Positions 1 to 37,091 of a stretch of 37,091 bases of DNA are shown in pieces. The notes under the pieces were generated by a model. That model was given only the letters and a program-made list of their open reading frames with translations. It ran no database searches and was not told the DNA's origin. The DNA lies in IMG/VR virus record IMGVR_UViG_3300049783_001518, positions 1 through 37,091 of that record. The stretch is one strand, 5' to 3'. Position numbers and translations under genes: made by a program. The number at the start of each line of letters is the position of its first letter. Position 1 is the first letter of the stretch. This DNA is from a virus.

Positions 1-45
1 TTCTGTATTTACAAATGATATATGCCACATATTTTCCAACTCCAT
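1..45 (-). CDS. Partial hypothetical protein (N-terminus only)
   Basis: An ATG on the minus strand at 45 opens a frame that stays open to the window edge (15 codons, beginning MELENMWHIS). It starts 6 bases after the stop of the gene ending at 52, so it fits as the next gene of the RNA-ligase operon. Too little is visible to suggest a function, and so short an open stretch could arise by chance. Confidence 0.35.
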   Translation of the reverse strand, partial: MELENMWHISFVNTE

Positions 46-51
46 AGTGTA

Positions 52-375
52 TTATGTATTGAATTCTTCCAATAGACCATCTTTCCATCCTGTTATTCCA
101 GCGAAATCTACAGTCATTTCTTCCCTTGATTCATAATCGATTTGTTCATTATATTCTTGATTCAACCCATTTACATCATATGTAATTTCATCTAACATAA
201 GCGTTCCTCTTTTTTCATCAAAAAAAGCAGTTGGGTAGAATCTAAAGAATTTACCACCTTCAAAGAAATCTAAAAAAACATCAACTACTTGATACTCTCT
301 ACCATCAATAAAGCTTTTCATAAAATCATTTAACTCCACTGTTTCTTTATCTACTAATTTCATTTCGTAACTCAT
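52..375 (-). CDS. Hypothetical protein, 107 aa
   Basis: Soluble acidic protein with no recognised domain. Translation could start at Met1 (375) or Met5 (363). It begins 15 bases after the stop of the RNA ligase gene and is probably co-transcribed with it from the TATATTTG promoter at 1071-1078. The spacing and shared strand support a real gene. Its role is unknown. Confidence 0.7.
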   Translation of the reverse strand: MSYEMKLVDKETVELNDFMKSFIDGREYQVVDVFLDFFEGGKFFRFYPTAFFDEKRGTLMLDEITYDVNGLNQEYNEQIDYESREEMTVDFAGITGWKDGLLEEFNT

Positions 376-390
376 ATCAATAATTTTAAT

Positions 391-1056
391 TTATAATAAT
401 TTAACATCACCATTTAATTCTTTCAATAATGCGTGGTGTCCAAGTTTATCTTTTATATTCTGTAACCACTCATTTGTTTTTATTTTTGCCATCCAAACTT
501 CTTGATCTTCACTTCCTTTAGCAACAACACCCTCAATTAATTTCTTACCTAAATTGTTGTTCCTAACTTTTTCGATAAGATCTTCGTTATATTCTCCCTC
601 ATATACAATACTTGGGATACCTAATACACCAAAATCATTTATAAATTTCGATGGTGATACGAATCCCTTTTGAAATCGTTGAACATCGAAAAGAATTAAA
701 TCTTTTTCATCTGTTTTTTCATGGAGTCCTGCGAAGCTATTAATTCCGAAGTATTCTAAATACACTGTGATTATTTTACTATGTCTATATAGTTTATCGG
801 TTCTGAAAATTTCATCTAAATGTGTAGAATACTTATTCATGAAGATCTCAGTTGCTTCACCAAATGAGTGATTAACATTCCCGATCATAGAATTTTTCGT
901 ACCGAATTTTTTAAATCCATATGTAGACGTAGATTTCTTACTTAATTTATTATCCCACTCTACGCGAATATTCGAACCATCTAGCTTATCAAAGCAGTAG
1001 CAATAATTCCCGAAGATTCCTTTATCCCAATATGGTATGGATGGGTATTTTTTCAT
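391..1056 (-). CDS. RNA ligase, Rnl2-like nucleotidyltransferase family
   Basis: A 221-aa protein with the motifs of the ATP-dependent RNA ligase superfamily. Motif I is KLDGSN, with Lys24 the expected AMP-accepting residue. A motif III-like YLEYFG follows near residue 100, motif IV is EGVVAKG, and motif V is WMAKIKT near the C-terminus. The family seals RNA ends through a ligase-AMP intermediate; here RNA repair or editing during infection is inferred. It is shorter than T4 Rnl2 (334 aa) and seems to be mainly the catalytic domain. It is the first gene of a minus-strand operon behind a host-like promoter, which suggests early or middle expression. A second, different RNA ligase lies at 28597-29808. 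Confidence 0.85.
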   Translation of the reverse strand: MKKYPSIPYWDKGIFGNYCYCFDKLDGSNIRVEWDNKLSKKSTSTYGFKKFGTKNSMIGNVNHSFGEATEIFMNKYSTHLDEIFRTDKLYRHSKIITVYLEYFGINSFAGLHEKTDEKDLILFDVQRFQKGFVSPSKFINDFGVLGIPSIVYEGEYNEDLIEKVRNNNLGKKLIEGVVAKGSEDQEVWMAKIKTNEWLQNIKDKLGHHALLKELNGDVKLL

Positions 1057-1070
1057 TTTACTATTTCTAA

Positions 1071-1078
1071 CAAATATA
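1071..1078 (-). promoter_or_regulatory. Bacteroidetes-type -7 promoter element (TATATTTG)
   Basis: The minus strand reads TATATTTG, matching the Bacteroidetes sigma consensus TAnnTTTG, 14 bases upstream of the RNA ligase start. The same element recurs at similar places before other minus-strand operons. No convincing -33 element was identified. Confidence 0.5.
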
Positions 1079-1114
1079 GTGAAAAATACCCAAATGAGAG
1101 CAAATATTTTTATT

Positions 1115-1122
1115 TATATATA
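1115..1122 (+). promoter_or_regulatory. TATATATA box upstream of portal gene (putative late promoter)
   Basis: TATATATA lies 24 bases before the portal ATG. Boxes at 22-25 bases also precede the protease, capsid, 14640, 22140 and 26140 genes. It resembles the single-box late promoter of T4 (TATAAATA). The role is inferred; such strings also arise by chance in AT-rich DNA. Confidence 0.4.
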
Positions 1123-1146
1123 AGAAAATATTAAGAATGCAAATAT

Positions 1147-2901
1147 ATGGCTAGTTATAATCCAAGCAACAATTCCTCTTGGGGGGAACAAGGTGGGCAA
1201 AATAAAGGGTTTTTCTCTAAAGCTCTTAGGGATTTATCAAATTGGGGGATGAATTACGACGATATGGTAACAAAGAACAAAGTTACTATTGGTATAAATG
1301 AAGATCCTACTCAACTTGCGGGTGGTGCTGAGGGTATGTATGATTTCTTTTCACAAAGAGCCATATCATCTATTTTATCACAAAAATCTATCGCATATCT
1401 TGATAAAGCTTATGCAGATAAGGTTAGAATATTAAGGGAATATTCTATTAAGGATGAGGTTAGAGATTTCGTAACGACAATAGCAGATGAAACAATAGTT
1501 TATGATGATGATGATAAATTCTGCCAACCAAGGAAACTTGATGAGGAATACCCACAAGAAGTAAAAGATAGATATTATGAAATATTTGAAGAAGTTTATG
1601 ATGGGTTTAATTTTGGTAATGGAAATAGAGCTTGGGATATATTCAGAAGATTTCTTGTAGATGGGTTTATCGCTTTTGAGATAGTGAGAGATGATAAAGG
1701 ACAAAACATTAAAGGGTTTGAACAAATCGACCCATCAACTGTTATACCAGGTTATGAACCTGAAACGGGTACTCATATATGGATTCAATTTCCTGAGAAC
1801 CCAACATTAAGAAGAGTTATATTAGATGCACAGATAATCTATATTAGTTACAAAACACAAAATGAATATTCAGAAACATCATATGTTGAGGGTTTAATTA
1901 GACCATATAATCAATTAAAAATTATTGAACAAACGAAGATAATGTTCAATATTGTGAATGCTACTGTATATCAAAAATATACTATCCCAATTGCGGATCT
2001 ATCTCGCCAAAGAGCGGAAGAGTCTGTTGGGAAAATGATTGCTAACTATTCAGAAGAAGTTGAATGGGATGATACAATGGGTACAATTGAGATCAATGGA
2101 TCTAAACATTTACCTTATAATAAGCAATTGTGGTTTCCTGAGGGCGAGAGTGGAACACCCGCTTTTGAATTGGTATCACCTGAGGGTCATAACTTAAATG
2201 AAAATGATATGTTGACTTGGTTTTTTAATGCACTTAAAAGATCTTCTAAGATACCTTTTGGTCGTTTTGATAAAGATAACGGTGGTGGTAACTTATATAG
2301 TGATGCATCGGAAATGACAAGAGATGAAATTAAATTCGGAAATTTCATACAAAGATTGAGAACTACTTTTAAAGAAATTATGATCAAGCCCATGAAACTT
2401 CAACTATTAATGGAATTTCCTGAATATAGAGATGATCATAAATTTATAAATGCAATTAGTATTGAATTTAATAGTAATGATTTATTCGAAGAGTGGAAAA
2501 AACTCACTAATTTAAATAAAAGAGCAGATATAGTAACTAACTTATCTAATGCTATTGAAATAAATGATAAACCTTATTTACATCCTGAATTCTTAGTGGA
2601 TGAAATTTTAAAATTAACAGAAGAACAGAAACAAAAGAACGCATCCTATTGGGCTAAAAAACCATTAAACTCCACAGGTGGAGAAGGTGGTGGCGACTTC
2701 GGTGGTGGTGGCGACTTCGGTGGTGGTGGCGACTTCGGTGGTGGTGGCGACTTCGGTGGTGGTGGCGACTTCGGTGGTGATGATGATTTCGGTGGTGATG
2801 ATGATTTCGGTGGTGGAGATGATTTTAGTGGAGATTCAGGTGGTGGAGATTCAGGTGGTGGAGATTCAGGTGGTGGAGATGATGGAGATTTTGAATTTTA
2901 A
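1147..2901 (+). CDS. 20: Portal vertex protein (T4 gp20-like)
   Basis: A 584-aa protein resembling T4 gp20, the dodecameric portal at the capsid vertex through which DNA is packaged and ejected. Typical features are the N-terminal region with FVTTIADETIVYDD, the internal YIPIADL/RAEESVGKMI-type region, and the NLYSDASEMTRDEIKFGNFI segment followed by a helix-rich C-terminal domain. T4 gp20 is about 524 aa; the extra length is mostly a C-terminal tail of Gly-Asp-Phe repeats (about residues 513-584). It is the first gene of the portal, protease/scaffold, capsid cluster, which matches the T4 order 20-21-22-23. The TATATATA box at 1115 suggests late expression. Confidence 0.92.
   Translation: MASYNPSNNSSWGEQGGQNKGFFSKALRDLSNWGMNYDDMVTKNKVTIGINEDPTQLAGGAEGMYDFFSQRAISSILSQKSIAYLDKAYADKVRILREYSIKDEVRDFVTTIADETIVYDDDDKFCQPRKLDEEYPQEVKDRYYEIFEEVYDGFNFGNGNRAWDIFRRFLVDGFIAFEIVRDDKGQNIKGFEQIDPSTVIPGYEPETGTHIWIQFPENPTLRRVILDAQIIYISYKTQNEYSETSYVEGLIRPYNQLKIIEQTKIMFNIVNATVYQKYTIPIADLSRQRAEESVGKMIANYSEEVEWDDTMGTIEINGSKHLPYNKQLWFPEGESGTPAFELVSPEGHNLNENDMLTWFFNALKRSSKIPFGRFDKDNGGGNLYSDASEMTRDEIKFGNFIQRLRTTFKEIMIKPMKLQLLMEFPEYRDDHKFINAISIEFNSNDLFEEWKKLTNLNKRADIVTNLSNAIEINDKPYLHPEFLVDEILKLTEEQKQKNASYWAKKPLNSTGGEGGGDFGGGGDFGGGGDFGGGGDFGGGGDFGGDDDFGGDDDFGGGDDFSGDSGGGDSGGGDSGGGDDGDFEF
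2686..2826 (+). repeat. 18-bp tandem repeats encoding GGGGDF units
   Basis: The 3' end of the portal gene contains a 15-bp partial unit, then four perfect 18-bp copies (GGTGGTGGTGGCGACTTC), then three diverged copies encoding GGDDDF, GGDDDF and GGGDDF. Shorter 15-bp GGGDS repeats follow to about 2880. The near-perfect identity suggests recent slippage expansion. The tail is probably disordered and acidic. Confidence 0.9.
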
Positions 2902-2939
2902 TCTAACTAATTTATAAATATATCCATGTTTATTCAAAT

Positions 2940-2974
2940 ATGGAAAAAAATCGGATTTTTATTGAAATATATAC
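2940..2974 (+). promoter_or_regulatory. Putative strong late promoter, protease/scaffold gene
   Basis: ATGGAAAAAAA followed by a T-rich stretch and TATATA (2968-2973). The distance from the T of TGG (2941) to the box is 27 bases, exactly as at 5271-5305 and 10828-10862. The box ends 24 bases before the ATG at 2998. It overlaps the reading frame from the alternative upstream ATG at 2926, which argues that translation starts at 2998. Confidence 0.5.
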
Positions 2975-2997
2975 CATATAAAAATTATACTAAAATT

Positions 2998-5241
2998 ATG
3001 AGCAAAAACGTATTAATTGTTGAACACAATCCAAATTCATTAGAATATCTTAATGAGAATGTAAGTGTGAAAGCAAATGGTGGTAAGTATCTTCTTGGTG
3101 GTAAGTTCACAGAATTCGATGTAAAAAATCGTAATGATAGAGTTTATACTTGGAATAAATTTAAACCTGCGTTAACTGAACTTAACGAAAGGATTACTCA
3201 AATTGGTGTTTTTGGTGAATTTGATCACCCTGATACCTTTGATACATCTTTAAAAAGTGCTTCCCATATGGTAAAAGAGGCTTTCTATGATGAGAGTTCT
3301 AACAGCATACAAGGGAAGATACAATTATTAACTACATCTTGGGGCAAGGAAGCAAGATCCTTAGTAGATGATGAGTGTCCATTATTTGTTTCATCAAGAG
3401 CGGCGGGAGTTACCGAAGCGAATGGTGAAGTGTCATTAAAAAAATTATTCACATATGACATTGTTGCAGATCCAGGATTTGCATCTGCTCGTATGGAATC
3501 AATTAATGAATCAATGGGTTATTCACCTGATACTAATTTTCGAATTTATGAAATCGGAGATGAGTCAAAAATAAACGAATTATTTGAAATGAATAAAGAC
3601 GATCTAATAACAAAGCAACAATTATCTGAATACTCAGAGCATTTAGTTGAGCAGATTGCTTCCACTAAGAGAAAAGTGAACGAAGCAATGAAGAAAGGTA
3701 ATTTAGAGCCTAAGAAAATGGAAGAGTTATTATCTTTCTATGAAAATAGCCAAAATGATTTCAGTAAAATTACTGAATATTTAAATTACTTAGCTGAAAG
3801 TTTACAACATGTAGTTGTAGAAAACAAAGCATTAAAAAAATCTAACGCTAAGTTGGGTAAAACAACAGAAAAATTAATCAAACATAATGATTATTTAGCT
3901 GAGAATTTAGAAAAAAATATTGAATATTCTGAATATTTAGCTGAGAACGTTGATAAGAATATTGAATATTCTGAATATTTAGCTGAGAACGTTGATAAAT
4001 CAATTCAATATGGTGAATATATTGCTGAGAACGTTGATAGATCTATCGACTACTCTGAATATATCGCTGAAAATTTAGATAAATCTATTGGATTTACTGA
4101 TTATTTATCAGAGAATCTTAATAAATCTATTGAATACACTGAGTACATCGCAGAAAATGTTGATACTAATATCGCATACTCTGAGTACATAGCTGAACAT
4201 CTTGATGATGGTATAGCTTACACGGATTATATCGCTGAGCAAGTTGATAAATCTATTGGTTATTCAAAAATGATTGCAGAAAAATTAAACGAAACAAAAG
4301 TGAACGAAGGTTTCATGGTTGGGGAAGATGATTTCCAATTCCCAATGCCAAATGCAGCAGGGATTGAAGAAGTTGAAGAAGAAGAAGAAGAAGTACCACA
4401 ATTTGACGACAATGGTGAATTGATTGATCAGGTAGATCATGAATTAACTGATGGACTTGAAGGTGAAGAAGATGCTAACTGTCATGTAGTATGTGATGGT
4501 GATGAAGAAGGCGGAGAACCAACAGAAGATGATATCTTAGAACCAGGTGATGAATTAATCGATGATGAGGAAAGCATCGAAGAAACACCAGGATTAGAGG
4601 ACACTGAATTAATTACAGATGATGAAGAACTTGAAGAAAAGTTTTTAGAAGAATCAGTTGAATCAAAAGAGGATTGTGACTGTAATGAAGATGATGAGGA
4701 TTGTGACTGTAATAAAAATAAAGAAACTGACTTATCAATGTCAATTGATAAATTAATAGAAGAAGCTAAAAAACGAAAAGCTTCTGAAACAAACGAACAC
4801 CATTTCTTAAAATTCTTGAACAAAAAACAGATAGATGCGTTCTATGGTTTGGAACAAGATGATCAAGAGGTAGTAGTTGCCCATATAAACGAAAAGGGTA
4901 AATATTATTCAACTAATGATGTATTGAAACTTGTCAACGAAGCGTTGAAAAGTAGAGAAGAATCACTAGAGGCTCGTTTGCTTCGACTAATGCCTGATAC
5001 CCTTAACGAACGTTGGGAGAATATTTCTGAGGCTGCTAAGAATTCAATTCTTAGTCAATCGAAATTACATCCATCAGCGAATTGGAATGAGGATACAATC
5101 GAGCATTTTTGGTTAACTCGTAAATTCCCAATAGTTAACGAAAACCGCGAATTAATTGCAAAAGAAGATAAATTAATCCAAGAGGATAAATTAACTAATG
5201 ATGCTTTTAATGGAATTATGGAAAAATTCAATAGAATTTAA
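2998..5241 (+). CDS. Prohead core protease fused to scaffold (T4 gp21 + gp22-like)
   Basis: The N-terminal part (about residues 25-190) resembles T4 gp21 prohead protease: NRNDRVY, GEFDHP with a likely catalytic His77 (T4 GELNHP), and VSSRA with a likely catalytic Ser132 or Ser133 (T4 VSSRG). The rest is scaffold-like: a coiled-coil region, ten 14-residue repeats (about 296-435), a very acidic stretch containing DCDCNEDDEDCDC, and a helical C-terminal domain. In T4 the protease and scaffold are separate genes. The sequence carries many [ILV]NE tripeptides, e.g. YLNE-N at residue 20, KVNE-A, KINE-L, KLNE-T, KVNE-G and IVNE-N, which I infer are self-cleavage sites. The start at 2998 (MSKNVLIVE) is preferred to 2926 because the putative promoter lies between them. 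Predicted 747 aa. Confidence 0.88.
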   Translation: MSKNVLIVEHNPNSLEYLNENVSVKANGGKYLLGGKFTEFDVKNRNDRVYTWNKFKPALTELNERITQIGVFGEFDHPDTFDTSLKSASHMVKEAFYDESSNSIQGKIQLLTTSWGKEARSLVDDECPLFVSSRAAGVTEANGEVSLKKLFTYDIVADPGFASARMESINESMGYSPDTNFRIYEIGDESKINELFEMNKDDLITKQQLSEYSEHLVEQIASTKRKVNEAMKKGNLEPKKMEELLSFYENSQNDFSKITEYLNYLAESLQHVVVENKALKKSNAKLGKTTEKLIKHNDYLAENLEKNIEYSEYLAENVDKNIEYSEYLAENVDKSIQYGEYIAENVDRSIDYSEYIAENLDKSIGFTDYLSENLNKSIEYTEYIAENVDTNIAYSEYIAEHLDDGIAYTDYIAEQVDKSIGYSKMIAEKLNETKVNEGFMVGEDDFQFPMPNAAGIEEVEEEEEEVPQFDDNGELIDQVDHELTDGLEGEEDANCHVVCDGDEEGGEPTEDDILEPGDELIDDEESIEETPGLEDTELITDDEELEEKFLEESVESKEDCDCNEDDEDCDCNKNKETDLSMSIDKLIEEAKKRKASETNEHHFLKFLNKKQIDAFYGLEQDDQEVVVAHINEKGKYYSTNDVLKLVNEALKSREESLEARLLRLMPDTLNERWENISEAAKNSILSQSKLHPSANWNEDTIEHFWLTRKFPIVNENRELIAKEDKLIQEDKLTNDAFNGIMEKFNRI
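3883..4302 (+). repeat. Ten 42-bp repeats (14-aa YSEYIAENVDKSIE units)
   Basis: Ten consecutive in-frame units of exactly 14 residues, consensus YSEYIAENVDKSIE, lie in the scaffold part of the protease/scaffold protein. Two neighbouring copies around 3930-4000 are nearly identical at DNA level and others have drifted. The spacing of Tyr/Ile/Leu/Val residues suggests a long helical rod or coiled coil. Unit number may set core length, but that is inference. Confidence 0.9.
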
Positions 5242-5270
5242 CCAAATAAAAACCATATAGTATATTGAAT

Positions 5271-5305
5271 TTGGAAAAAAAGGGGATTTTTTTACAAATA
5301 TATAC
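5271..5305 (+). promoter_or_regulatory. Putative strong late promoter, major capsid gene
   Basis: TTGGAAAAAAA, a G/T-rich spacer, then TATATA (5299-5304), followed by a 25-base leader to the capsid ATG at 5330. Sequence and spacing match the element before the protease/scaffold gene and before the tmRNA. A TTGG-box/TATATA promoter for very highly expressed late RNA is inferred. Confidence 0.55.
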
Positions 5306-5329
5306 TGTACAAAATAAAATGAATTTAAA

Positions 5330-7033
5330 ATGATACAAAATATTAATTTAGAAAAAGCAAAACAAAAGTGGACTCCATTGTTCGAGAACATGGGAGTAAC
5401 TGATGGTGAGCGAATTGATTGGATGTCTGAGTACGCTGAGTACCATTCAATAAATGAAAATGCATATGCTAATTTAGGTAACTTTAATGGTATGGGTGCA
5501 GTAGCAAATCCAGTTGTTTCTGCAATTCCAGGTAATGCACTTGGAACTCCAAACTTTGGAGCAGGAGCAGGATCAGGAGATTACGGTCAACAATTATTAC
5601 CTGTGGCAATGAAAATTGCAGCACAAACTATAGGTTTAGACCTTGTTAGTGTAAAACCAACACCAGGGCCGAAAATTGACCTAATGTACATCGATTTTGC
5701 ATACGATGATAACACAAACGAAAGTAATGAAAGACCACAAGTTTTCGCATTAGATTTCGTTGCATCAAGTGCAGTTGTAAAGACATTCTTAGATGCTGTT
5801 ATAGTTGAAGCAGGAGCGACAAGAAAAGTAGGTGGGTTAACAGAAAGAGTATATCTTTCATTAGCTGACCAAGCAGGAGCAACAGCATCAGGGTATGACC
5901 CAGCAGTAGCACCAGCGGGATCAAAACAATCTTGGGTTGAATTTTTAGGATACTCTCGTATTGATTTAAAACCAATGTTTAGAATTTTCAGACAAGCTAA
6001 CGTAGCAACATCTACAAGTGGTGCGGCATGGGGATTTGATGATGCATTAAATACATTCTTAGCGAATGATATCTTAACAACAGTATTCGAAGGTGGATTT
6101 GTTGATACAGCAACTACAACTTCAGGTACAGTATCAGGAGCTGTTACACTTGAATTAGTGTCTGCTTTAGAGGATCATTTACCAGCATTTGCTGCTAACT
6201 TTGTATCTCATAAAAGCCCTCAAACAAGAGAGCAAGAGGAACAAAACTACCCAGGAATTATTGCTCCAAGAGTACAGTCTAAAACTATCCAAGCGGGTAC
6301 TATCGAAATCTCAACAGCTCTTAAAAGAACTGAGATTGAAGATATCAAAGCTAACTTAGGTATTGACATCGTACAAAAAATGGAATCAATTCTTGTTAAT
6401 GAATTATCTCAAACAATTTCTAAGCAAATTGTAGAGAAGTTATTCGAAATGGGTGATTTAAACAGAGTATCTGCTCCAGGATACACAACGGCAACTGCGG
6501 CTACAACTGTATTTGATTTAAACGTTGATGCGTATTTAGGTGCAACTGCAAGTCCAGGTGGTGAAACATCTCACGCTGTTCAGAGAAAATTAGTAACGAA
6601 GATATTACATGCTTCTAACTACTTGGCAACTGAAGGTCGTGTTGGACCAGCTCAATTCGTTGTAACAAACGGACGTTTAGGTGCAGCTCTAGCTGACATC
6701 ACAGGTTATACTATTAATCCAGTAAAATCTAAAATAAACGCAGCAGGACAATTGTATCCTATGGGAACAATTGGAGACGTACAAATCTACATCGATCCTT
6801 ATATGTTATATAATGATAATCGTATGTTAGTTGGACGTAAGAACAACCCTGACCAACCAGGTATCGTATTCGTACCTTACTTAATGGCTCAGTCTATCAG
6901 TTTATTATCTGAGGCAACATTCGCACCAAGAATGTTATTACGTTCAAGATATGCAATTGCTGAATTAGGATGGTATCCACAAAAACAATATTTAACTGTA
7001 AGAGTTGTAGATACTAATAATATCTTAGCTTAA
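5330..7033 (+). CDS. 23: Major capsid protein (T4 gp23-like)
   Basis: A 567-aa protein resembling T4 gp23, which forms the hexamers of the head shell. The N-terminal part (MIQNINLEKAKQKWTPLFEN, then YAEYHSINENAYANLG) matches the gp23 delta-peptide layout, in which an N-terminal segment is removed by the prohead protease. A cut after I41-N42-E43 is predicted from the [ILV]NE pattern of this phage. The C-terminal part carries features typical of gp23, such as VGRKNNPDQPGIVFVPYL and the final LLRSRYAIAELGWYPQKQYL. It follows the protease/scaffold gene directly and ends at the strong hairpin terminator at 7065, as expected for an abundant late transcript. Base composition is less AT-rich than its neighbours, consistent with high expression. 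Confidence 0.95.
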   Translation: MIQNINLEKAKQKWTPLFENMGVTDGERIDWMSEYAEYHSINENAYANLGNFNGMGAVANPVVSAIPGNALGTPNFGAGAGSGDYGQQLLPVAMKIAAQTIGLDLVSVKPTPGPKIDLMYIDFAYDDNTNESNERPQVFALDFVASSAVVKTFLDAVIVEAGATRKVGGLTERVYLSLADQAGATASGYDPAVAPAGSKQSWVEFLGYSRIDLKPMFRIFRQANVATSTSGAAWGFDDALNTFLANDILTTVFEGGFVDTATTTSGTVSGAVTLELVSALEDHLPAFAANFVSHKSPQTREQEEQNYPGIIAPRVQSKTIQAGTIEISTALKRTEIEDIKANLGIDIVQKMESILVNELSQTISKQIVEKLFEMGDLNRVSAPGYTTATAATTVFDLNVDAYLGATASPGGETSHAVQRKLVTKILHASNYLATEGRVGPAQFVVTNGRLGAALADITGYTINPVKSKINAAGQLYPMGTIGDVQIYIDPYMLYNDNRMLVGRKNNPDQPGIVFVPYLMAQSISLLSEATFAPRMLLRSRYAIAELGWYPQKQYLTVRVVDTNNILA

Positions 7034-7064
7034 TAAAAGTTAATATTGGATAACAATAGAAAAA

Positions 7065-7089
7065 CCCACTCAAATTGAGTGGGTTTTTT
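7065..7089 (+). terminator. Rho-independent terminator after major capsid gene
   Basis: CCCACTC - AAATT - GAGTGGG (7-bp stem, 5-base loop), flanked by an A-run on the left and TTTTTT on the right. The A-run makes it usable from both sides, so it can also end the minus-strand operon whose last gene stops at 7125. Confidence 0.9.
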
Positions 7090-7124
7090 CATTCCAAATT
7101 TTAAATATACTGACGCAATGCCTT

Positions 7125-7550
7125 TTATTGTTTTACTGATTCATAAGGATACTCCTTATGTAAGGTAGTTTTATCAATATAATAAACATTTTTACGAATC
7201 GCAGAATTATACATATTGTATTCCAATTCTACTATAAATTTTGTATCATTATCTATATTATCAAAATTTATTTTCTTATTATAAATTAACATATTAATAG
7301 GTGTTTCTACTATAACTGAGGTATTAGTTTTAGTAACACTTATCTCCGATTTATTAAGACTATATTCTTCCGTTTTAATAACATTTTGTGTGCCAATAAG
7401 AACCCACCCTATAATTAAATTAATAAAAAATATTACTGTACCCCAATCCCTTAAATTATCCTCATTCCTCCATTTACCAACGATAATCATTATAACACTA
7501 AGACCTGTTAATATTATTAATATAAAAAGCTGTATATTATCTGTTAACAT
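7125..7550 (-). CDS. Small membrane protein, 141 aa
   Basis: Two hydrophobic segments near the N-terminus (about residues 8-27 and 37-55) are followed by a polar C-terminal part of about 85 residues rich in Asn, Thr and Tyr, so the protein is probably anchored in the host inner membrane. No family was recognised. It overlaps the upstream gene (7544-7906) by 7 bases, which suggests translational coupling, and it is the last gene before the shared terminator at 7065-7083. Confidence 0.7.
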   Translation of the reverse strand: MLTDNIQLFILIILTGLSVIMIIVGKWRNEDNLRDWGTVIFFINLIIGWVLIGTQNVIKTEEYSLNKSEISVTKTNTSVIVETPINMLIYNKKINFDNIDNDTKFIVELEYNMYNSAIRKNVYYIDKTTLHKEYPYESVKQ

Positions 7551-7906
7551 GATTCTGTGGTTTTAGCGGTTTCTTGTTTTTCTATGTACCAATTTAAAAA
7601 TTGAACTAAAATACCAAATGCCTCAGATGGCGCATCTCTCATTATTCTTGTGTGAAATTCATCAGTAAATACTTTAATATTATTCATTTCAGATGCACCC
7701 TCATACCAAGCTAATGTACATAGTTTATAATAAACAGGAATGATCCAATCCCATGATGAAGTAAACTCCATATCAGCGAAGTGTCCTGTAGATTTTAAAT
7801 AAACATCAACATCACCATAGTAATTTAAACTGTTCTTTTCACCATCATCTTCCCATCCTACGAAGAGGGCAACTAATTTAATATTGTCTATCAATTCTAT
7901 ATCCAT
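7544..7906 (-). CDS. Hypothetical phage protein, 120 aa
   Basis: A soluble acidic protein. The central SSWDWIIPVYYKL segment resembles a short motif seen in small hypothetical proteins of Bacteroidetes phages, but I cannot name a family. It sits 2 bases after the stop of 7909-8097 and overlaps 7125-7550, so it belongs to the operon from the promoter at 8728. Function unknown. Confidence 0.7.
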   Translation of the reverse strand: MDIELIDNIKLVALFVGWEDDGEKNSLNYYGDVDVYLKSTGHFADMEFTSSWDWIIPVYYKLCTLAWYEGASEMNNIKVFTDEFHTRIMRDAPSEAFGILVQFLNWYIEKQETAKTTESC

Positions 7907-7908
7907 GA

Positions 7909-8097
7909 TTATTTATTTATACTGTTCATATATTCGATTAAATATTTCGCGAAAGGAACATATACCTCTTGTTCTTTAAAGATAAATATATCCTCATTTA
8001 ATTCTACACTTTCTTTATATAATTTTCGAAAAGATTTAATATCTTCATCTGTAAATTCCCCAAAATATGTTTTAACTGTGTCTTTTACTCCACTCAT
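7909..8097 (-). CDS. Hypothetical protein, 62 aa
   Basis: A short charged protein (starts MSGVKDTVKTYFGEF, ends LIEYMNSINK), probably helical, with no recognised domain. It is tightly packed in the 8723-7125 operon (7 bases from the upstream stop, 2 to the next start), which is the main support for it being real. Confidence 0.6.
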   Translation of the reverse strand: MSGVKDTVKTYFGEFTDEDIKSFRKLYKESVELNEDIFIFKEQEVYVPFAKYLIEYMNSINK

Positions 8098-8104
8098 AAT
8101 TTAA

Positions 8105-8383
8105 TTATTTTAAATCGTTTATATGACAAACATCTTCATGACCATATTGACTATGTGAATCATTATAAGTTTTCCATTGGATAGTTTTACCACTGTGTTT
8201 CGTATTACCTCTTACACTTTTAACCCTTTTATATGTTTCTGACTCTTCATCCCAACCCTTAGCTCTTTGTAATACTTCAATTTCTACTTGGGTTCTACTA
8301 TTATCAACAGCTCCAAGTACTTTTACTGTACCTAAGTCTTTATGTACCATTGTTTTTCCGACTAACTCTGATGCTCTACTCAC
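8105..8383 (-). CDS. Hypothetical protein, 92 aa
   Basis: A basic, beta-rich protein starting MSRASELVGKTMVHKDLG. The alternating pattern through KTMVHKDLGTVKVLGAV and TQVEIEVLQ suggests a small barrel, but no family is certain. Second gene of the operon behind the promoter at 8728. Function unknown. Confidence 0.65.
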   Translation of the reverse strand: MSRASELVGKTMVHKDLGTVKVLGAVDNSRTQVEIEVLQRAKGWDEESETYKRVKSVRGNTKHSGKTIQWKTYNDSHSQYGHEDVCHINDLK

Positions 8384-8399
8384 GATAAACTATTTAAAT

Positions 8400-8723
8400 T
8401 TAATTTCGCCACTTATTCGAATCACTTTTTATATATTCAAACATTTTATTTATTCTTTTTACACTTACTTTAAATTCTCTTGATGTTGTATCACATGTAA
8501 AATCAAGATGTTGTTTTTCTGTAAGTAATATATCCAACACATCATTAAACTCATGATAATGTAATACATCAACTTCTTCATCTTCTACTGTAACACCATA
8601 CCAAGTATCATCAATAATCACTACTTTATAATTTCCATTATTCACGGAATTTTTTTTATGTAGTTGATCTTCATATTTTTTCACTACATTTAGTGCAGTT
8701 AAATATTGTTTCTTGCTTATCAT
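8400..8723 (-). CDS. Hypothetical protein, 107 aa
   Basis: I place the start at the second Met (MISKKQYLTALNVV, 8723) rather than at an upstream in-frame ATG at 8738. That longer start overlaps the promoter-like TACCTTTG (8728-8735), so transcription would begin downstream of it. The chosen ATG is only 4 bases after the element, suggesting a leaderless or nearly leaderless mRNA. The protein has an N-terminal helix and then an alternating beta region (YKVVIIDDTWYGVTV). No family recognised. It heads an operon running to 7125. Confidence 0.65.
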   Translation of the reverse strand: MISKKQYLTALNVVKKYEDQLHKKNSVNNGNYKVVIIDDTWYGVTVEDEEVDVLHYHEFNDVLDILLTEKQHLDFTCDTTSREFKVSVKRINKMFEYIKSDSNKWRN

Positions 8724-8727
8724 AAGA

Positions 8728-8735
8728 CAAAGGTA
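8728..8735 (-). promoter_or_regulatory. Bacteroidetes-type -7 element (TACCTTTG)
   Basis: The minus strand reads TACCTTTG, a match to TAnnTTTG, just before the gene starting at 8723. It probably drives the five-gene operon 8723-7125 and it decides the start codon of the first gene. Confidence 0.5.
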
Positions 8736-8760
8736 CAACTTTTATTTGGTTCTATCTAAT

Positions 8761-9189
8761 TTAATTTTTAAATATTGCAACTACATTGTACACTTTTCTT
8801 CGATCAACTTTTCTAGGTGCAGTATCTACAACTGTTTCACCTTTAGAGTTAAGTAATAGCACATGACCCATAACATGGAGTAAATACATACAGTCCTCAG
8901 TGTAGTCAGTATATGATGCTATCGCTCTACGAACAGACCCAACCGTTTTAGTACCCTTTAATAGACTTGATTTTCTACTACGAACAGACCAATCAAATCT
9001 ACGTAGGATTGCGTGATGGTTATTCCCTTTACGCTTAGACCAAGTGTATTTATATTGCTCAGGTCGAATTCCAAAATAACCTAAACAAGCTGAAACACAA
9101 ACTCCTTTGAAATTACCTCCACTAGTTCTAATATGATTAGTTAGTTTTTGTATTATTTTGTTGTCAGCAGTTTTATAAGTGGTTGTCAT
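8761..9189 (-). CDS. Putative papain-like cysteine protease-fold protein
   Basis: The start is taken at MTTTYKTADN (9189); an in-frame ATG at 9225 overlaps the promoter element TATCTTTG and is unlikely to be on the mRNA. The 142-aa product has FKGVCVSACLGYFGI near residue 30 and LLHVMGHVLLLNSKGETVVD near residue 115. A Cys early, then Gly-His followed by a hydrophobic strand and Asp, is the order seen in small papain/NlpC/C39-like phage proteins. Several Cys and His residues could serve in catalysis. The family call is tentative and the substrate unknown. It appears to be a single-gene transcript. Confidence 0.5.
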   Translation of the reverse strand: MTTTYKTADNKIIQKLTNHIRTSGGNFKGVCVSACLGYFGIRPEQYKYTWSKRKGNNHHAILRRFDWSVRSRKSSLLKGTKTVGSVRRAIASYTDYTEDCMYLLHVMGHVLLLNSKGETVVDTAPRKVDRRKVYNVVAIFKN

Positions 9190-9214
9190 AATGTGATTTC
9201 TCGTTTTATAAATA

Positions 9215-9222
9215 CAAAGATA
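9215..9222 (-). promoter_or_regulatory. Bacteroidetes-type -7 element (TATCTTTG)
   Basis: The minus strand reads TATCTTTG, 25 bases upstream of the preferred start at 9189. It matches TAnnTTTG and lies inside the longer reading frame, which argues against a start at 9225. Confidence 0.5.
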
Positions 9223-9277
9223 CACAAAAAAACATACAAGATCATGATACTATAATATAAATATATTTATATTATTA

Positions 9278-9814
9278 TTAAATATTTGAATACCACTCAC
9301 TTTTGTCCACTTCACGTACATCCTTAACATCTTTAATCTTTTCTAAGTAATCTACCAACTTTAATAGTACATCATCTCTTAGATCGCGGTAAAATGGCTC
9401 TACCTTTATTAAATTAGCACGATCGTTAGCATAACTTTCATACCTATCATCAATTGCTATCATATTAGATAAAGAAGAATATTCTTTCAGTTTAGATAAT
9501 TCTTTTAATAAATGATGATTGCGACTCACAGGATCTTGGTAAGATGAGCAATTCTCTTGGTGTAATAAGAATTTAGGGTCTAAATTTAACACTTTACAGT
9601 GTTTTAAAGCATAGTCCTTACTAGCTGCAGTATACACACCATATTCGTAGTTTTCTTTGATATATTTGATAAAATCATCCATATATGGACGTTTCATGGC
9701 GTAATATGAGCTATTATTACGTAATCGGAATTTATATTCAGATCCATCAAAGGAGAGTACATCACAATTGAATAATGTCTCATCTAAGTCTAATACTATT
9801 AGTTTATTGTTCAT
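9278..9814 (-). CDS. HAD-superfamily phosphatase, NIF/FCP1-like
   Basis: A 178-aa protein with the HAD nucleophile motif LDLDETL (Asp9 and Asp11), the KRPYMDDFIKYI segment typical of the NLI-interacting-factor/FCP1 group, a motif II-like VYTAAS, and MIAIDDR as the C-terminal acidic motif. All catalytic motifs are present, so an active aspartate phosphatase is likely. FCP1-like enzymes act on phosphoproteins, but the phage substrate cannot be read from the sequence; nucleotide or nucleic-acid 3' phosphatase activity is also possible. Last gene of the operon from 10410; 1 base separates it from the upstream gene. Confidence 0.85.
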   Translation of the reverse strand: MNNKLIVLDLDETLFNCDVLSFDGSEYKFRLRNNSSYYAMKRPYMDDFIKYIKENYEYGVYTAASKDYALKHCKVLNLDPKFLLHQENCSSYQDPVSRNHHLLKELSKLKEYSSLSNMIAIDDRYESYANDRANLIKVEPFYRDLRDDVLLKLVDYLEKIKDVKDVREVDKSEWYSNI

Positions 9815-9815
9815 A

Positions 9816-10091
9816 TTATGCTTCTTTCTTAATATAACCTATTGCTTCATCATACGCTTCTATAATACCTTGTTTTGTCATATCCAAACTTGTGGTATCA
9901 TTTTCTGATACTCGTTTTTTTATGAACTCATTAGACATAACAAATTCTATGAAAAAATTATACACATTTCCAAATGTTGTTTGTTCGTGATATTCTTCGT
10001 ATATACTATTATCTAACTCAGATAGAATTTTAAGTCTATCTTGTTCTGTTTTTGAATACTTCCTTAAAAGGTAAATAAATAATTTTCTCAT
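9816..10091 (-). CDS. Hypothetical protein, 91 aa
   Basis: A helical, charged protein (starts MRKLFIYLLRKYSKTEQD) without a recognised domain. It lies 1 base upstream of the HAD phosphatase gene and 7 bases after 10099-10323, so it is co-transcribed with both. Function unknown. Confidence 0.65.
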   Translation of the reverse strand: MRKLFIYLLRKYSKTEQDRLKILSELDNSIYEEYHEQTTFGNVYNFFIEFVMSNEFIKKRVSENDTTSLDMTKQGIIEAYDEAIGYIKKEA

Positions 10092-10098
10092 GTTTGCT

Positions 10099-10323
10099 TT
10101 ATATTCGTTTTTTATCGATTTTTATATAGGGAAATAATGCATAGAATTTTCTCCACACACGTTTACTCCTTTTTATAGATGGGAATCGAATAGTATTACC
10201 TCTATACCCACTTGATCCCGAACTTATATTACGAACATCCTTATTATCCCTATTCTCAGGATAGGGCATAAAGTCATAACCCATCCCTCTACCATACTCT
10301 TCTTTTCTTAAATGATTTTTCAT
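10099..10323 (-). CDS. Hypothetical basic protein, 74 aa
   Basis: A short basic protein rich in Arg, Lys, Tyr and Gly (e.g. SSGSSGYRGNTIRF, then KRSKRVWRKFYALF). It might bind nucleic acid by charge but shows no known motif. It sits between the 25-residue membrane peptide gene and 9816-10091 in the same operon. Confidence 0.6.
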   Translation of the reverse strand: MKNHLRKEEYGRGMGYDFMPYPENRDNKDVRNISSGSSGYRGNTIRFPSIKRSKRVWRKFYALFPYIKIDKKRI

Positions 10324-10332
10324 AATTTCTTA

Positions 10333-10410
10333 TTAACCTATTACTAATTGAGTGCAAAGTATAATCACTATGATTATAAACCCTATCCAATCCCATGGTA
10401 TTTTTTTCAT
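10333..10410 (-). CDS. 25-aa single-pass membrane peptide
   Basis: A small frame starts at ATG 10410 and stops at 10333. It encodes Lys-Lys near the N-terminus, then Trp-Asp-Trp, then about 16 hydrophobic residues (GFIIIVIILC). It lies 20 bases downstream of a TATATTTG promoter element and 9 bases before the next gene, which places it as first gene of the operon. Small membrane peptides like this occur in phage operons, but no homology is claimed. Confidence 0.5.
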   Translation of the reverse strand: MKKIPWDWIGFIIIVIILCTQLVIG

Positions 10411-10430
10411 AATTCATTATTTATAATATA

Positions 10431-10438
10431 CAAATATA
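10431..10438 (-). promoter_or_regulatory. Bacteroidetes-type -7 element (TATATTTG)
   Basis: The minus strand reads TATATTTG 20 bases before the 10410 start. It probably drives the four-gene operon 10410-9278. It is back to back with the plus-strand TATATA box at 10453. Confidence 0.5.
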
Positions 10439-10452
10439 CAACTATTTTTTAA

Positions 10453-10458
10453 TATATA
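10453..10458 (+). promoter_or_regulatory. TATATA box 4 bases before start codon
   Basis: TATATA, then GGTT, then the ATG at 10463. The same 4-base gap occurs at 15575, 17462, 22953 and 26195. It is either a -10 element giving a leaderless mRNA or a start-site signal. Confidence 0.4.
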
Positions 10459-10462
10459 GGTT

Positions 10463-10807
10463 ATGAAATACATTAAAAAGTTTAATGAAAATATCGCAGA
10501 TGATATTCTTGATAAGAATAAAACATTAAAGGATCTGAAAGATAATGGATTAATATACACTGTAGGAGCAGTTAAAAGATATTTAAAAGATCCACAAAAT
10601 AAATGGAATGTAGAACTCATGCCATTCCCTGAGAATCTAATGATTCTTAATATTCTTATAGGTGGGAAAATAGGTCAATATCATTTTAAAAAATGTGTGA
10701 AAAGTAGAAATACTTTGGATGAATGGAATTGGATTTCTAAAATTAAAAAGGAAGATTTAGATAGTTTCCCTATTCCTGATGAAGTATATAAAGATATAGT
10801 AGGATAA
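10463..10807 (+). CDS. Candidate internal head protein, 114 aa
   Basis: The N-terminus MKYIKKFNENIADD resembles the T4 capsid targeting sequence of internal proteins (MKTYQEFIAEA): a short basic/aromatic leader, with a possible prohead-protease cut after F-N-E. The rest is soluble and mixed alpha/beta (e.g. NVELMPFPENLMILNILIGG) without a recognised family. Packaging in the head is inferred only from this leader. It stands alone between a minus operon and the tmRNA. Confidence 0.6.
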   Translation: MKYIKKFNENIADDILDKNKTLKDLKDNGLIYTVGAVKRYLKDPQNKWNVELMPFPENLMILNILIGGKIGQYHFKKCVKSRNTLDEWNWISKIKKEDLDSFPIPDEVYKDIVG

Positions 10808-10822
10808 TATTATAAAATAATC

Positions 10823-10830
10823 TATATTTG
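10823..10830 (+). promoter_or_regulatory. Bacteroidetes-type -7 element before the tmRNA (TATATTTG)
   Basis: TATATTTG on the plus strand overlaps the left edge of the TTGGAAAAA element at 10828. The tmRNA may therefore have both an early host-like promoter and a late phage promoter. Confidence 0.35.
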
Positions 10831-10862
10831 GAAAAACTTTATTATATTTTTATTATATATAA
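10828..10862 (+). promoter_or_regulatory. Putative strong late promoter, tmRNA gene
   Basis: TTGGAAAAA, an AT-rich spacer, then TATATA (10856-10861). The distance from the second T of TTGG to the box is 27 bases, identical to the elements before the protease/scaffold and capsid genes. The mature tmRNA 5' end lies 22 bases past the box, leaving a short precursor leader. Confidence 0.5.
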
Positions 10863-10882
10863 CAAAGAAAGCATAAACAAAT

Positions 10883-11245
10883 GGGGGTAATTGGCATAGA
10901 CCGTTATCGATTTGGAATTGTAAGCAAGTATCGGATTGTCTATTAAAGTGCCCGATTAATAAATTAACAGATATTTTTTAAACGACAACGAAACAATTGG
11001 CGTATTAGACTTTTTTAACTCTACGGAGGTAAATGAGGGAGAACTTTTACAAGTAGTCTAATTAGAAAAACACTTCAAAACCGAGTTCATTAGCGGGATA
11101 TCTCTTGAAACTGATTTCTTTGTTTAGAATCAACAGTTAAAAAATGAATCTAAAATAGGATGTTTATACCGAAAATATAAAATATACTTGTAGAAAGCTA
11201 TTTTAAACATAATTGGGACGGGATTCTCGGATATCCCTACCTCCA
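10883..11245 (+). ncRNA. ssrA: Transfer-messenger RNA (tmRNA)
   Basis: The 5' end GGGGGTA (10883-10889) pairs with TACCTCC (11238-11244) to form a 7-bp tRNA-like acceptor stem with one G-U pair. A D-like region (ATTGGCATAGACC) follows, then the conserved tmRNA-like TGTAAGCAAGTA. CAAGTAT there pairs with ATACTTG in the 3' part, forming the long P2 helix. Near the 3' end come CTTGTAGAAAGC, GGGAC, and a T-arm GGGAT/ATCCC. Length 363 nt is normal for tmRNA. The RNA rescues stalled ribosomes and tags their products. Oddities: an 8-base T-loop (TCTCGGAT) instead of TTCGANN; CCA is not encoded (A is followed by CG); and the tag frame does not end in ALAA. A second tmRNA-like 3' end lies at 12029. 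Confidence 0.85.
10999..11061 (+). other. Probable tmRNA tag reading frame
   Basis: Bacteroidetes tags usually begin with a GGC resume codon. Taking GGC at 10999, the frame runs G-V-L-D-F-F-N-S and on to E-L-L-Q-V-V, then TAA (11059-11061), 20 codons in all. It lacks the normal ALAA ending. In another frame a short ending QLAY before TAG is possible. The resume codon is a guess from position and family habit. Confidence 0.35.
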
Positions 11246-12028
11246 CGAATAATTAGGTATCATATAAATATATGATACCTTTTTTACTTGAGAAGAATAG
11301 ATTTTCTACTTGTCTCAGGCACTCCAATTTATCTTTTAAATAAAATTCTTCTTTAACTCTTATTAATAAAAAATTATTATTCTCACAATATTCATTCATT
11401 AACTTATCTTTAAATTGTTTTTTCTCTAATTGATTATGTATATCTTTAAAATGCCATATACCATCATATTCGAGGGATATTTTTAAATCATCAACCCAAA
11501 GATCTCTGACTAATATCTCATCTTTATATTTTAATCCACCACCTGTTTTCCATGTGATATTAGGGTGATTATTTTTGAAATGATCCACTATCTCTCTTTC
11601 TCCCTTAGATGTGTAAAACCTCTTCCTATTTAATTGTCTTTTTCTGAATGATTTATTATCTTTCCATAATTTTTTAATAGACATAGATGTATTTTTTGAT
11701 CTTTGATCATTTACTTCTTTCGACCATACACGAGAATTGGCACAACTTCGAGAACAGAAATTTTTTTCTTTTTTCTTCCCCTCACGATAAACTATATCAA
11801 CTACATTATCACAATTTTCTTTATAACAAACTACACTTTCATAAATTCGGATACCATGTTTCGTATTATGTCTTTTCTGTAATTCCTTTCTCATATTCTT
11901 CAGTCCTTCTTCTGAATATTGAGTATCTTTGTGCTTCCATCGTATATGATTAGCGTATAATGAATTATTTTCAAATTCTTCTTTACATATTTTACATACT
12001 TTCATATAGTATATAGTAAAATATAATA
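11246..12028. mobile_element. Inferred endonuclease-carrying insertion at the tmRNA 3' end
   Basis: The segment between the tmRNA 3' end (11245) and the displaced 3' end (12029) holds only the endonuclease gene. Both flanks share ATCCC followed by TACCTCCAC, as expected when an element inserts at a tmRNA 3' end and supplies or keeps a second copy. No integrase is present, so homing or recombination rather than site-specific integration is more likely. Borders are approximate. Confidence 0.5.
11253..12005 (-). CDS. Zinc-finger PD-(D/E)XK (Vsr-like) endonuclease, probable homing type
   Basis: A 250-aa protein. The N-terminus is a C2H2 finger (Cys4, Cys7, His20, His25). A second metal-binding cluster follows (CYKENC and CSRSC, about residues 60-95). 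The C-terminal half looks like the Vsr/DUF559-type PD-(D/E)XK nuclease fold: GEREIVDHFKNN, then VRDLWVDDLKISLEYDGIWH with the acidic residues expected for metal binding. This architecture is common in phage homing endonucleases. The gene lies on the opposite strand, wedged between the tmRNA 3' end and a second tmRNA-like 3' end, so its cutting site is plausibly in the tmRNA T-arm region. It has no close neighbours on its strand; expression may be from AT-rich DNA at 12006-12028. Confidence 0.75.
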   Translation of the reverse strand: MKVCKICKEEFENNSLYANHIRWKHKDTQYSEEGLKNMRKELQKRHNTKHGIRIYESVVCYKENCDNVVDIVYREGKKKEKNFCSRSCANSRVWSKEVNDQRSKNTSMSIKKLWKDNKSFRKRQLNRKRFYTSKGEREIVDHFKNNHPNITWKTGGGLKYKDEILVRDLWVDDLKISLEYDGIWHFKDIHNQLEKKQFKDKLMNEYCENNNFLLIRVKEEFYLKDKLECLRQVENLFFSSKKGIIYLYDT

Positions 12029-12053
12029 GGTTCGAATCCCAATACCTCCACCA
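12029..12053 (+). repeat. Displaced tmRNA-like 3' end (T-loop, acceptor strand, CCA)
   Basis: It reads GGTTCGAATCCCAA, then TACCTCC-A-CCA: a normal T-loop TTCGAAT, the T-stem 3' strand, an acceptor 3' strand that would pair with the tmRNA 5' GGGGGTA, and an encoded CCA. There is no tRNA body upstream. A terminator follows 11 bases later, so this looks like the original tmRNA end cut off by the insertion. Confidence 0.7.
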
Positions 12054-12064
12054 CTAACTAAAAA

Positions 12065-12092
12065 ATCCGAAACATTGTTTCGGATTTTTTTA
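12065..12092. terminator. Bidirectional rho-independent terminator
   Basis: ATCCGAAAC - ATT - GTTTCGGAT (9-bp stem), with an A-run before and a T-run after. On the plus strand it would end the original tmRNA transcript; on the minus strand it ends the operon whose last gene stops at 12093. Confidence 0.88.
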
Positions 12093-12305
12093 TTATAATA
12101 AGTTTTCTTTCATAAAATCATAAAATTTTTCTCTCAATTCCAACCTAATACGCTCTCGGTTCATATGATCTCCTGCAGTACTTAGACTTGGTTCTACATG
12201 AGCAACACCCCTTATCATTTTCACCGCATTTAATATCACCTCAACATCATCTTCCCTGTAATCTTTATCCAATGTTACTGTAAATCCTTTTATTCTATCT
12301 GTCAT
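12093..12305 (-). CDS. Conserved small phage protein, 70 aa
   Basis: The sequence KGFTVTLDKDYREDDVEVILNAVKMIRGVAHVEP resembles a small protein I recall in many T4-like and other phages; its function is not known. The beta-alpha-beta pattern suggests a ferredoxin-like fold. It is the last gene of the operon starting at 14567 and lies right beside the terminator. Confidence 0.75.
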   Translation of the reverse strand: MTDRIKGFTVTLDKDYREDDVEVILNAVKMIRGVAHVEPSLSTAGDHMNRERIRLELREKFYDFMKENLL

Positions 12306-12333
12306 TTCATTATTATTTAAAAATTAATATCAT

Positions 12334-13125
12334 TTATATACCCAATTCCGTGAGGGTGTTATCTCTTATAGTACTGAATATAGTTTCTCCTGTTTCATCA
12401 TCTTCACCCACATACTCACTCCACTGTGTTAGTTCAGTAGGAGTTATATTATAACCATCTTTAATTAATTGGTTATATAATTCAACATACCCCTCAATAC
12501 CTTCGGGATAGTTACGAAAAACCCATCCATATTTTTCAATATCTATAAATATACTATTATAAACAGTATTACCTCTTTCATTTTCAATAAACTTGTTTCC
12601 CTTTTTATTCTTAAATGGATTCGATGAAAATTCATCTCCATCGATCCAATTAACAACATCATCCATAGATTTAAAACCTAAATCTTTAGTAGTCTTATTC
12701 GTTATTTTATAGTTAAATTTATTTTCATAGTCAGTTTCTCCTTTTTCTATTAAAATACATTCCATGGATCGAATACAGACATCATCATTATCAAAAAGGT
12801 CACGCACAGGAGATCTTACACCATCTTGTTCATCTAAGTCTAATAAACATGATGGAAGAATCTCTATGTAACTAGAATATCCATTAAGGCAATAAAAGGT
12901 TTTATTATCATAATCAACTATAAATAACCCATATGAATCAACATCTATTCTATCTTCGAAATAATCACCATGCGACCCGTTGTTAAGGAAATCAGTTAAT
13001 AATTTATTATTCGGATTTGTCAGAAACTCCTTATCATATACAACATTCGAAAATGTACCTGTATATGCAGAAACTCCTGTTATTTTATGATCATGTCTTT
13101 TGATTATTGATATTTGCCCTCCCAT
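12334..13125 (-). CDS. Hypothetical protein, 263 aa
   Basis: A soluble acidic protein starting MGGQISIIKRHDHK. It has aromatic and Asp-rich stretches and ends SEYVGEDDETGETIFSTIRD before a short tail. No motif was recognised. It starts 2 bases after the stop of the small membrane protein gene at 13128. Function unknown. Confidence 0.7.
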   Translation of the reverse strand: MGGQISIIKRHDHKITGVSAYTGTFSNVVYDKEFLTNPNNKLLTDFLNNGSHGDYFEDRIDVDSYGLFIVDYDNKTFYCLNGYSSYIEILPSCLLDLDEQDGVRSPVRDLFDNDDVCIRSMECILIEKGETDYENKFNYKITNKTTKDLGFKSMDDVVNWIDGDEFSSNPFKNKKGNKFIENERGNTVYNSIFIDIEKYGWVFRNYPEGIEGYVELYNQLIKDGYNITPTELTQWSEYVGEDDETGETIFSTIRDNTLTELGI

Positions 13126-13127
13126 AT

Positions 13128-13322
13128 TTATAGAATTTTCTCCTTATATTTATTTAATATCTTATATAAATATATACCAGAATGAAACCCACCAACACAA
13201 CAAAGGAATAATAAAAGACCTACCATATATGGATGATTTAAAATTTCCGTGAATACGATTACTTCAAAAAGTGCTAATCCGAAAAAAACTATCGCTATTA
13301 TTAAGTTATTTAATGCTTTCAT
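13128..13322 (-). CDS. Small two-helix membrane protein, 64 aa
   Basis: Two hydrophobic segments, about residues 5-27 and 32-53, with a basic C-terminus (LNKYKEKIL), predict a helical hairpin in the inner membrane. It sits tightly between 13334-14068 and 12334-13125 in the same operon. Function unknown. Confidence 0.65.
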   Translation of the reverse strand: MKALNNLIIAIVFFGLALFEVIVFTEILNHPYMVGLLLFLCCVGGFHSGIYLYKILNKYKEKIL

Positions 13323-13333
13323 AATTATTTATT

Positions 13334-14068
13334 TTATTTTAAATATTTTTTCATTTCTTTAATATCATCACCACGCATTTGGTAAATACCACTAACTGAT
13401 ATATTTCTACCCACTGTGGTACAATCAGAAAACACGATATCATCAGGTCTTAATGATACGTAAATTCTATCGTTGATCTTCACCCCAAATGAATTACATG
13501 GTTTGTAATTAGTCTTAGTACTAAGGAATTCTAATGTATTAAGTGATGTTTTGGATATGTGATCCAAAACAATTGATAATACCTTTGGTTTATCGAAAGG
13601 AATATCTCTCATAAAATCATAAAAAGTTGTATTATCATAAAAAATATCATCAGACATAACGGAATTATCACCATTGAGTATTTTATTAAATACATCTTTA
13701 GCCTTATCTTCAGCTCCAAGACCTCTACCATCAAAATAATCCTTTAATATTTCTAATAATATAAATTTAGAATTGAAATTCCCACCTGTGAACAGGTTGA
13801 ATATTAGATCATGACTATGAATTTTATGTGTTTGTATAGCTTTTTTAATGATATCGATAACTTCTAATTTGTTATCATCAGAAAACTCATTAACAACATT
13901 AACTTTAGTGTATTTATGTGTTGTTATTGTTTCTTCGATCCAAATCTCATCAGTGGCTGAACTAATAGAATTTTCTTCGATGAATTTATTAGCCTCGCTA
14001 ACTGACCCAAATAATTTCCTTACAGAAGTATCTTTTAACCTTACTACTTTTTTTTCCGTATTTTTCAT
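13334..14068 (-). CDS. Hypothetical protein, 244 aa
   Basis: A soluble protein with a basic N-terminus (MKNTEKKVVRLKDTSVRKLF), a helical middle and a beta-rich C-terminal part ending SVSGIYQMRGDDIKEMKKYLK. No known family. Its start overlaps the stop of 14065-14304 by 4 bases, a sign of translational coupling. Function unknown. Confidence 0.7.
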   Translation of the reverse strand: MKNTEKKVVRLKDTSVRKLFGSVSEANKFIEENSISSATDEIWIEETITTHKYTKVNVVNEFSDDNKLEVIDIIKKAIQTHKIHSHDLIFNLFTGGNFNSKFILLEILKDYFDGRGLGAEDKAKDVFNKILNGDNSVMSDDIFYDNTTFYDFMRDIPFDKPKVLSIVLDHISKTSLNTLEFLSTKTNYKPCNSFGVKINDRIYVSLRPDDIVFSDCTTVGRNISVSGIYQMRGDDIKEMKKYLK

Positions 14069-14304
14069 AAATTATTTATTTTAATTATATATTCATCTAT
14101 TTCATCTTTTGCTTCACTAAGCTTTTCGATTATACAATAGGGATTGGATATATATTTCCCACCCCTTTTCATATTATAATTTCTATGAAAGGAATTTGGT
14201 CTATAATACCCTGTATAAAATATTTGAGAACCCTCTTTCTCATAGAACGTTCCTATGATTTCGAATCCTTTATATTTATGTAATGTATCCTTTGGTGTAA
14301 TCAT
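14065..14304 (-). CDS. Hypothetical protein, 79 aa
   Basis: A Tyr-rich, basic small protein (MITPKDTLHKYKGFEIIGTF, then YYRPNSFHRNYNMKRGG) with a helical C-terminal end. Not recognised. It overlaps the next gene by 4 bases and lies 5 bases after 14310-14567, within the operon from 14589. Confidence 0.6.
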   Translation of the reverse strand: MITPKDTLHKYKGFEIIGTFYEKEGSQIFYTGYYRPNSFHRNYNMKRGGKYISNPYCIIEKLSEAKDEIDEYIIKINNL

Positions 14305-14309
14305 TATAA

Positions 14310-14567
14310 TTATGATACTTTAAATAATGTTGCTAATTGTTGCTCAATAGTATCGAAGAAACCCACAGGCCAACTAAAAAGTTTACCACTAGGTTCTATC
14401 TGTATTTTTTCTCCGTTGAATAATACATAATAACCTGAGATATTTTCAGTAGCCACTTGAATTCGCAAATCATTGAATTCATATTCATTAACAAATCCTA
14501 AAGATTTGTTATTAGGATCGAAAACCTCTACTGTTTGTGGTTTGATAACCGTTACTTTAATATCCAT
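14310..14567 (-). CDS. Hypothetical protein, 85 aa
   Basis: The first gene of a six-gene minus-strand operon (14567 to 12093). The protein starts MDIKVTVIKPQTVEVFD and appears mostly beta-strand. No family recognised. Its ATG is 21 bases downstream of a host-like promoter element. Confidence 0.65.
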   Translation of the reverse strand: MDIKVTVIKPQTVEVFDPNNKSLGFVNEYEFNDLRIQVATENISGYYVLFNGEKIQIEPSGKLFSWPVGFFDTIEQQLATLFKVS

Positions 14568-14588
14568 GGTTTATTATTTTAATTTATA

Positions 14589-14596
14589 CAAATATA
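14589..14596 (-). promoter_or_regulatory. Bacteroidetes-type -7 element (TATATTTG)
   Basis: The minus strand reads TATATTTG 21 bases before the start at 14567. It probably drives the operon 14567-12093 and is divergent to the TATATA box at 14612. Confidence 0.5.
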
Positions 14597-14611
14597 CCAA
14601 TAAATATTTAA

Positions 14612-14617
14612 TATATA
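14612..14617 (+). promoter_or_regulatory. TATATA box before the 14640 gene
   Basis: TATATA (context TTTAATATATAC) ends 22 bases before the ATG at 14640, like the spacing before the portal, protease and capsid genes. Putative late promoter. Confidence 0.4.
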
Positions 14618-14639
14618 CTAAAAACCTAATTAAATATCC

Positions 14640-15554
14640 ATGGATGTTCTTTTTGAATCTATTAAACCTGACTCTGATTATAATGAAGTGAGTAGTAAAG
14701 TACTATATCAAGAGAATAAAGATATATTAGAGGAACATTATACAGAAAATGAATTCCACTCAATGGATAATTCTACTAAGAAAAAAATAGCACAAGAGCT
14801 TAAATTAAATTTCAAATTTGTTATAACATTTGGTACATCTATAACAGCATTTTATCCAATCGTGGAGAGTTTCATAATAAATGCGGGAATTGATGATATA
14901 CATCTTGATAGATCAACAGTAGTATATTTGGGAATTTGTGCATTAGCAATTGCTTTTGATAATCCGAAAGAAACATATAGAAAATTATTTAGTGAATTGA
15001 GGTTACGTAATGTATATGGTCTTTTAGAGAACCTAACTTTGTTTATTAAGAACATGAAAGATCTTTTTAACTATATTGCTTCTATAATTGGTAAAGTAAC
15101 ATATGATATGATGGGTATATTTAACTACACATTATTATTTGTGCCATTTGCATTAACGCTTGCTACAATATTAGAATCAAATAGTATAGGTTTAAGTACT
15201 ATTGTGGACGCTATGAGTGATAATGGACTTATGAAATTAACCACTGTTGTTATTGGTGTGGGTGGTATAACACTAAGAGAAATGGTAGTTGGTTTGATTA
15301 AAGAGTTATCTAATTTTTCTTTTATTAAAATACGAAAATATTTATCTAAAGTTTTTATGAAAATAAAACATAAAGTGAAAAGTATTACATCTCGATTTAA
15401 AAAGGAAGTAGATATTTCAGGTGTAGATAATGATTTAAAATCAAAGGAAGTAGAACCCAAATCCAAAGCAACTCCTGATATACTTAAATGGGATCAGTGG
15501 AAAGATAAACATGATGTTGGTGATGATGTGGATAGAATCGACGAAGAAAAGTAA
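14640..15554 (+). CDS. Multi-pass membrane protein, 304 aa
   Basis: An acidic N-terminal region (about 1-50) is followed by hydrophobic segments near residues 57-77, 97-111, 168-185 and 200-230, with a basic loop (FMKIKHKVKSITSRFKKE) and a charged C-terminal tail. It is probably embedded in the host membrane, or a virion-associated membrane-interacting protein. No family recognised. It stands first in a plus-strand run and has a late-type TATATA box. Confidence 0.7.
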   Translation: MDVLFESIKPDSDYNEVSSKVLYQENKDILEEHYTENEFHSMDNSTKKKIAQELKLNFKFVITFGTSITAFYPIVESFIINAGIDDIHLDRSTVVYLGICALAIAFDNPKETYRKLFSELRLRNVYGLLENLTLFIKNMKDLFNYIASIIGKVTYDMMGIFNYTLLFVPFALTLATILESNSIGLSTIVDAMSDNGLMKLTTVVIGVGGITLREMVVGLIKELSNFSFIKIRKYLSKVFMKIKHKVKSITSRFKKEVDISGVDNDLKSKEVEPKSKATPDILKWDQWKDKHDVGDDVDRIDEEK

Positions 15555-15574
15555 ATACGAAATATACAATTTAA

Positions 15575-15580
15575 TATATA
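15575..15580 (+). promoter_or_regulatory. TATATA box 4 bases before start codon
   Basis: TTTAATATATA, then CCTT, then the ATG at 15585; exactly the 4-base gap seen at four other genes. Confidence 0.4.
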
Positions 15581-15584
15581 CCTT

Positions 15585-16799
15585 ATGATCAAAAAATTCA
15601 ATTCATTTAAAGATATAGTAAATGAGAATCATTATTCCGAATTAAAGCTAAAATACCACTCTCTTGGTGAGTATGTAGAGCACCTTTATAATATAATAGA
15701 TGATAAGTCAGAGTTTTTAGTTATATTAGGAGAACATCTTAAAGTTCCTAAGAAAAAATATAAAACTAGTTCATATAAAGTTAATGATTATGTTTTATTA
15801 GAATATTGGTATGGTGAATTTCTAACACCTGTTAAGTTAATTGATAAACATGGTAGGAAATTTACCGCAAGTCATGATATAGCAGAAAGTGAAATACAAA
15901 ACGCCCCCGATGAAATGATAACAAAAGATATGATCGTGGATCACTTCAGAAAAACAAAAGATAACCAAGTATATAAAAATATACCGACCGATGTTCGGAT
16001 ATCTAACTCAGTTAATTTATTAAATGCTTATGACCAAATGTTATTAGTTAAGAAATTACAAGATAAATTTGATGTTAGTGAGAGAGTTAAATTTGATTTG
16101 GATATCGAAGAGGGTAAAAATGTATCTATATTAGGTCAAATAGGATTTAATAGTTTCCTTAAAGTATTATCAGCTCTTAACTTACCTGACATAGAAATAA
16201 ATAGAGAGAATTGTCCAAATGACTTTTTCTTAATATTTATTACTGAAAAATTAAACATCGATAGATTATTAGCAGTATTCAAGAGGTTTAGGTCAATGGG
16301 TCAAATTTCTGATCTATTATCTAATTCAAATAATTCAGTGAGAGTTTATTTTGGTTTAAAATATGGTAATAAATTAATGTTAGAATATGGTATTATCAAA
16401 GATGAAAAGAGAATTGTTATTGGTGAATATACTTTATCTAAAAAGAATTGGGATAAATTGAAAGCTAAAAAATCCAAACCATTACAATCTTTACAATCTC
16501 AGATAGAACATATAGACATTAAAGAACTTAAAAAGTTAATGAAAATAAAAGGGGAAATTAGTAATTTTAGTCCAGGATATTATAATGAAAAAACTAATCC
16601 TTATATCGAAAATAATACATTAGTACAAGGATATGAAGGCACAGGTAAATGGGATAGTGGTACTATAACGACCAAGAGCTTCGATGAAATAAAATCTACA
16701 TTTAAAGAATGGGTATCAACTCAGAAATGGGCTAAAGAAATAGTATTTAACATCAAACCTGATAAATTTTGGATATGGGTAAAAATTAAAATGAATTAA
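15585..16799 (+). CDS. Candidate internal head protein, 404 aa
   Basis: The N-terminus MIKKFNSFKDIVNENHYSEL has the leader pattern of this phage, with a predicted prohead-protease cut after I-V-N-E (residue 14). The body contains two or three mixed alpha/beta domains of about 100 residues and ends in a segment rich in Trp and Lys (WVSTQKWAKEIVFNIKPD). The mid-protein domain (around residues 220-300) looks loosely similar in layout to parts of the 441-aa protein at 18431, but this was not aligned. No enzyme motif is visible. Head packaging is inferred from the leader. Confidence 0.65.
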   Translation: MIKKFNSFKDIVNENHYSELKLKYHSLGEYVEHLYNIIDDKSEFLVILGEHLKVPKKKYKTSSYKVNDYVLLEYWYGEFLTPVKLIDKHGRKFTASHDIAESEIQNAPDEMITKDMIVDHFRKTKDNQVYKNIPTDVRISNSVNLLNAYDQMLLVKKLQDKFDVSERVKFDLDIEEGKNVSILGQIGFNSFLKVLSALNLPDIEINRENCPNDFFLIFITEKLNIDRLLAVFKRFRSMGQISDLLSNSNNSVRVYFGLKYGNKLMLEYGIIKDEKRIVIGEYTLSKKNWDKLKAKKSKPLQSLQSQIEHIDIKELKKLMKIKGEISNFSPGYYNEKTNPYIENNTLVQGYEGTGKWDSGTITTKSFDEIKSTFKEWVSTQKWAKEIVFNIKPDKFWIWVKIKMN

Positions 16800-16917
16800 T
16801 TTTGATACGATTGTATTCATAACCAATTACTTATAAAATATCACATAAATAACCGATAAACCTTTTAATATAATATAATATATATCTTAGTAAACAAAAA
16901 ATAGATGAATATTATAT

Positions 16918-17460
16918 ATGAAATTAATACCAGATATCCACTTAGAAGATTGGAGTGTGTCAGAGAACACCGATCAAACAATAACCACCTATGAAAAAGG
17001 GAAAATAAGAATATTGGAAACTATCAATAAAGACACATTAGATCTTTATATACAAGCCTCAGATAATATATTTACACATATAAAAGAAACAGATAATTAT
17101 TGGGAAATTATGTCTTTTAATACCTTTTTGAATAATGATTTAATTAGTGATGTAGAAAACTGTGAATTCCAATTAGAACTTATGAATAGCATAAGAGATG
17201 ATTTTAGTAATTTCGAAACAATGATATTCAATAAAAAAACAGGATATGTTTTTGGTGTAAATAACTTAATAGATAATGATGGTTGGAATGATAAATCATT
17301 AGAACACATGTGGAATATGGATGAGATAGTAGTAATGGATTTATTAGAAGATGTAGATCCTAAGGTATTCACTAAAAAAGGATGGGTAGATATAAACATC
17401 AACATCATTGGAGGGGATCTTAGTGAAATTAGAGACCGCCATATAGAAGATATTTTATAA
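16918..17460 (+). CDS. Hypothetical protein, 180 aa
   Basis: An acidic, soluble protein starting MKLIPDIHLEDWSVSENTDQ and ending GGDLSEIRDRHIEDIL. No family recognised. The 118 bases upstream (16800-16917) hold nothing but AT-rich DNA with TATATA-like strings; one abuts the ATG. It is followed after 13 bases by 17474-17821. Confidence 0.65.
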   Translation: MKLIPDIHLEDWSVSENTDQTITTYEKGKIRILETINKDTLDLYIQASDNIFTHIKETDNYWEIMSFNTFLNNDLISDVENCEFQLELMNSIRDDFSNFETMIFNKKTGYVFGVNNLIDNDGWNDKSLEHMWNMDEIVVMDLLEDVDPKVFTKKGWVDININIIGGDLSEIRDRHIEDIL

Positions 17461-17461
17461 T

Positions 17462-17469
17462 TATATATA
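17462..17469 (+). promoter_or_regulatory. TATATATA box 4 bases before start codon
   Basis: TATATATA, then AATT, then the ATG at 17474. It fills the short gap after the preceding gene, so it is either an internal promoter or a start signal. Confidence 0.35.
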
Positions 17470-17473
17470 AATT

Positions 17474-17821
17474 ATGTTTGATATAGGTACAAAATTTAAA
17501 TATTTCCATGGCATTCTTAAAGAGGTCTATAAAATAATTGAATTTAATTATAATATCAAAGATAGTGATATAGTTAAATTACATCTGATAATAAACAAAC
17601 ATTTAGATCAATATAATTCAAAGAGTGGAATGATTCGTATGGGTTCTTTCTTTGATGAAGAGAGTGGTATTTTAGAAATTCATTTATCTGATTATGTACA
17701 GGGTAGAGGGTTAAAAAAATTATTTTTTGATAATATTGCTATAAAATCAATAATGAGAGAAATGTTAATTGACGAAATTTTAAAAGATGATGATGATATT
17801 GATATGAAACTTTATGAATAA
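17474..17821 (+). CDS. Hypothetical protein, 115 aa
   Basis: A soluble protein starting MFDIGTKFKYFHGILKEVYK, with an acidic C-terminal end (DEILKDDDDIDMKLYE). No family recognised. It lies between two other unknown plus-strand genes. Confidence 0.6.
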   Translation: MFDIGTKFKYFHGILKEVYKIIEFNYNIKDSDIVKLHLIINKHLDQYNSKSGMIRMGSFFDEESGILEIHLSDYVQGRGLKKLFFDNIAIKSIMREMLIDEILKDDDDIDMKLYE

Positions 17822-17871
17822 TTATTGATATAAATAATAAAAACACGAAATACATTAAACTTAAATTAAAT

Positions 17872-18192
17872 ATGACTAGAAGTAAGAATATAAAATTCGA
17901 ATATGATCAAACTGATGAACTTAAATCTTTAATAGAAAGAGTTTATTTCAGTGAGGAAAATGATGGGAAATTACCAAATTCACCAAAAGGACATTTAACA
18001 TTACAAAAAGATAATCTATACTACCTTGTATTAACAGGATTGAATTATAGTATTCGATTGAGGAATAATAAAATAATTGATGGATCAATGAATTTTGATA
18101 TGGTGGAGAATAATGATACTATTGAATTAATACCATCTTCTAAATATTGTGTTAAGATTTCTGAGGATGATGAAAAATATAGTTTTTGGTAG
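17872..18192 (+). CDS. Hypothetical protein, 106 aa
   Basis: A soluble, beta-rich protein (GHLTLQKDNLYYLVLTGLN, then a strand-rich C-terminal part). No family and no TATATA box before it, so it is probably transcribed with the preceding gene. Confidence 0.6.
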   Translation: MTRSKNIKFEYDQTDELKSLIERVYFSEENDGKLPNSPKGHLTLQKDNLYYLVLTGLNYSIRLRNNKIIDGSMNFDMVENNDTIELIPSSKYCVKISEDDEKYSFW

Positions 18193-18208
18193 ATTAGATT
18201 ATTTAATG

Positions 18209-18216
18209 TATATTTG
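18209..18216 (+). promoter_or_regulatory. Bacteroidetes-type promoter (TTTG - 20 bases - TATATTTG)
   Basis: TATATTTG on the plus strand with a TTTG (18185-18188) 20 bases upstream matches both parts of the Bacteroidetes consensus. It is 22 bases before the ATG of the small membrane protein at 18239, making it the best-supported host-like promoter here. Confidence 0.55.
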
Positions 18217-18238
18217 TATTGAATTTAAAAAATAAAAT

Positions 18239-18418
18239 ATGAAACCTATACATTTAGCTATTTTACTTACTGTTATATTAATATCATTGATGTTACTATT
18301 TTCAGGATTAGTTGATGGATTTCAACAAACAGGATTAACGCGATTTTGTGCATTATTTTCAATATTAGGTCTTGGTTATATACAGAGCTATTATGATGAG
18401 AAAAGTGGATGGACTTGA
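18239..18418 (+). CDS. Small membrane protein, 59 aa
   Basis: A short frame from ATG 18239 to TGA 18418. Residues 5-26 are strongly hydrophobic (HLAILLTVILISLMLLFSG); a second, weaker hydrophobic stretch follows at about 36-50, then a polar end (YYDEKSGWT). A good promoter precedes it and it ends 12 bases before the convergent gene at 18431. Function unknown. Confidence 0.6.
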   Translation: MKPIHLAILLTVILISLMLLFSGLVDGFQQTGLTRFCALFSILGLGYIQSYYDEKSGWT

Positions 18419-18430
18419 TCTTAATAGCAT

Positions 18431-19756
18431 TTATCTTGAATGAGATAGGTTACTTATAAGTAAAGGCTTTCCACTTTTAAGATCGCGTATAGTTTTAATC
18501 ATTTGGCTATCCCATTTACTTAATACCTTATCTATATCATTTTTGGATAATTTTTGTTTTAGTTCTTTGATCTCCTTTTCGAGTTGTGAAATTTCATTTC
18601 GTATATCACTTGTCATGTCATTCACATCAGGAGCATCTTCATTATATAAATCTTCATTCGTACCACTATAAGTATCAGGAATATCAGTTGTATTGATATC
18701 ACGACTTTTATCTTTCAATTGTTTTACCTTTTCTTCCTTATTAGTAATGAGCTTTTGAGTAAGGATCGAATCTCTTTTTTTGTAAAGTAAATCCGAGTAG
18801 GCTCTTAAAAAAGGATTAAGATCTATCAGTCTATTTAATGTTGGAACATCTATCTCAGTTTCTATATCACCAAACATTCTATCAAATACAGCTTTCTTAG
18901 ATTTATATTTATTATACTGATCTATATTTAATTTTATCATTTGATTTTCCTTTTCAACAGGTGTTGTGTTAGGATCTTTTTTGATAGTTTCTTCTGATAG
19001 TTCCTCGTTCATTTTAAACATGGCTTTTCTAGTATCCTCTTTGGATAATATATGAAGGCATTCTTCTAGATCTTCTGAATCTACAATACTTTGTGTATCC
19101 TCATCTCCCCTGATGTTAAACACAAAATATATTCGAAAAGATCCATCAAATTCATCTTCTATGAGTATTAATTGCTCGTCATTTTTATACTTGAATTTAA
19201 ATTCATAACCTGTTTTGATTACATCATTATTAAATTCCTTAATAGTATATTGTACTTTATATTTATCTAATATATCACGTACTTGCCAAACGGTATTGGT
19301 TATTTCATTAGAAAAGCTCGATTCGTTCATTTTAAGTAACCAAGAAGAAATATCAATAGAGTCTAATATCACATCTCTTAATTCTTCAATACTATGTACT
19401 CCTTGTATTTCCTTTGTTATACCATATGCATCTTTATAACCAAACAGTATTGTAAAAGTGTCAACTTCTTTTAGTTTATATGCTTTAATAAAATAGCTTC
19501 TTTTTTGGAAAGTGTATATGAAAAACCGTGTGTGTTCTATCTCAATTTTATCTTGTTTTTTATCAACGTAATCAACCCCATTTTTATCCACCCACGATTT
19601 ACTAATTCCTGATTTATTGTTTTTAGGTGTGATTAATACTGATTTTGTGGGTATGTGTAGTTCCTTTAAAAGAGAAGCGATTTTCACTTCCATTTCATTA
19701 GCTCCTGGCGAAGATTCGTTCAATTTAAATTGAGTATATGAATTAATATGTTTCAT
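18431..19756 (-). CDS. Candidate internal head protein, 441 aa
   Basis: The leader MKHINSYTQFKLNESSPGAN fits the capsid-targeting pattern, with a predicted cut after L-N-E (residue 14). Further M-N-E tripeptides occur inside (LKMNE-S, FKMNE-E) and may be additional processing sites. Two similar alpha/beta segments (about 25-130 and 150-235) are followed by a helical, coiled-coil-rich C-terminal half. No enzyme motif is seen. Its start overlaps the stop of 19756-20271 by 1 base, so the two are coupled. The three-gene unit starts at 22140 behind a TATATATATA box, which fits late expression. Confidence 0.68.
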   Translation of the reverse strand: MKHINSYTQFKLNESSPGANEMEVKIASLLKELHIPTKSVLITPKNNKSGISKSWVDKNGVDYVDKKQDKIEIEHTRFFIYTFQKRSYFIKAYKLKEVDTFTILFGYKDAYGITKEIQGVHSIEELRDVILDSIDISSWLLKMNESSFSNEITNTVWQVRDILDKYKVQYTIKEFNNDVIKTGYEFKFKYKNDEQLILIEDEFDGSFRIYFVFNIRGDEDTQSIVDSEDLEECLHILSKEDTRKAMFKMNEELSEETIKKDPNTTPVEKENQMIKLNIDQYNKYKSKKAVFDRMFGDIETEIDVPTLNRLIDLNPFLRAYSDLLYKKRDSILTQKLITNKEEKVKQLKDKSRDINTTDIPDTYSGTNEDLYNEDAPDVNDMTSDIRNEISQLEKEIKELKQKLSKNDIDKVLSKWDSQMIKTIRDLKSGKPLLISNLSHSR

Positions 19757-20271
19757 TATATAATAACATTTTTTTGAATAGCTTTAAGCTCTTCACCCTT
19801 TATACTTATAAATTCTTTCAGACCCTCTTCCATTAATCTCATTTTTTCTTGTAACTTCTTAATGCTTTCTTCTTCTTCTTTTATACGCTCATTCTTATCT
19901 TTTACTCGATCGTCAATATTAGCTTGTTGGGCTGCTTGTTCATCTTCATCAGACATTTGACCTAATAAAGAAGTATCATTTTTTAATGAATTAAGTTCCT
20001 CTGCATATTGTTCGAGCATTTTTTCTTTTCGTTTGATAGTAACTTCAACTTTTAACATATTTCCATAACTATCAAGAAAGGGATTCTCTTTAACTATATC
20101 TGCGTAATTTTTAGATATATCTTTATCACTATCAATGTTATTTAACATAAGATTTTTTAAATTGTTCTTCTTATTATTAAAATCTCTTAATTGAAATTGA
20201 AGAACTTCACCATCTGATTGCTCATCCATCATGGATTCTTTAATATACCTTTTAAAACTTTTAATATACAT
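19756..20271 (-). CDS. Candidate internal head protein, coiled coil, 171 aa
   Basis: The leader MYIKSFKRYIKESMMDEQSD has the same basic/aromatic pattern, with a possible cut after I-K-E (residue 12). Most of the rest is a highly charged coiled coil (e.g. KNERIKEEEESIKKLQEKMR). It is in the middle of the 22140-18431 unit and has a 1-base overlap with the next gene. A scaffold-core or packaged structural role is inferred; no homolog is named. Confidence 0.62.
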   Translation of the reverse strand: MYIKSFKRYIKESMMDEQSDGEVLQFQLRDFNNKKNNLKNLMLNNIDSDKDISKNYADIVKENPFLDSYGNMLKVEVTIKRKEKMLEQYAEELNSLKNDTSLLGQMSDEDEQAAQQANIDDRVKDKNERIKEEEESIKKLQEKMRLMEEGLKEFISIKGEELKAIQKNVII

Positions 20272-20276
20272 ATAGA

Positions 20277-20300
20277 TTTATTTATTTATTTATTTATTTA
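20277..20300. repeat. Six tandem copies of TTTA
   Basis: A perfect run of six TTTA units in the 30-base gap between two minus-strand internal-protein genes. A simple slippage repeat; no function is inferred. Confidence 0.9.
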
Positions 20301-20301
20301 A

Positions 20302-22140
20302 TTACGTCGTTCTAGTACCTCTTGTTTCTCCATCATCATCATCACCAACTCCTATAATTCGAGATTTTAATATTTCAATATCTGCTCGACTCTCATCTCT
20401 AGTTTTCTTTGTTGATATCTTGATAGATTTATCCATTATTCTAGTGATAATTCCCTTACCTGTTCCACGACCACTCGCTCTATTATATGTAACTTCATCA
20501 CCAACTACATATCCATCAATTGTTATTTCATCTTTATGTATTCTACTACTAGTTTCTGATGGTTTTTTCCCCCTTTTATTTATACCAAGAAATTCCTGAG
20601 TTAATTTAACATAATCATCACCTATGTTACTTTTTTCTAAACTATCAGTGATAGTTGTCATTACCTTTTCTGGTAATTGATCTTTGTAATAAGATATAAT
20701 CTCATTTACTTTTTTAACCCAAGATTGGTATCCTTTTCGGTTGATAGCTCTACTACCACCCTCAAGTTTATCATACCACCTTTTTTGATTCTTTCTTATT
20801 TCATCATATGGTTTAGTGTGAAGTAAAGCATTTTTAGCTTTTGATAAAATAGCCATTAAACTTTTAGCTTGTCGTCCTGTGATTTCCTCTACTTTAACTC
20901 TTTTCTCAGCAATCTTATTTATTTTAATAACTTGTTCTTTAGTTATTTTCCATTTTTTAGATGCCTTTTCTATATCTTTCCTAACTCTATTAAATTGACT
21001 CTGTGTTAGATATTCTGATGTATCAGGTTCTGTCTCATCCTCGGTATCAACATCTTCGAATATTGATGTGATACTTTCTAGTACCGATGTAATACTTTCT
21101 AATAACATTAATTTCTCAGACACATCCCCATCAGCAGTATCACAAACACTACATAATTTATAGACTAGTCTAAAATTTGTTTTAATTTCATTAATAAATC
21201 CCAGTACGTCATTCAATTGCTTATCAGTTAATTGCCCATCATTAAATTTAGATTTGAGGCTCACTATTCTATTCTTTAGATTACCAATCAGCGCATTCTT
21301 TCTTTTATTATTACCCTTACCCCTACATTTATAACAAAGTTTTCTTGCTTGTAGAAATTTTTCATCAATACTTGCTATAAAATCTCTTACTTTAGTTATA
21401 GTACCCTCCTTTTTATCATCATCTTCTGTAGATTCCTTATTATCTTCTTCTTGTTCTTTATTATCTTCTCCCGCTTCTTCTCCCGCCTCTTCTCCTTTAT
21501 TATTAACTTCAATTTCTTCAATTTTTTCACCACCATCTTCTGTATTCTCACCACCATCTTCTGTATTCTCACCACTTTCTTCATATTCTTCATCACCATC
21601 TTCTGTATTCTCATCAGAACCACCCTCATTTTCTTCATCTTCTATACTACTACCTAAAATTGCTAATGCTGCTTTTTCAGCAGATTCAGGTAACATGGAA
21701 AGTGATTTTCTAGATGGGTTTAATTGGTATAAAATATCTTTCGATTCTTCTTCCTTACCATTAATATATAATTCAACCGAATCGATTATAGCTTCTGAAA
21801 TTACTACTAATTCAACTCCAATTTCAGGAGTTATTACCTCTACATCTGTATCAACGTCTGCTTCTGTATCAACGTCTGCTTCTGTATCATCCGCCGTTGT
21901 TTCTATACCAGAATCACCAAGTACTTCATCCATAACTATTGATGCGAGTAATCTATCTAATTGTTTAGAATAGACTGTCATTTTAGTTGCACTTACTGCA
22001 GACCTAAAAAGTCCTAATAGTCTATGTAAGCTACCACCTATTAATGTTTCTCCAAACTCAGGAGTCTCCATTTTAGATGAATCCATATCGATCGTTTCAT
22101 TAACTTTATTATATTGATTTCGATTGTAAATATATTTCAT
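20302..22140 (-). CDS. Candidate internal head protein with acidic repeats and zinc-like motif, 612 aa
   Basis: The leader MKYIYNRNQYNKVNETIDMD carries a predicted protease cut after V-N-E (residue 15). The protein has an Asp/Glu-rich middle (about 160-245) with short repeats such as GENTEDG. Two CxxC pairs (LCYKCRGKG near 278 and LCSVCDTA near 330) could bind one zinc ion. The C-terminal 200 residues are basic and include ASGRGTGKGIITRIMDKSI, an SH3-like barrel pattern. It is the first gene of a three-gene unit. DNA-binding or head-core function is plausible but not shown. Confidence 0.65.
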   Translation of the reverse strand: MKYIYNRNQYNKVNETIDMDSSKMETPEFGETLIGGSLHRLLGLFRSAVSATKMTVYSKQLDRLLASIVMDEVLGDSGIETTADDTEADVDTEADVDTDVEVITPEIGVELVVISEAIIDSVELYINGKEEESKDILYQLNPSRKSLSMLPESAEKAALAILGSSIEDEENEGGSDENTEDGDEEYEESGENTEDGGENTEDGGEKIEEIEVNNKGEEAGEEAGEDNKEQEEDNKESTEDDDKKEGTITKVRDFIASIDEKFLQARKLCYKCRGKGNNKRKNALIGNLKNRIVSLKSKFNDGQLTDKQLNDVLGFINEIKTNFRLVYKLCSVCDTADGDVSEKLMLLESITSVLESITSIFEDVDTEDETEPDTSEYLTQSQFNRVRKDIEKASKKWKITKEQVIKINKIAEKRVKVEEITGRQAKSLMAILSKAKNALLHTKPYDEIRKNQKRWYDKLEGGSRAINRKGYQSWVKKVNEIISYYKDQLPEKVMTTITDSLEKSNIGDDYVKLTQEFLGINKRGKKPSETSSRIHKDEITIDGYVVGDEVTYNRASGRGTGKGIITRIMDKSIKISTKKTRDESRADIEILKSRIIGVGDDDDGETRGTRTT

Positions 22141-22165
22141 TATGATTATCGTAAATACTTTTTAT

Positions 22166-22175
22166 TATATATATA
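22166..22175 (-). promoter_or_regulatory. TATATATATA box before the internal-protein unit
   Basis: Alternating TA tract 25 bases upstream of the minus-strand start at 22140, the same distance as before the capsid and protease genes. Putative late promoter for 22140-18431. Confidence 0.4.
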
Positions 22176-22209
22176 TGTATATTCCTATATATTAAAAGTG
22201 ATAACCACA

Positions 22210-22244
22210 AAGGGGGTAAAGACTCAATAAATCTTTACCCCCTT
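22210..22244 (-). terminator. Hairpin, probable terminator of the 22880-22272 gene
   Basis: A 13-bp perfect stem (AAGGGGGTAAAGA / TCTTTACCCCCTT) with a 9-base loop lies just after the stop of the minus-strand gene at 22272. There is no good T-run on either side, so termination is less certain than the hairpin. Confidence 0.65.
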
Positions 22245-22271
22245 CACCACTTATTATATTTATGTATTTAC

Positions 22272-22880
22272 TTATTCATTTTCATCAGTTTTAAAAAGCT
22301 TGAATAATTCAATCACATCTTCAATCATTAATAACGGATGTGTTATATTAGAATCATCTTCGATAGTTAAAACCACCTCATCCCACAACTCTTGGGGGGA
22401 ATGAGATGATACATTACAATTTATAACATCTAACTCCTCGATTATAAAATTCAATTGTTTAAATTTTCTCGACACCCAAACATGTTCTACTTCTTTTATA
22501 GATTCATATAAATATCTAAGAACTCTACTTTCTTTAAACCCCTCTTTTAAGTGGAATAAATAAGCTCTCCCCATTTCCCAAAAATCGTCCTCAGTTAAGT
22601 TACCCCATCTGTTTAATATCTCTATCTTCATTTTAGATGCTGATATATAATCTTCCCAATCCATCGCATCTGAGAAGTTCTCAAGTAAATGTATAGAAAT
22701 ATTATCCAATTTTAATCCCTTTGAGATATTCAACCATATTAAATTCATAGAATTTGTATTGATAACATCGTCAGAAACTGTTAAACATGAATCAACCATA
22801 ATGTGATCAAGGTGATCAACTTCAGTGATGTCGTTGTTGGTCACAAAGTTGATAATATTTGATAAAACTTGCTCTCTCAT
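22272..22880 (-). CDS. Hypothetical protein, 202 aa
   Basis: An acidic helical protein starting MREQVLSNIINFVTNNDITEVD. Its Asp/Glu/Trp-rich helices could form a repeat or adaptor fold, but no family was recognised. It appears to be a single-gene transcript, with a TATATTTG element 23 bases upstream and a hairpin after the stop. Confidence 0.68.
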   Translation of the reverse strand: MREQVLSNIINFVTNNDITEVDHLDHIMVDSCLTVSDDVINTNSMNLIWLNISKGLKLDNISIHLLENFSDAMDWEDYISASKMKIEILNRWGNLTEDDFWEMGRAYLFHLKEGFKESRVLRYLYESIKEVEHVWVSRKFKQLNFIIEELDVINCNVSSHSPQELWDEVVLTIEDDSNITHPLLMIEDVIELFKLFKTDENE

Positions 22881-22903
22881 GGTGTTAGTTTTAAAACTTT
22901 ATA

Positions 22904-22911
22904 CAAATATA
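22904..22911 (-). promoter_or_regulatory. Bacteroidetes-type -7 element (TATATTTG)
   Basis: The minus strand reads TATATTTG 23 bases before the start at 22880. Confidence 0.5.
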
Positions 22912-22952
22912 TGAAAAATATATGAAATAGAATAAAAAGTATTTGAATAATT

Positions 22953-22960
22953 TATATATA
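22953..22960 (+). promoter_or_regulatory. TATATATA box 4 bases before start codon
   Basis: TATATATA, then AATT, then the ATG at 22965; a member of the fixed 4-base-gap class. Confidence 0.4.
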
Positions 22961-22964
22961 AATT

Positions 22965-23267
22965 ATGAAATATAAAAGTCTTACAATAGATGATGAGGTT
23001 TACTCAAACCAAAAAGATATCGAAAAGAGATTGAAAAATCAAAACTTTTATTGGGTTATAGACGCTGAACTCGAAAATGCAGAGATAGAGATCAAGAATG
23101 ATACTCTAATTTGGAATAACGGGAAATGGTTTCATGGAAATTGGGAATTCGGAATTTTTAAAAATGGCGAATTTCATGGGATATGGGACAATGGAATCCT
23201 TGATGGTGGTAATTTTAAGGGTAAGTGGATTTCGGGTATTAATAACACCGAAAAAAGTAAAAATTAA
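22965..23267 (+). CDS. MORN-like repeat protein, 100 aa
   Basis: The C-terminal half has repeated Trp/Phe-x-Asn-Gly units (WNNGKWFHGNWEFGIFKNGE, then FHGIWDNGILDGGNFKGKW), as in MORN or related beta-hairpin repeat proteins common in T4-like phages. The N-terminal half is a short alpha/beta segment. A structural or binding role is likely; the partner is unknown. Start chosen at 22965 because of the TATATATA box 4 bases before it. Confidence 0.65.
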   Translation: MKYKSLTIDDEVYSNQKDIEKRLKNQNFYWVIDAELENAEIEIKNDTLIWNNGKWFHGNWEFGIFKNGEFHGIWDNGILDGGNFKGKWISGINNTEKSKN

Positions 23268-23277
23268 TTCAATTAAA

Positions 23278-23754
23278 ATGAGAAAAAACAAACAATTAAT
23301 CTTAAATGAGGGTAATTTAATTCATGAACAAAATAATGTTCAAGTATATAAAGAGAGTAATAATACATATTACTTCGAAAGTAAAACACCTAATTTAAAT
23401 TATTTCTATACAAATGATTATTTAGAGTCAGTATCAGCTCTTATTAAAATAAGAGATGTTAAGGATTTTAATGAACTTTGGGATATTCAAATAACCGAAG
23501 AAATGAGAAGTATTGTAAATTATGGTAGTTCATTATATTGGTTAACTGGTGGTGATGATGCGTGGGGTAATTATAAAATTTATGATATAAGATGGGATGA
23601 AGCAATTGATATATTCATAGAAAGATATGAGGACATTTTAATTAAAATAAATAAAGAGAGTCATACACTTAGTGATGTGAAATTGAAATTAAATAAATTC
23701 CTTAATTTACCGACTTTATATGAATTTAGTATAGAAAAAGGCATAATAAATTAA
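23278..23754 (+). CDS. Candidate internal head protein, 158 aa
   Basis: An in-frame ATG at 23134 would overlap the previous gene by over 130 bases, so I take the ATG at 23278 (MRKNKQLILNEGNLIHEQNN). That start gives a short basic leader with a predicted cut after L-N-E (residue 11), as in other proteins here. The rest is acidic and aromatic (SSLYWLTGGDDAWGNYKIYD) with no known family. The spacing of 10 bases from the upstream gene suggests co-transcription. Confidence 0.6.
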   Translation: MRKNKQLILNEGNLIHEQNNVQVYKESNNTYYFESKTPNLNYFYTNDYLESVSALIKIRDVKDFNELWDIQITEEMRSIVNYGSSLYWLTGGDDAWGNYKIYDIRWDEAIDIFIERYEDILIKINKESHTLSDVKLKLNKFLNLPTLYEFSIEKGIIN

Positions 23755-23773
23755 AAATAAACATAATAAAAAT

Positions 23774-23814
23774 AAAAAGACCTATTTAAATTATTTAAAT
23801 AGGTCTTTTTATTT
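23774..23814 (+). terminator. Strong rho-independent terminator
   Basis: A perfect 17-bp inverted repeat (AAAAAGACCTATTTAAA / TTTAAATAGGTCTTTTT) with a TTA loop and T-rich flank. It ends the 22965-23754 transcript. Confidence 0.88.
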
Positions 23815-23815
23815 T

Positions 23816-23823
23816 TATATATA
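23816..23823 (+). promoter_or_regulatory. TATATATA box before the 23830 gene
   Basis: TATATATA lies 6 bases before the ATG at 23830 and immediately after the terminator, so a new transcript probably begins here. Confidence 0.4.
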
Positions 23824-23829
23824 ATTCAT

Positions 23830-24117
23830 ATGGGATTTCAAGATAAATTACAGAATATATTAAATAAAGAGAAGCCAAAGATGTTAGAAAAATCTTGTGT
23901 AAATTTTTGGTGTAAAGTTAGATATGAAGTATCTGATATAGACCTCGAAAATTATCCTGAATTTTATAATACATGTCCAAAATGTAGAAGTTATAACACA
24001 GAATTATCAGGTGGTGTTACTAATAATGGTCAACGAGAATACGTAGGTGATAGATTTGAAGGAGAGCAAGGTACTGAAGTAACAGTAAGAGAGTATAATA
24101 AAGGTCTCAATGGGTAA
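23830..24117 (+). CDS. Small zinc-ribbon protein, 95 aa
   Basis: Four cysteines in two pairs: CVNFWC near residue 22 and CPKC near residue 51, a zinc-ribbon arrangement. The N-terminus (MGFQDKLQNILNKEKPKM) is helical and the C-terminal 35 residues are polar and Gly-rich. Function unknown; zinc-ribbon proteins often bind nucleic acid or protein. It directly precedes another protein with a zinc ribbon. Confidence 0.65.
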   Translation: MGFQDKLQNILNKEKPKMLEKSCVNFWCKVRYEVSDIDLENYPEFYNTCPKCRSYNTELSGGVTNNGQREYVGDRFEGEQGTEVTVREYNKGLNG

Positions 24118-24139
24118 AATAAATAAAAATTATTTTTAA

Positions 24140-24145
24140 TATATA
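24140..24145 (+). promoter_or_regulatory. TATATA box before the 24153 gene
   Basis: TTTAATATATA with a 7-base gap (CAGAATA) to the ATG at 24153. Confidence 0.35.
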
Positions 24146-24152
24146 CAGAATA

Positions 24153-25520
24153 ATGAATACCATAAATAAGAGAAAAGCACATATATTTAATATTGATAAT
24201 CTATTAATAAGATTACCCCAAAAAGTATGGATTATAGAGAAAAATAATCCAAGTGAGTGTCTCTTACGTATCCCAAAAGAAGATTATAATCTTATAAAAT
24301 CAGGAGCATATAAAGATAATGAATTATCAATGAGTTTTAATGGTAAAACATATTGGTTAAGTAAAGAAATATTCAATAAACTTAAAAAGAAAGTTAGTAA
24401 GTTAGCTAAATCAGAGGAGTTATCTTTTAGTTTTAGGGAATATACTGATCCTGATATAATACAGGACTTAAAAGTAACACATGACCTATCTCCGATCGAA
24501 CATTTAAAAAATTTAAATGATGATATATACTTCATATCTACAAAGGGAACAGAAAATAGGTATGGTAAGTACTATACAGAGTTAATTGATAAACTTAAAG
24601 AAGAAGGTATTATGGTTAATCAAGTATATTACTTAAACCAATCCTATTTTTCACAAAGTAAAGACAGAAATATAAAGAAAATATGCTATGTGATATTATC
24701 TAACCTTTTAGATAGAGAAATCCAAAATGATAAATTAGGAGAAGGTCTTGATAGGGATTATTCTGAACTTTATTATTATGATACTAATTATGTAACAGTA
24801 AATAAATTAAATTCCCAAATAAATAGTTTCTTGAAGAGATTAAATGGTGAGGATAAGATTAAATGTAAACTATTCCTGAACCTTGTCGGATCTAATCAGT
24901 TAAAGCCATTTACATCCACTGAGGTTAATTTAAATAAATATATCCAAACATTTGAGGGGTTTATTTCAAAAAAAAAACTTAAATTAGAATCTAATTCCAA
25001 TAATAAAGTAACCTGTAAATGTGGGTGGGTGTGGGAAATAGAATCTGATGATAACCGACCTTATTGGTGTCATGAATGTGGGTACGATAATAAAAAGGGT
25101 AAATATTATAAAGAAGATTTGAAAGAGTGGAAAAAAGTAAATGAAAGTTATAGTATTAATAATGATAATAAAAACGAACTAATTAAACTATTTGGTGATA
25201 ATTTAACTTCGAATTTTAATAAGGCTAAAAAATTATTCGATGGGGCTAAAATAAAATACGAAACTTCTACTATACGTGATTACGGCGCAGCACCATCAAG
25301 AAGGTCTATTTATATATCTAGAGGAGCAACACATGGTCGGAATATATTAGAAATAAGATTTAGTGAAGATATAACAACAATGTTTTATGATAATTACACA
25401 ACAAAAATGGTTGTGAGGAATAAGGTGGTTAATATTATGGAAGTGATTCAATTTATTTCAAAATATCTACCTGAATTGATAAATAATAGAGTATTTAAGA
25501 AAATTAACCAAGAAAATTAA
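24153..25520 (+). CDS. Degenerate HAD-like domain plus zinc ribbon protein, 455 aa
   Basis: Residues 1-240 follow the layout of a phage HAD-family domain: AHIFNIDNLLIRLPQKVWII, then SFNGKTYWLS, SFREYTD, DIYFISTKG in the motif II position, and SELYYYDTNYVTV as the acidic end motif. The usual nucleophile Asp of HxDxD is Asn13, so phosphatase activity is doubtful. Around residues 287-312 is a zinc ribbon (CKCGWVW ... WCHECGYDN), a type I recall from T4-like phage head-associated proteins, preceded by FEGFI. A V-N-E-S follows, a possible protease site. The C-terminal 120 residues are alpha/beta. It ends overlapping the convergent gene at 25517 by 4 bases. Confidence 0.6.
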   Translation: MNTINKRKAHIFNIDNLLIRLPQKVWIIEKNNPSECLLRIPKEDYNLIKSGAYKDNELSMSFNGKTYWLSKEIFNKLKKKVSKLAKSEELSFSFREYTDPDIIQDLKVTHDLSPIEHLKNLNDDIYFISTKGTENRYGKYYTELIDKLKEEGIMVNQVYYLNQSYFSQSKDRNIKKICYVILSNLLDREIQNDKLGEGLDRDYSELYYYDTNYVTVNKLNSQINSFLKRLNGEDKIKCKLFLNLVGSNQLKPFTSTEVNLNKYIQTFEGFISKKKLKLESNSNNKVTCKCGWVWEIESDDNRPYWCHECGYDNKKGKYYKEDLKEWKKVNESYSINNDNKNELIKLFGDNLTSNFNKAKKLFDGAKIKYETSTIRDYGAAPSRRSIYISRGATHGRNILEIRFSEDITTMFYDNYTTKMVVRNKVVNIMEVIQFISKYLPELINNRVFKKINQEN

Positions 25521-26140
25521 TCTCTTGTACGGTTCTTTAAGTAATCATCAATTTGATTATTTAATTGAGTAGTATCTACAACTTTAATATCATCCTCATT
25601 TTCTTCCTCAGTTTTATAATCATTTGTAACTGTTGCATTTAATCCTAAATCCACTCTCATTTTCTTGTACATTTCCTCTATTTCTAAACGTGCCTTACGA
25701 CCATCTTTAATGTTCTCTCTTATTTCTCCTATGTGTTTGGATGTTATCTCATACATACGTGGTGCTACATCACCCGCATCGATCTGACGCATCTGTTGTA
25801 ATAGCAACTTCTCACTTAATTTCTGAATAACTTTCATTTGAGAGTAATATTCAGCATCCTCACCCATACGGGATTGAATATAGGGGTGTTCTTTGATATC
25901 AGGAACATCTCCTAAGTATAGATCAACCAAATCACCTAATATTTTTTTACCCGTTTCTTTTGCTTTGTTTATATCTAATGAGTAATCATATAGTTCAATT
26001 TCACCAAAGCCTGGCATATCCTCATCACTATTAACCATAAATTTAGTTATATCTACTGTATTTGTGTGTTGTTTCTTTATTTGATCAAACTCATCATCGA
26101 GATCTTGCTTCTTTTGTTGGTTTTTACCTGCTCCTGCCAT
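25517..26140 (-). CDS. Hypothetical helical protein, 207 aa (possible virion or packaging protein)
   Basis: A mostly helical, charged protein with a Lys/Gln-rich start (MAGAGKNQQKKQDLDDEFDQ), a central coiled-coil region (YYSQMKVIQKLSEKLLLQQM) and an acidic end. A TATATA box lies 23 bases upstream, as for late genes. A small terminase subunit (gp16-like) is one possibility because none is otherwise visible and gp16 is a helical coiled-coil protein, but no specific motif supports it. Function is left open. Confidence 0.6.
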   Translation of the reverse strand: MAGAGKNQQKKQDLDDEFDQIKKQHTNTVDITKFMVNSDEDMPGFGEIELYDYSLDINKAKETGKKILGDLVDLYLGDVPDIKEHPYIQSRMGEDAEYYSQMKVIQKLSEKLLLQQMRQIDAGDVAPRMYEITSKHIGEIRENIKDGRKARLEIEEMYKKMRVDLGLNATVTNDYKTEEENEDDIKVVDTTQLNNQIDDYLKNRTRD

Positions 26141-26163
26141 AATTAATTCTTTAATTTATACCT

Positions 26164-26169
26164 TATATA
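26164..26169 (-). promoter_or_regulatory. TATATA box before the 26140 gene
   Basis: Minus-strand TATATA with a 23-base gap to the start at 26140; it belongs to the 22-25-base class of putative late promoters. It is divergent to the box at 26195. Confidence 0.4.
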
Positions 26170-26194
26170 TTGAATAACGACCTTTCTACTTTAA

Positions 26195-26200
26195 TATATA
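26195..26200 (+). promoter_or_regulatory. TATATA box 4 bases before start codon
   Basis: TTTAATATATA, then ACGA, then the ATG at 26205; a fixed 4-base-gap member. Confidence 0.4.
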
Positions 26201-26204
26201 ACGA

Positions 26205-26747
26205 ATGAAGTATATCTTAGAAAGAAACTCTTTTAATAAGGAGGATATTAGAAAGGCATTGAATACATCCGTTAAATCGGGGGATATTAAAATGAAAATG
26301 TCTCCCGATGAGTTTATTGATGATGTGTTGAATAAATATCATCCTGAATTTGGTACTTTCGAAAGTTTAGTTAAATTTAAGTCTATAACATTATCTTATC
26401 AGGAAAAAATGCACGAATATATACATAAATTCAAAGAATTGGGTATAGATACTTCTAAATTAGAAGCATTATATCCTAAATATAAAGAATATTTAAAATT
26501 TCCCATAGATGAGCCACATGAAGAAGATTATACAATAAATTATCAAGATGAAAGATATTATAGTGATGAAGAAGATCCAACTGAAGAGGATTGGTGGAGA
26601 GAAGATGAAGAAGAGAAAGCACAATATGAGAAAGATTTAGAAGAATGGTATATCGATGATGATAAACATGAATTAGTACGAAATGAATTTAATACCGAAG
26701 TTGTTAGATTATGTGGGATAGCAGAAAAAATTATATTTGGAGAATAA
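26205..26747 (+). CDS. Hypothetical protein, paralog A, candidate internal head protein
   Basis: A 180-aa acidic protein clearly related to the next gene: both share SGDIKM near residue 29, TSKLE-L-P-YKEYLK, PID-P, SEEDPT or DEEDPT followed by WWRED, and EFNTEV near the end. The leader MKYILERNSFNKEDIRKA resembles the MKYI leaders of other proteins here, with I-L-E as a possible cut. No enzyme motif is seen. First gene of a three-gene run with its paralog and the ADP-ribosyltransferase. Confidence 0.65.
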   Translation: MKYILERNSFNKEDIRKALNTSVKSGDIKMKMSPDEFIDDVLNKYHPEFGTFESLVKFKSITLSYQEKMHEYIHKFKELGIDTSKLEALYPKYKEYLKFPIDEPHEEDYTINYQDERYYSDEEDPTEEDWWREDEEEKAQYEKDLEEWYIDDDKHELVRNEFNTEVVRLCGIAEKIIFGE

Positions 26748-26751
26748 TTAT

Positions 26752-27291
26752 ATGAAGTATATTAATGAAAGAGAATTATATAATAAAAGCGACATTGAGA
26801 AAGCGATGGGTAGATCTATCAAATCAGGAGATATTAAAATGAATATAAGTTTTGATGAGTTTGTTAATAAATCACTTAACCTACAACAACCACCAATAGG
26901 TAGTTTCGAGGGTATGGTACAAAATGGATTTATCTCTATGGGGAGTGAAAGGCAAATGGAAGATTTTCTTAATCGATTTAAACAATTGGAGATAGATACT
27001 TCTAAATTAGAAACATTATTTCCTGCGTATAAAGAGTATTTAAAATACCCTATCGATCAACCATATGATGGTGATTATTCAATATATGGTTACGATCAAA
27101 GAAAATATACTAGTGAAGAAGATCCAACGGGAGAAGGTTGGTGGAGAGAAGATTCCGAAGCAAGATTAGAGTATGAAAAGGATTTAGAAGAATGGGAAAT
27201 AAAAACTGATGAACATGAAGTAATAAGAAAGGAATTTAATACTGAGGTAAGACGATTGTGTAAAATGGCAAAAGTAAAATTAGATATGTAA
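26752..27291 (+). CDS. Hypothetical protein, paralog B, candidate internal head protein
   Basis: A 179-aa paralog of the preceding gene, produced by tandem duplication and substantial divergence. The ATG at 26752 (MKYINERELYNKSDIEKA) is preferred to an ATG at 26737, because the latter lies inside the previous gene and would add five residues before the MKYI leader shared with its paralog. The leader has I-N-E at residues 4-6. It ends 2 bases before the ADP-ribosyltransferase gene. Confidence 0.65.
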   Translation: MKYINERELYNKSDIEKAMGRSIKSGDIKMNISFDEFVNKSLNLQQPPIGSFEGMVQNGFISMGSERQMEDFLNRFKQLEIDTSKLETLFPAYKEYLKYPIDQPYDGDYSIYGYDQRKYTSEEDPTGEGWWREDSEARLEYEKDLEEWEIKTDEHEVIRKEFNTEVRRLCKMAKVKLDM

Positions 27292-27293
27292 TA

Positions 27294-27842
27294 ATGAAAT
27301 TCATAAAATCAATAAATGAATATTTAAGCAACCCATCAGTACACATACCTGATGATTTAGCACTTTGGTGTATGAATTTTTATATATCTGAGAGTTACAC
27401 TACCTATGATTATAATAGAATACCAAGTGATGTTGTGGAGGGGTCTAAGAACCTTATTAAAGAACACACGGGAGCTAATTATTTATTCAGAGGATTTGGT
27501 GATGATAAAATTGGTGATATAAAATTCGAACCTGATGTTAGAGGTAGAGGATCTTCTTGGACTTGGGATCACGAAATGGCTTGTGAGTTTTCAAGTAAAT
27601 ACGATCATATCGATGGTAAATATAGTTTAGTAGCAAGTGTTAATATAGACAATTTGAAATATATAATATCTATGGACTTTATAATGGAAAATATTACACG
27701 AAAACAAATTGATCTACTTGATAATGGTAATCATAAAAACTCAATAATAAACTACGAGTCTGAATATGAAGTAATAATCTTTGACTCATTTATTGTTAAA
27801 AAAGAAAGTATTATACAAACAAAAAACGGGGGATTTATTTAA
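27294..27842 (+). CDS. Putative ADP-ribosyltransferase (R-S-E class), Alt-like, possibly packaged in the head
   Basis: A 182-aa protein with the three landmarks of the arginine-type ADP-ribosyltransferase fold: YLFRGFGDD with Arg66, GRGSSWTWDHEMACEFS in the position of the STS motif (Ser87, Ser88, Thr90), and NYESEYEVII with Glu155-x-Glu157 in the ExE position. Such enzymes transfer ADP-ribose from NAD to Arg of target proteins. In T4, Alt is packaged in the head and injected to modify host RNA polymerase. The leader MKFIKSINEYLS with I-N-E at residues 7-9 suggests the same delivery here. It is far smaller than Alt (about 680 aa) and closer in size to T4 ModA. The target is unknown. It ends exactly where the convergent minus operon ends. 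Confidence 0.65.
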   Translation: MKFIKSINEYLSNPSVHIPDDLALWCMNFYISESYTTYDYNRIPSDVVEGSKNLIKEHTGANYLFRGFGDDKIGDIKFEPDVRGRGSSWTWDHEMACEFSSKYDHIDGKYSLVASVNIDNLKYIISMDFIMENITRKQIDLLDNGNHKNSIINYESEYEVIIFDSFIVKKESIIQTKNGGFI

Positions 27843-28247
27843 TCATCTATATAAGTGATTCAGTTGTATAATTTCTTGTATCCCAACTTCTTTATTTTCA
27901 AAAAATGTTTGTGTTTTTAAATACCTTCGAACACCTGTATCTACATTATAATACCTCTGACAGTCAACGCACCACTCACGATGCTCACTCCAAAATTCCT
28001 CATCTTCATCATAATATAATTCTTCCATGTTTTCATCAAACATCATAATATAATCACTACTATAATCTATATGATAAAAATATTCATTTCTCCTATATAA
28101 CCTCCCCACCCGATATTTTAAATACAGACAACCAACATCATCAAATCTTTTACATATGACATCATCAATCTCCTCGACACGTAATATATAATTTATATTA
28201 CGCTCTCTTTCGGTTATATCTATTTCATAATCCATATTATATTTCAA
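27843..28247 (-). CDS. Hypothetical protein, 134 aa
   Basis: A Tyr- and Asp-rich protein (e.g. RRNEYFYHIDYSSDYIMMFD) with one Cys pair near residues 106-109 (CVDC). No family recognised. Its start overlaps the stop of the upstream gene (28244-28552) by 4 bases. Last gene of the operon starting at 30211. Confidence 0.62.
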   Translation of the reverse strand: MKYNMDYEIDITERERNINYILRVEEIDDVICKRFDDVGCLYLKYRVGRLYRRNEYFYHIDYSSDYIMMFDENMEELYYDEDEEFWSEHREWCVDCQRYYNVDTGVRRYLKTQTFFENKEVGIQEIIQLNHLYR

Positions 28248-28552
28248 TCATTATTTTTATCATACCCCAATACTTTCATAACCACTTCAAGCTCCTCGAC
28301 AGTTTCTATTCTTCCTTCAAAGATTTTATCCTTTAATCCTTCATCTGCGTATATATGATATGTCGCGTTTGATACATCTATACTACCATCGTCTATTAAC
28401 ATGAAATTTTTATAACCAATATCATCTACACGTTCTAGGTAAATATCTGCCACACTACCGTATTTTTTGGTAGTTAAGTTACTCGACCAATTGAAACTAA
28501 ATATAGAAGTTAGTATATCATATTGTTTTTCTGTGATTTTGTTATCTGACAT
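28244..28552 (-). CDS. Hypothetical protein, 102 aa
   Basis: A soluble alpha/beta protein starting MSDNKITEKQYDILTSIFSF. No family recognised. It follows the RNA ligase gene after 44 bases and is coupled by overlap to 27843-28247. Function unknown. Confidence 0.62.
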   Translation of the reverse strand: MSDNKITEKQYDILTSIFSFNWSSNLTTKKYGSVADIYLERVDDIGYKNFMLIDDGSIDVSNATYHIYADEGLKDKIFEGRIETVEELEVVMKVLGYDKNND

Positions 28553-28596
28553 TATTTATGGTATTATATAGATGGGATGAATAAATAAATATTTAC

Positions 28597-29808
28597 TTAT
28601 TCATCTTCATCTACAATTATTAAGTATTTAAATATAGACTCATCTCTTTTCATTAACCAAGCTCTACATTTTTCTAATTTATCGCACTGACCTTTAATGA
28701 ACTCTTTTGCTAAATCAAATTCTGTTGTATCTCCATCGGAGTTGATTATCGACATAGCATATCCAAAGTTGGGTGTTTTTTGGTGTTTCATACCAAAATC
28801 TCTTTTACTCTTACCCATTTCATTAAAAACTTCTACCATTTTAAGGATCGCAATTGCTTTGATATTTATTTCATGTTTCACAACATCGATTATCTTATCA
28901 ACTCTTTCGAGCGCATCGGTTTCCTCAGGTGGTATTTGTGTTATGATATCATCAATTTCTTCATCTATAATATACCGAACTAATATATGCTCCCTATATA
29001 GATCACTTGTAAATAACCCATGAAGATCAAAATACCATACAGTTTTTATTTTATAGAAAAAATCATTACCATCATTATCAATCGCGTGTATAACCCAACC
29101 CTCTTTATCTTTAGTGGATTCTTTTTCTTCTATCAGTGTATCTAAGCTACGAAGCTCTTCAAGAGGTGCTACTTTAATATCACCAATTTCGTCTTTGAGG
29201 CTTTCTAGACTAATATATTTACCCGTAGAATTATCTCTAACTCTTAATAAGATAAGTTCTTCAGTATTATACATCAATACAATTCTGTTATGAGGTGCTA
29301 CATATTCAAATACAGCAACAAGATCGTTATCCATAGTGTATTGAACGAAGTTTCTTACCGCTTCGTTTGTTCGATAAATTCTATTGATACCAACTGCTTG
29401 TTCAGATTCGAAACTCATTTTAGATTTAGCCAAAATGCTACCATTAGGTAATTCTATGAATGAGGCGATACTACCATCTTCTTTGTTGTGTATTTCTTTT
29501 ATAGTGTAATCTTTGATAGCATCATATAAAGTATCCTCTGTTTGGTTTAAGTTGAAGAATTTTTGTAATAATAAAAATCTTCGGTACACCGATCCATCTT
29601 CATTAAATACGAAAGTCAATCCTCTTAATTCAAAGGCTCTTAAATTTTCTCCCTCAATAGGAGTTGTGAAATCTTTATATTGTGCTATTCTATAATTAAA
29701 TAAAGACACATTATACCCCCCCATAACATATTTATTTTCATAAAAAGCTGAGTCAACGGTGTTACACATTCTAACACATTCATCGTATGTAGGTAAAAAA
29801 TATTCCAT
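28597..29808 (-). CDS. rnlA: RNA ligase 1 (T4 RnlA-like)
   Basis: A 403-aa protein close in layout to T4 RNA ligase 1 (374 aa). Shared landmarks are an N-terminal adenylation region with AFELRGLTFVF (T4 LECRGIMFEM), KFFNLN, motif I KEDGS with Lys109 the AMP site, KSKMSFESEQA (T4 KSKGSIKSEQA), FEYVAPHNRIVLMY, EGWVIH as motif IV, and YKIKTVWYFDLHGL as motif V. The C-terminal part matches the tRNA-specific domain only loosely. T4 Rnl1 reseals tRNA broken by host anticodon nucleases. The same role is likely here, but the partner end-healing kinase/phosphatase is not in the window. It follows 29810-30211 with a 1-base gap. Confidence 0.93.
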   Translation of the reverse strand: MEYFLPTYDECVRMCNTVDSAFYENKYVMGGYNVSLFNYRIAQYKDFTTPIEGENLRAFELRGLTFVFNEDGSVYRRFLLLQKFFNLNQTEDTLYDAIKDYTIKEIHNKEDGSIASFIELPNGSILAKSKMSFESEQAVGINRIYRTNEAVRNFVQYTMDNDLVAVFEYVAPHNRIVLMYNTEELILLRVRDNSTGKYISLESLKDEIGDIKVAPLEELRSLDTLIEEKESTKDKEGWVIHAIDNDGNDFFYKIKTVWYFDLHGLFTSDLYREHILVRYIIDEEIDDIITQIPPEETDALERVDKIIDVVKHEINIKAIAILKMVEVFNEMGKSKRDFGMKHQKTPNFGYAMSIINSDGDTTEFDLAKEFIKGQCDKLEKCRAWLMKRDESIFKYLIIVDEDE

Positions 29809-29809
29809 T

Positions 29810-30211
29810 TTAATTTTGATAAATTTCTTTTATTTTTGTTAATAAACCCATTTCATTTTGAAATAGGGATTCTTTTAAATCTTTTCTTTCTTCTTCTATT
29901 TTCTTCTTAATCATCCTTTTCAATTCATCAGTGAAATTCAAATTGAAATTCTTCTTATATAGAAAATTATGATTGCTCATATCAACTTGGTTATTCTCAA
30001 CTGAGATATATATTTGATTAATATCATCAATTAATAGGTAACTAAATGACCCACTATTTATTGGTACTATCACTTTCTTAACATCTTGATATATTAAAGA
30101 AGCTTTTATAATTTCTTTAATGTATTTTTCGTCATTAGTTGCTTTCCCATCATCATAAGCACCCATTGCATTATACATATTTCGCCTAAGTTGTTTAAAA
30201 CTAAATCCCAT
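29810..30211 (-). CDS. Hypothetical protein, 133 aa
   Basis: Basic, helix-rich ends (MGFSFKQLRRNMYNAMG, and a Lys/Glu-rich coiled C-terminus) flank a short beta region (YLLIDDINQIYISVENN). No family known. It is the first gene of the RNA-ligase operon, with a host-like promoter element 26 bases upstream. Confidence 0.65.
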   Translation of the reverse strand: MGFSFKQLRRNMYNAMGAYDDGKATNDEKYIKEIIKASLIYQDVKKVIVPINSGSFSYLLIDDINQIYISVENNQVDMSNHNFLYKKNFNLNFTDELKRMIKKKIEEERKDLKESLFQNEMGLLTKIKEIYQN

Positions 30212-30237
30212 ATTTGATATTTTTAGTTAATATCCCA

Positions 30238-30245
30238 CAAATATA
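30238..30245 (-). promoter_or_regulatory. Bacteroidetes-type -7 element (TATATTTG)
   Basis: The minus strand reads TATATTTG 26 bases before the start at 30211. It probably drives the four-gene RNA-ligase operon down to 27843. Confidence 0.5.
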
Positions 30246-30326
30246 CGTTAAATTTCCCGAACATAGTTTAAAACAAGTTGGTTTTTGTGTATTCGTCTAA
30301 TAATTTCCATGTAATCAAAGAAAGAT

Positions 30327-30334
30327 TATATATA
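30327..30334 (+). promoter_or_regulatory. TATATATA box before the terminase gene
   Basis: TATATATA with a 12-base gap to the ATG at 30347, intermediate between the two main spacing classes. Confidence 0.4.
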
Positions 30335-30346
30335 AGGTACTAAATT

Positions 30347-33300
30347 ATGGTAAATAACGAAAAGAAAATAGTATGGACTACTAAAAAAGTACAAGAAGCA
30401 GCACAAAAACTAAATGATGGGTACATACTTCCTAATTATGAAATCCCCTTTTTCGAAAAAACAGTTGGACTTCGCAAAAAAAGTATATCTTTTGGATTTA
30501 CAGGAAACGAGTACGATGAATATGTTAAATGTAAATTAGATGTAACATATTTTGCTAACAATTATTGTTTCATTAAAGTGGAAGATGGTTCATTTAAATT
30601 AATGAATATTCGTGATTATCAGTATGATATATTAGATTTATATGATAATAATAAATATAGTATATTAATGGCATCTCGTCAAGTAGGTAAAACAATAATG
30701 GCATCTATTTACATTCTACATTTTATGCTATTCAATAACACCAAAAATGTGTTATTGGCGGCGAATATATTAGATACATCAAAGGAGGTATTGGGTAAAA
30801 TTAGAGAGATTTATAGCTATTTACCATTCTTCTTACAACAAGGAATTGATGTGTGGTCTGTAACTCAAATGAAATTCCAAAATGGTTGTAGGGCTAAAGC
30901 ATTTGCAATGACAAAAACAGCATCTATTGGTAATGCTGCCGATTTAGTATATGTAGATGAGTTTGCTTATATAAACAATAGTGTTGCTAATAAATTCTAT
31001 AAATCTATATTCCCGACATTAGCGAGTATAGAAAATTCTAAAATGATCATAACATCAACACCCAATGGATTTAATTTATTCCACAAACTATTGACTGATT
31101 CTGAAAGAGAAGATACTGACCCACTTAAAAATAACTTTGGTAGTTTAAGGGTATATTGGCATCAAGTAAAAGGTCGTAATGTGACTTATTTAAAAATAAA
31201 TCCACATTTATTACCTCAATTCGGATTAACTTTAGATGAGGTGATGAAACAATGTAATGAGAAATATAATCCTAATGGTAAAGTAACAAGCAATGAGATA
31301 CCTATTGTAGAATTGAAATATGATAGCGATAAAGGATTACCAATTATAAATATACAGAATAGTGAAAAATTAACATTTGAGGTTATTGGAATGACTGAGT
31401 TCATTAATAATAATGATGAGGTAGTTCACTGTACGAGTATATCAAGTGTATCTACTTGGAAAATAGACACAACTAAAGATATAGGTGGTGAAGATAACTT
31501 TAATAGTGAATTTGATCTTAGATTTTCATCAGGTAGTAAAAATGTTCTATCAGAAACTACAATTGAAAGATTAATGGAGAATAAAAAACCATTTAACCAT
31601 TTAAAGCATGATGTATTTAAAAAACTTCGGTGGGATTACTCCGCCTTGAAGTTCGTAGAAGGATTTGATGAAAATATCCGAAAAAAGATACATGTTATGT
31701 TATCTATTGATATATCCGAGGGGCTTGGGCAAGATTATAGTGTTATAAATATGTTTAAATTAGACTATAAATCAATGGATCTAATTAATGAGCAAAAAGA
31801 TACCTATCAGACATTATCTGACTTCTTCCAATTAATACAATTTGGGATGTTTAGAACTAATATAGTAAGCCATGCTCAGTTAGCAGAAATGGCATACTTA
31901 TTAATATTTGAATTTTTTGACCCCGATCAGGTGAAAGTTACGGTTGAGTATAATAATGATGGTAAAGCTTTTTTCTCTGAAATTAAAAATGTATTTGAAA
32001 ATGATAATGATTATTCAGGTTATGTTATGTTGAAATTTAAGCATAGATTGGATGCGATAAATAAAAGTTATGGGTTAAAAGTAGGAACACTTAAAAATCA
32101 ATATGTTAAAGACTATCAAGCTCGTATGGAGAACCAAGATTTTATCATTTGTAATGAAGTAAATATTAAAGAGGTTGGTACATTTATAAAACACACAACC
32201 ACTGCAGGTAACACTGTATATAAAGGTGATGGTTCTTGTGATGATTGTGTTGTGCCAGATACATTGATAACAACAAATGGTGGGATTAAAATGATTAAAG
32301 ATATTAATGTAGGTGATATGGTGTTGACACACAAAGGTAGGTATAGAAAAGTATTGAAAGTTGGTAATAGACATAGTGATTATATTTATAAAATTAAATC
32401 AAATAATAAATTAGATTTATCTATAACAAACAATCATGAATTATTTTTATTTGAGAAAAAAAATTACACCAATAAAGATAGAAAGTTGAAGTTTTTAAAG
32501 GAACAAAAATGGTTATCTATTGATGATGGTATAGATATAAAGAAACATTATACTGCATTTATTCCAAATCAAGAAGTAAAAAATCTTAATTATATTGATT
32601 TATATGAATATTGTGATAAGAAAAAATTTATAATAAAAAATAAAAAAATATATTCGATTATAAATGGAAATATTAACCATTTGAATCCAACTCAAAATCC
32701 TATTAATAGATATTTAGAAATAGATAATGATATGTGTTATATATTTGGTTATTATTTAGCAGAAGGATCAAGAAATGAACACCAAATAAATTTTAGTAGT
32801 CATATAAACGAAAGATTATTACGTAAAAAAGTTAATGATATTTTCATTAACTTAGGGCTATTTCCTTTTAAAACTAATGGATTACCAAGAAATTCAGGTA
32901 GAATAACCATATCATCAAAAATATTATCTAACTTCTTTAAGGTCTTTGGTAAAAGTGATGATAAGAAATTGCCTAATTTTTGTAATTTCTTACCCGATGA
33001 TAAGTTAAGAAATATTATATATGGATATTTTATGGGAGATGGTGGGTTCTCACAAAAGGGTATTAGATCATTTAGTATTTCCCCATCTATATCATTTTTT
33101 ATATATGAATCTTTAGTTAAATTAGGATATAAACCAAGTTTAAAAAAACAAAATCAAACTAAAAAAACAACATACCCAAATAGTAAAAAATATGGATATG
33201 TTGTGAACGTAAATGATTATGATAAAAATGATATATTATCTTATATGGAGGAGAGTATTCTTATAGATAAAAATATAGAATATCCATTAAATGTATCGGA

Positions 33301-33688
33301 TAAAAAATCATATCAAAAATCCATAGATAATTATTTAATTGGTAAAATCAGAAATATAGAAAAGATTGAATATAATGATATTGTATATAATTTAGAAGTT
33401 GATGATGATAATAGCTATGTAGCGAATGGAGTTATTGTACATAATTGTGCAATGACGCTTGTTAATATGAGTCAAGGTTGGAAAAGTGTTGGGTTTAAAG
33501 AAATGTTAGCTGATTATCACCAAGAAAATGGTAGAGAAGTTATTAAAAACTTAGTTAATAGTATTCTTAATAAGGATATGAGAGTTGGTACAGATTATAC
33601 CTCTTTTTTCAATGCTAAAAATAATTTAAATAAAAATAGTGCTATTGGTAGAATTGGTGGTAAAATAGACGTTAAAAATTTATTCTAA
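30347..33688 (+). CDS. 17: Terminase large subunit (T4 gp17-like), interrupted by an intein
   Basis: A 1113-aa precursor. The exteins form a 713-aa gp17-like packaging motor. ATPase: Walker A SRQVGKT (110-116), Walker B YVDEF (Asp204, Glu205) and coupling motif ITSTPNG. Nuclease: LSIDISEG with Asp455, VTVEYNNDG with Glu534, and GDGSCDD with Asp632/Asp633. The intein occupies residues 634-1033, between this last Asp pair and CAMTLVNM; after splicing the line reads SCDD-CAMT. T4 gp17 is 610 aa, so the spliced protein is about 100 residues longer, with an extra segment near residues 280-340. It translocates DNA into the prohead and cuts concatemers. It stands alone on the plus strand rather than beside the other head genes. 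Confidence 0.95.
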   Translation: MVNNEKKIVWTTKKVQEAAQKLNDGYILPNYEIPFFEKTVGLRKKSISFGFTGNEYDEYVKCKLDVTYFANNYCFIKVEDGSFKLMNIRDYQYDILDLYDNNKYSILMASRQVGKTIMASIYILHFMLFNNTKNVLLAANILDTSKEVLGKIREIYSYLPFFLQQGIDVWSVTQMKFQNGCRAKAFAMTKTASIGNAADLVYVDEFAYINNSVANKFYKSIFPTLASIENSKMIITSTPNGFNLFHKLLTDSEREDTDPLKNNFGSLRVYWHQVKGRNVTYLKINPHLLPQFGLTLDEVMKQCNEKYNPNGKVTSNEIPIVELKYDSDKGLPIINIQNSEKLTFEVIGMTEFINNNDEVVHCTSISSVSTWKIDTTKDIGGEDNFNSEFDLRFSSGSKNVLSETTIERLMENKKPFNHLKHDVFKKLRWDYSALKFVEGFDENIRKKIHVMLSIDISEGLGQDYSVINMFKLDYKSMDLINEQKDTYQTLSDFFQLIQFGMFRTNIVSHAQLAEMAYLLIFEFFDPDQVKVTVEYNNDGKAFFSEIKNVFENDNDYSGYVMLKFKHRLDAINKSYGLKVGTLKNQYVKDYQARMENQDFIICNEVNIKEVGTFIKHTTTAGNTVYKGDGSCDDCVVPDTLITTNGGIKMIKDINVGDMVLTHKGRYRKVLKVGNRHSDYIYKIKSNNKLDLSITNNHELFLFEKKNYTNKDRKLKFLKEQKWLSIDDGIDIKKHYTAFIPNQEVKNLNYIDLYEYCDKKKFIIKNKKIYSIINGNINHLNPTQNPINRYLEIDNDMCYIFGYYLAEGSRNEHQINFSSHINERLLRKKVNDIFINLGLFPFKTNGLPRNSGRITISSKILSNFFKVFGKSDDKKLPNFCNFLPDDKLRNIIYGYFMGDGGFSQKGIRSFSISPSISFFIYESLVKLGYKPSLKKQNQTKKTTYPNSKKYGYVVNVNDYDKNDILSYMEESILIDKNIEYPLNVSDKKSYQKSIDNYLIGKIRNIEKIEYNDIVYNLEVDDDNSYVANGVIVHNCAMTLVNMSQGWKSVGFKEMLADYHQENGREVIKNLVNSILNKDMRVGTDYTSFFNAKNNLNKNSAIGRIGGKIDVKNLF
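32246..33445 (+). mobile_element. Intein with LAGLIDADG homing endonuclease in terminase (400 aa)
   Basis: The N-terminal splicing block begins with Cys1 (CVVPDTLITTNGGIKMIKDI) and is followed by VGDMVLTHKGRYRKVLKV; a block B-like TNNHELFLF comes near residue 67. The C-terminal block ends VANGVIVHN with the terminal His-Asn, followed by Cys+1 of the extein. Two dodecapeptide motifs, IFGYYLAEGS and IIYGYFMGDGG, mark a two-motif LAGLIDADG endonuclease. All splicing residues seen are intact, so splicing should be active. The DNA is more AT-rich than the exteins, consistent with separate origin. Confidence 0.93.
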
Positions 33689-33853
33689 TTTACCGTTTTT
33701 TACTAAATTTTGGTATATAAGATCAGCAGATTTTTTTCTTCGACTATCTTCCTTTTTTATCACTTTATCACTCCACTTAGCACTATTACTATCTGTTGGG
33801 TTTATATCATCACTTGGATATGAGTTTATTTCGTTGAATCTTATTATTTTAAT
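33680..33853 (-). CDS. Small protein with non-ATG start (ATT), 57 aa
   Basis: A 57-codon open frame with good coding character. From ATT at 33853 it reads x-K-I-I-R-F-N-E-I-N, like the MK-leaders ending in F-N-E elsewhere in this phage. It is then hydrophilic with a basic middle (KKEDSRRKKSADLIY). There is no ATG, GTG or TTG between the upstream in-frame stop and the conserved-looking N-terminus; ATT or a following ATA must start it if real. Its 3' end overlaps the terminase gene by 9 bases. It follows the UVR-domain gene by 16 bases. Confidence 0.45.
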   Translation of the reverse strand: MKIIRFNEINSYPSDDINPTDSNSAKWSDKVIKKEDSRRKKSADLIYQNLVKNGKLE

Positions 33854-33869
33854 ATGTTATAATAAGAAT

Positions 33870-34256
33870 CTATTTATTCTTATATTCCTTAATCATATCA
33901 CGATACTCAGCCGCATTTTCGTAATCTTCCGATTCCACACATTTCTGAAGCTCATCTTCCATTTCTTCCACCGCTGACTTTTTAGTACTATTGATTTTAT
34001 CTTGGATAAAAGATTCTAATGCTATATTAAAAGAACTATCTTGTTTTTGATCAAGCCTAACTTCCTTGTTATTGATCATATCGACTAGAGTTAAACTAAA
34101 CAATATACCTTTTTGAGCCTCTTCTTCAGTTAATTCCTCAATTACCTCAGTGGTTGGTATTAAAACATCATACATTTCTTGTAGATTTGTCCACAACTGT
34201 GTTTGGTTTGTGTTGTTTTCTAAATATCCTCTGATCTCTAATTTCATATCTTCCAT
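33870..34256 (-). CDS. UVR-domain protein, 128 aa
   Basis: The C-terminal 30 residues (MEDELQKCVESEDYENAAEY followed by RDMIKEYKNK) match the UVR motif found in UvrB, UvrC and some stress proteins (e.g. McsA), where it forms a helical hairpin for protein-protein contact. The N-terminal 90 residues are acidic and helical without a known domain. A link to UvrABC repair or to Clp-type proteases is possible, but the motif alone does not decide it. It belongs to the operon from 35808. Confidence 0.7.
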   Translation of the reverse strand: MEDMKLEIRGYLENNTNQTQLWTNLQEMYDVLIPTTEVIEELTEEEAQKGILFSLTLVDMINNKEVRLDQKQDSSFNIALESFIQDKINSTKKSAVEEMEDELQKCVESEDYENAAEYRDMIKEYKNK

Positions 34257-34291
34257 TTAGTATTATATAATTTTATGTGCAATTGTTTTAA

Positions 34292-34495
34292 TTAACTATC
34301 ATACTGAATATATACAGATTCTTTTGTTTCTTCATTATGATACAAAGCCACGTCACCATCATACCATTCGGTAGAATCATCACAAAATTGAGCCACAGAT
34401 AATGCCACATTATTATTATCTATTATATCGACTAATTTAAGTGTATCTCCTGATATTGGAGATTTAATATCATTAGGTAATTCTTGTCTTGTTAT
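34292..34495 (-). CDS. Small protein with probable ATA start, 67 aa
   Basis: A 67-codon frame opening 2 bases after the stop of 34498-34833. From ATA at 34495 it reads x-T-R-Q-E-L-P-N-D-I and continues SPISGDTLKLVDIIDNNNVA to QYDS and a stop. The fit at the N-terminus and the packing in the operon suggest a real gene, but there is no ATG, GTG or TTG near its beginning. Translational coupling to the preceding stop could help initiation. A frameshift error is the main alternative. Function unknown. Confidence 0.5.
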   Translation of the reverse strand: MTRQELPNDIKSPISGDTLKLVDIIDNNNVALSVAQFCDDSTEWYDGDVALYHNEETKESVYIQYDS

Positions 34496-34497
34496 AT

Positions 34498-34833
34498 TTA
34501 TTCATTTAATATTTTATCGATTTCGATTTCTCTCAACTCCATTCTAAATAGTTTTTCGAATTTTTGTGTTAATAGATCTGTACCATCCATTAAAGGCTTT
34601 GCAGTCAATTGAAATGGTGTTGATACAAAACTCCCATCAATATTTTTATGTACATATAATCTATATTCAGTTTTCATACATATTTTCCTATCACTTCCTG
34701 ATGTGAATGCTAATAACGTGTAATGGTTATCACCTAGATATGATGGGTAATATTTATAATCCCATGCCCATCCCGCACCTGGATATGACACTTCTGTTAG
34801 TTTAAATCCAATTTCTCTAAAACGTTCTATCAT
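34498..34833 (-). CDS. Paralogous small protein, member 1 of 3 (111 aa)
   Basis: It shares with 34833-35156 and 35527-35808 the start MI-x-x-F-x-x-x-G-F-x-L, a G-W-x-x-x-YKYYPSYL segment, TEYRLY, and a C-terminal F-x-MELREIEIDKILN. No outside family recognised. It overlaps the upstream gene by 1 base (start and stop share a base). Function unknown; three diverged copies in one operon suggest related but separate targets. Confidence 0.68.
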   Translation of the reverse strand: MIERFREIGFKLTEVSYPGAGWAWDYKYYPSYLGDNHYTLLAFTSGSDRKICMKTEYRLYVHKNIDGSFVSTPFQLTAKPLMDGTDLLTQKFEKLFRMELREIEIDKILNE

Positions 34834-35156
34834 TATTTTAATATTTCATTTATTCTAATATCTCTTAATTCCATCATAAAATATTCATTAAAGGCTCTTA
34901 TGAAATTCTCTTCTGAATTTCCACGAACATGATATTCAGTTACATCTTCATCTACATCATCAAATTTATATAATCTATATTCTGTTTTACTTGTGTTTTC
35001 GTTAACTGATCCTCTATATCCTTTAGTAAATAATACTAATTCATAGTGAAATTCAGATAAATGTGGGGGGTAATATTTATATTCATTTACCCACCCCGAA
35101 CCACTATGTCCACATAAGTATAATTCAAACCCCACTGCTATAAATTGATCTATCAT
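34833..35156 (-). CDS. Paralogous small protein, member 2 of 3 (107 aa)
   Basis: Start MIDQFIAVGFELYLC, then GSGWVNEYKYYPPHL, KTEYRLYKFDD and MMELRDIRINEIL align with the two neighbouring paralogs. It is followed directly by member 1 with a 1-base overlap. Function unknown. Confidence 0.68.
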   Translation of the reverse strand: MIDQFIAVGFELYLCGHSGSGWVNEYKYYPPHLSEFHYELVLFTKGYRGSVNENTSKTEYRLYKFDDVDEDVTEYHVRGNSEENFIRAFNEYFMMELRDIRINEILK

Positions 35157-35162
35157 TTTTAA

Positions 35163-35537
35163 TTATTCTATCATTTCCCATAGCTTATATCCAAATGATA
35201 CCACGGTTTTTATCTCCGTGCCATCTATATCCTCTTGTAAATGGTTCACCCAAAAGGGGTTTATTCTTGGGTTATATCGGATTGGTTGGTATGATTCATC
35301 TATGTCAATCGGTTCTGATATTATTAAAGTATTACAATTAATAGTAGCACACACTCGTTTGTTAGCACCATTAAAAATTAATTTAGCTGATTTAGAATTA
35401 TTTTTCAAAATACAACCACCCATTGTTAATGATACCTCATCAGGGTCTATATACTCTACCTCTTTGTTGGGGTGAGTAATTTTCCACTTCATATACCTTT
35501 TACCTCGACCTAAATTGAATCTTATTTTATACATCAT
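35163..35537 (-). CDS. Conserved phage protein, 124 aa
   Basis: The sequence MMYKIRFNLGRGKRYMKWKI and the VEYIDPDEVSLTMGGCILKN segment resemble a hypothetical protein I recall from T4-like marine phages. It appears beta-rich, with two more Cys in the centre (VCATINC). It is inserted between two members of the paralogous family, overlapping the upstream one by 11 bases. Function unknown. Confidence 0.68.
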   Translation of the reverse strand: MMYKIRFNLGRGKRYMKWKITHPNKEVEYIDPDEVSLTMGGCILKNNSKSAKLIFNGANKRVCATINCNTLIISEPIDIDESYQPIRYNPRINPFWVNHLQEDIDGTEIKTVVSFGYKLWEMIE

Positions 35538-35808
35538 TTAATATTTGATTTATTGTATTTTCTCTTATTTCTATTTTAAATGTTTCATTAAATATTTCAT
35601 CTACGAGGTCACCATCATCATCAGAAAATATATAAGAAGATATACTACCCTTATCTAAAAAAACCCTAAATTCTGTTGAATACGAAGATATAGCTAACGA
35701 ATAATAATACTCAATATTATCTAAATGAGTAGCATAATATCTATAATATGACCACCCTGTATTTGAATTATACAACTCGAATCCGATATCTTTAAATCGT
35801 TCTATCAT
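35527..35808 (-). CDS. Paralogous small protein, member 3 of 3 (93 aa)
   Basis: Start MIERFKDIGFELYNSNTGWS, then YRYYATHL, TEFRVF and FKIEIRENTINQILNDV: the shortest and most diverged member. First gene of the operon running to 33680, 16 bases after a TATATTTG promoter element. Function unknown. Confidence 0.66.
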   Translation of the reverse strand: MIERFKDIGFELYNSNTGWSYYRYYATHLDNIEYYYSLAISSYSTEFRVFLDKGSISSYIFSDDDGDLVDEIFNETFKIEIRENTINQILNDV

Positions 35809-35824
35809 TAATCTAAAATTAAAT

Positions 35825-35832
35825 CAAATATA
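35825..35832 (-). promoter_or_regulatory. Bacteroidetes-type -7 element (TATATTTG)
   Basis: The minus strand reads TATATTTG 16 bases before the start at 35808. It probably drives the seven-gene operon 35808-33680. Confidence 0.5.
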
Positions 35833-35886
35833 ATGAATATAATTAGACTTTGGACTATTATGTGTTTTTATTTTACTATATATAAT

Positions 35887-36882
35887 ATGAAAATGGGTTA
35901 TATGTACGAATTACATTGTCCACTAAATGATACAACTATGTATATTGGACAAACATCTAAAAGCTTAAAAGGTAGACTTAGGCAACATATATCAAAAACC
36001 AAACTTAAAATTGAAAGGAATAAATTTCTTTCTAAAAAAGATACGTGGATAAATAATTTAATTCAATTATAAATAGAAAATGATATTAAAATAATTGAAA
36101 TAGAAAGCTGTAATTTAAAATCAATAAATGAAAGAGAAGTATATTGGATATCTGAATATAATAAAAATGGATATGAACTTACTAATACAACATCAGGTGG
36201 ACACCAATGTAGGGGATATATACTTAGACCAATGAGTTTAGAAACAAAAAAGAAAATAAGTGAAGGTATAAAGAATTCAGCATCTTATCAAAAAATAATT
36301 AAGAGCGAGTGGAATAAAAAAAGAGCATCGAAATGGTCTAAAAAATATTGGAGAGAAAACAGAGAAGAAAGAATGTTAATTTATACTAACGAATATAGAA
36401 ATAATATAAGTGAAATGGTAGAGGGTTCTAATAACCCCTTTTATGGTAAAACTCACTCTATTGAATCTAAAAGTAAAATGAGTGAATCTAAAAGGGGTAT
36501 TTATGATGGTGAGGGTAATCCTTTCCATGATAAAACTCACACCAACGAATCTAAAAGTAAAATATCGGAAAAATTAAAAATGAAACCTAAAAAATTGATA
36601 TTAATATATAATTTGGATATGAATTTTATAAAAGAATGTGATATATATACTGCTATGGAATATTTAAAATGTAATACATCTGCTAATTTATATAGAAAAA
36701 TAGATTCAGGTAGTTTATATAAAAAACATTATTTAAAATATAAAATTCATTCTAAAAAATTATATAAAAAAGATTTTAATTTAAATGAATTGAAAGGTAG
36801 TGTGGGTGAAGTTGGGTATCGGAAAACATCTATAAAATATAAAATACCAAGATCGACACTTAAACGATGGTTAATTTCATGA
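35887..36882 (+). pseudogene. GIY-YIG homing endonuclease interrupted by one in-frame TAA
   Basis: The reading frame starts at ATG 35887 (MKMGYMYELHC). It has the GIY-YIG core (GYMYELHCPL, then MYIGQT), followed by LKGRLRQHI with the expected Arg. TAA at 36070-36072 stops it after residue 61. The same frame then continues without another stop to 36882 and contains the rest of the nuclease domain (SINEREVYWISEYN, TNTTSGGH), two NUMOD3-like units (NPFYGKTHSIESKSKMSESK and NPFHDKTHTNESKSKISEKL) and a NUMOD1-like C-terminus (PRSTLKRWL). Total 331 codons. One substitution would restore it. It is either a recently inactivated gene, two split genes, or a sequencing error. The C-terminal part could start at 36232 but would lack the catalytic core. 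Confidence 0.8.
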
Positions 36883-37091
36883 TTTTTTGGAGCAAACACT
36901 TCCTAATCCCGATTCAATTGAGTTTGGCACTGTTAGTTTTCTGCCACATCTACCACACTTACCCTCATGCCAAAATTCTATTTTATCGAAATTCGATACG
37001 TTATAACTTTGTATAGTATTATAAACCCATTCGAATGTTTTATTAACAACCGATTTAGGATCTGTTTTTTTACGGGAGTGGAAGTATTTAT
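36877..37091 (-). CDS. Partial zinc-binding protein, DUF6011-like C-terminus
   Basis: The minus-strand frame is open from the window edge to the TGA at 36877 (71 codons, 5' end missing). It ends EFWHEGKCGRCGRKLTVPNS, then IESGLGSVCSKKS. The spacing of CGRCGRKL and the later GLGSVC resembles the small zinc-binding DUF6011 domain, common in phage proteins of unknown function. It converges on the GIY-YIG gene, overlapping it by 6 bases. Confidence 0.72.
   Translation of the reverse strand, partial: KYFHSRKKTDPKSVVNKTFEWVYNTIQSYNVSNFDKIEFWHEGKCGRCGRKLTVPNSIESGLGSVCSKKS

Follow-up and report, generated by a model that had tools for sequence, protein, structure and literature searches.

Unrelated proteins of a T4-type huge phage begin with short leaders that end at the same kind of site as its capsid propeptide and protease-scaffold junction. 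These leaders are very likely capsid-targeting sequences of the T4 kind, which would be cut by a gp21-like protease and would bring an exceptional number of internal or injected proteins into the head. The window (the whole stretch of DNA analysed, 37,091 nt) is a 37 kb fragment of this phage. T4-like targeting with an x-N-E cleavage code had been proposed in the first-pass annotation, and comparison with relatives supported it strongly, because leaders stood on unrelated bodies throughout the genomes, the site was shared by capsid protein, protease and scaffold, and positions 4 and 7 agreed with T4.

Head module and probable cleavage-site code

A T4-type head module in gp20-gp23 family order was identified at 1147-7033, composed of the portal protein (1147..2901, plus strand; Pfam Portal_T4, 4.8e-66), a gp21-like prohead protease/scaffold fusion (2998..5241, plus strand; phrog_207 head maturation protease, 2e-29) and the capsid protein (Pfam Gp23, 5e-28). 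The fusion probably starts at 2998 (MSKNVLIVEHN) rather than 2926. The capsid protein shared 48-58% identity with those of 634-735 kb uncultured phages, and its predicted structure matched the T4 gp23/gp24 structures.

The capsid propeptide (residues 1-43; 5330..5458, plus strand) ends in HSINE↓NAY, where the arrow marks the presumed cut. The letters read S40-I41-N42-E43↓N44, with SINE placed as the first-pass annotation had it. This end was near-invariant as [IVL]NE↓N in aligned relatives, the arm behind it was variable, and in the capsid model residue 43 closed a helical hairpin ahead of a low-confidence arm. The protease N-terminal segment (2998..3057, plus strand) ends in EYLNE↓N, and a hydrophobic-x-E-[NS] site was retained there by relatives in varying letters (PLKEN, LIREN, INES, LIKES). 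The protease-scaffold junction SINE↓S (I-N-E codons at 3502..3510, plus strand) was [ILV]NES in 36 of 36 distinct relatives despite a variable spacer upstream. The code [ILV]NE↓[NS] was common to the capsid propeptide end and the junction, and nearly invariant at both.

The scaffold part of the fusion (3511..5241, plus strand), with its E-Y-[IL]-A-E-N repeats, held 16 [ILVFYM]xE[NSAT] sites against 5.5 after shuffling, which bears out the many sites reported earlier for this protein. Observed sites exceeded shuffled ones in all 43 of 43 relatives (mean 17.3 vs 6.5). Small proteins in which the capsid mature arm immediately followed a leader-like prosegment were also observed (MKHIKGINE↓DGEISGMGAIVSAQPS).

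Leaders within the window

Nine leader genes had been listed in the first-pass annotation, with a leader profile search suggested, and the N-termini quoted there are present in the window translations. A position profile, trained on two other genomes only, took the place of a simple regular expression, whose signal near the head genes of IMG/VR relatives was weak, probably because the repeats of the scaffold increase background matches inside proteins. The cutoff of 8, reached by 0.5% of internal-Met segments, was exceeded by four of the 51 window genes (10463, 18431, 27294 and 20302) against 0.6 expected; shuffled N-terminal residues gave 0.4, with a maximum of 2 in 50 rounds. The plain xNE count was not significant in the window alone (6 vs 3.2, P=0.1); the significance of the window leaders comes from the comparison with relatives.

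The highest score (24.0, null P=0.0001) belonged to MKYIKKFNE (10463..10489, plus strand), a class A leader of a 114-aa orphan (10463-10807) for whose body a homologue search found none. The 441-aa protein (18431-19756) starts with MKHINSYTQFKLNE (19715..19756, minus strand; score 18.1, P=0.0004), and could be divided further at two internal sites, KMNES and KMNEE, read from its sequence. The leader MKFIKSINE (27294..27320, plus strand; score 13.5, P=0.0006) is carried by a 182-aa protein (27294-27842), which had no Pfam match, no PDB match and no relatives in the viral search, and whose single-sequence structure model was unusable (pLDDT 34). Since these searches and the model gave nothing, the RG..SSW..ExE residues of its body, which by eye recall ADP-ribosyltransferases, allow only a guess. 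The 612-aa protein (20302-22140) starts with MKYIYNRNQYNKVNE (22096..22140, minus strand; score 9.4, P=0.002); phmmer found no homologue, and in position and N-terminal style it was like the 794-800 aa leader proteins of LR745206, LR756502 and G002 (MKYLSKRSEYLKSAKYKVINES).

Two further leaders fell under the cutoff and were yet kept because relatives carry leaders. One is MIKKFNSFKDIVNE (15585..15626, plus strand; score 7.4, P=0.0065) of a 404-aa protein (15585-16799), whose homologues in four other genomes had leader-like N-termini in other letters (MITKFNNFKINE↓G, MIIKKYIKFIKE↓N, MKIKNYIQFIKE↓S and MKSILKFNEYITE↓D). Another is MYIKSFKRYIKE (20236..20271, minus strand; score 4.7, P=0.018) of a 171-aa coiled-coil protein (19756-20271), whose orthologue in G001 starts with MRVKSYKLFKEEN. 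Leader proteins close to it in size lie next to the 800-aa ones in LR745206, LR756502 and G002, and no homology between them and the 171-aa protein was found by sequence search.

The 57-aa ORF (33680-33853) has a possible leader, MKIIRFNE (33830..33853, minus strand; score 14.5 when read from ATT). It is ranked as possible only, because an ATT start is needed and such starts were not clearly enriched in relatives (leaders at 3 of 726, vs 33 of 14,862 at other codons). The earlier list was thus trimmed to six firm or likely leaders (10463, 15585, 18431, 19756, 20302 and 27294) and this possible one. The gene at 23278 was rejected although it scored 8.5, for its homologues in other genomes had no matching leader; 26752 (score 2.5, with its tandem paralogue 26205 at -0.1) was dropped with the profile unsupportive.

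Leaders across the relatives

The supposed scale of nine or more packaged proteins, reduced in the window, was far exceeded in two fully read large relatives, which carry 150-190 tagged genes each. In these two genomes of 630-640 kb the profile found leaders on 157 of 899 and 188 of 946 genes, where the internal-Met null predicted 5.7 and 4.3 and shuffling of N-terminal residues gave about 10. Genomes held out of training gave the same picture: 60 of 859 genes in G002 (2.9 expected), 24 of 325 in G001 (2.3 expected) and 29 of 239 in the 200 kb examined of a 735 kb phage (0.5 expected).

Leader types in the two large relatives included MK[YH]LK[KR][FY]NE↓S, MI.K[YF]..F[IL][NKT]E↓S and MK[YH]L..YK[IL]FE↓S, and the N-terminal 3-mers most enriched in LR745206 and LR756502, without supervision, included KYL, FNE, FES, NES, INE and LFE. 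The code was broader than the xNE form named earlier, and has both [IL]FE↓S and F[IL]KE↓S among its endings. Position 4 was hydrophobic in 100% of class A and 96% of class C leaders, and position 7 in 98% and 91% (54 body clusters in each class). Class A ended mostly in [FY]NE with a relaxed P3, and [ILV]xE was the usual ending in class C and in the remaining E-anchored leaders. The enriched N-terminal words KEEKDR and KNLI of G002 were rejected as leaders, as they came from one large paralogous family. The leader DNA pattern matched 64 stretches of viral contigs, and 257 Gb of bacterial and archaeal genomes gave no match.

The 490 leader proteins formed 376 body clusters without detectable homology between bodies, and the known folds among them were all different. 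They included a fusion of an Acb1-like 2H phosphoesterase with an exonuclease, a T4-type RNA ligase, Nudix, CCA enzyme, DHH, methyltransferases and many orphans; nine large leader proteins had no match in PHROGs. Orthologues of RNA ligase, of the CCA enzyme and of DHH were found tagged and untagged, differing by exactly the leader prefix, which suggests that the leader may be a module gained or lost alone by individual genes.

Probable head targeting and its alternatives

The first 8-20 residues, which are basic and have a hydrophobic or aromatic residue at position 4 and at position 7, would bind the scaffold core while the head is assembled and so pull the protein inside the prohead. The gp21-like protease of the fusion would then cut after hydrophobic-x-Glu, and one type of cut would remove the capsid propeptide (SINE↓N), part the protease from the scaffold (SINE↓S) and fragment the scaffold repeats. 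Once freed, the mature proteins would remain beside the DNA in the head, and probably many of them would be injected. For the 630-640 kb relatives, the proteins served in this way would mostly be orphans, together with some RNA-repair and counter-defence-like enzymes.

The T4 internal set consists of four tagged or cleaved proteins (IPI, IPII, IPIII and Alt), and the published T4 gp21 motif is (L/I)-x-E. The leaders are like T4 targeting sequences in their length of about 10 residues at the N-terminus, their hydrophobic or aromatic positions 4 and 7, their terminal Glu and the unrelated mature proteins behind them; a gp21-like protease, a gp23-like capsid protein with propeptide and a cleavable scaffold are shared as well. 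Unlike in T4, protease and scaffold are one protein here, [ILVFY][NF]E↓[SN] is favoured as the site, F or Y being tolerated at P3, and about 40 times more genes are tagged per genome. Targeting of T4 IPIII is determined mainly by positions 4 and 7 (PMC9026906).

Several observations speak against capsid targeting. The match of the fusion to Pfam Peptidase_S77 (1.1e-4) was under the curated cutoff of that family, its PHROG match being strong; PTm1, of the same capsid family, had few leaders, and a sampled Lak genome had no match to the strict leader DNA pattern. P3 of class A is F or Y, where the published T4 rule has I or L, and some tagged proteins (CCA enzyme, RNA ligase) are usually cytoplasmic. 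Packaging of 150-190 kinds of protein would go far beyond the four of T4 and the head proteins of SPN3US, which number about 50. A literature search found no virion proteomics for the leader-phage clade. It is put at slightly under an even chance that the largest phages carry a head-loaded arsenal of 150-190 tagged proteins per genome (a fifth of genes), delivered with the DNA before transcription and including pre-made counter-defence and tRNA-repair enzymes.

The leader might instead direct proteins to some other place, such as a phage-made compartment, the membrane or the replication site, with the likeness to head sites secondary. This is unlikely, though tagging of a fifth of genes, including the normally cytoplasmic RNA ligase, CCA enzyme and methyltransferases, would suit it. 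Against it, the leader site also ends the capsid propeptide and marks the protease-scaffold junction, positions 4 and 7 agree with T4 targeting, and tRNA-synthetase, AAA and other housekeeping families occurred in a random leaderless control and were absent from the two leader sets. In Sphingomonas (Sphingobacterium) phage PAU, moreover, MKT[LI]..LYE[AS] leaders on 15-20 small proteins clustered near head genes (15 of 21 within 36 of 285 genes, P=5e-11). Two of these are annotated as "internal capsid protein". Unlike the window clade, PAU uses another dialect on fewer genes.

A translation-initiation or nucleic-acid feature of the early codons, without any peptide signal, is very improbable. 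Leaders do start at the start codon with a K-rich, A-rich beginning that could aid initiation, but the codons for F, N, E and S followed the synonymous usage of the genome background, therefore selection acts on the protein; no comparable excess of hydrophobic-x-D or hydrophobic-x-Q was seen at N-termini, and the Glu site shifts from residue 9 to about 20. Inheritance through duplication of one or few ancestral proteins is equally improbable: some clusters are paralogous families (e.g. G002, 236-240 kb and 498-501 kb), whereas the bodies lack detectable homology, the folds differ and orthologues gain or lose the leader alone. Chance matches in AT-rich genomes rich in lysine, asparagine and isoleucine, which the xNE count of the window alone would allow, are the least probable and are refuted for the clade by the nulls from the same genomes (4-11 vs 157-188), still holding for 23278, 26752 and perhaps 33680.

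Capsid targeting would permit packaged, probably injected proteins to be predicted by sequence only in uncultured huge phages, where most genes are orphan, and new packaged effectors could be found via the leader. It also suggests that, in the largest phages, much of the equipment for takeover and counter-defence is delivered in protein form. Leader dialects seem to be particular to each lineage, so the approach should transfer: the cut site would be read in the capsid protein and in the protease, and N-termini searched for it.

In phiKZ, 201phi2-1 and SPN3US the prohead protease matures many internal or ejected head proteins after Glu, and 19 of 89 virion proteins of 201phi2-1 are processed, with few determinants besides Glu (PMC9026906). 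The window clade is like these phages in its many candidate internal head proteins with Glu-ending sites, and unlike 201phi2-1 in that its leader is short and recognisable and its candidate genes are far more numerous. Iyer et al. 2022 predicted that NAD/ADP-ribose effectors of myoviruses (ARTs, Nudix) are head-packaged and injected (PMC9503650). Nudix and related enzymes are likewise among the candidate packaged proteins here; packaging was deduced there from fusions and gene neighbourhood, and here from the leader as a sequence tag.

Head module and relatives

A head module of T4 type was present in the 37,091-base window, an IMG/VR virus record, including a portal which matched Portal_T4 of Pfam at 4.8e-66, a gp21-like protease fused to the scaffold and a Gp23-family capsid protein. 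The T4-type terminase large subunit (30347-33688, + strand) carried an intein (Pfam Intein_splicing, 3e-12) with a LAGLIDADG domain. The nearest relative was G001, a genome of 270,756 b with a capsid protein 82% identical to that of the window. Identity was 58% for the uncultured phages LR745206 (634,780 b) and LR756502 (642,428 b), 52% for LR756504, 48% for LR756501/LR756503 (735,411 b) and about 29% for Lak and Tenacibaculum phages. The Mahaphage clade takes in genomes over 634 kb, with hosts predicted as Bacteroidetes (Al-Shayeb et al., PMC7162821), and we infer that the LR accessions related to the window are those genomes.

Leaders in the window and related genomes

Short N-terminal leaders ending at a hydrophobic-x-Glu site were real and above chance, modular, conserved at the protein level, and shared their site with the apparent substrates of the head protease. 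Gene calling relied on a simple longest-ATG rule. LR745206 and LR756502 were read whole, and the comparison further took in G001, G002 (596,785 b), a 200 kb part of the 735 kb phage, and PAU and PTm1, both cultivated phages. In LR745206, [ILVFYM]NE occurred at 10.1 per 1000 positions at residues 6-10 vs about 2 elsewhere. In a count that assumed no motif, KYL, YLK, FNE, KKF, FES, NES and INE ranked among the most over-represented 3-mers at the N-terminus in LR745206, as did KHL, HLK, KIF, FES, YNE, INE and FNE in LR756502 and LYE and KTL in PAU; PTm1 had none. Hydrophobic-x-E at residues 6-10 was in excess (244 vs 117; 243 vs 112), and the controls hydrophobic-x-D and hydrophobic-x-Q gave no comparable excess there.

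Only seed leaders of LR745206 and LR756502 went into the training of a position profile (cutoff score >=8). With internal methionines of the same genomes as null, the profile matched 157/899 genes (5.7 expected) and 188/946 (4.3 expected) in these two, whose seeds were chosen by pattern, and 60/859 (2.9), 24/325 (2.3) and 29/239 (0.5) in genomes outside training. When residues 2-20 were shuffled, the two large genomes gave about 10 matches, and the window gave 0.4. A strict leader DNA pattern matched 64 stretches of viral contigs, and had no match in bacterial and archaeal genomes totalling 257 Gb.

The first-pass annotation had listed nine leader proteins in the window and proposed a profile search, and the N-termini it quoted were present as stated. 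The search, run over the window and the relatives' genomes, placed 4/51 window genes above the cutoff (0.6 expected from internal methionines), namely those at 10463, 18431, 20302 and 27294. Those at 15585 and 19756 were supported too, since their relatives bear leaders of the same design in different letters (MITKFNNFKINEG, MIIKKYIKFIKEN, MKIKNYIQFIKES; MRVKSYKLFKEEN). The protein at 23278 was rejected because its homologues had no leader, and 26752, like 26205, found no support. The gene at 33680 scored well, but required an ATT start, a kind to which the relatives lent no independent support.

In the 441-aa protein at 18431-19756 (- strand), about 100 residues separate the internal sites LLKMNES and MFKMNEE; cleavage at both by the head protease, if it occurs, could leave three pieces. 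Another protein (24153-25520, + strand) is an apparent fusion of a body of about 280 aa, with relatives in four genomes, and a zinc ribbon, with leader-like YIQTFEGF at the seam; the ribbon stands alone behind the leader MKHLETYKIFE in another stretch (L007:17119-17577). At least three tandem leaderless paralogues of about 93-111 aa (MIERF[RK][ED]IGF.L...Y) lie at 34498-35808 (- strand).

Presumed cut sites and predicted function

The x-N-E site noted at residue 43 of the capsid protein was kept: the first 43 residues end HS[IL]NE/NAY (slash, presumed cut) in nearly all relatives, and the arm directly behind is variable. A capsid model from 45 sequences, indicative only because its mean pLDDT was 59.5, gave, in order, a helical hairpin to about residue 45, a low-confidence arm and a fold that best matched T4 gp23 and gp24 in the PDB. 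[ILV]NES stood at the protease-scaffold junction in 36/36 distinct relatives despite a preceding spacer of differing length, and a hydrophobic-x-E-[NS] site was kept in many forms at the protease N-terminus. Scaffold parts had a mean of 17.3 such sites vs 6.5 shuffled, a count inflated by a repeated coiled coil, with an excess in 43/43 relatives.

The N-arm of the mature capsid protein (GMG.VVSAQPS...GSGD) recurs in small conserved proteins, where it directly follows a leader-type prosegment, in LR745206 at 554784 (stretch L092), LR756502 at 542908 (L165) and G002 at 288736 (L185), there behind MKHIKGINE/. Separate proteins of 157-165 aa start with the capsid propeptide (LR745206 at 291407, L086; LR756502 at 315773, L153). 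The phage PAU has a leader dialect of its own, and these leaders were concentrated at its head genes (15/21 within 36/285 genes, P=5e-11); two of the leader proteins are annotated as internal capsid proteins.

Three designs recurred: MK[HY][LI][KR][KR][FY]NE/S, MK[HY][LI]..YK[ILV]FE/S and M..[KR][YF]..[FY][IL][NKT]E/S. Counted once per body cluster (the part behind the leader, grouped by homology), position 4 was hydrophobic in 100% of the first class and 96% of the second, and position 7 in 98% and 91%. For T4 IPIII the first 10 residues are enough for packaging, residues 4 and 7 mainly governing targeting and 8 and 10 processing (PMC9026906). F, N, E and S codon usage in leaders was that of the remaining genome, therefore the constraint acts on the peptide.

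The leaders are probably T4-style targeting sequences with cleavage: the leader would bind the scaffold and be cut by the head protease, and the proteins would be present in virions and injected. An address for another subcellular place, the main rival, is unlikely, as the same sites occur in the capsid protein and at the protease junction. For T4-style targeting, the startling number of candidates calls for caution on the full set, part of which may enter heads at low copy number or stay out of them altogether. The principle is known from T4 and expected in related phages (PMC9026906); leaders in this clade, their scale and the tagging of RNA-repair and counter-defence-like enzymes, for none of which an earlier report was found in the open-access literature searched, would be new.

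Tagged proteins

By BLAST, the 490 leader proteins formed 376 body clusters that showed no homology to one another; more sensitive methods will merge some of these. Orthologous sets of RNA ligase, CCA-adding enzyme and DHH proteins differed by exactly the leader prefix, the window RNA ligase (28597-29808) being a leaderless version. For leader proteins, Pfam recognised 14 families in a set of 73 from LR745206 and 23 in a set of 138 from LR756502, vs 101 in a set of 145 random leaderless LR745206 proteins. Tagged in both were an Acb1-related (anti-CBASS) 2H phosphoesterase, T4-type RNA ligase and DHH; others included Nudix (also the SMODS-associated type), CCA/poly(A) polymerase, methyltransferases and PPK2. 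One LR745206 leader protein, MKLKKYKQFIKES (L089:48260-49573), fuses an Acb1/2H-like phosphoesterase to an RNase_T-type exonuclease. Packaging of Nudix and ADP-ribosyltransferase proteins by myoviruses was argued independently (Iyer et al. 2022, PMC9503650).

A second short motif, DPYGEE[NDIEV]W, possibly another tag, occurred only in the first 200 kb of the 735 kb phage (LR756501, L201-L210, e.g. L207:10076-10468) among the genomes read, in 27/239 genes with 35 copies, 9 at the extreme C-terminus and others directly behind a leader. The 597 kb phage G002 (L171-L200, e.g. record positions 44,928-135,390) holds dozens of paralogues of 190-350 aa of the type MKNLI[ST]KEEKDRID..C..Y.I.NY.INSDGSIDVDG, and a similar body sits behind a leader in another stretch, L017 (MMKYLNEFKIFES).

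Follow-up and report, generated by a model that had tools for sequence, protein, structure and literature searches.

A nuclease gene inserted near the 3' end of a phage tmRNA gene, with a replacement end and the displaced original downstream

Why would a phage tmRNA (ribosome-rescue RNA) gene that looks complete be followed, 784 bp further on, by a second RNA 3' end that pairs equally well with its acceptor strand? The question arose from a sequence-only reading of IMG/VR record IMGVR_UViG_3300049783_001518, of which positions 1 to 37,091 were analysed (the whole 37,091-bp stretch is called the window here) and which carries a T4-type Gp23 major capsid gene. That reading had described a tmRNA with an abnormal 8-base T-loop and no encoded CCA, a downstream piece with a normal T-loop, a CCA and a terminator, and only an opposite-strand zinc-finger/PD-(D/E)XK endonuclease gene between the two, and each of these observations was confirmed. 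The best answer, held with good but not complete confidence, is that a small free-standing homing-endonuclease element inserted in the T-arm, brought a replacement 3' end with it and pushed the original end about 800 bases downstream. Relatives of the same nuclease sit at the ends of tmRNA and alanine-tRNA genes in dozens of other phages.

The first step was to establish that the tmRNA is real, since neither ARAGORN nor a default Rfam scan reported it. A permissive Rfam search matched RF00023 end to end at 10883-11248 (28.9 bits, E 2e-9), which is below the gathering score of 47 and marks a divergent member, with a 7-bp acceptor including G3-U70, a T-arm and a tag frame, but without the canonical 7-nt TTCRANT T-loop. 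That departure was not taken as exclusive, as it is also seen in phage tmRNAs with no nuclease gene of this family (HEG) beside them. Support came from L105, a 270,756-bp phage contig (L numbers denote the viral contigs and loci compared here) with an 82% identical capsid protein, whose tmRNA is above the Rfam cut-off (59.3 bits) and is also called by ARAGORN. It matches window 10827-11205 at 70% DNA identity and encodes a homologous tag in the same frame and with the same motifs (window NDNETIGVLDFFNSTEVNEGELLQVV, L105 VVSEKIDVLDALDSTESVQDGELVLAV, each followed by a stop). The window tag is unusually long (26 residues or more) and ends LLQVV rather than LAA, while that of L105 ends VLAV.

The acceptor strand of the second 3' end pairs 7/7 with the 5' strand of the tmRNA, and the full pattern is expected about 7e-7 times in the window by chance and occurs once. 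The features of the locus are collected in the table.

Table. Features of the tmRNA locus in window coordinates, with the evidence for each.
Position	Strand	Feature	Support
10883-11219	+	tmRNA body: acceptor 5' strand GGGGGTA (10883-10889), D-arm/P2, mRNA-like region and pseudoknot region, up to the conserved GGGAC before the T-stem	RF00023 match; similarity to L105 tmRNA
10981-11061	+	Tag reading frame (resume codon uncertain)	Translation; L105 tag
11220-11245	+	Resident (element-supplied) 3' end: T-stem GGGAT/ATCCC, 8-nt loop TCTCGGAT (11225-11232), acceptor TACCTCC (11238-11244), A 11245, reading ACGA after the acceptor; no CCA	RF00023 match; acceptor pairing; no similarity to the L105 3' end
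11256-11285	+	Intrinsic terminator of the resident tmRNA (10-bp stem, AAAT loop, T6), within the last codons (GIIYLYDT) of the opposite-strand endonuclease gene	Sequence inspection
11253-12005	-	Homing-endonuclease-like gene, 250 aa: N-terminal Cys/His zinc-finger module and C-terminal Vsr-like nuclease (predicted)	Invariant residues; AlphaFold2 model and Foldseek; relative L008 passes Pfam DUF559
12006-12030		AT-rich leader of the endonuclease gene and right junction of the insertion (about 12026-12030)	Similarity to L105 resumes at GGTTCGA
12029-12053	+	Displaced original 3' end: GG TTCGAAT CCCAA TACCTCC ACCA	7/7 pairs with 10883-10889; aligns with L105 tmRNA 3' end
12060-12091	+	Original tmRNA terminator (inverted repeat with a T run), now also at the 3' end of the convergent gene 12093-12305(-)	Aligns with the L105 tmRNA terminator

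Only the opposite-strand ORF lies between the two ends, and the description of its product as a zinc-finger/PD-(D/E)XK protein was right in kind. In an alignment of 21 homologues the invariant residues were C4 C7 H20 and C60 C65 C84 C88, of zinc-binding type, and S133 E136 D168 E179 D181 G182 W184 H185 D200 N210 R216, the conserved acidic and His residues E136 D168 E179 D181 H185 fitting a Vsr/EDxHD/PD-(D/E)XK nuclease. An AlphaFold2 model (pLDDT 90.2) found the Vsr endonuclease 1cw0 as its best Foldseek match (probability 1.00, TMt 0.60, E 5.8e-3), and among the relatives L008 alone scored above the cut-off for Pfam DUF559. A point that the sequence-only reading had not noticed is that the terminator of the resident tmRNA is the antisense of the last codons of this ORF, only a few bases separating the tmRNA from the ORF, so the replacement end and the endonuclease gene are physically one unit.

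It might be supposed that the segment is instead an intron in the T-loop, with the precursor spliced so that the 5' part joins 12031-12053, as group I introns do sit in the T-loops of related HEG-linked tmRNAs and of bacterial tmRNAs (PMC11915505) and the displaced T-loop is canonical. This was judged very unlikely, as no RF00028 match was found at E<=10 in 10700-12300 and almost all of the insert is opposite-strand ORF. In addition, the resident piece has its own 5-bp T-stem, 7-bp acceptor and terminator, and TTGGG, which would be needed to pair with CCCAA, is not at the joint.

Comparison with a related phage lacking the endonuclease, which had been set as a test of the insertion beforehand, was made with L105, in which the gene is absent at the same RNA gene. 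Its tmRNA lies beside the same NIF-phosphatase gene and runs straight into GAGGG-TTCGACT-CCCTC-CATCTCC-ACTCC and a terminator. When window 12026-12110 was compared with that end plus terminator, 12029-12098 aligned at score 50, which none of 2000 dinucleotide shuffles reached (mean 17.7, maximum 31), while the resident end scored 18, the shuffle mean, and joining the two flanks of the insert raised the alignment from 188 to 214. Among 23 phage RNA 3' ends tested L105 was the best match, but L008 followed at 43 through its terminator, making this good rather than overwhelming evidence. It also rests on one reasonably close empty site, about 70% identical in the tmRNA, since exact DNA searches for the 5' end and the core of the window tmRNA found nothing beyond the L105 contig, and empty sites for L016/L022 and L040, sought by DNA pattern, were not found. 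As the 5' strand of the resident T-stem no longer matches the displaced T-stem, the left junction can be placed only at about 11213-11226. These comparisons also bear on the possibility that the downstream piece is a remnant of an unrelated tRNA gene, for example tRNA-Ala, with the endonuclease gene merely sitting between two RNA genes. The family does occur at tRNA-Ala genes, and CTCC is common to alanine-type ends, so that only three acceptor pairs are really diagnostic. Yet there is no tRNA body upstream and no tRNA in the window, the acceptor matches 7/7, and the similarity to the L105 tmRNA 3' end and terminator is contiguous, so this reading was considered unlikely.

The nuclease proved to belong to a recurrent family. 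Searches of viral contigs found about 60 further loci, forming 41 clusters at 70% identity including the window and LR756501, while none was found in bacterial genomes. By a count of the Rfam and ARAGORN results, 24 clusters lie next to confirmed tmRNAs (window, L004, L005, L007-L010, L012, L013, L015-L017, L021, L023, L024, L032-L035, L185, L195, L197, L202, L210) and 7 next to tRNA-Ala (L040, L043, L045, L188, L201, L203, L205). L006, L019, L022, L037, L039 and L186 show tmRNA-like or tRNA-like ends without a confirmed gene, and L036, L044, L049 and L213 are others. The inverted gene orientation seen in the window is rare in the family, being shared with L007, L019 and L024, and this counts against the explanation given above. 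In L007 a 111-nt tmRNA-like RNA (3739-3849, minus strand) above the Rfam cut-off (50.8 bits) has no apparent tag frame and faces an endonuclease of this family, resembling the CDS-less tmRNA reported for phage DS6A (PMC11915505).

An orphan alanine-type 3' end (TTCRANTC-N7-CTCCAC, at least 10 of 13) lies 8-40 nt upstream of the HEG start codon in 20/41 clusters and in 0/370 other ORFs (p 5.5e-23). In L010, L045, L185, L188, L009 and L012 the relic end is followed by a shared promoter-like string (AATATATAAAATAAA or TATAAATA) immediately before the endonuclease gene. The corresponding motif downstream of the HEG was not significant at the loosest score (2/41 versus 5/370, p 0.15) and only marginally so at stricter ones (p 0.027 and 0.0097), and for displaced ends acceptor pairing in individual loci was relied upon instead.

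By this measure two kinds of extra 3' end could be told apart. Ends after the HEG pair 7/7 with the acceptor of the local gene in L040 (a tRNA-Ala, displaced TAGCTCC), L202, L016 and the window, with L043 (6/7) as the exception. Ends before the HEG often do not (L040 4/7, L043 5/7 or fewer and 4/7 by one count, L013 and L023 5/7, L017 6/7), although L021 does at 7/7. It is inferred that the former are local originals and the latter relics carried along from earlier hosts. Besides the window, three loci (a tRNA-Ala, a tmRNA and an intron-bearing tmRNA) show the same order of restored end, HEG and displaced end, and L040 is a full replicate in a tRNA-Ala gene: restored end with an odd T-loop, terminator, relic, HEG, displaced end, terminator. 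These arrangements weigh on a further alternative, that the two ends arose by unequal recombination or drift, as a tandem 3'-end duplication with T-loop divergence, and that the endonuclease gene invaded the spacer later. In its favor, odd T-loops occur in HEG-free relatives, and in several loci (L017, L021, L023) a relic end lies between tmRNA and HEG with no displaced end after it. However, the displaced end abuts the HEG stop codon in L040 and L043 (+3 nt) and in L016, the resident terminator in the window is part of the HEG coding sequence, and orphan ends are associated with the HEG in 20/41 clusters versus 0/370 other ORFs, leaving this alternative improbable.

The interpretation offered by the sequence-only reading was thus partly supported. 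Its proposal that the endonuclease element inserted at the tmRNA 3' end, supplied its own variant end and displaced the original is borne out by L105 and by the recurrence of the architecture at other tmRNA and tRNA-Ala genes. Its suggestion that the variant T-loop might protect the resident copy from cutting remains possible but weak, and a special role for this loop is not supported. HEG-free L167 has the 8-nt loop AGTCGGAG, the same as HEG-linked L004, and other tmRNAs with no endonuclease of this family beside them (L113 15472-15810, L110, L087, L100, L155) have further non-canonical loops (GGCGGTA, AGCAGTA, GGCAGTA with 6-bp stems), most of these tmRNAs being missed by Rfam. Conversely, many HEG-linked tmRNAs have canonical loops (L008, L013, L017, L023, L195, L202). 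Five HEG-adjacent loci (L005, L016, L039, L185, L186) carry a group I intron in or at the tmRNA T-loop. Its remark that such insertion by a homing-type element without an integrase would be unusual holds only in part, given SegB and the fungal mitochondrial elements discussed below.

What the comparisons establish is the insertion itself, the displaced original 3' end and terminator, the replacement end that completes the tmRNA, the recurrence of the family at tmRNA and tRNA-Ala 3' ends and, from modelling, the predicted Vsr-like nuclease fold. The rest is inference: that the zinc-finger/Vsr-like protein would cut uninterrupted alanine-type T-loop/acceptor DNA of a co-infecting HEG-free phage, and that repair from the HEG-bearing allele would copy the endonuclease gene together with a working 3' end, so that the RNA gene survives and the site is disrupted. 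In the window copy the endonuclease gene is inverted and its 3' coding end doubles as the tmRNA terminator. The preference for tmRNA and tRNA-Ala would fit their shared alanine-type CTCCA ends. T-loop DNA is a plausible target because SegB, a free-standing GIY-YIG enzyme of the T4/T6 tRNA region (PMC13096335, PMC2988022), cuts inside tRNA genes with the motif RAWTSGAAC (PMC13096335), here read as the reverse complement of a T-loop, GTTCSAWTY. SegB, however, is inserted between tRNA genes, and no displaced or restored RNA end was found described for it.

The closest mechanistic parallel is provided by the mobile ORF (mORF) gene hybrids of fungal mitochondria (Allomyces atp6; Glomus atp6, atp9, cox2, nad3; PMC3630166), in which an HEG inserts in a gene with a foreign C-terminus and displaces the native end downstream, the native end still matching close relatives while the inserted one does not. 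The window behaves likewise against L105, but the same logic here acts on a structured RNA (tmRNA, tRNA-Ala) in phages, through a zinc-finger/Vsr-like nuclease rather than on protein-coding genes in mitochondria. The intron-bearing loci recall the collaborative homing of F-CphI (PMC6083498), a free-standing HEG beside a gene whose group I intron blocks self-cutting, although there the target is psbA and the enzyme has an Endo VII motif, and the window has a replacement end in place of an intron. Group I introns with HEGs in tmRNA T-loops (PMC11915505) occupy the same subsite of the same RNA, but those are LAGLIDADG HEGs inside the intron, whereas here there is no ribozyme and the HEG lies outside introns. 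Integrase islands at tRNA/tmRNA 3' ends also leave a restored end and a displaced 3' fragment, yet there is no integrase in the ~800-bp insert and the two ends share only TACCTCCAC, not an identical att repeat. Literature searches, confined to open-licence papers, found no description of a phage tmRNA-targeting free-standing HEG, so a prior description cannot be excluded.

If this explanation is right, it would show that homing endonucleases can parasitise a structured RNA gene by replacing its 3' end without an intron or integrase, link tmRNA and tRNA-Ala through the DNA of their shared alanine-acceptor end, and offer a concrete selective pressure for the odd T-loops and T-loop introns of phage tmRNAs. 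A more far-reaching reading, tentative and rather less likely than not, is that of a natural cleave-and-rescue family. One zinc-finger module, fused to either Vsr-like or HNH nucleases, would read the T-loop/acceptor DNA that tmRNA and tRNA-Ala share because both must be charged with alanine, and each element would ship a recoded, working RNA 3' end or be paired with a T-loop group I intron. This pressure may drive the non-canonical T-loops, and possibly the permuted genes, of phage tmRNAs. At tRNA-Ala or intron-bearing tmRNA-like loci (L039, L040, L045, L186, L188) the same N-terminal module (ANHxRWxHK) is fused to a different, HNH-like nuclease domain, suggesting that the module is the targeting part. 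Endonucleases of the family also abut permuted (two-piece) tmRNA genes in phages (L009, L010, L012, L015, L024, L033), with a relic alanine-type 3' end upstream of the gene in L009, L010 and L012. Finally, a weaker endonuclease-family hit (about 43 bits) lies directly downstream of the major capsid gene in several relatives (L108-L113, for example L110:11773-12633); L113, counted above among the HEG-free phages with odd loops, carries such a hit just after its capsid gene.

Follow-up and report, generated by a model that had tools for sequence, protein, structure and literature searches.

In bacteriophage T4, ModA and ModB are early enzymes, made after infection, with ADP-ribosyltransferase (ART) activity. 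The T4 enzyme Alt loses an N-terminal propeptide at an L/I-X-E sequence, is packaged in the head and is injected together with the DNA (PMC9026906). Cleavage after L/I-X-E is the work of the T4 protease gp21, and the first 10 residues of the internal protein IPIII suffice for head targeting (PMC9026906). More than 40% of jumbo phages are reported to carry ARTs, and the packaging of ARTs in the head has been suggested to be a general strategy (PMC9503650).

The gene described here (27294-27842, plus strand) lies in a 37,091-nucleotide stretch of viral DNA, referred to below as the window, and is annotated as an ART gene on the basis of a homolog, an ART profile score and an ART fold model. We read its 182-aa product, P0001, with a probability of about 0.72, as a small arginine mono-ART that is packaged in the head by means of an N-terminal leader and, once injected, modifies host proteins at an early stage. 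If this is correct, P0001 would be a very small effector delivered by injection, ModA-sized and equipped with the leader of an internal protein; curated families and PHROGs miss it.

The locus and its phage

The window, a virus record of 37 kb, contains a T4-type portal, a protease/scaffold-like fusion, a major capsid protein and an intein-bearing terminase. The major capsid protein (5330-7033, plus strand) matches PHROG 138 (major head protein) and shows 58% identity to its counterpart in LR745206 (634 kb) and 48-58% identity to those of other genomes of 636-735 kb. Al-Shayeb et al. assign these genomes to the Mahaphage clade, whose members of >634 kb have predicted Bacteroidetes hosts (PMC7162821). 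By its capsid protein the window falls within the Mahaphage group, and the Bacteroidetes host named in the preliminary description is in keeping with this assignment.

A T4-type head maturation protease and a scaffold-like part are encoded in one ORF (2998-5241, plus strand; PHROG 207, E 3e-29). The sequence SINE-S at 3499-3510 marks the protease-scaffold boundary and is conserved in W01-W05, and the scaffold-like part contains a run of [YI][LI][AS]E repeats with ten presumed cleavage sites of the YLAEN type, mostly 14 aa apart. In the capsid protein a presumed propeptide site, HSINE-N, is located at 5447-5458, and the corresponding sequence is [IML]-x-E-N in five huge phages.

P0001 starts 2 nt past the stop codon of the upstream gene. 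The two co-directional genes that precede it, one of unassigned function with an MKYILERN start (26205-26747, plus strand) and its paralog with an MKYINE start immediately 5' of the ART gene (26752-27291, plus strand), both match a single gene of the contig L009, with 52% and 45% identity, respectively; the acidic gene is thus tandemly duplicated at 26205-27291 and present as a single copy in L009. This close syntenic relative keeps the flanking genes (54-95% identical) with one copy of the duplicated gene and without the ART, and P0001 is therefore an accessory gene.

The window terminase (30347-33688) carries its intein at approximately residues 634-1034, at a site other than the L009 insertion. 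In L009 (3129-6984) the terminase gene is broken at the P-loop into two ORFs, which flank an independent endonuclease-like ORF (3685-4728); the first piece ends N-intein-like and the second opens C-intein-like, ending HN, an arrangement that resembles a fractured gene in which the intein is split. Two ORFs of the window (35833-36072 and 36232-36882) jointly match one 359-aa ORF of L009 (8207-9286) and are apparently a homing endonuclease that is broken in the window.

Catalytic motifs, relatives and fold of P0001

The reading frame of P0001, its leader MKFIKSINE and the segments F65-R66-G67, S87-S88-W89-T90-W91 and E155-S156-E157-Y158-E159 are all present at the positions given; they include the motifs named in the preliminary description. 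The predicted NAD-binding Arg66 of F-R-G (27489-27491, plus strand) and the S-x-T motif S88-W89-T90 (27555-27563, plus strand) are invariant in 32 aligned sequences; the search pattern used to collect relatives included R-G and S-W-T. The glutamate pair was not part of that pattern. Alignment A1, composed of P0001 and 12 domains, shows no variation at R66, G67, S88, W89, T90, A96 and E159 and very little at E157. P0001 thus has the three sequence features expected of the R-S-E ART superfamily, i.e., an Arg on the first strand, S-x-S/T on the second strand and a Glu preceded two residues earlier by Glu or Gln.

The catalytic pair had been described earlier as E155-S-E157, which is the wrong register. 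Position 155 is a Thr in the homolog L295, which retains E157 and E159, and since E159 is also invariant in A1, we assign E159 as the predicted catalytic Glu and E157 as the specificity Glu, both in the segment E157-Y158-E159 (27762-27770, plus strand). The E157A mutant proposed previously would consequently miss the catalytic residue. Given this E-x-E motif, P0001 is probably specific for arginine.

On its own, a loose R-S-E motif is weak evidence for an ART; it turns up in 3.6% of P0001 shuffles, and 39 of the 1,201 huge-phage proteins with lengths of 140-240 aa contain it. Such frequencies, together with the absence of any match to a curated family, would be in keeping with coincidental motifs in a protein that is not an ART. 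The strict pattern [FY]RG..S-x-T..A..F..E-x-E-V, however, is found in only 4 of 200,000 shuffles and in none of 4,541 proteins from five huge phages, and it is kept in the homolog; coincidence is further opposed by a profile score on par with those of proven ARTs and by the fold model, both presented below, and we regard it as very improbable.

P0001 has no match in Pfam, PHROG, NCBIfam or PADLOC (defence systems) and no direct sequence match in the PDB, and direct searches found nothing in viral contigs, phages or the five Mahaphage genomes. Relatives were sought in viral contigs with degenerate DNA patterns for R-G..S-W-T..D/N..A..F. Many of the 88-nt pattern matches were out of frame and were discarded, which left 49 unique in-frame proteins, 36 of them with a downstream E-x-E[VIFL] that lies outside the pattern. 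One of these, L295:5463-6047, is a true homolog (39% identity over 168 aa, E 3e-37 in the set of 49) that keeps the R, SWT and E-x-E motifs plus conserved flanks. The DNA polymerase B of the L295 contig has its best matches in crAss-like phages, and the pair therefore probably spans two phage lineages. The family alignment A2 retrieved nothing from genome_contigs and L295 alone again from viral_contigs, and no additional relative was found with two further DNA patterns. In another phage contig, L197, two paralogous ART-like genes (317 and 330 aa) are adjacent.

A profile of 30 phage ART domains, built without P0001 and L295, assigns 30.8 bits to L295, 28.5 to T4 ModB, 26.4 to P0001 and 18.9 to T4 ModA, the next best score among ~4,600 huge-phage proteins being 9.9. 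ModA and ModB are proven ARTs that stand outside the pattern selection, which argues that the profile describes ARTs; the set was chosen by P0001's own R-G..S-W-T..A..F motifs, and is to that extent not fully independent evidence. Several profile members match the Pfam families DRAT, ART or ADPrib_exo_Tox, one of them above the curated cut-off. Outside the motifs the evidence is weak: the C-terminal part of the profile alone ranks P0001 at 67 of 5,001 against shuffles, which is marginal. In the PDB, the A1 profile finds the arginine ART Vis (4xzj) with E 9e-9. The two-member profile of P0001 and L295 found no ART in the PDB, and a weak sortase match (E 0.009) was taken as chance.

From the single sequence of P0001 no usable fold was obtained (pLDDT 33.5). 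The model computed from a 32-row alignment (pLDDT 75.4, pTM 0.69) has an ART fold with the split β-sheet, and its neighbors are ART-superfamily enzymes; the rows of the alignment are pattern-selected ARTs, and the result is in part circular. Foldseek returned weak matches only from the PDB, with the ART EcPltA on top (E 0.09). After realignment with VIA, the best PDB chains have Z values of 5-7.2, all below 8, and comprise KptA (7.2), PltA, TreX, Scabin (6.1) and other ART-superfamily enzymes. The best fold match in BFVD is the phiN3 member of phrog_27460 (E 2.6e-5). The earlier identification of P0001 as an R-S-E ART is well supported by the homolog, the profile scores, the Pfam matches of profile members, the match to Vis and the fold model, and sequence and model together make this identity very probable.

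KptA is the best structural match, the DNA-modifying Scabin is among the neighbors, and some viral ARTs may destroy NAD (PMC9503650), all of which would suit an NAD glycohydrolase/NADase, or an enzyme whose substrate is a nucleic acid or small molecule and not a protein. Against this, the combination of Arg, S-x-T and E-x-E is typical of arginine mono-ARTs, the A1 profile leads to the arginine ART Vis, and the protein-modifying ModA and ModB score alike with P0001. A non-protein substrate is accordingly an unlikely alternative to protein modification.

A presumed capsid-targeting leader

The N-terminal peptide of P0001, MKFIKSINEYLSNP, begins with the leader MKFIKSINE (27294-27320, plus strand), a presumed capsid-targeting sequence that, by the T4 rule L/I-X-E, would be cleaved after E9 (I-N-E). 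This is an N-terminal leader of ~10 aa with a terminal L/I-X-E (MKFIKSI-N-E9), as expected of such sequences. The S-I-N-E of the leader recurs in the capsid protein (HSINEN) and the protease (SINES) of the same phage, and the capsid and protease sites are conserved as [ILMV]-x-E across five relatives. The phage thus encodes a gp21-like protease (PHROG 207) with a matching site in its other presumed substrates.

Leaders were defined by an M[KR]-x-[ILV] start plus a site at positions 7-14, and were collected from five huge phages and the window. The resulting 273 leader proteins have mature parts that fall into 238 unrelated clusters. A site follows such starts in 29-64% of cases in the five genomes, compared with ~20% at internal pseudo-starts; in the window it follows three of eight starts. 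Glu 9, where P0001 has its site, is also the commonest site position in huge-phage leaders.

Taken alone the P0001 leader is not strong evidence, as a comparable site also follows ~20% of internal pseudo-starts. This background frequency, and a size and profile score that match those of the post-infection T4 enzymes ModA and ModB, would fit an ART that is synthesized within the infected cell once the genome has been injected, with a leader that is incidental or otherwise used. The homolog L295, however, although only 39% identical to P0001, has its own VNE-S leader: its N-terminus, MSKDIRKMIDKVKNFKQFVNES, includes a leader with FVNES at its end, and an unrelated neighbor gene has a leader that matches it with 65% identity over 23 aa. 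Two other small ARTs likewise pair an ART with a start resembling a capsid-targeting sequence, L278 (MRILEVISEA) and L316 (MKFLEFINEN), the latter in a structural gene cluster among tail and terminase genes, and the I-N-E of P0001 is the phage's own consensus site. Synthesis in the infected cell therefore appears improbable as the mode of delivery. The head-packaging leader postulated in the preliminary description is supported by comparison, i.e., by the I-N-E sites that this phage has in its capsid protein and its protease, by modular leaders on >200 proteins and by the independent leader of L295, and from these sequences we consider packaging of P0001 in the head likely.

For P0001 as a head-packaged ART, we infer the following course from expression to the modification of a target. 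P0001 would be made late in infection, and the leader MKFIKSINE would dock it into the prohead core, where the phage's gp21-like protease would cleave after E9 to yield a 173-aa enzyme. Ejected into the host together with the DNA, this enzyme would use NAD for the early ADP-ribosylation, predicted to be on arginine, of one or more host proteins, e.g., components of transcription, translation or defence.

In five Mahaphage genomes (L011-L168; e.g., LR745206 and LR756502) a common leader, MK[YHF][LI]K..[FY]..FNE-S, is found on dozens to ~100 unrelated proteins per genome. These proteins are often encoded in tandem gene clusters, and NUDIX, methyltransferase, LRR and lysozyme-like proteins are among them. 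A limited search of the open-access literature found no prior description of this leader set. Whether Mahaphages inject, along with their DNA, a broad and fast-exchanging effector cargo that includes small ARTs and is marked by a common capsid-targeting leader is a proposition that we consider evenly balanced. The leader offers a sequence rule for predicting injection among the many uncharacterised proteins that the largest phages encode.

Comparison with known phage and cellular systems

The likeness to T4 Alt drawn in the preliminary description holds for the idea of delivery and does not extend to ancestry. ART chemistry, removal of a propeptide at L/I-X-E and injection are all known for Alt and predicted for P0001. 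Alt is, however, several times larger (604 aa in the homolog compared) and has a propeptide of 7 aa, whereas P0001 has 182 aa and is not detectably homologous to the catalytic domain of Alt (hhalign probability 0.26%). A tblastn match to Thanatos-1 Alt (E 0.09) was rejected, as it aligns to Alt residues 315-365, outside the catalytic domain. By these sequence comparisons P0001 is outside the Alt family.

By size and profile score the closest proven relatives of P0001 are T4 ModA and ModB, which at ~200 aa share with it the order R..S-x-T..E-x-E and a comparable score to the same ART profile. E163-Q-E165 of ModA aligns with E157-Y-E159 of P0001. A direct hhalign comparison of ModA and ModB with the two-member family is not significant (6%), and both sides match the same third profile.

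Vis (PDB code 4xzj), to which the ART alignment that includes P0001 gives its best sequence match in the PDB, is a cellular enzyme, of which the ART domain alone was compared. The members of phrog_27460 (proteins of phiM7, phiN3 and a Vibrio phage, ~170 aa, function unassigned) are stand-alone proteins with the same ART motifs as P0001, but they share only ~20% identity with it, and L200 starts MFKITAKE, with no obvious leader.

With respect to the leader, P0001 resembles the T4 internal proteins IPI-IPIII, in which a short basic-hydrophobic N-terminal leader with an L/I-X-E end is found on otherwise unrelated small proteins. IPI, however, is an anti-restriction inhibitor and not an ART, and the leader set of the huge phages amounts to dozens of proteins per genome. 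Packaged ARTs, exemplified by T4 Alt, and jumbo-phage ARTs are already known, and the broader Mahaphage leader set is the more novel part.
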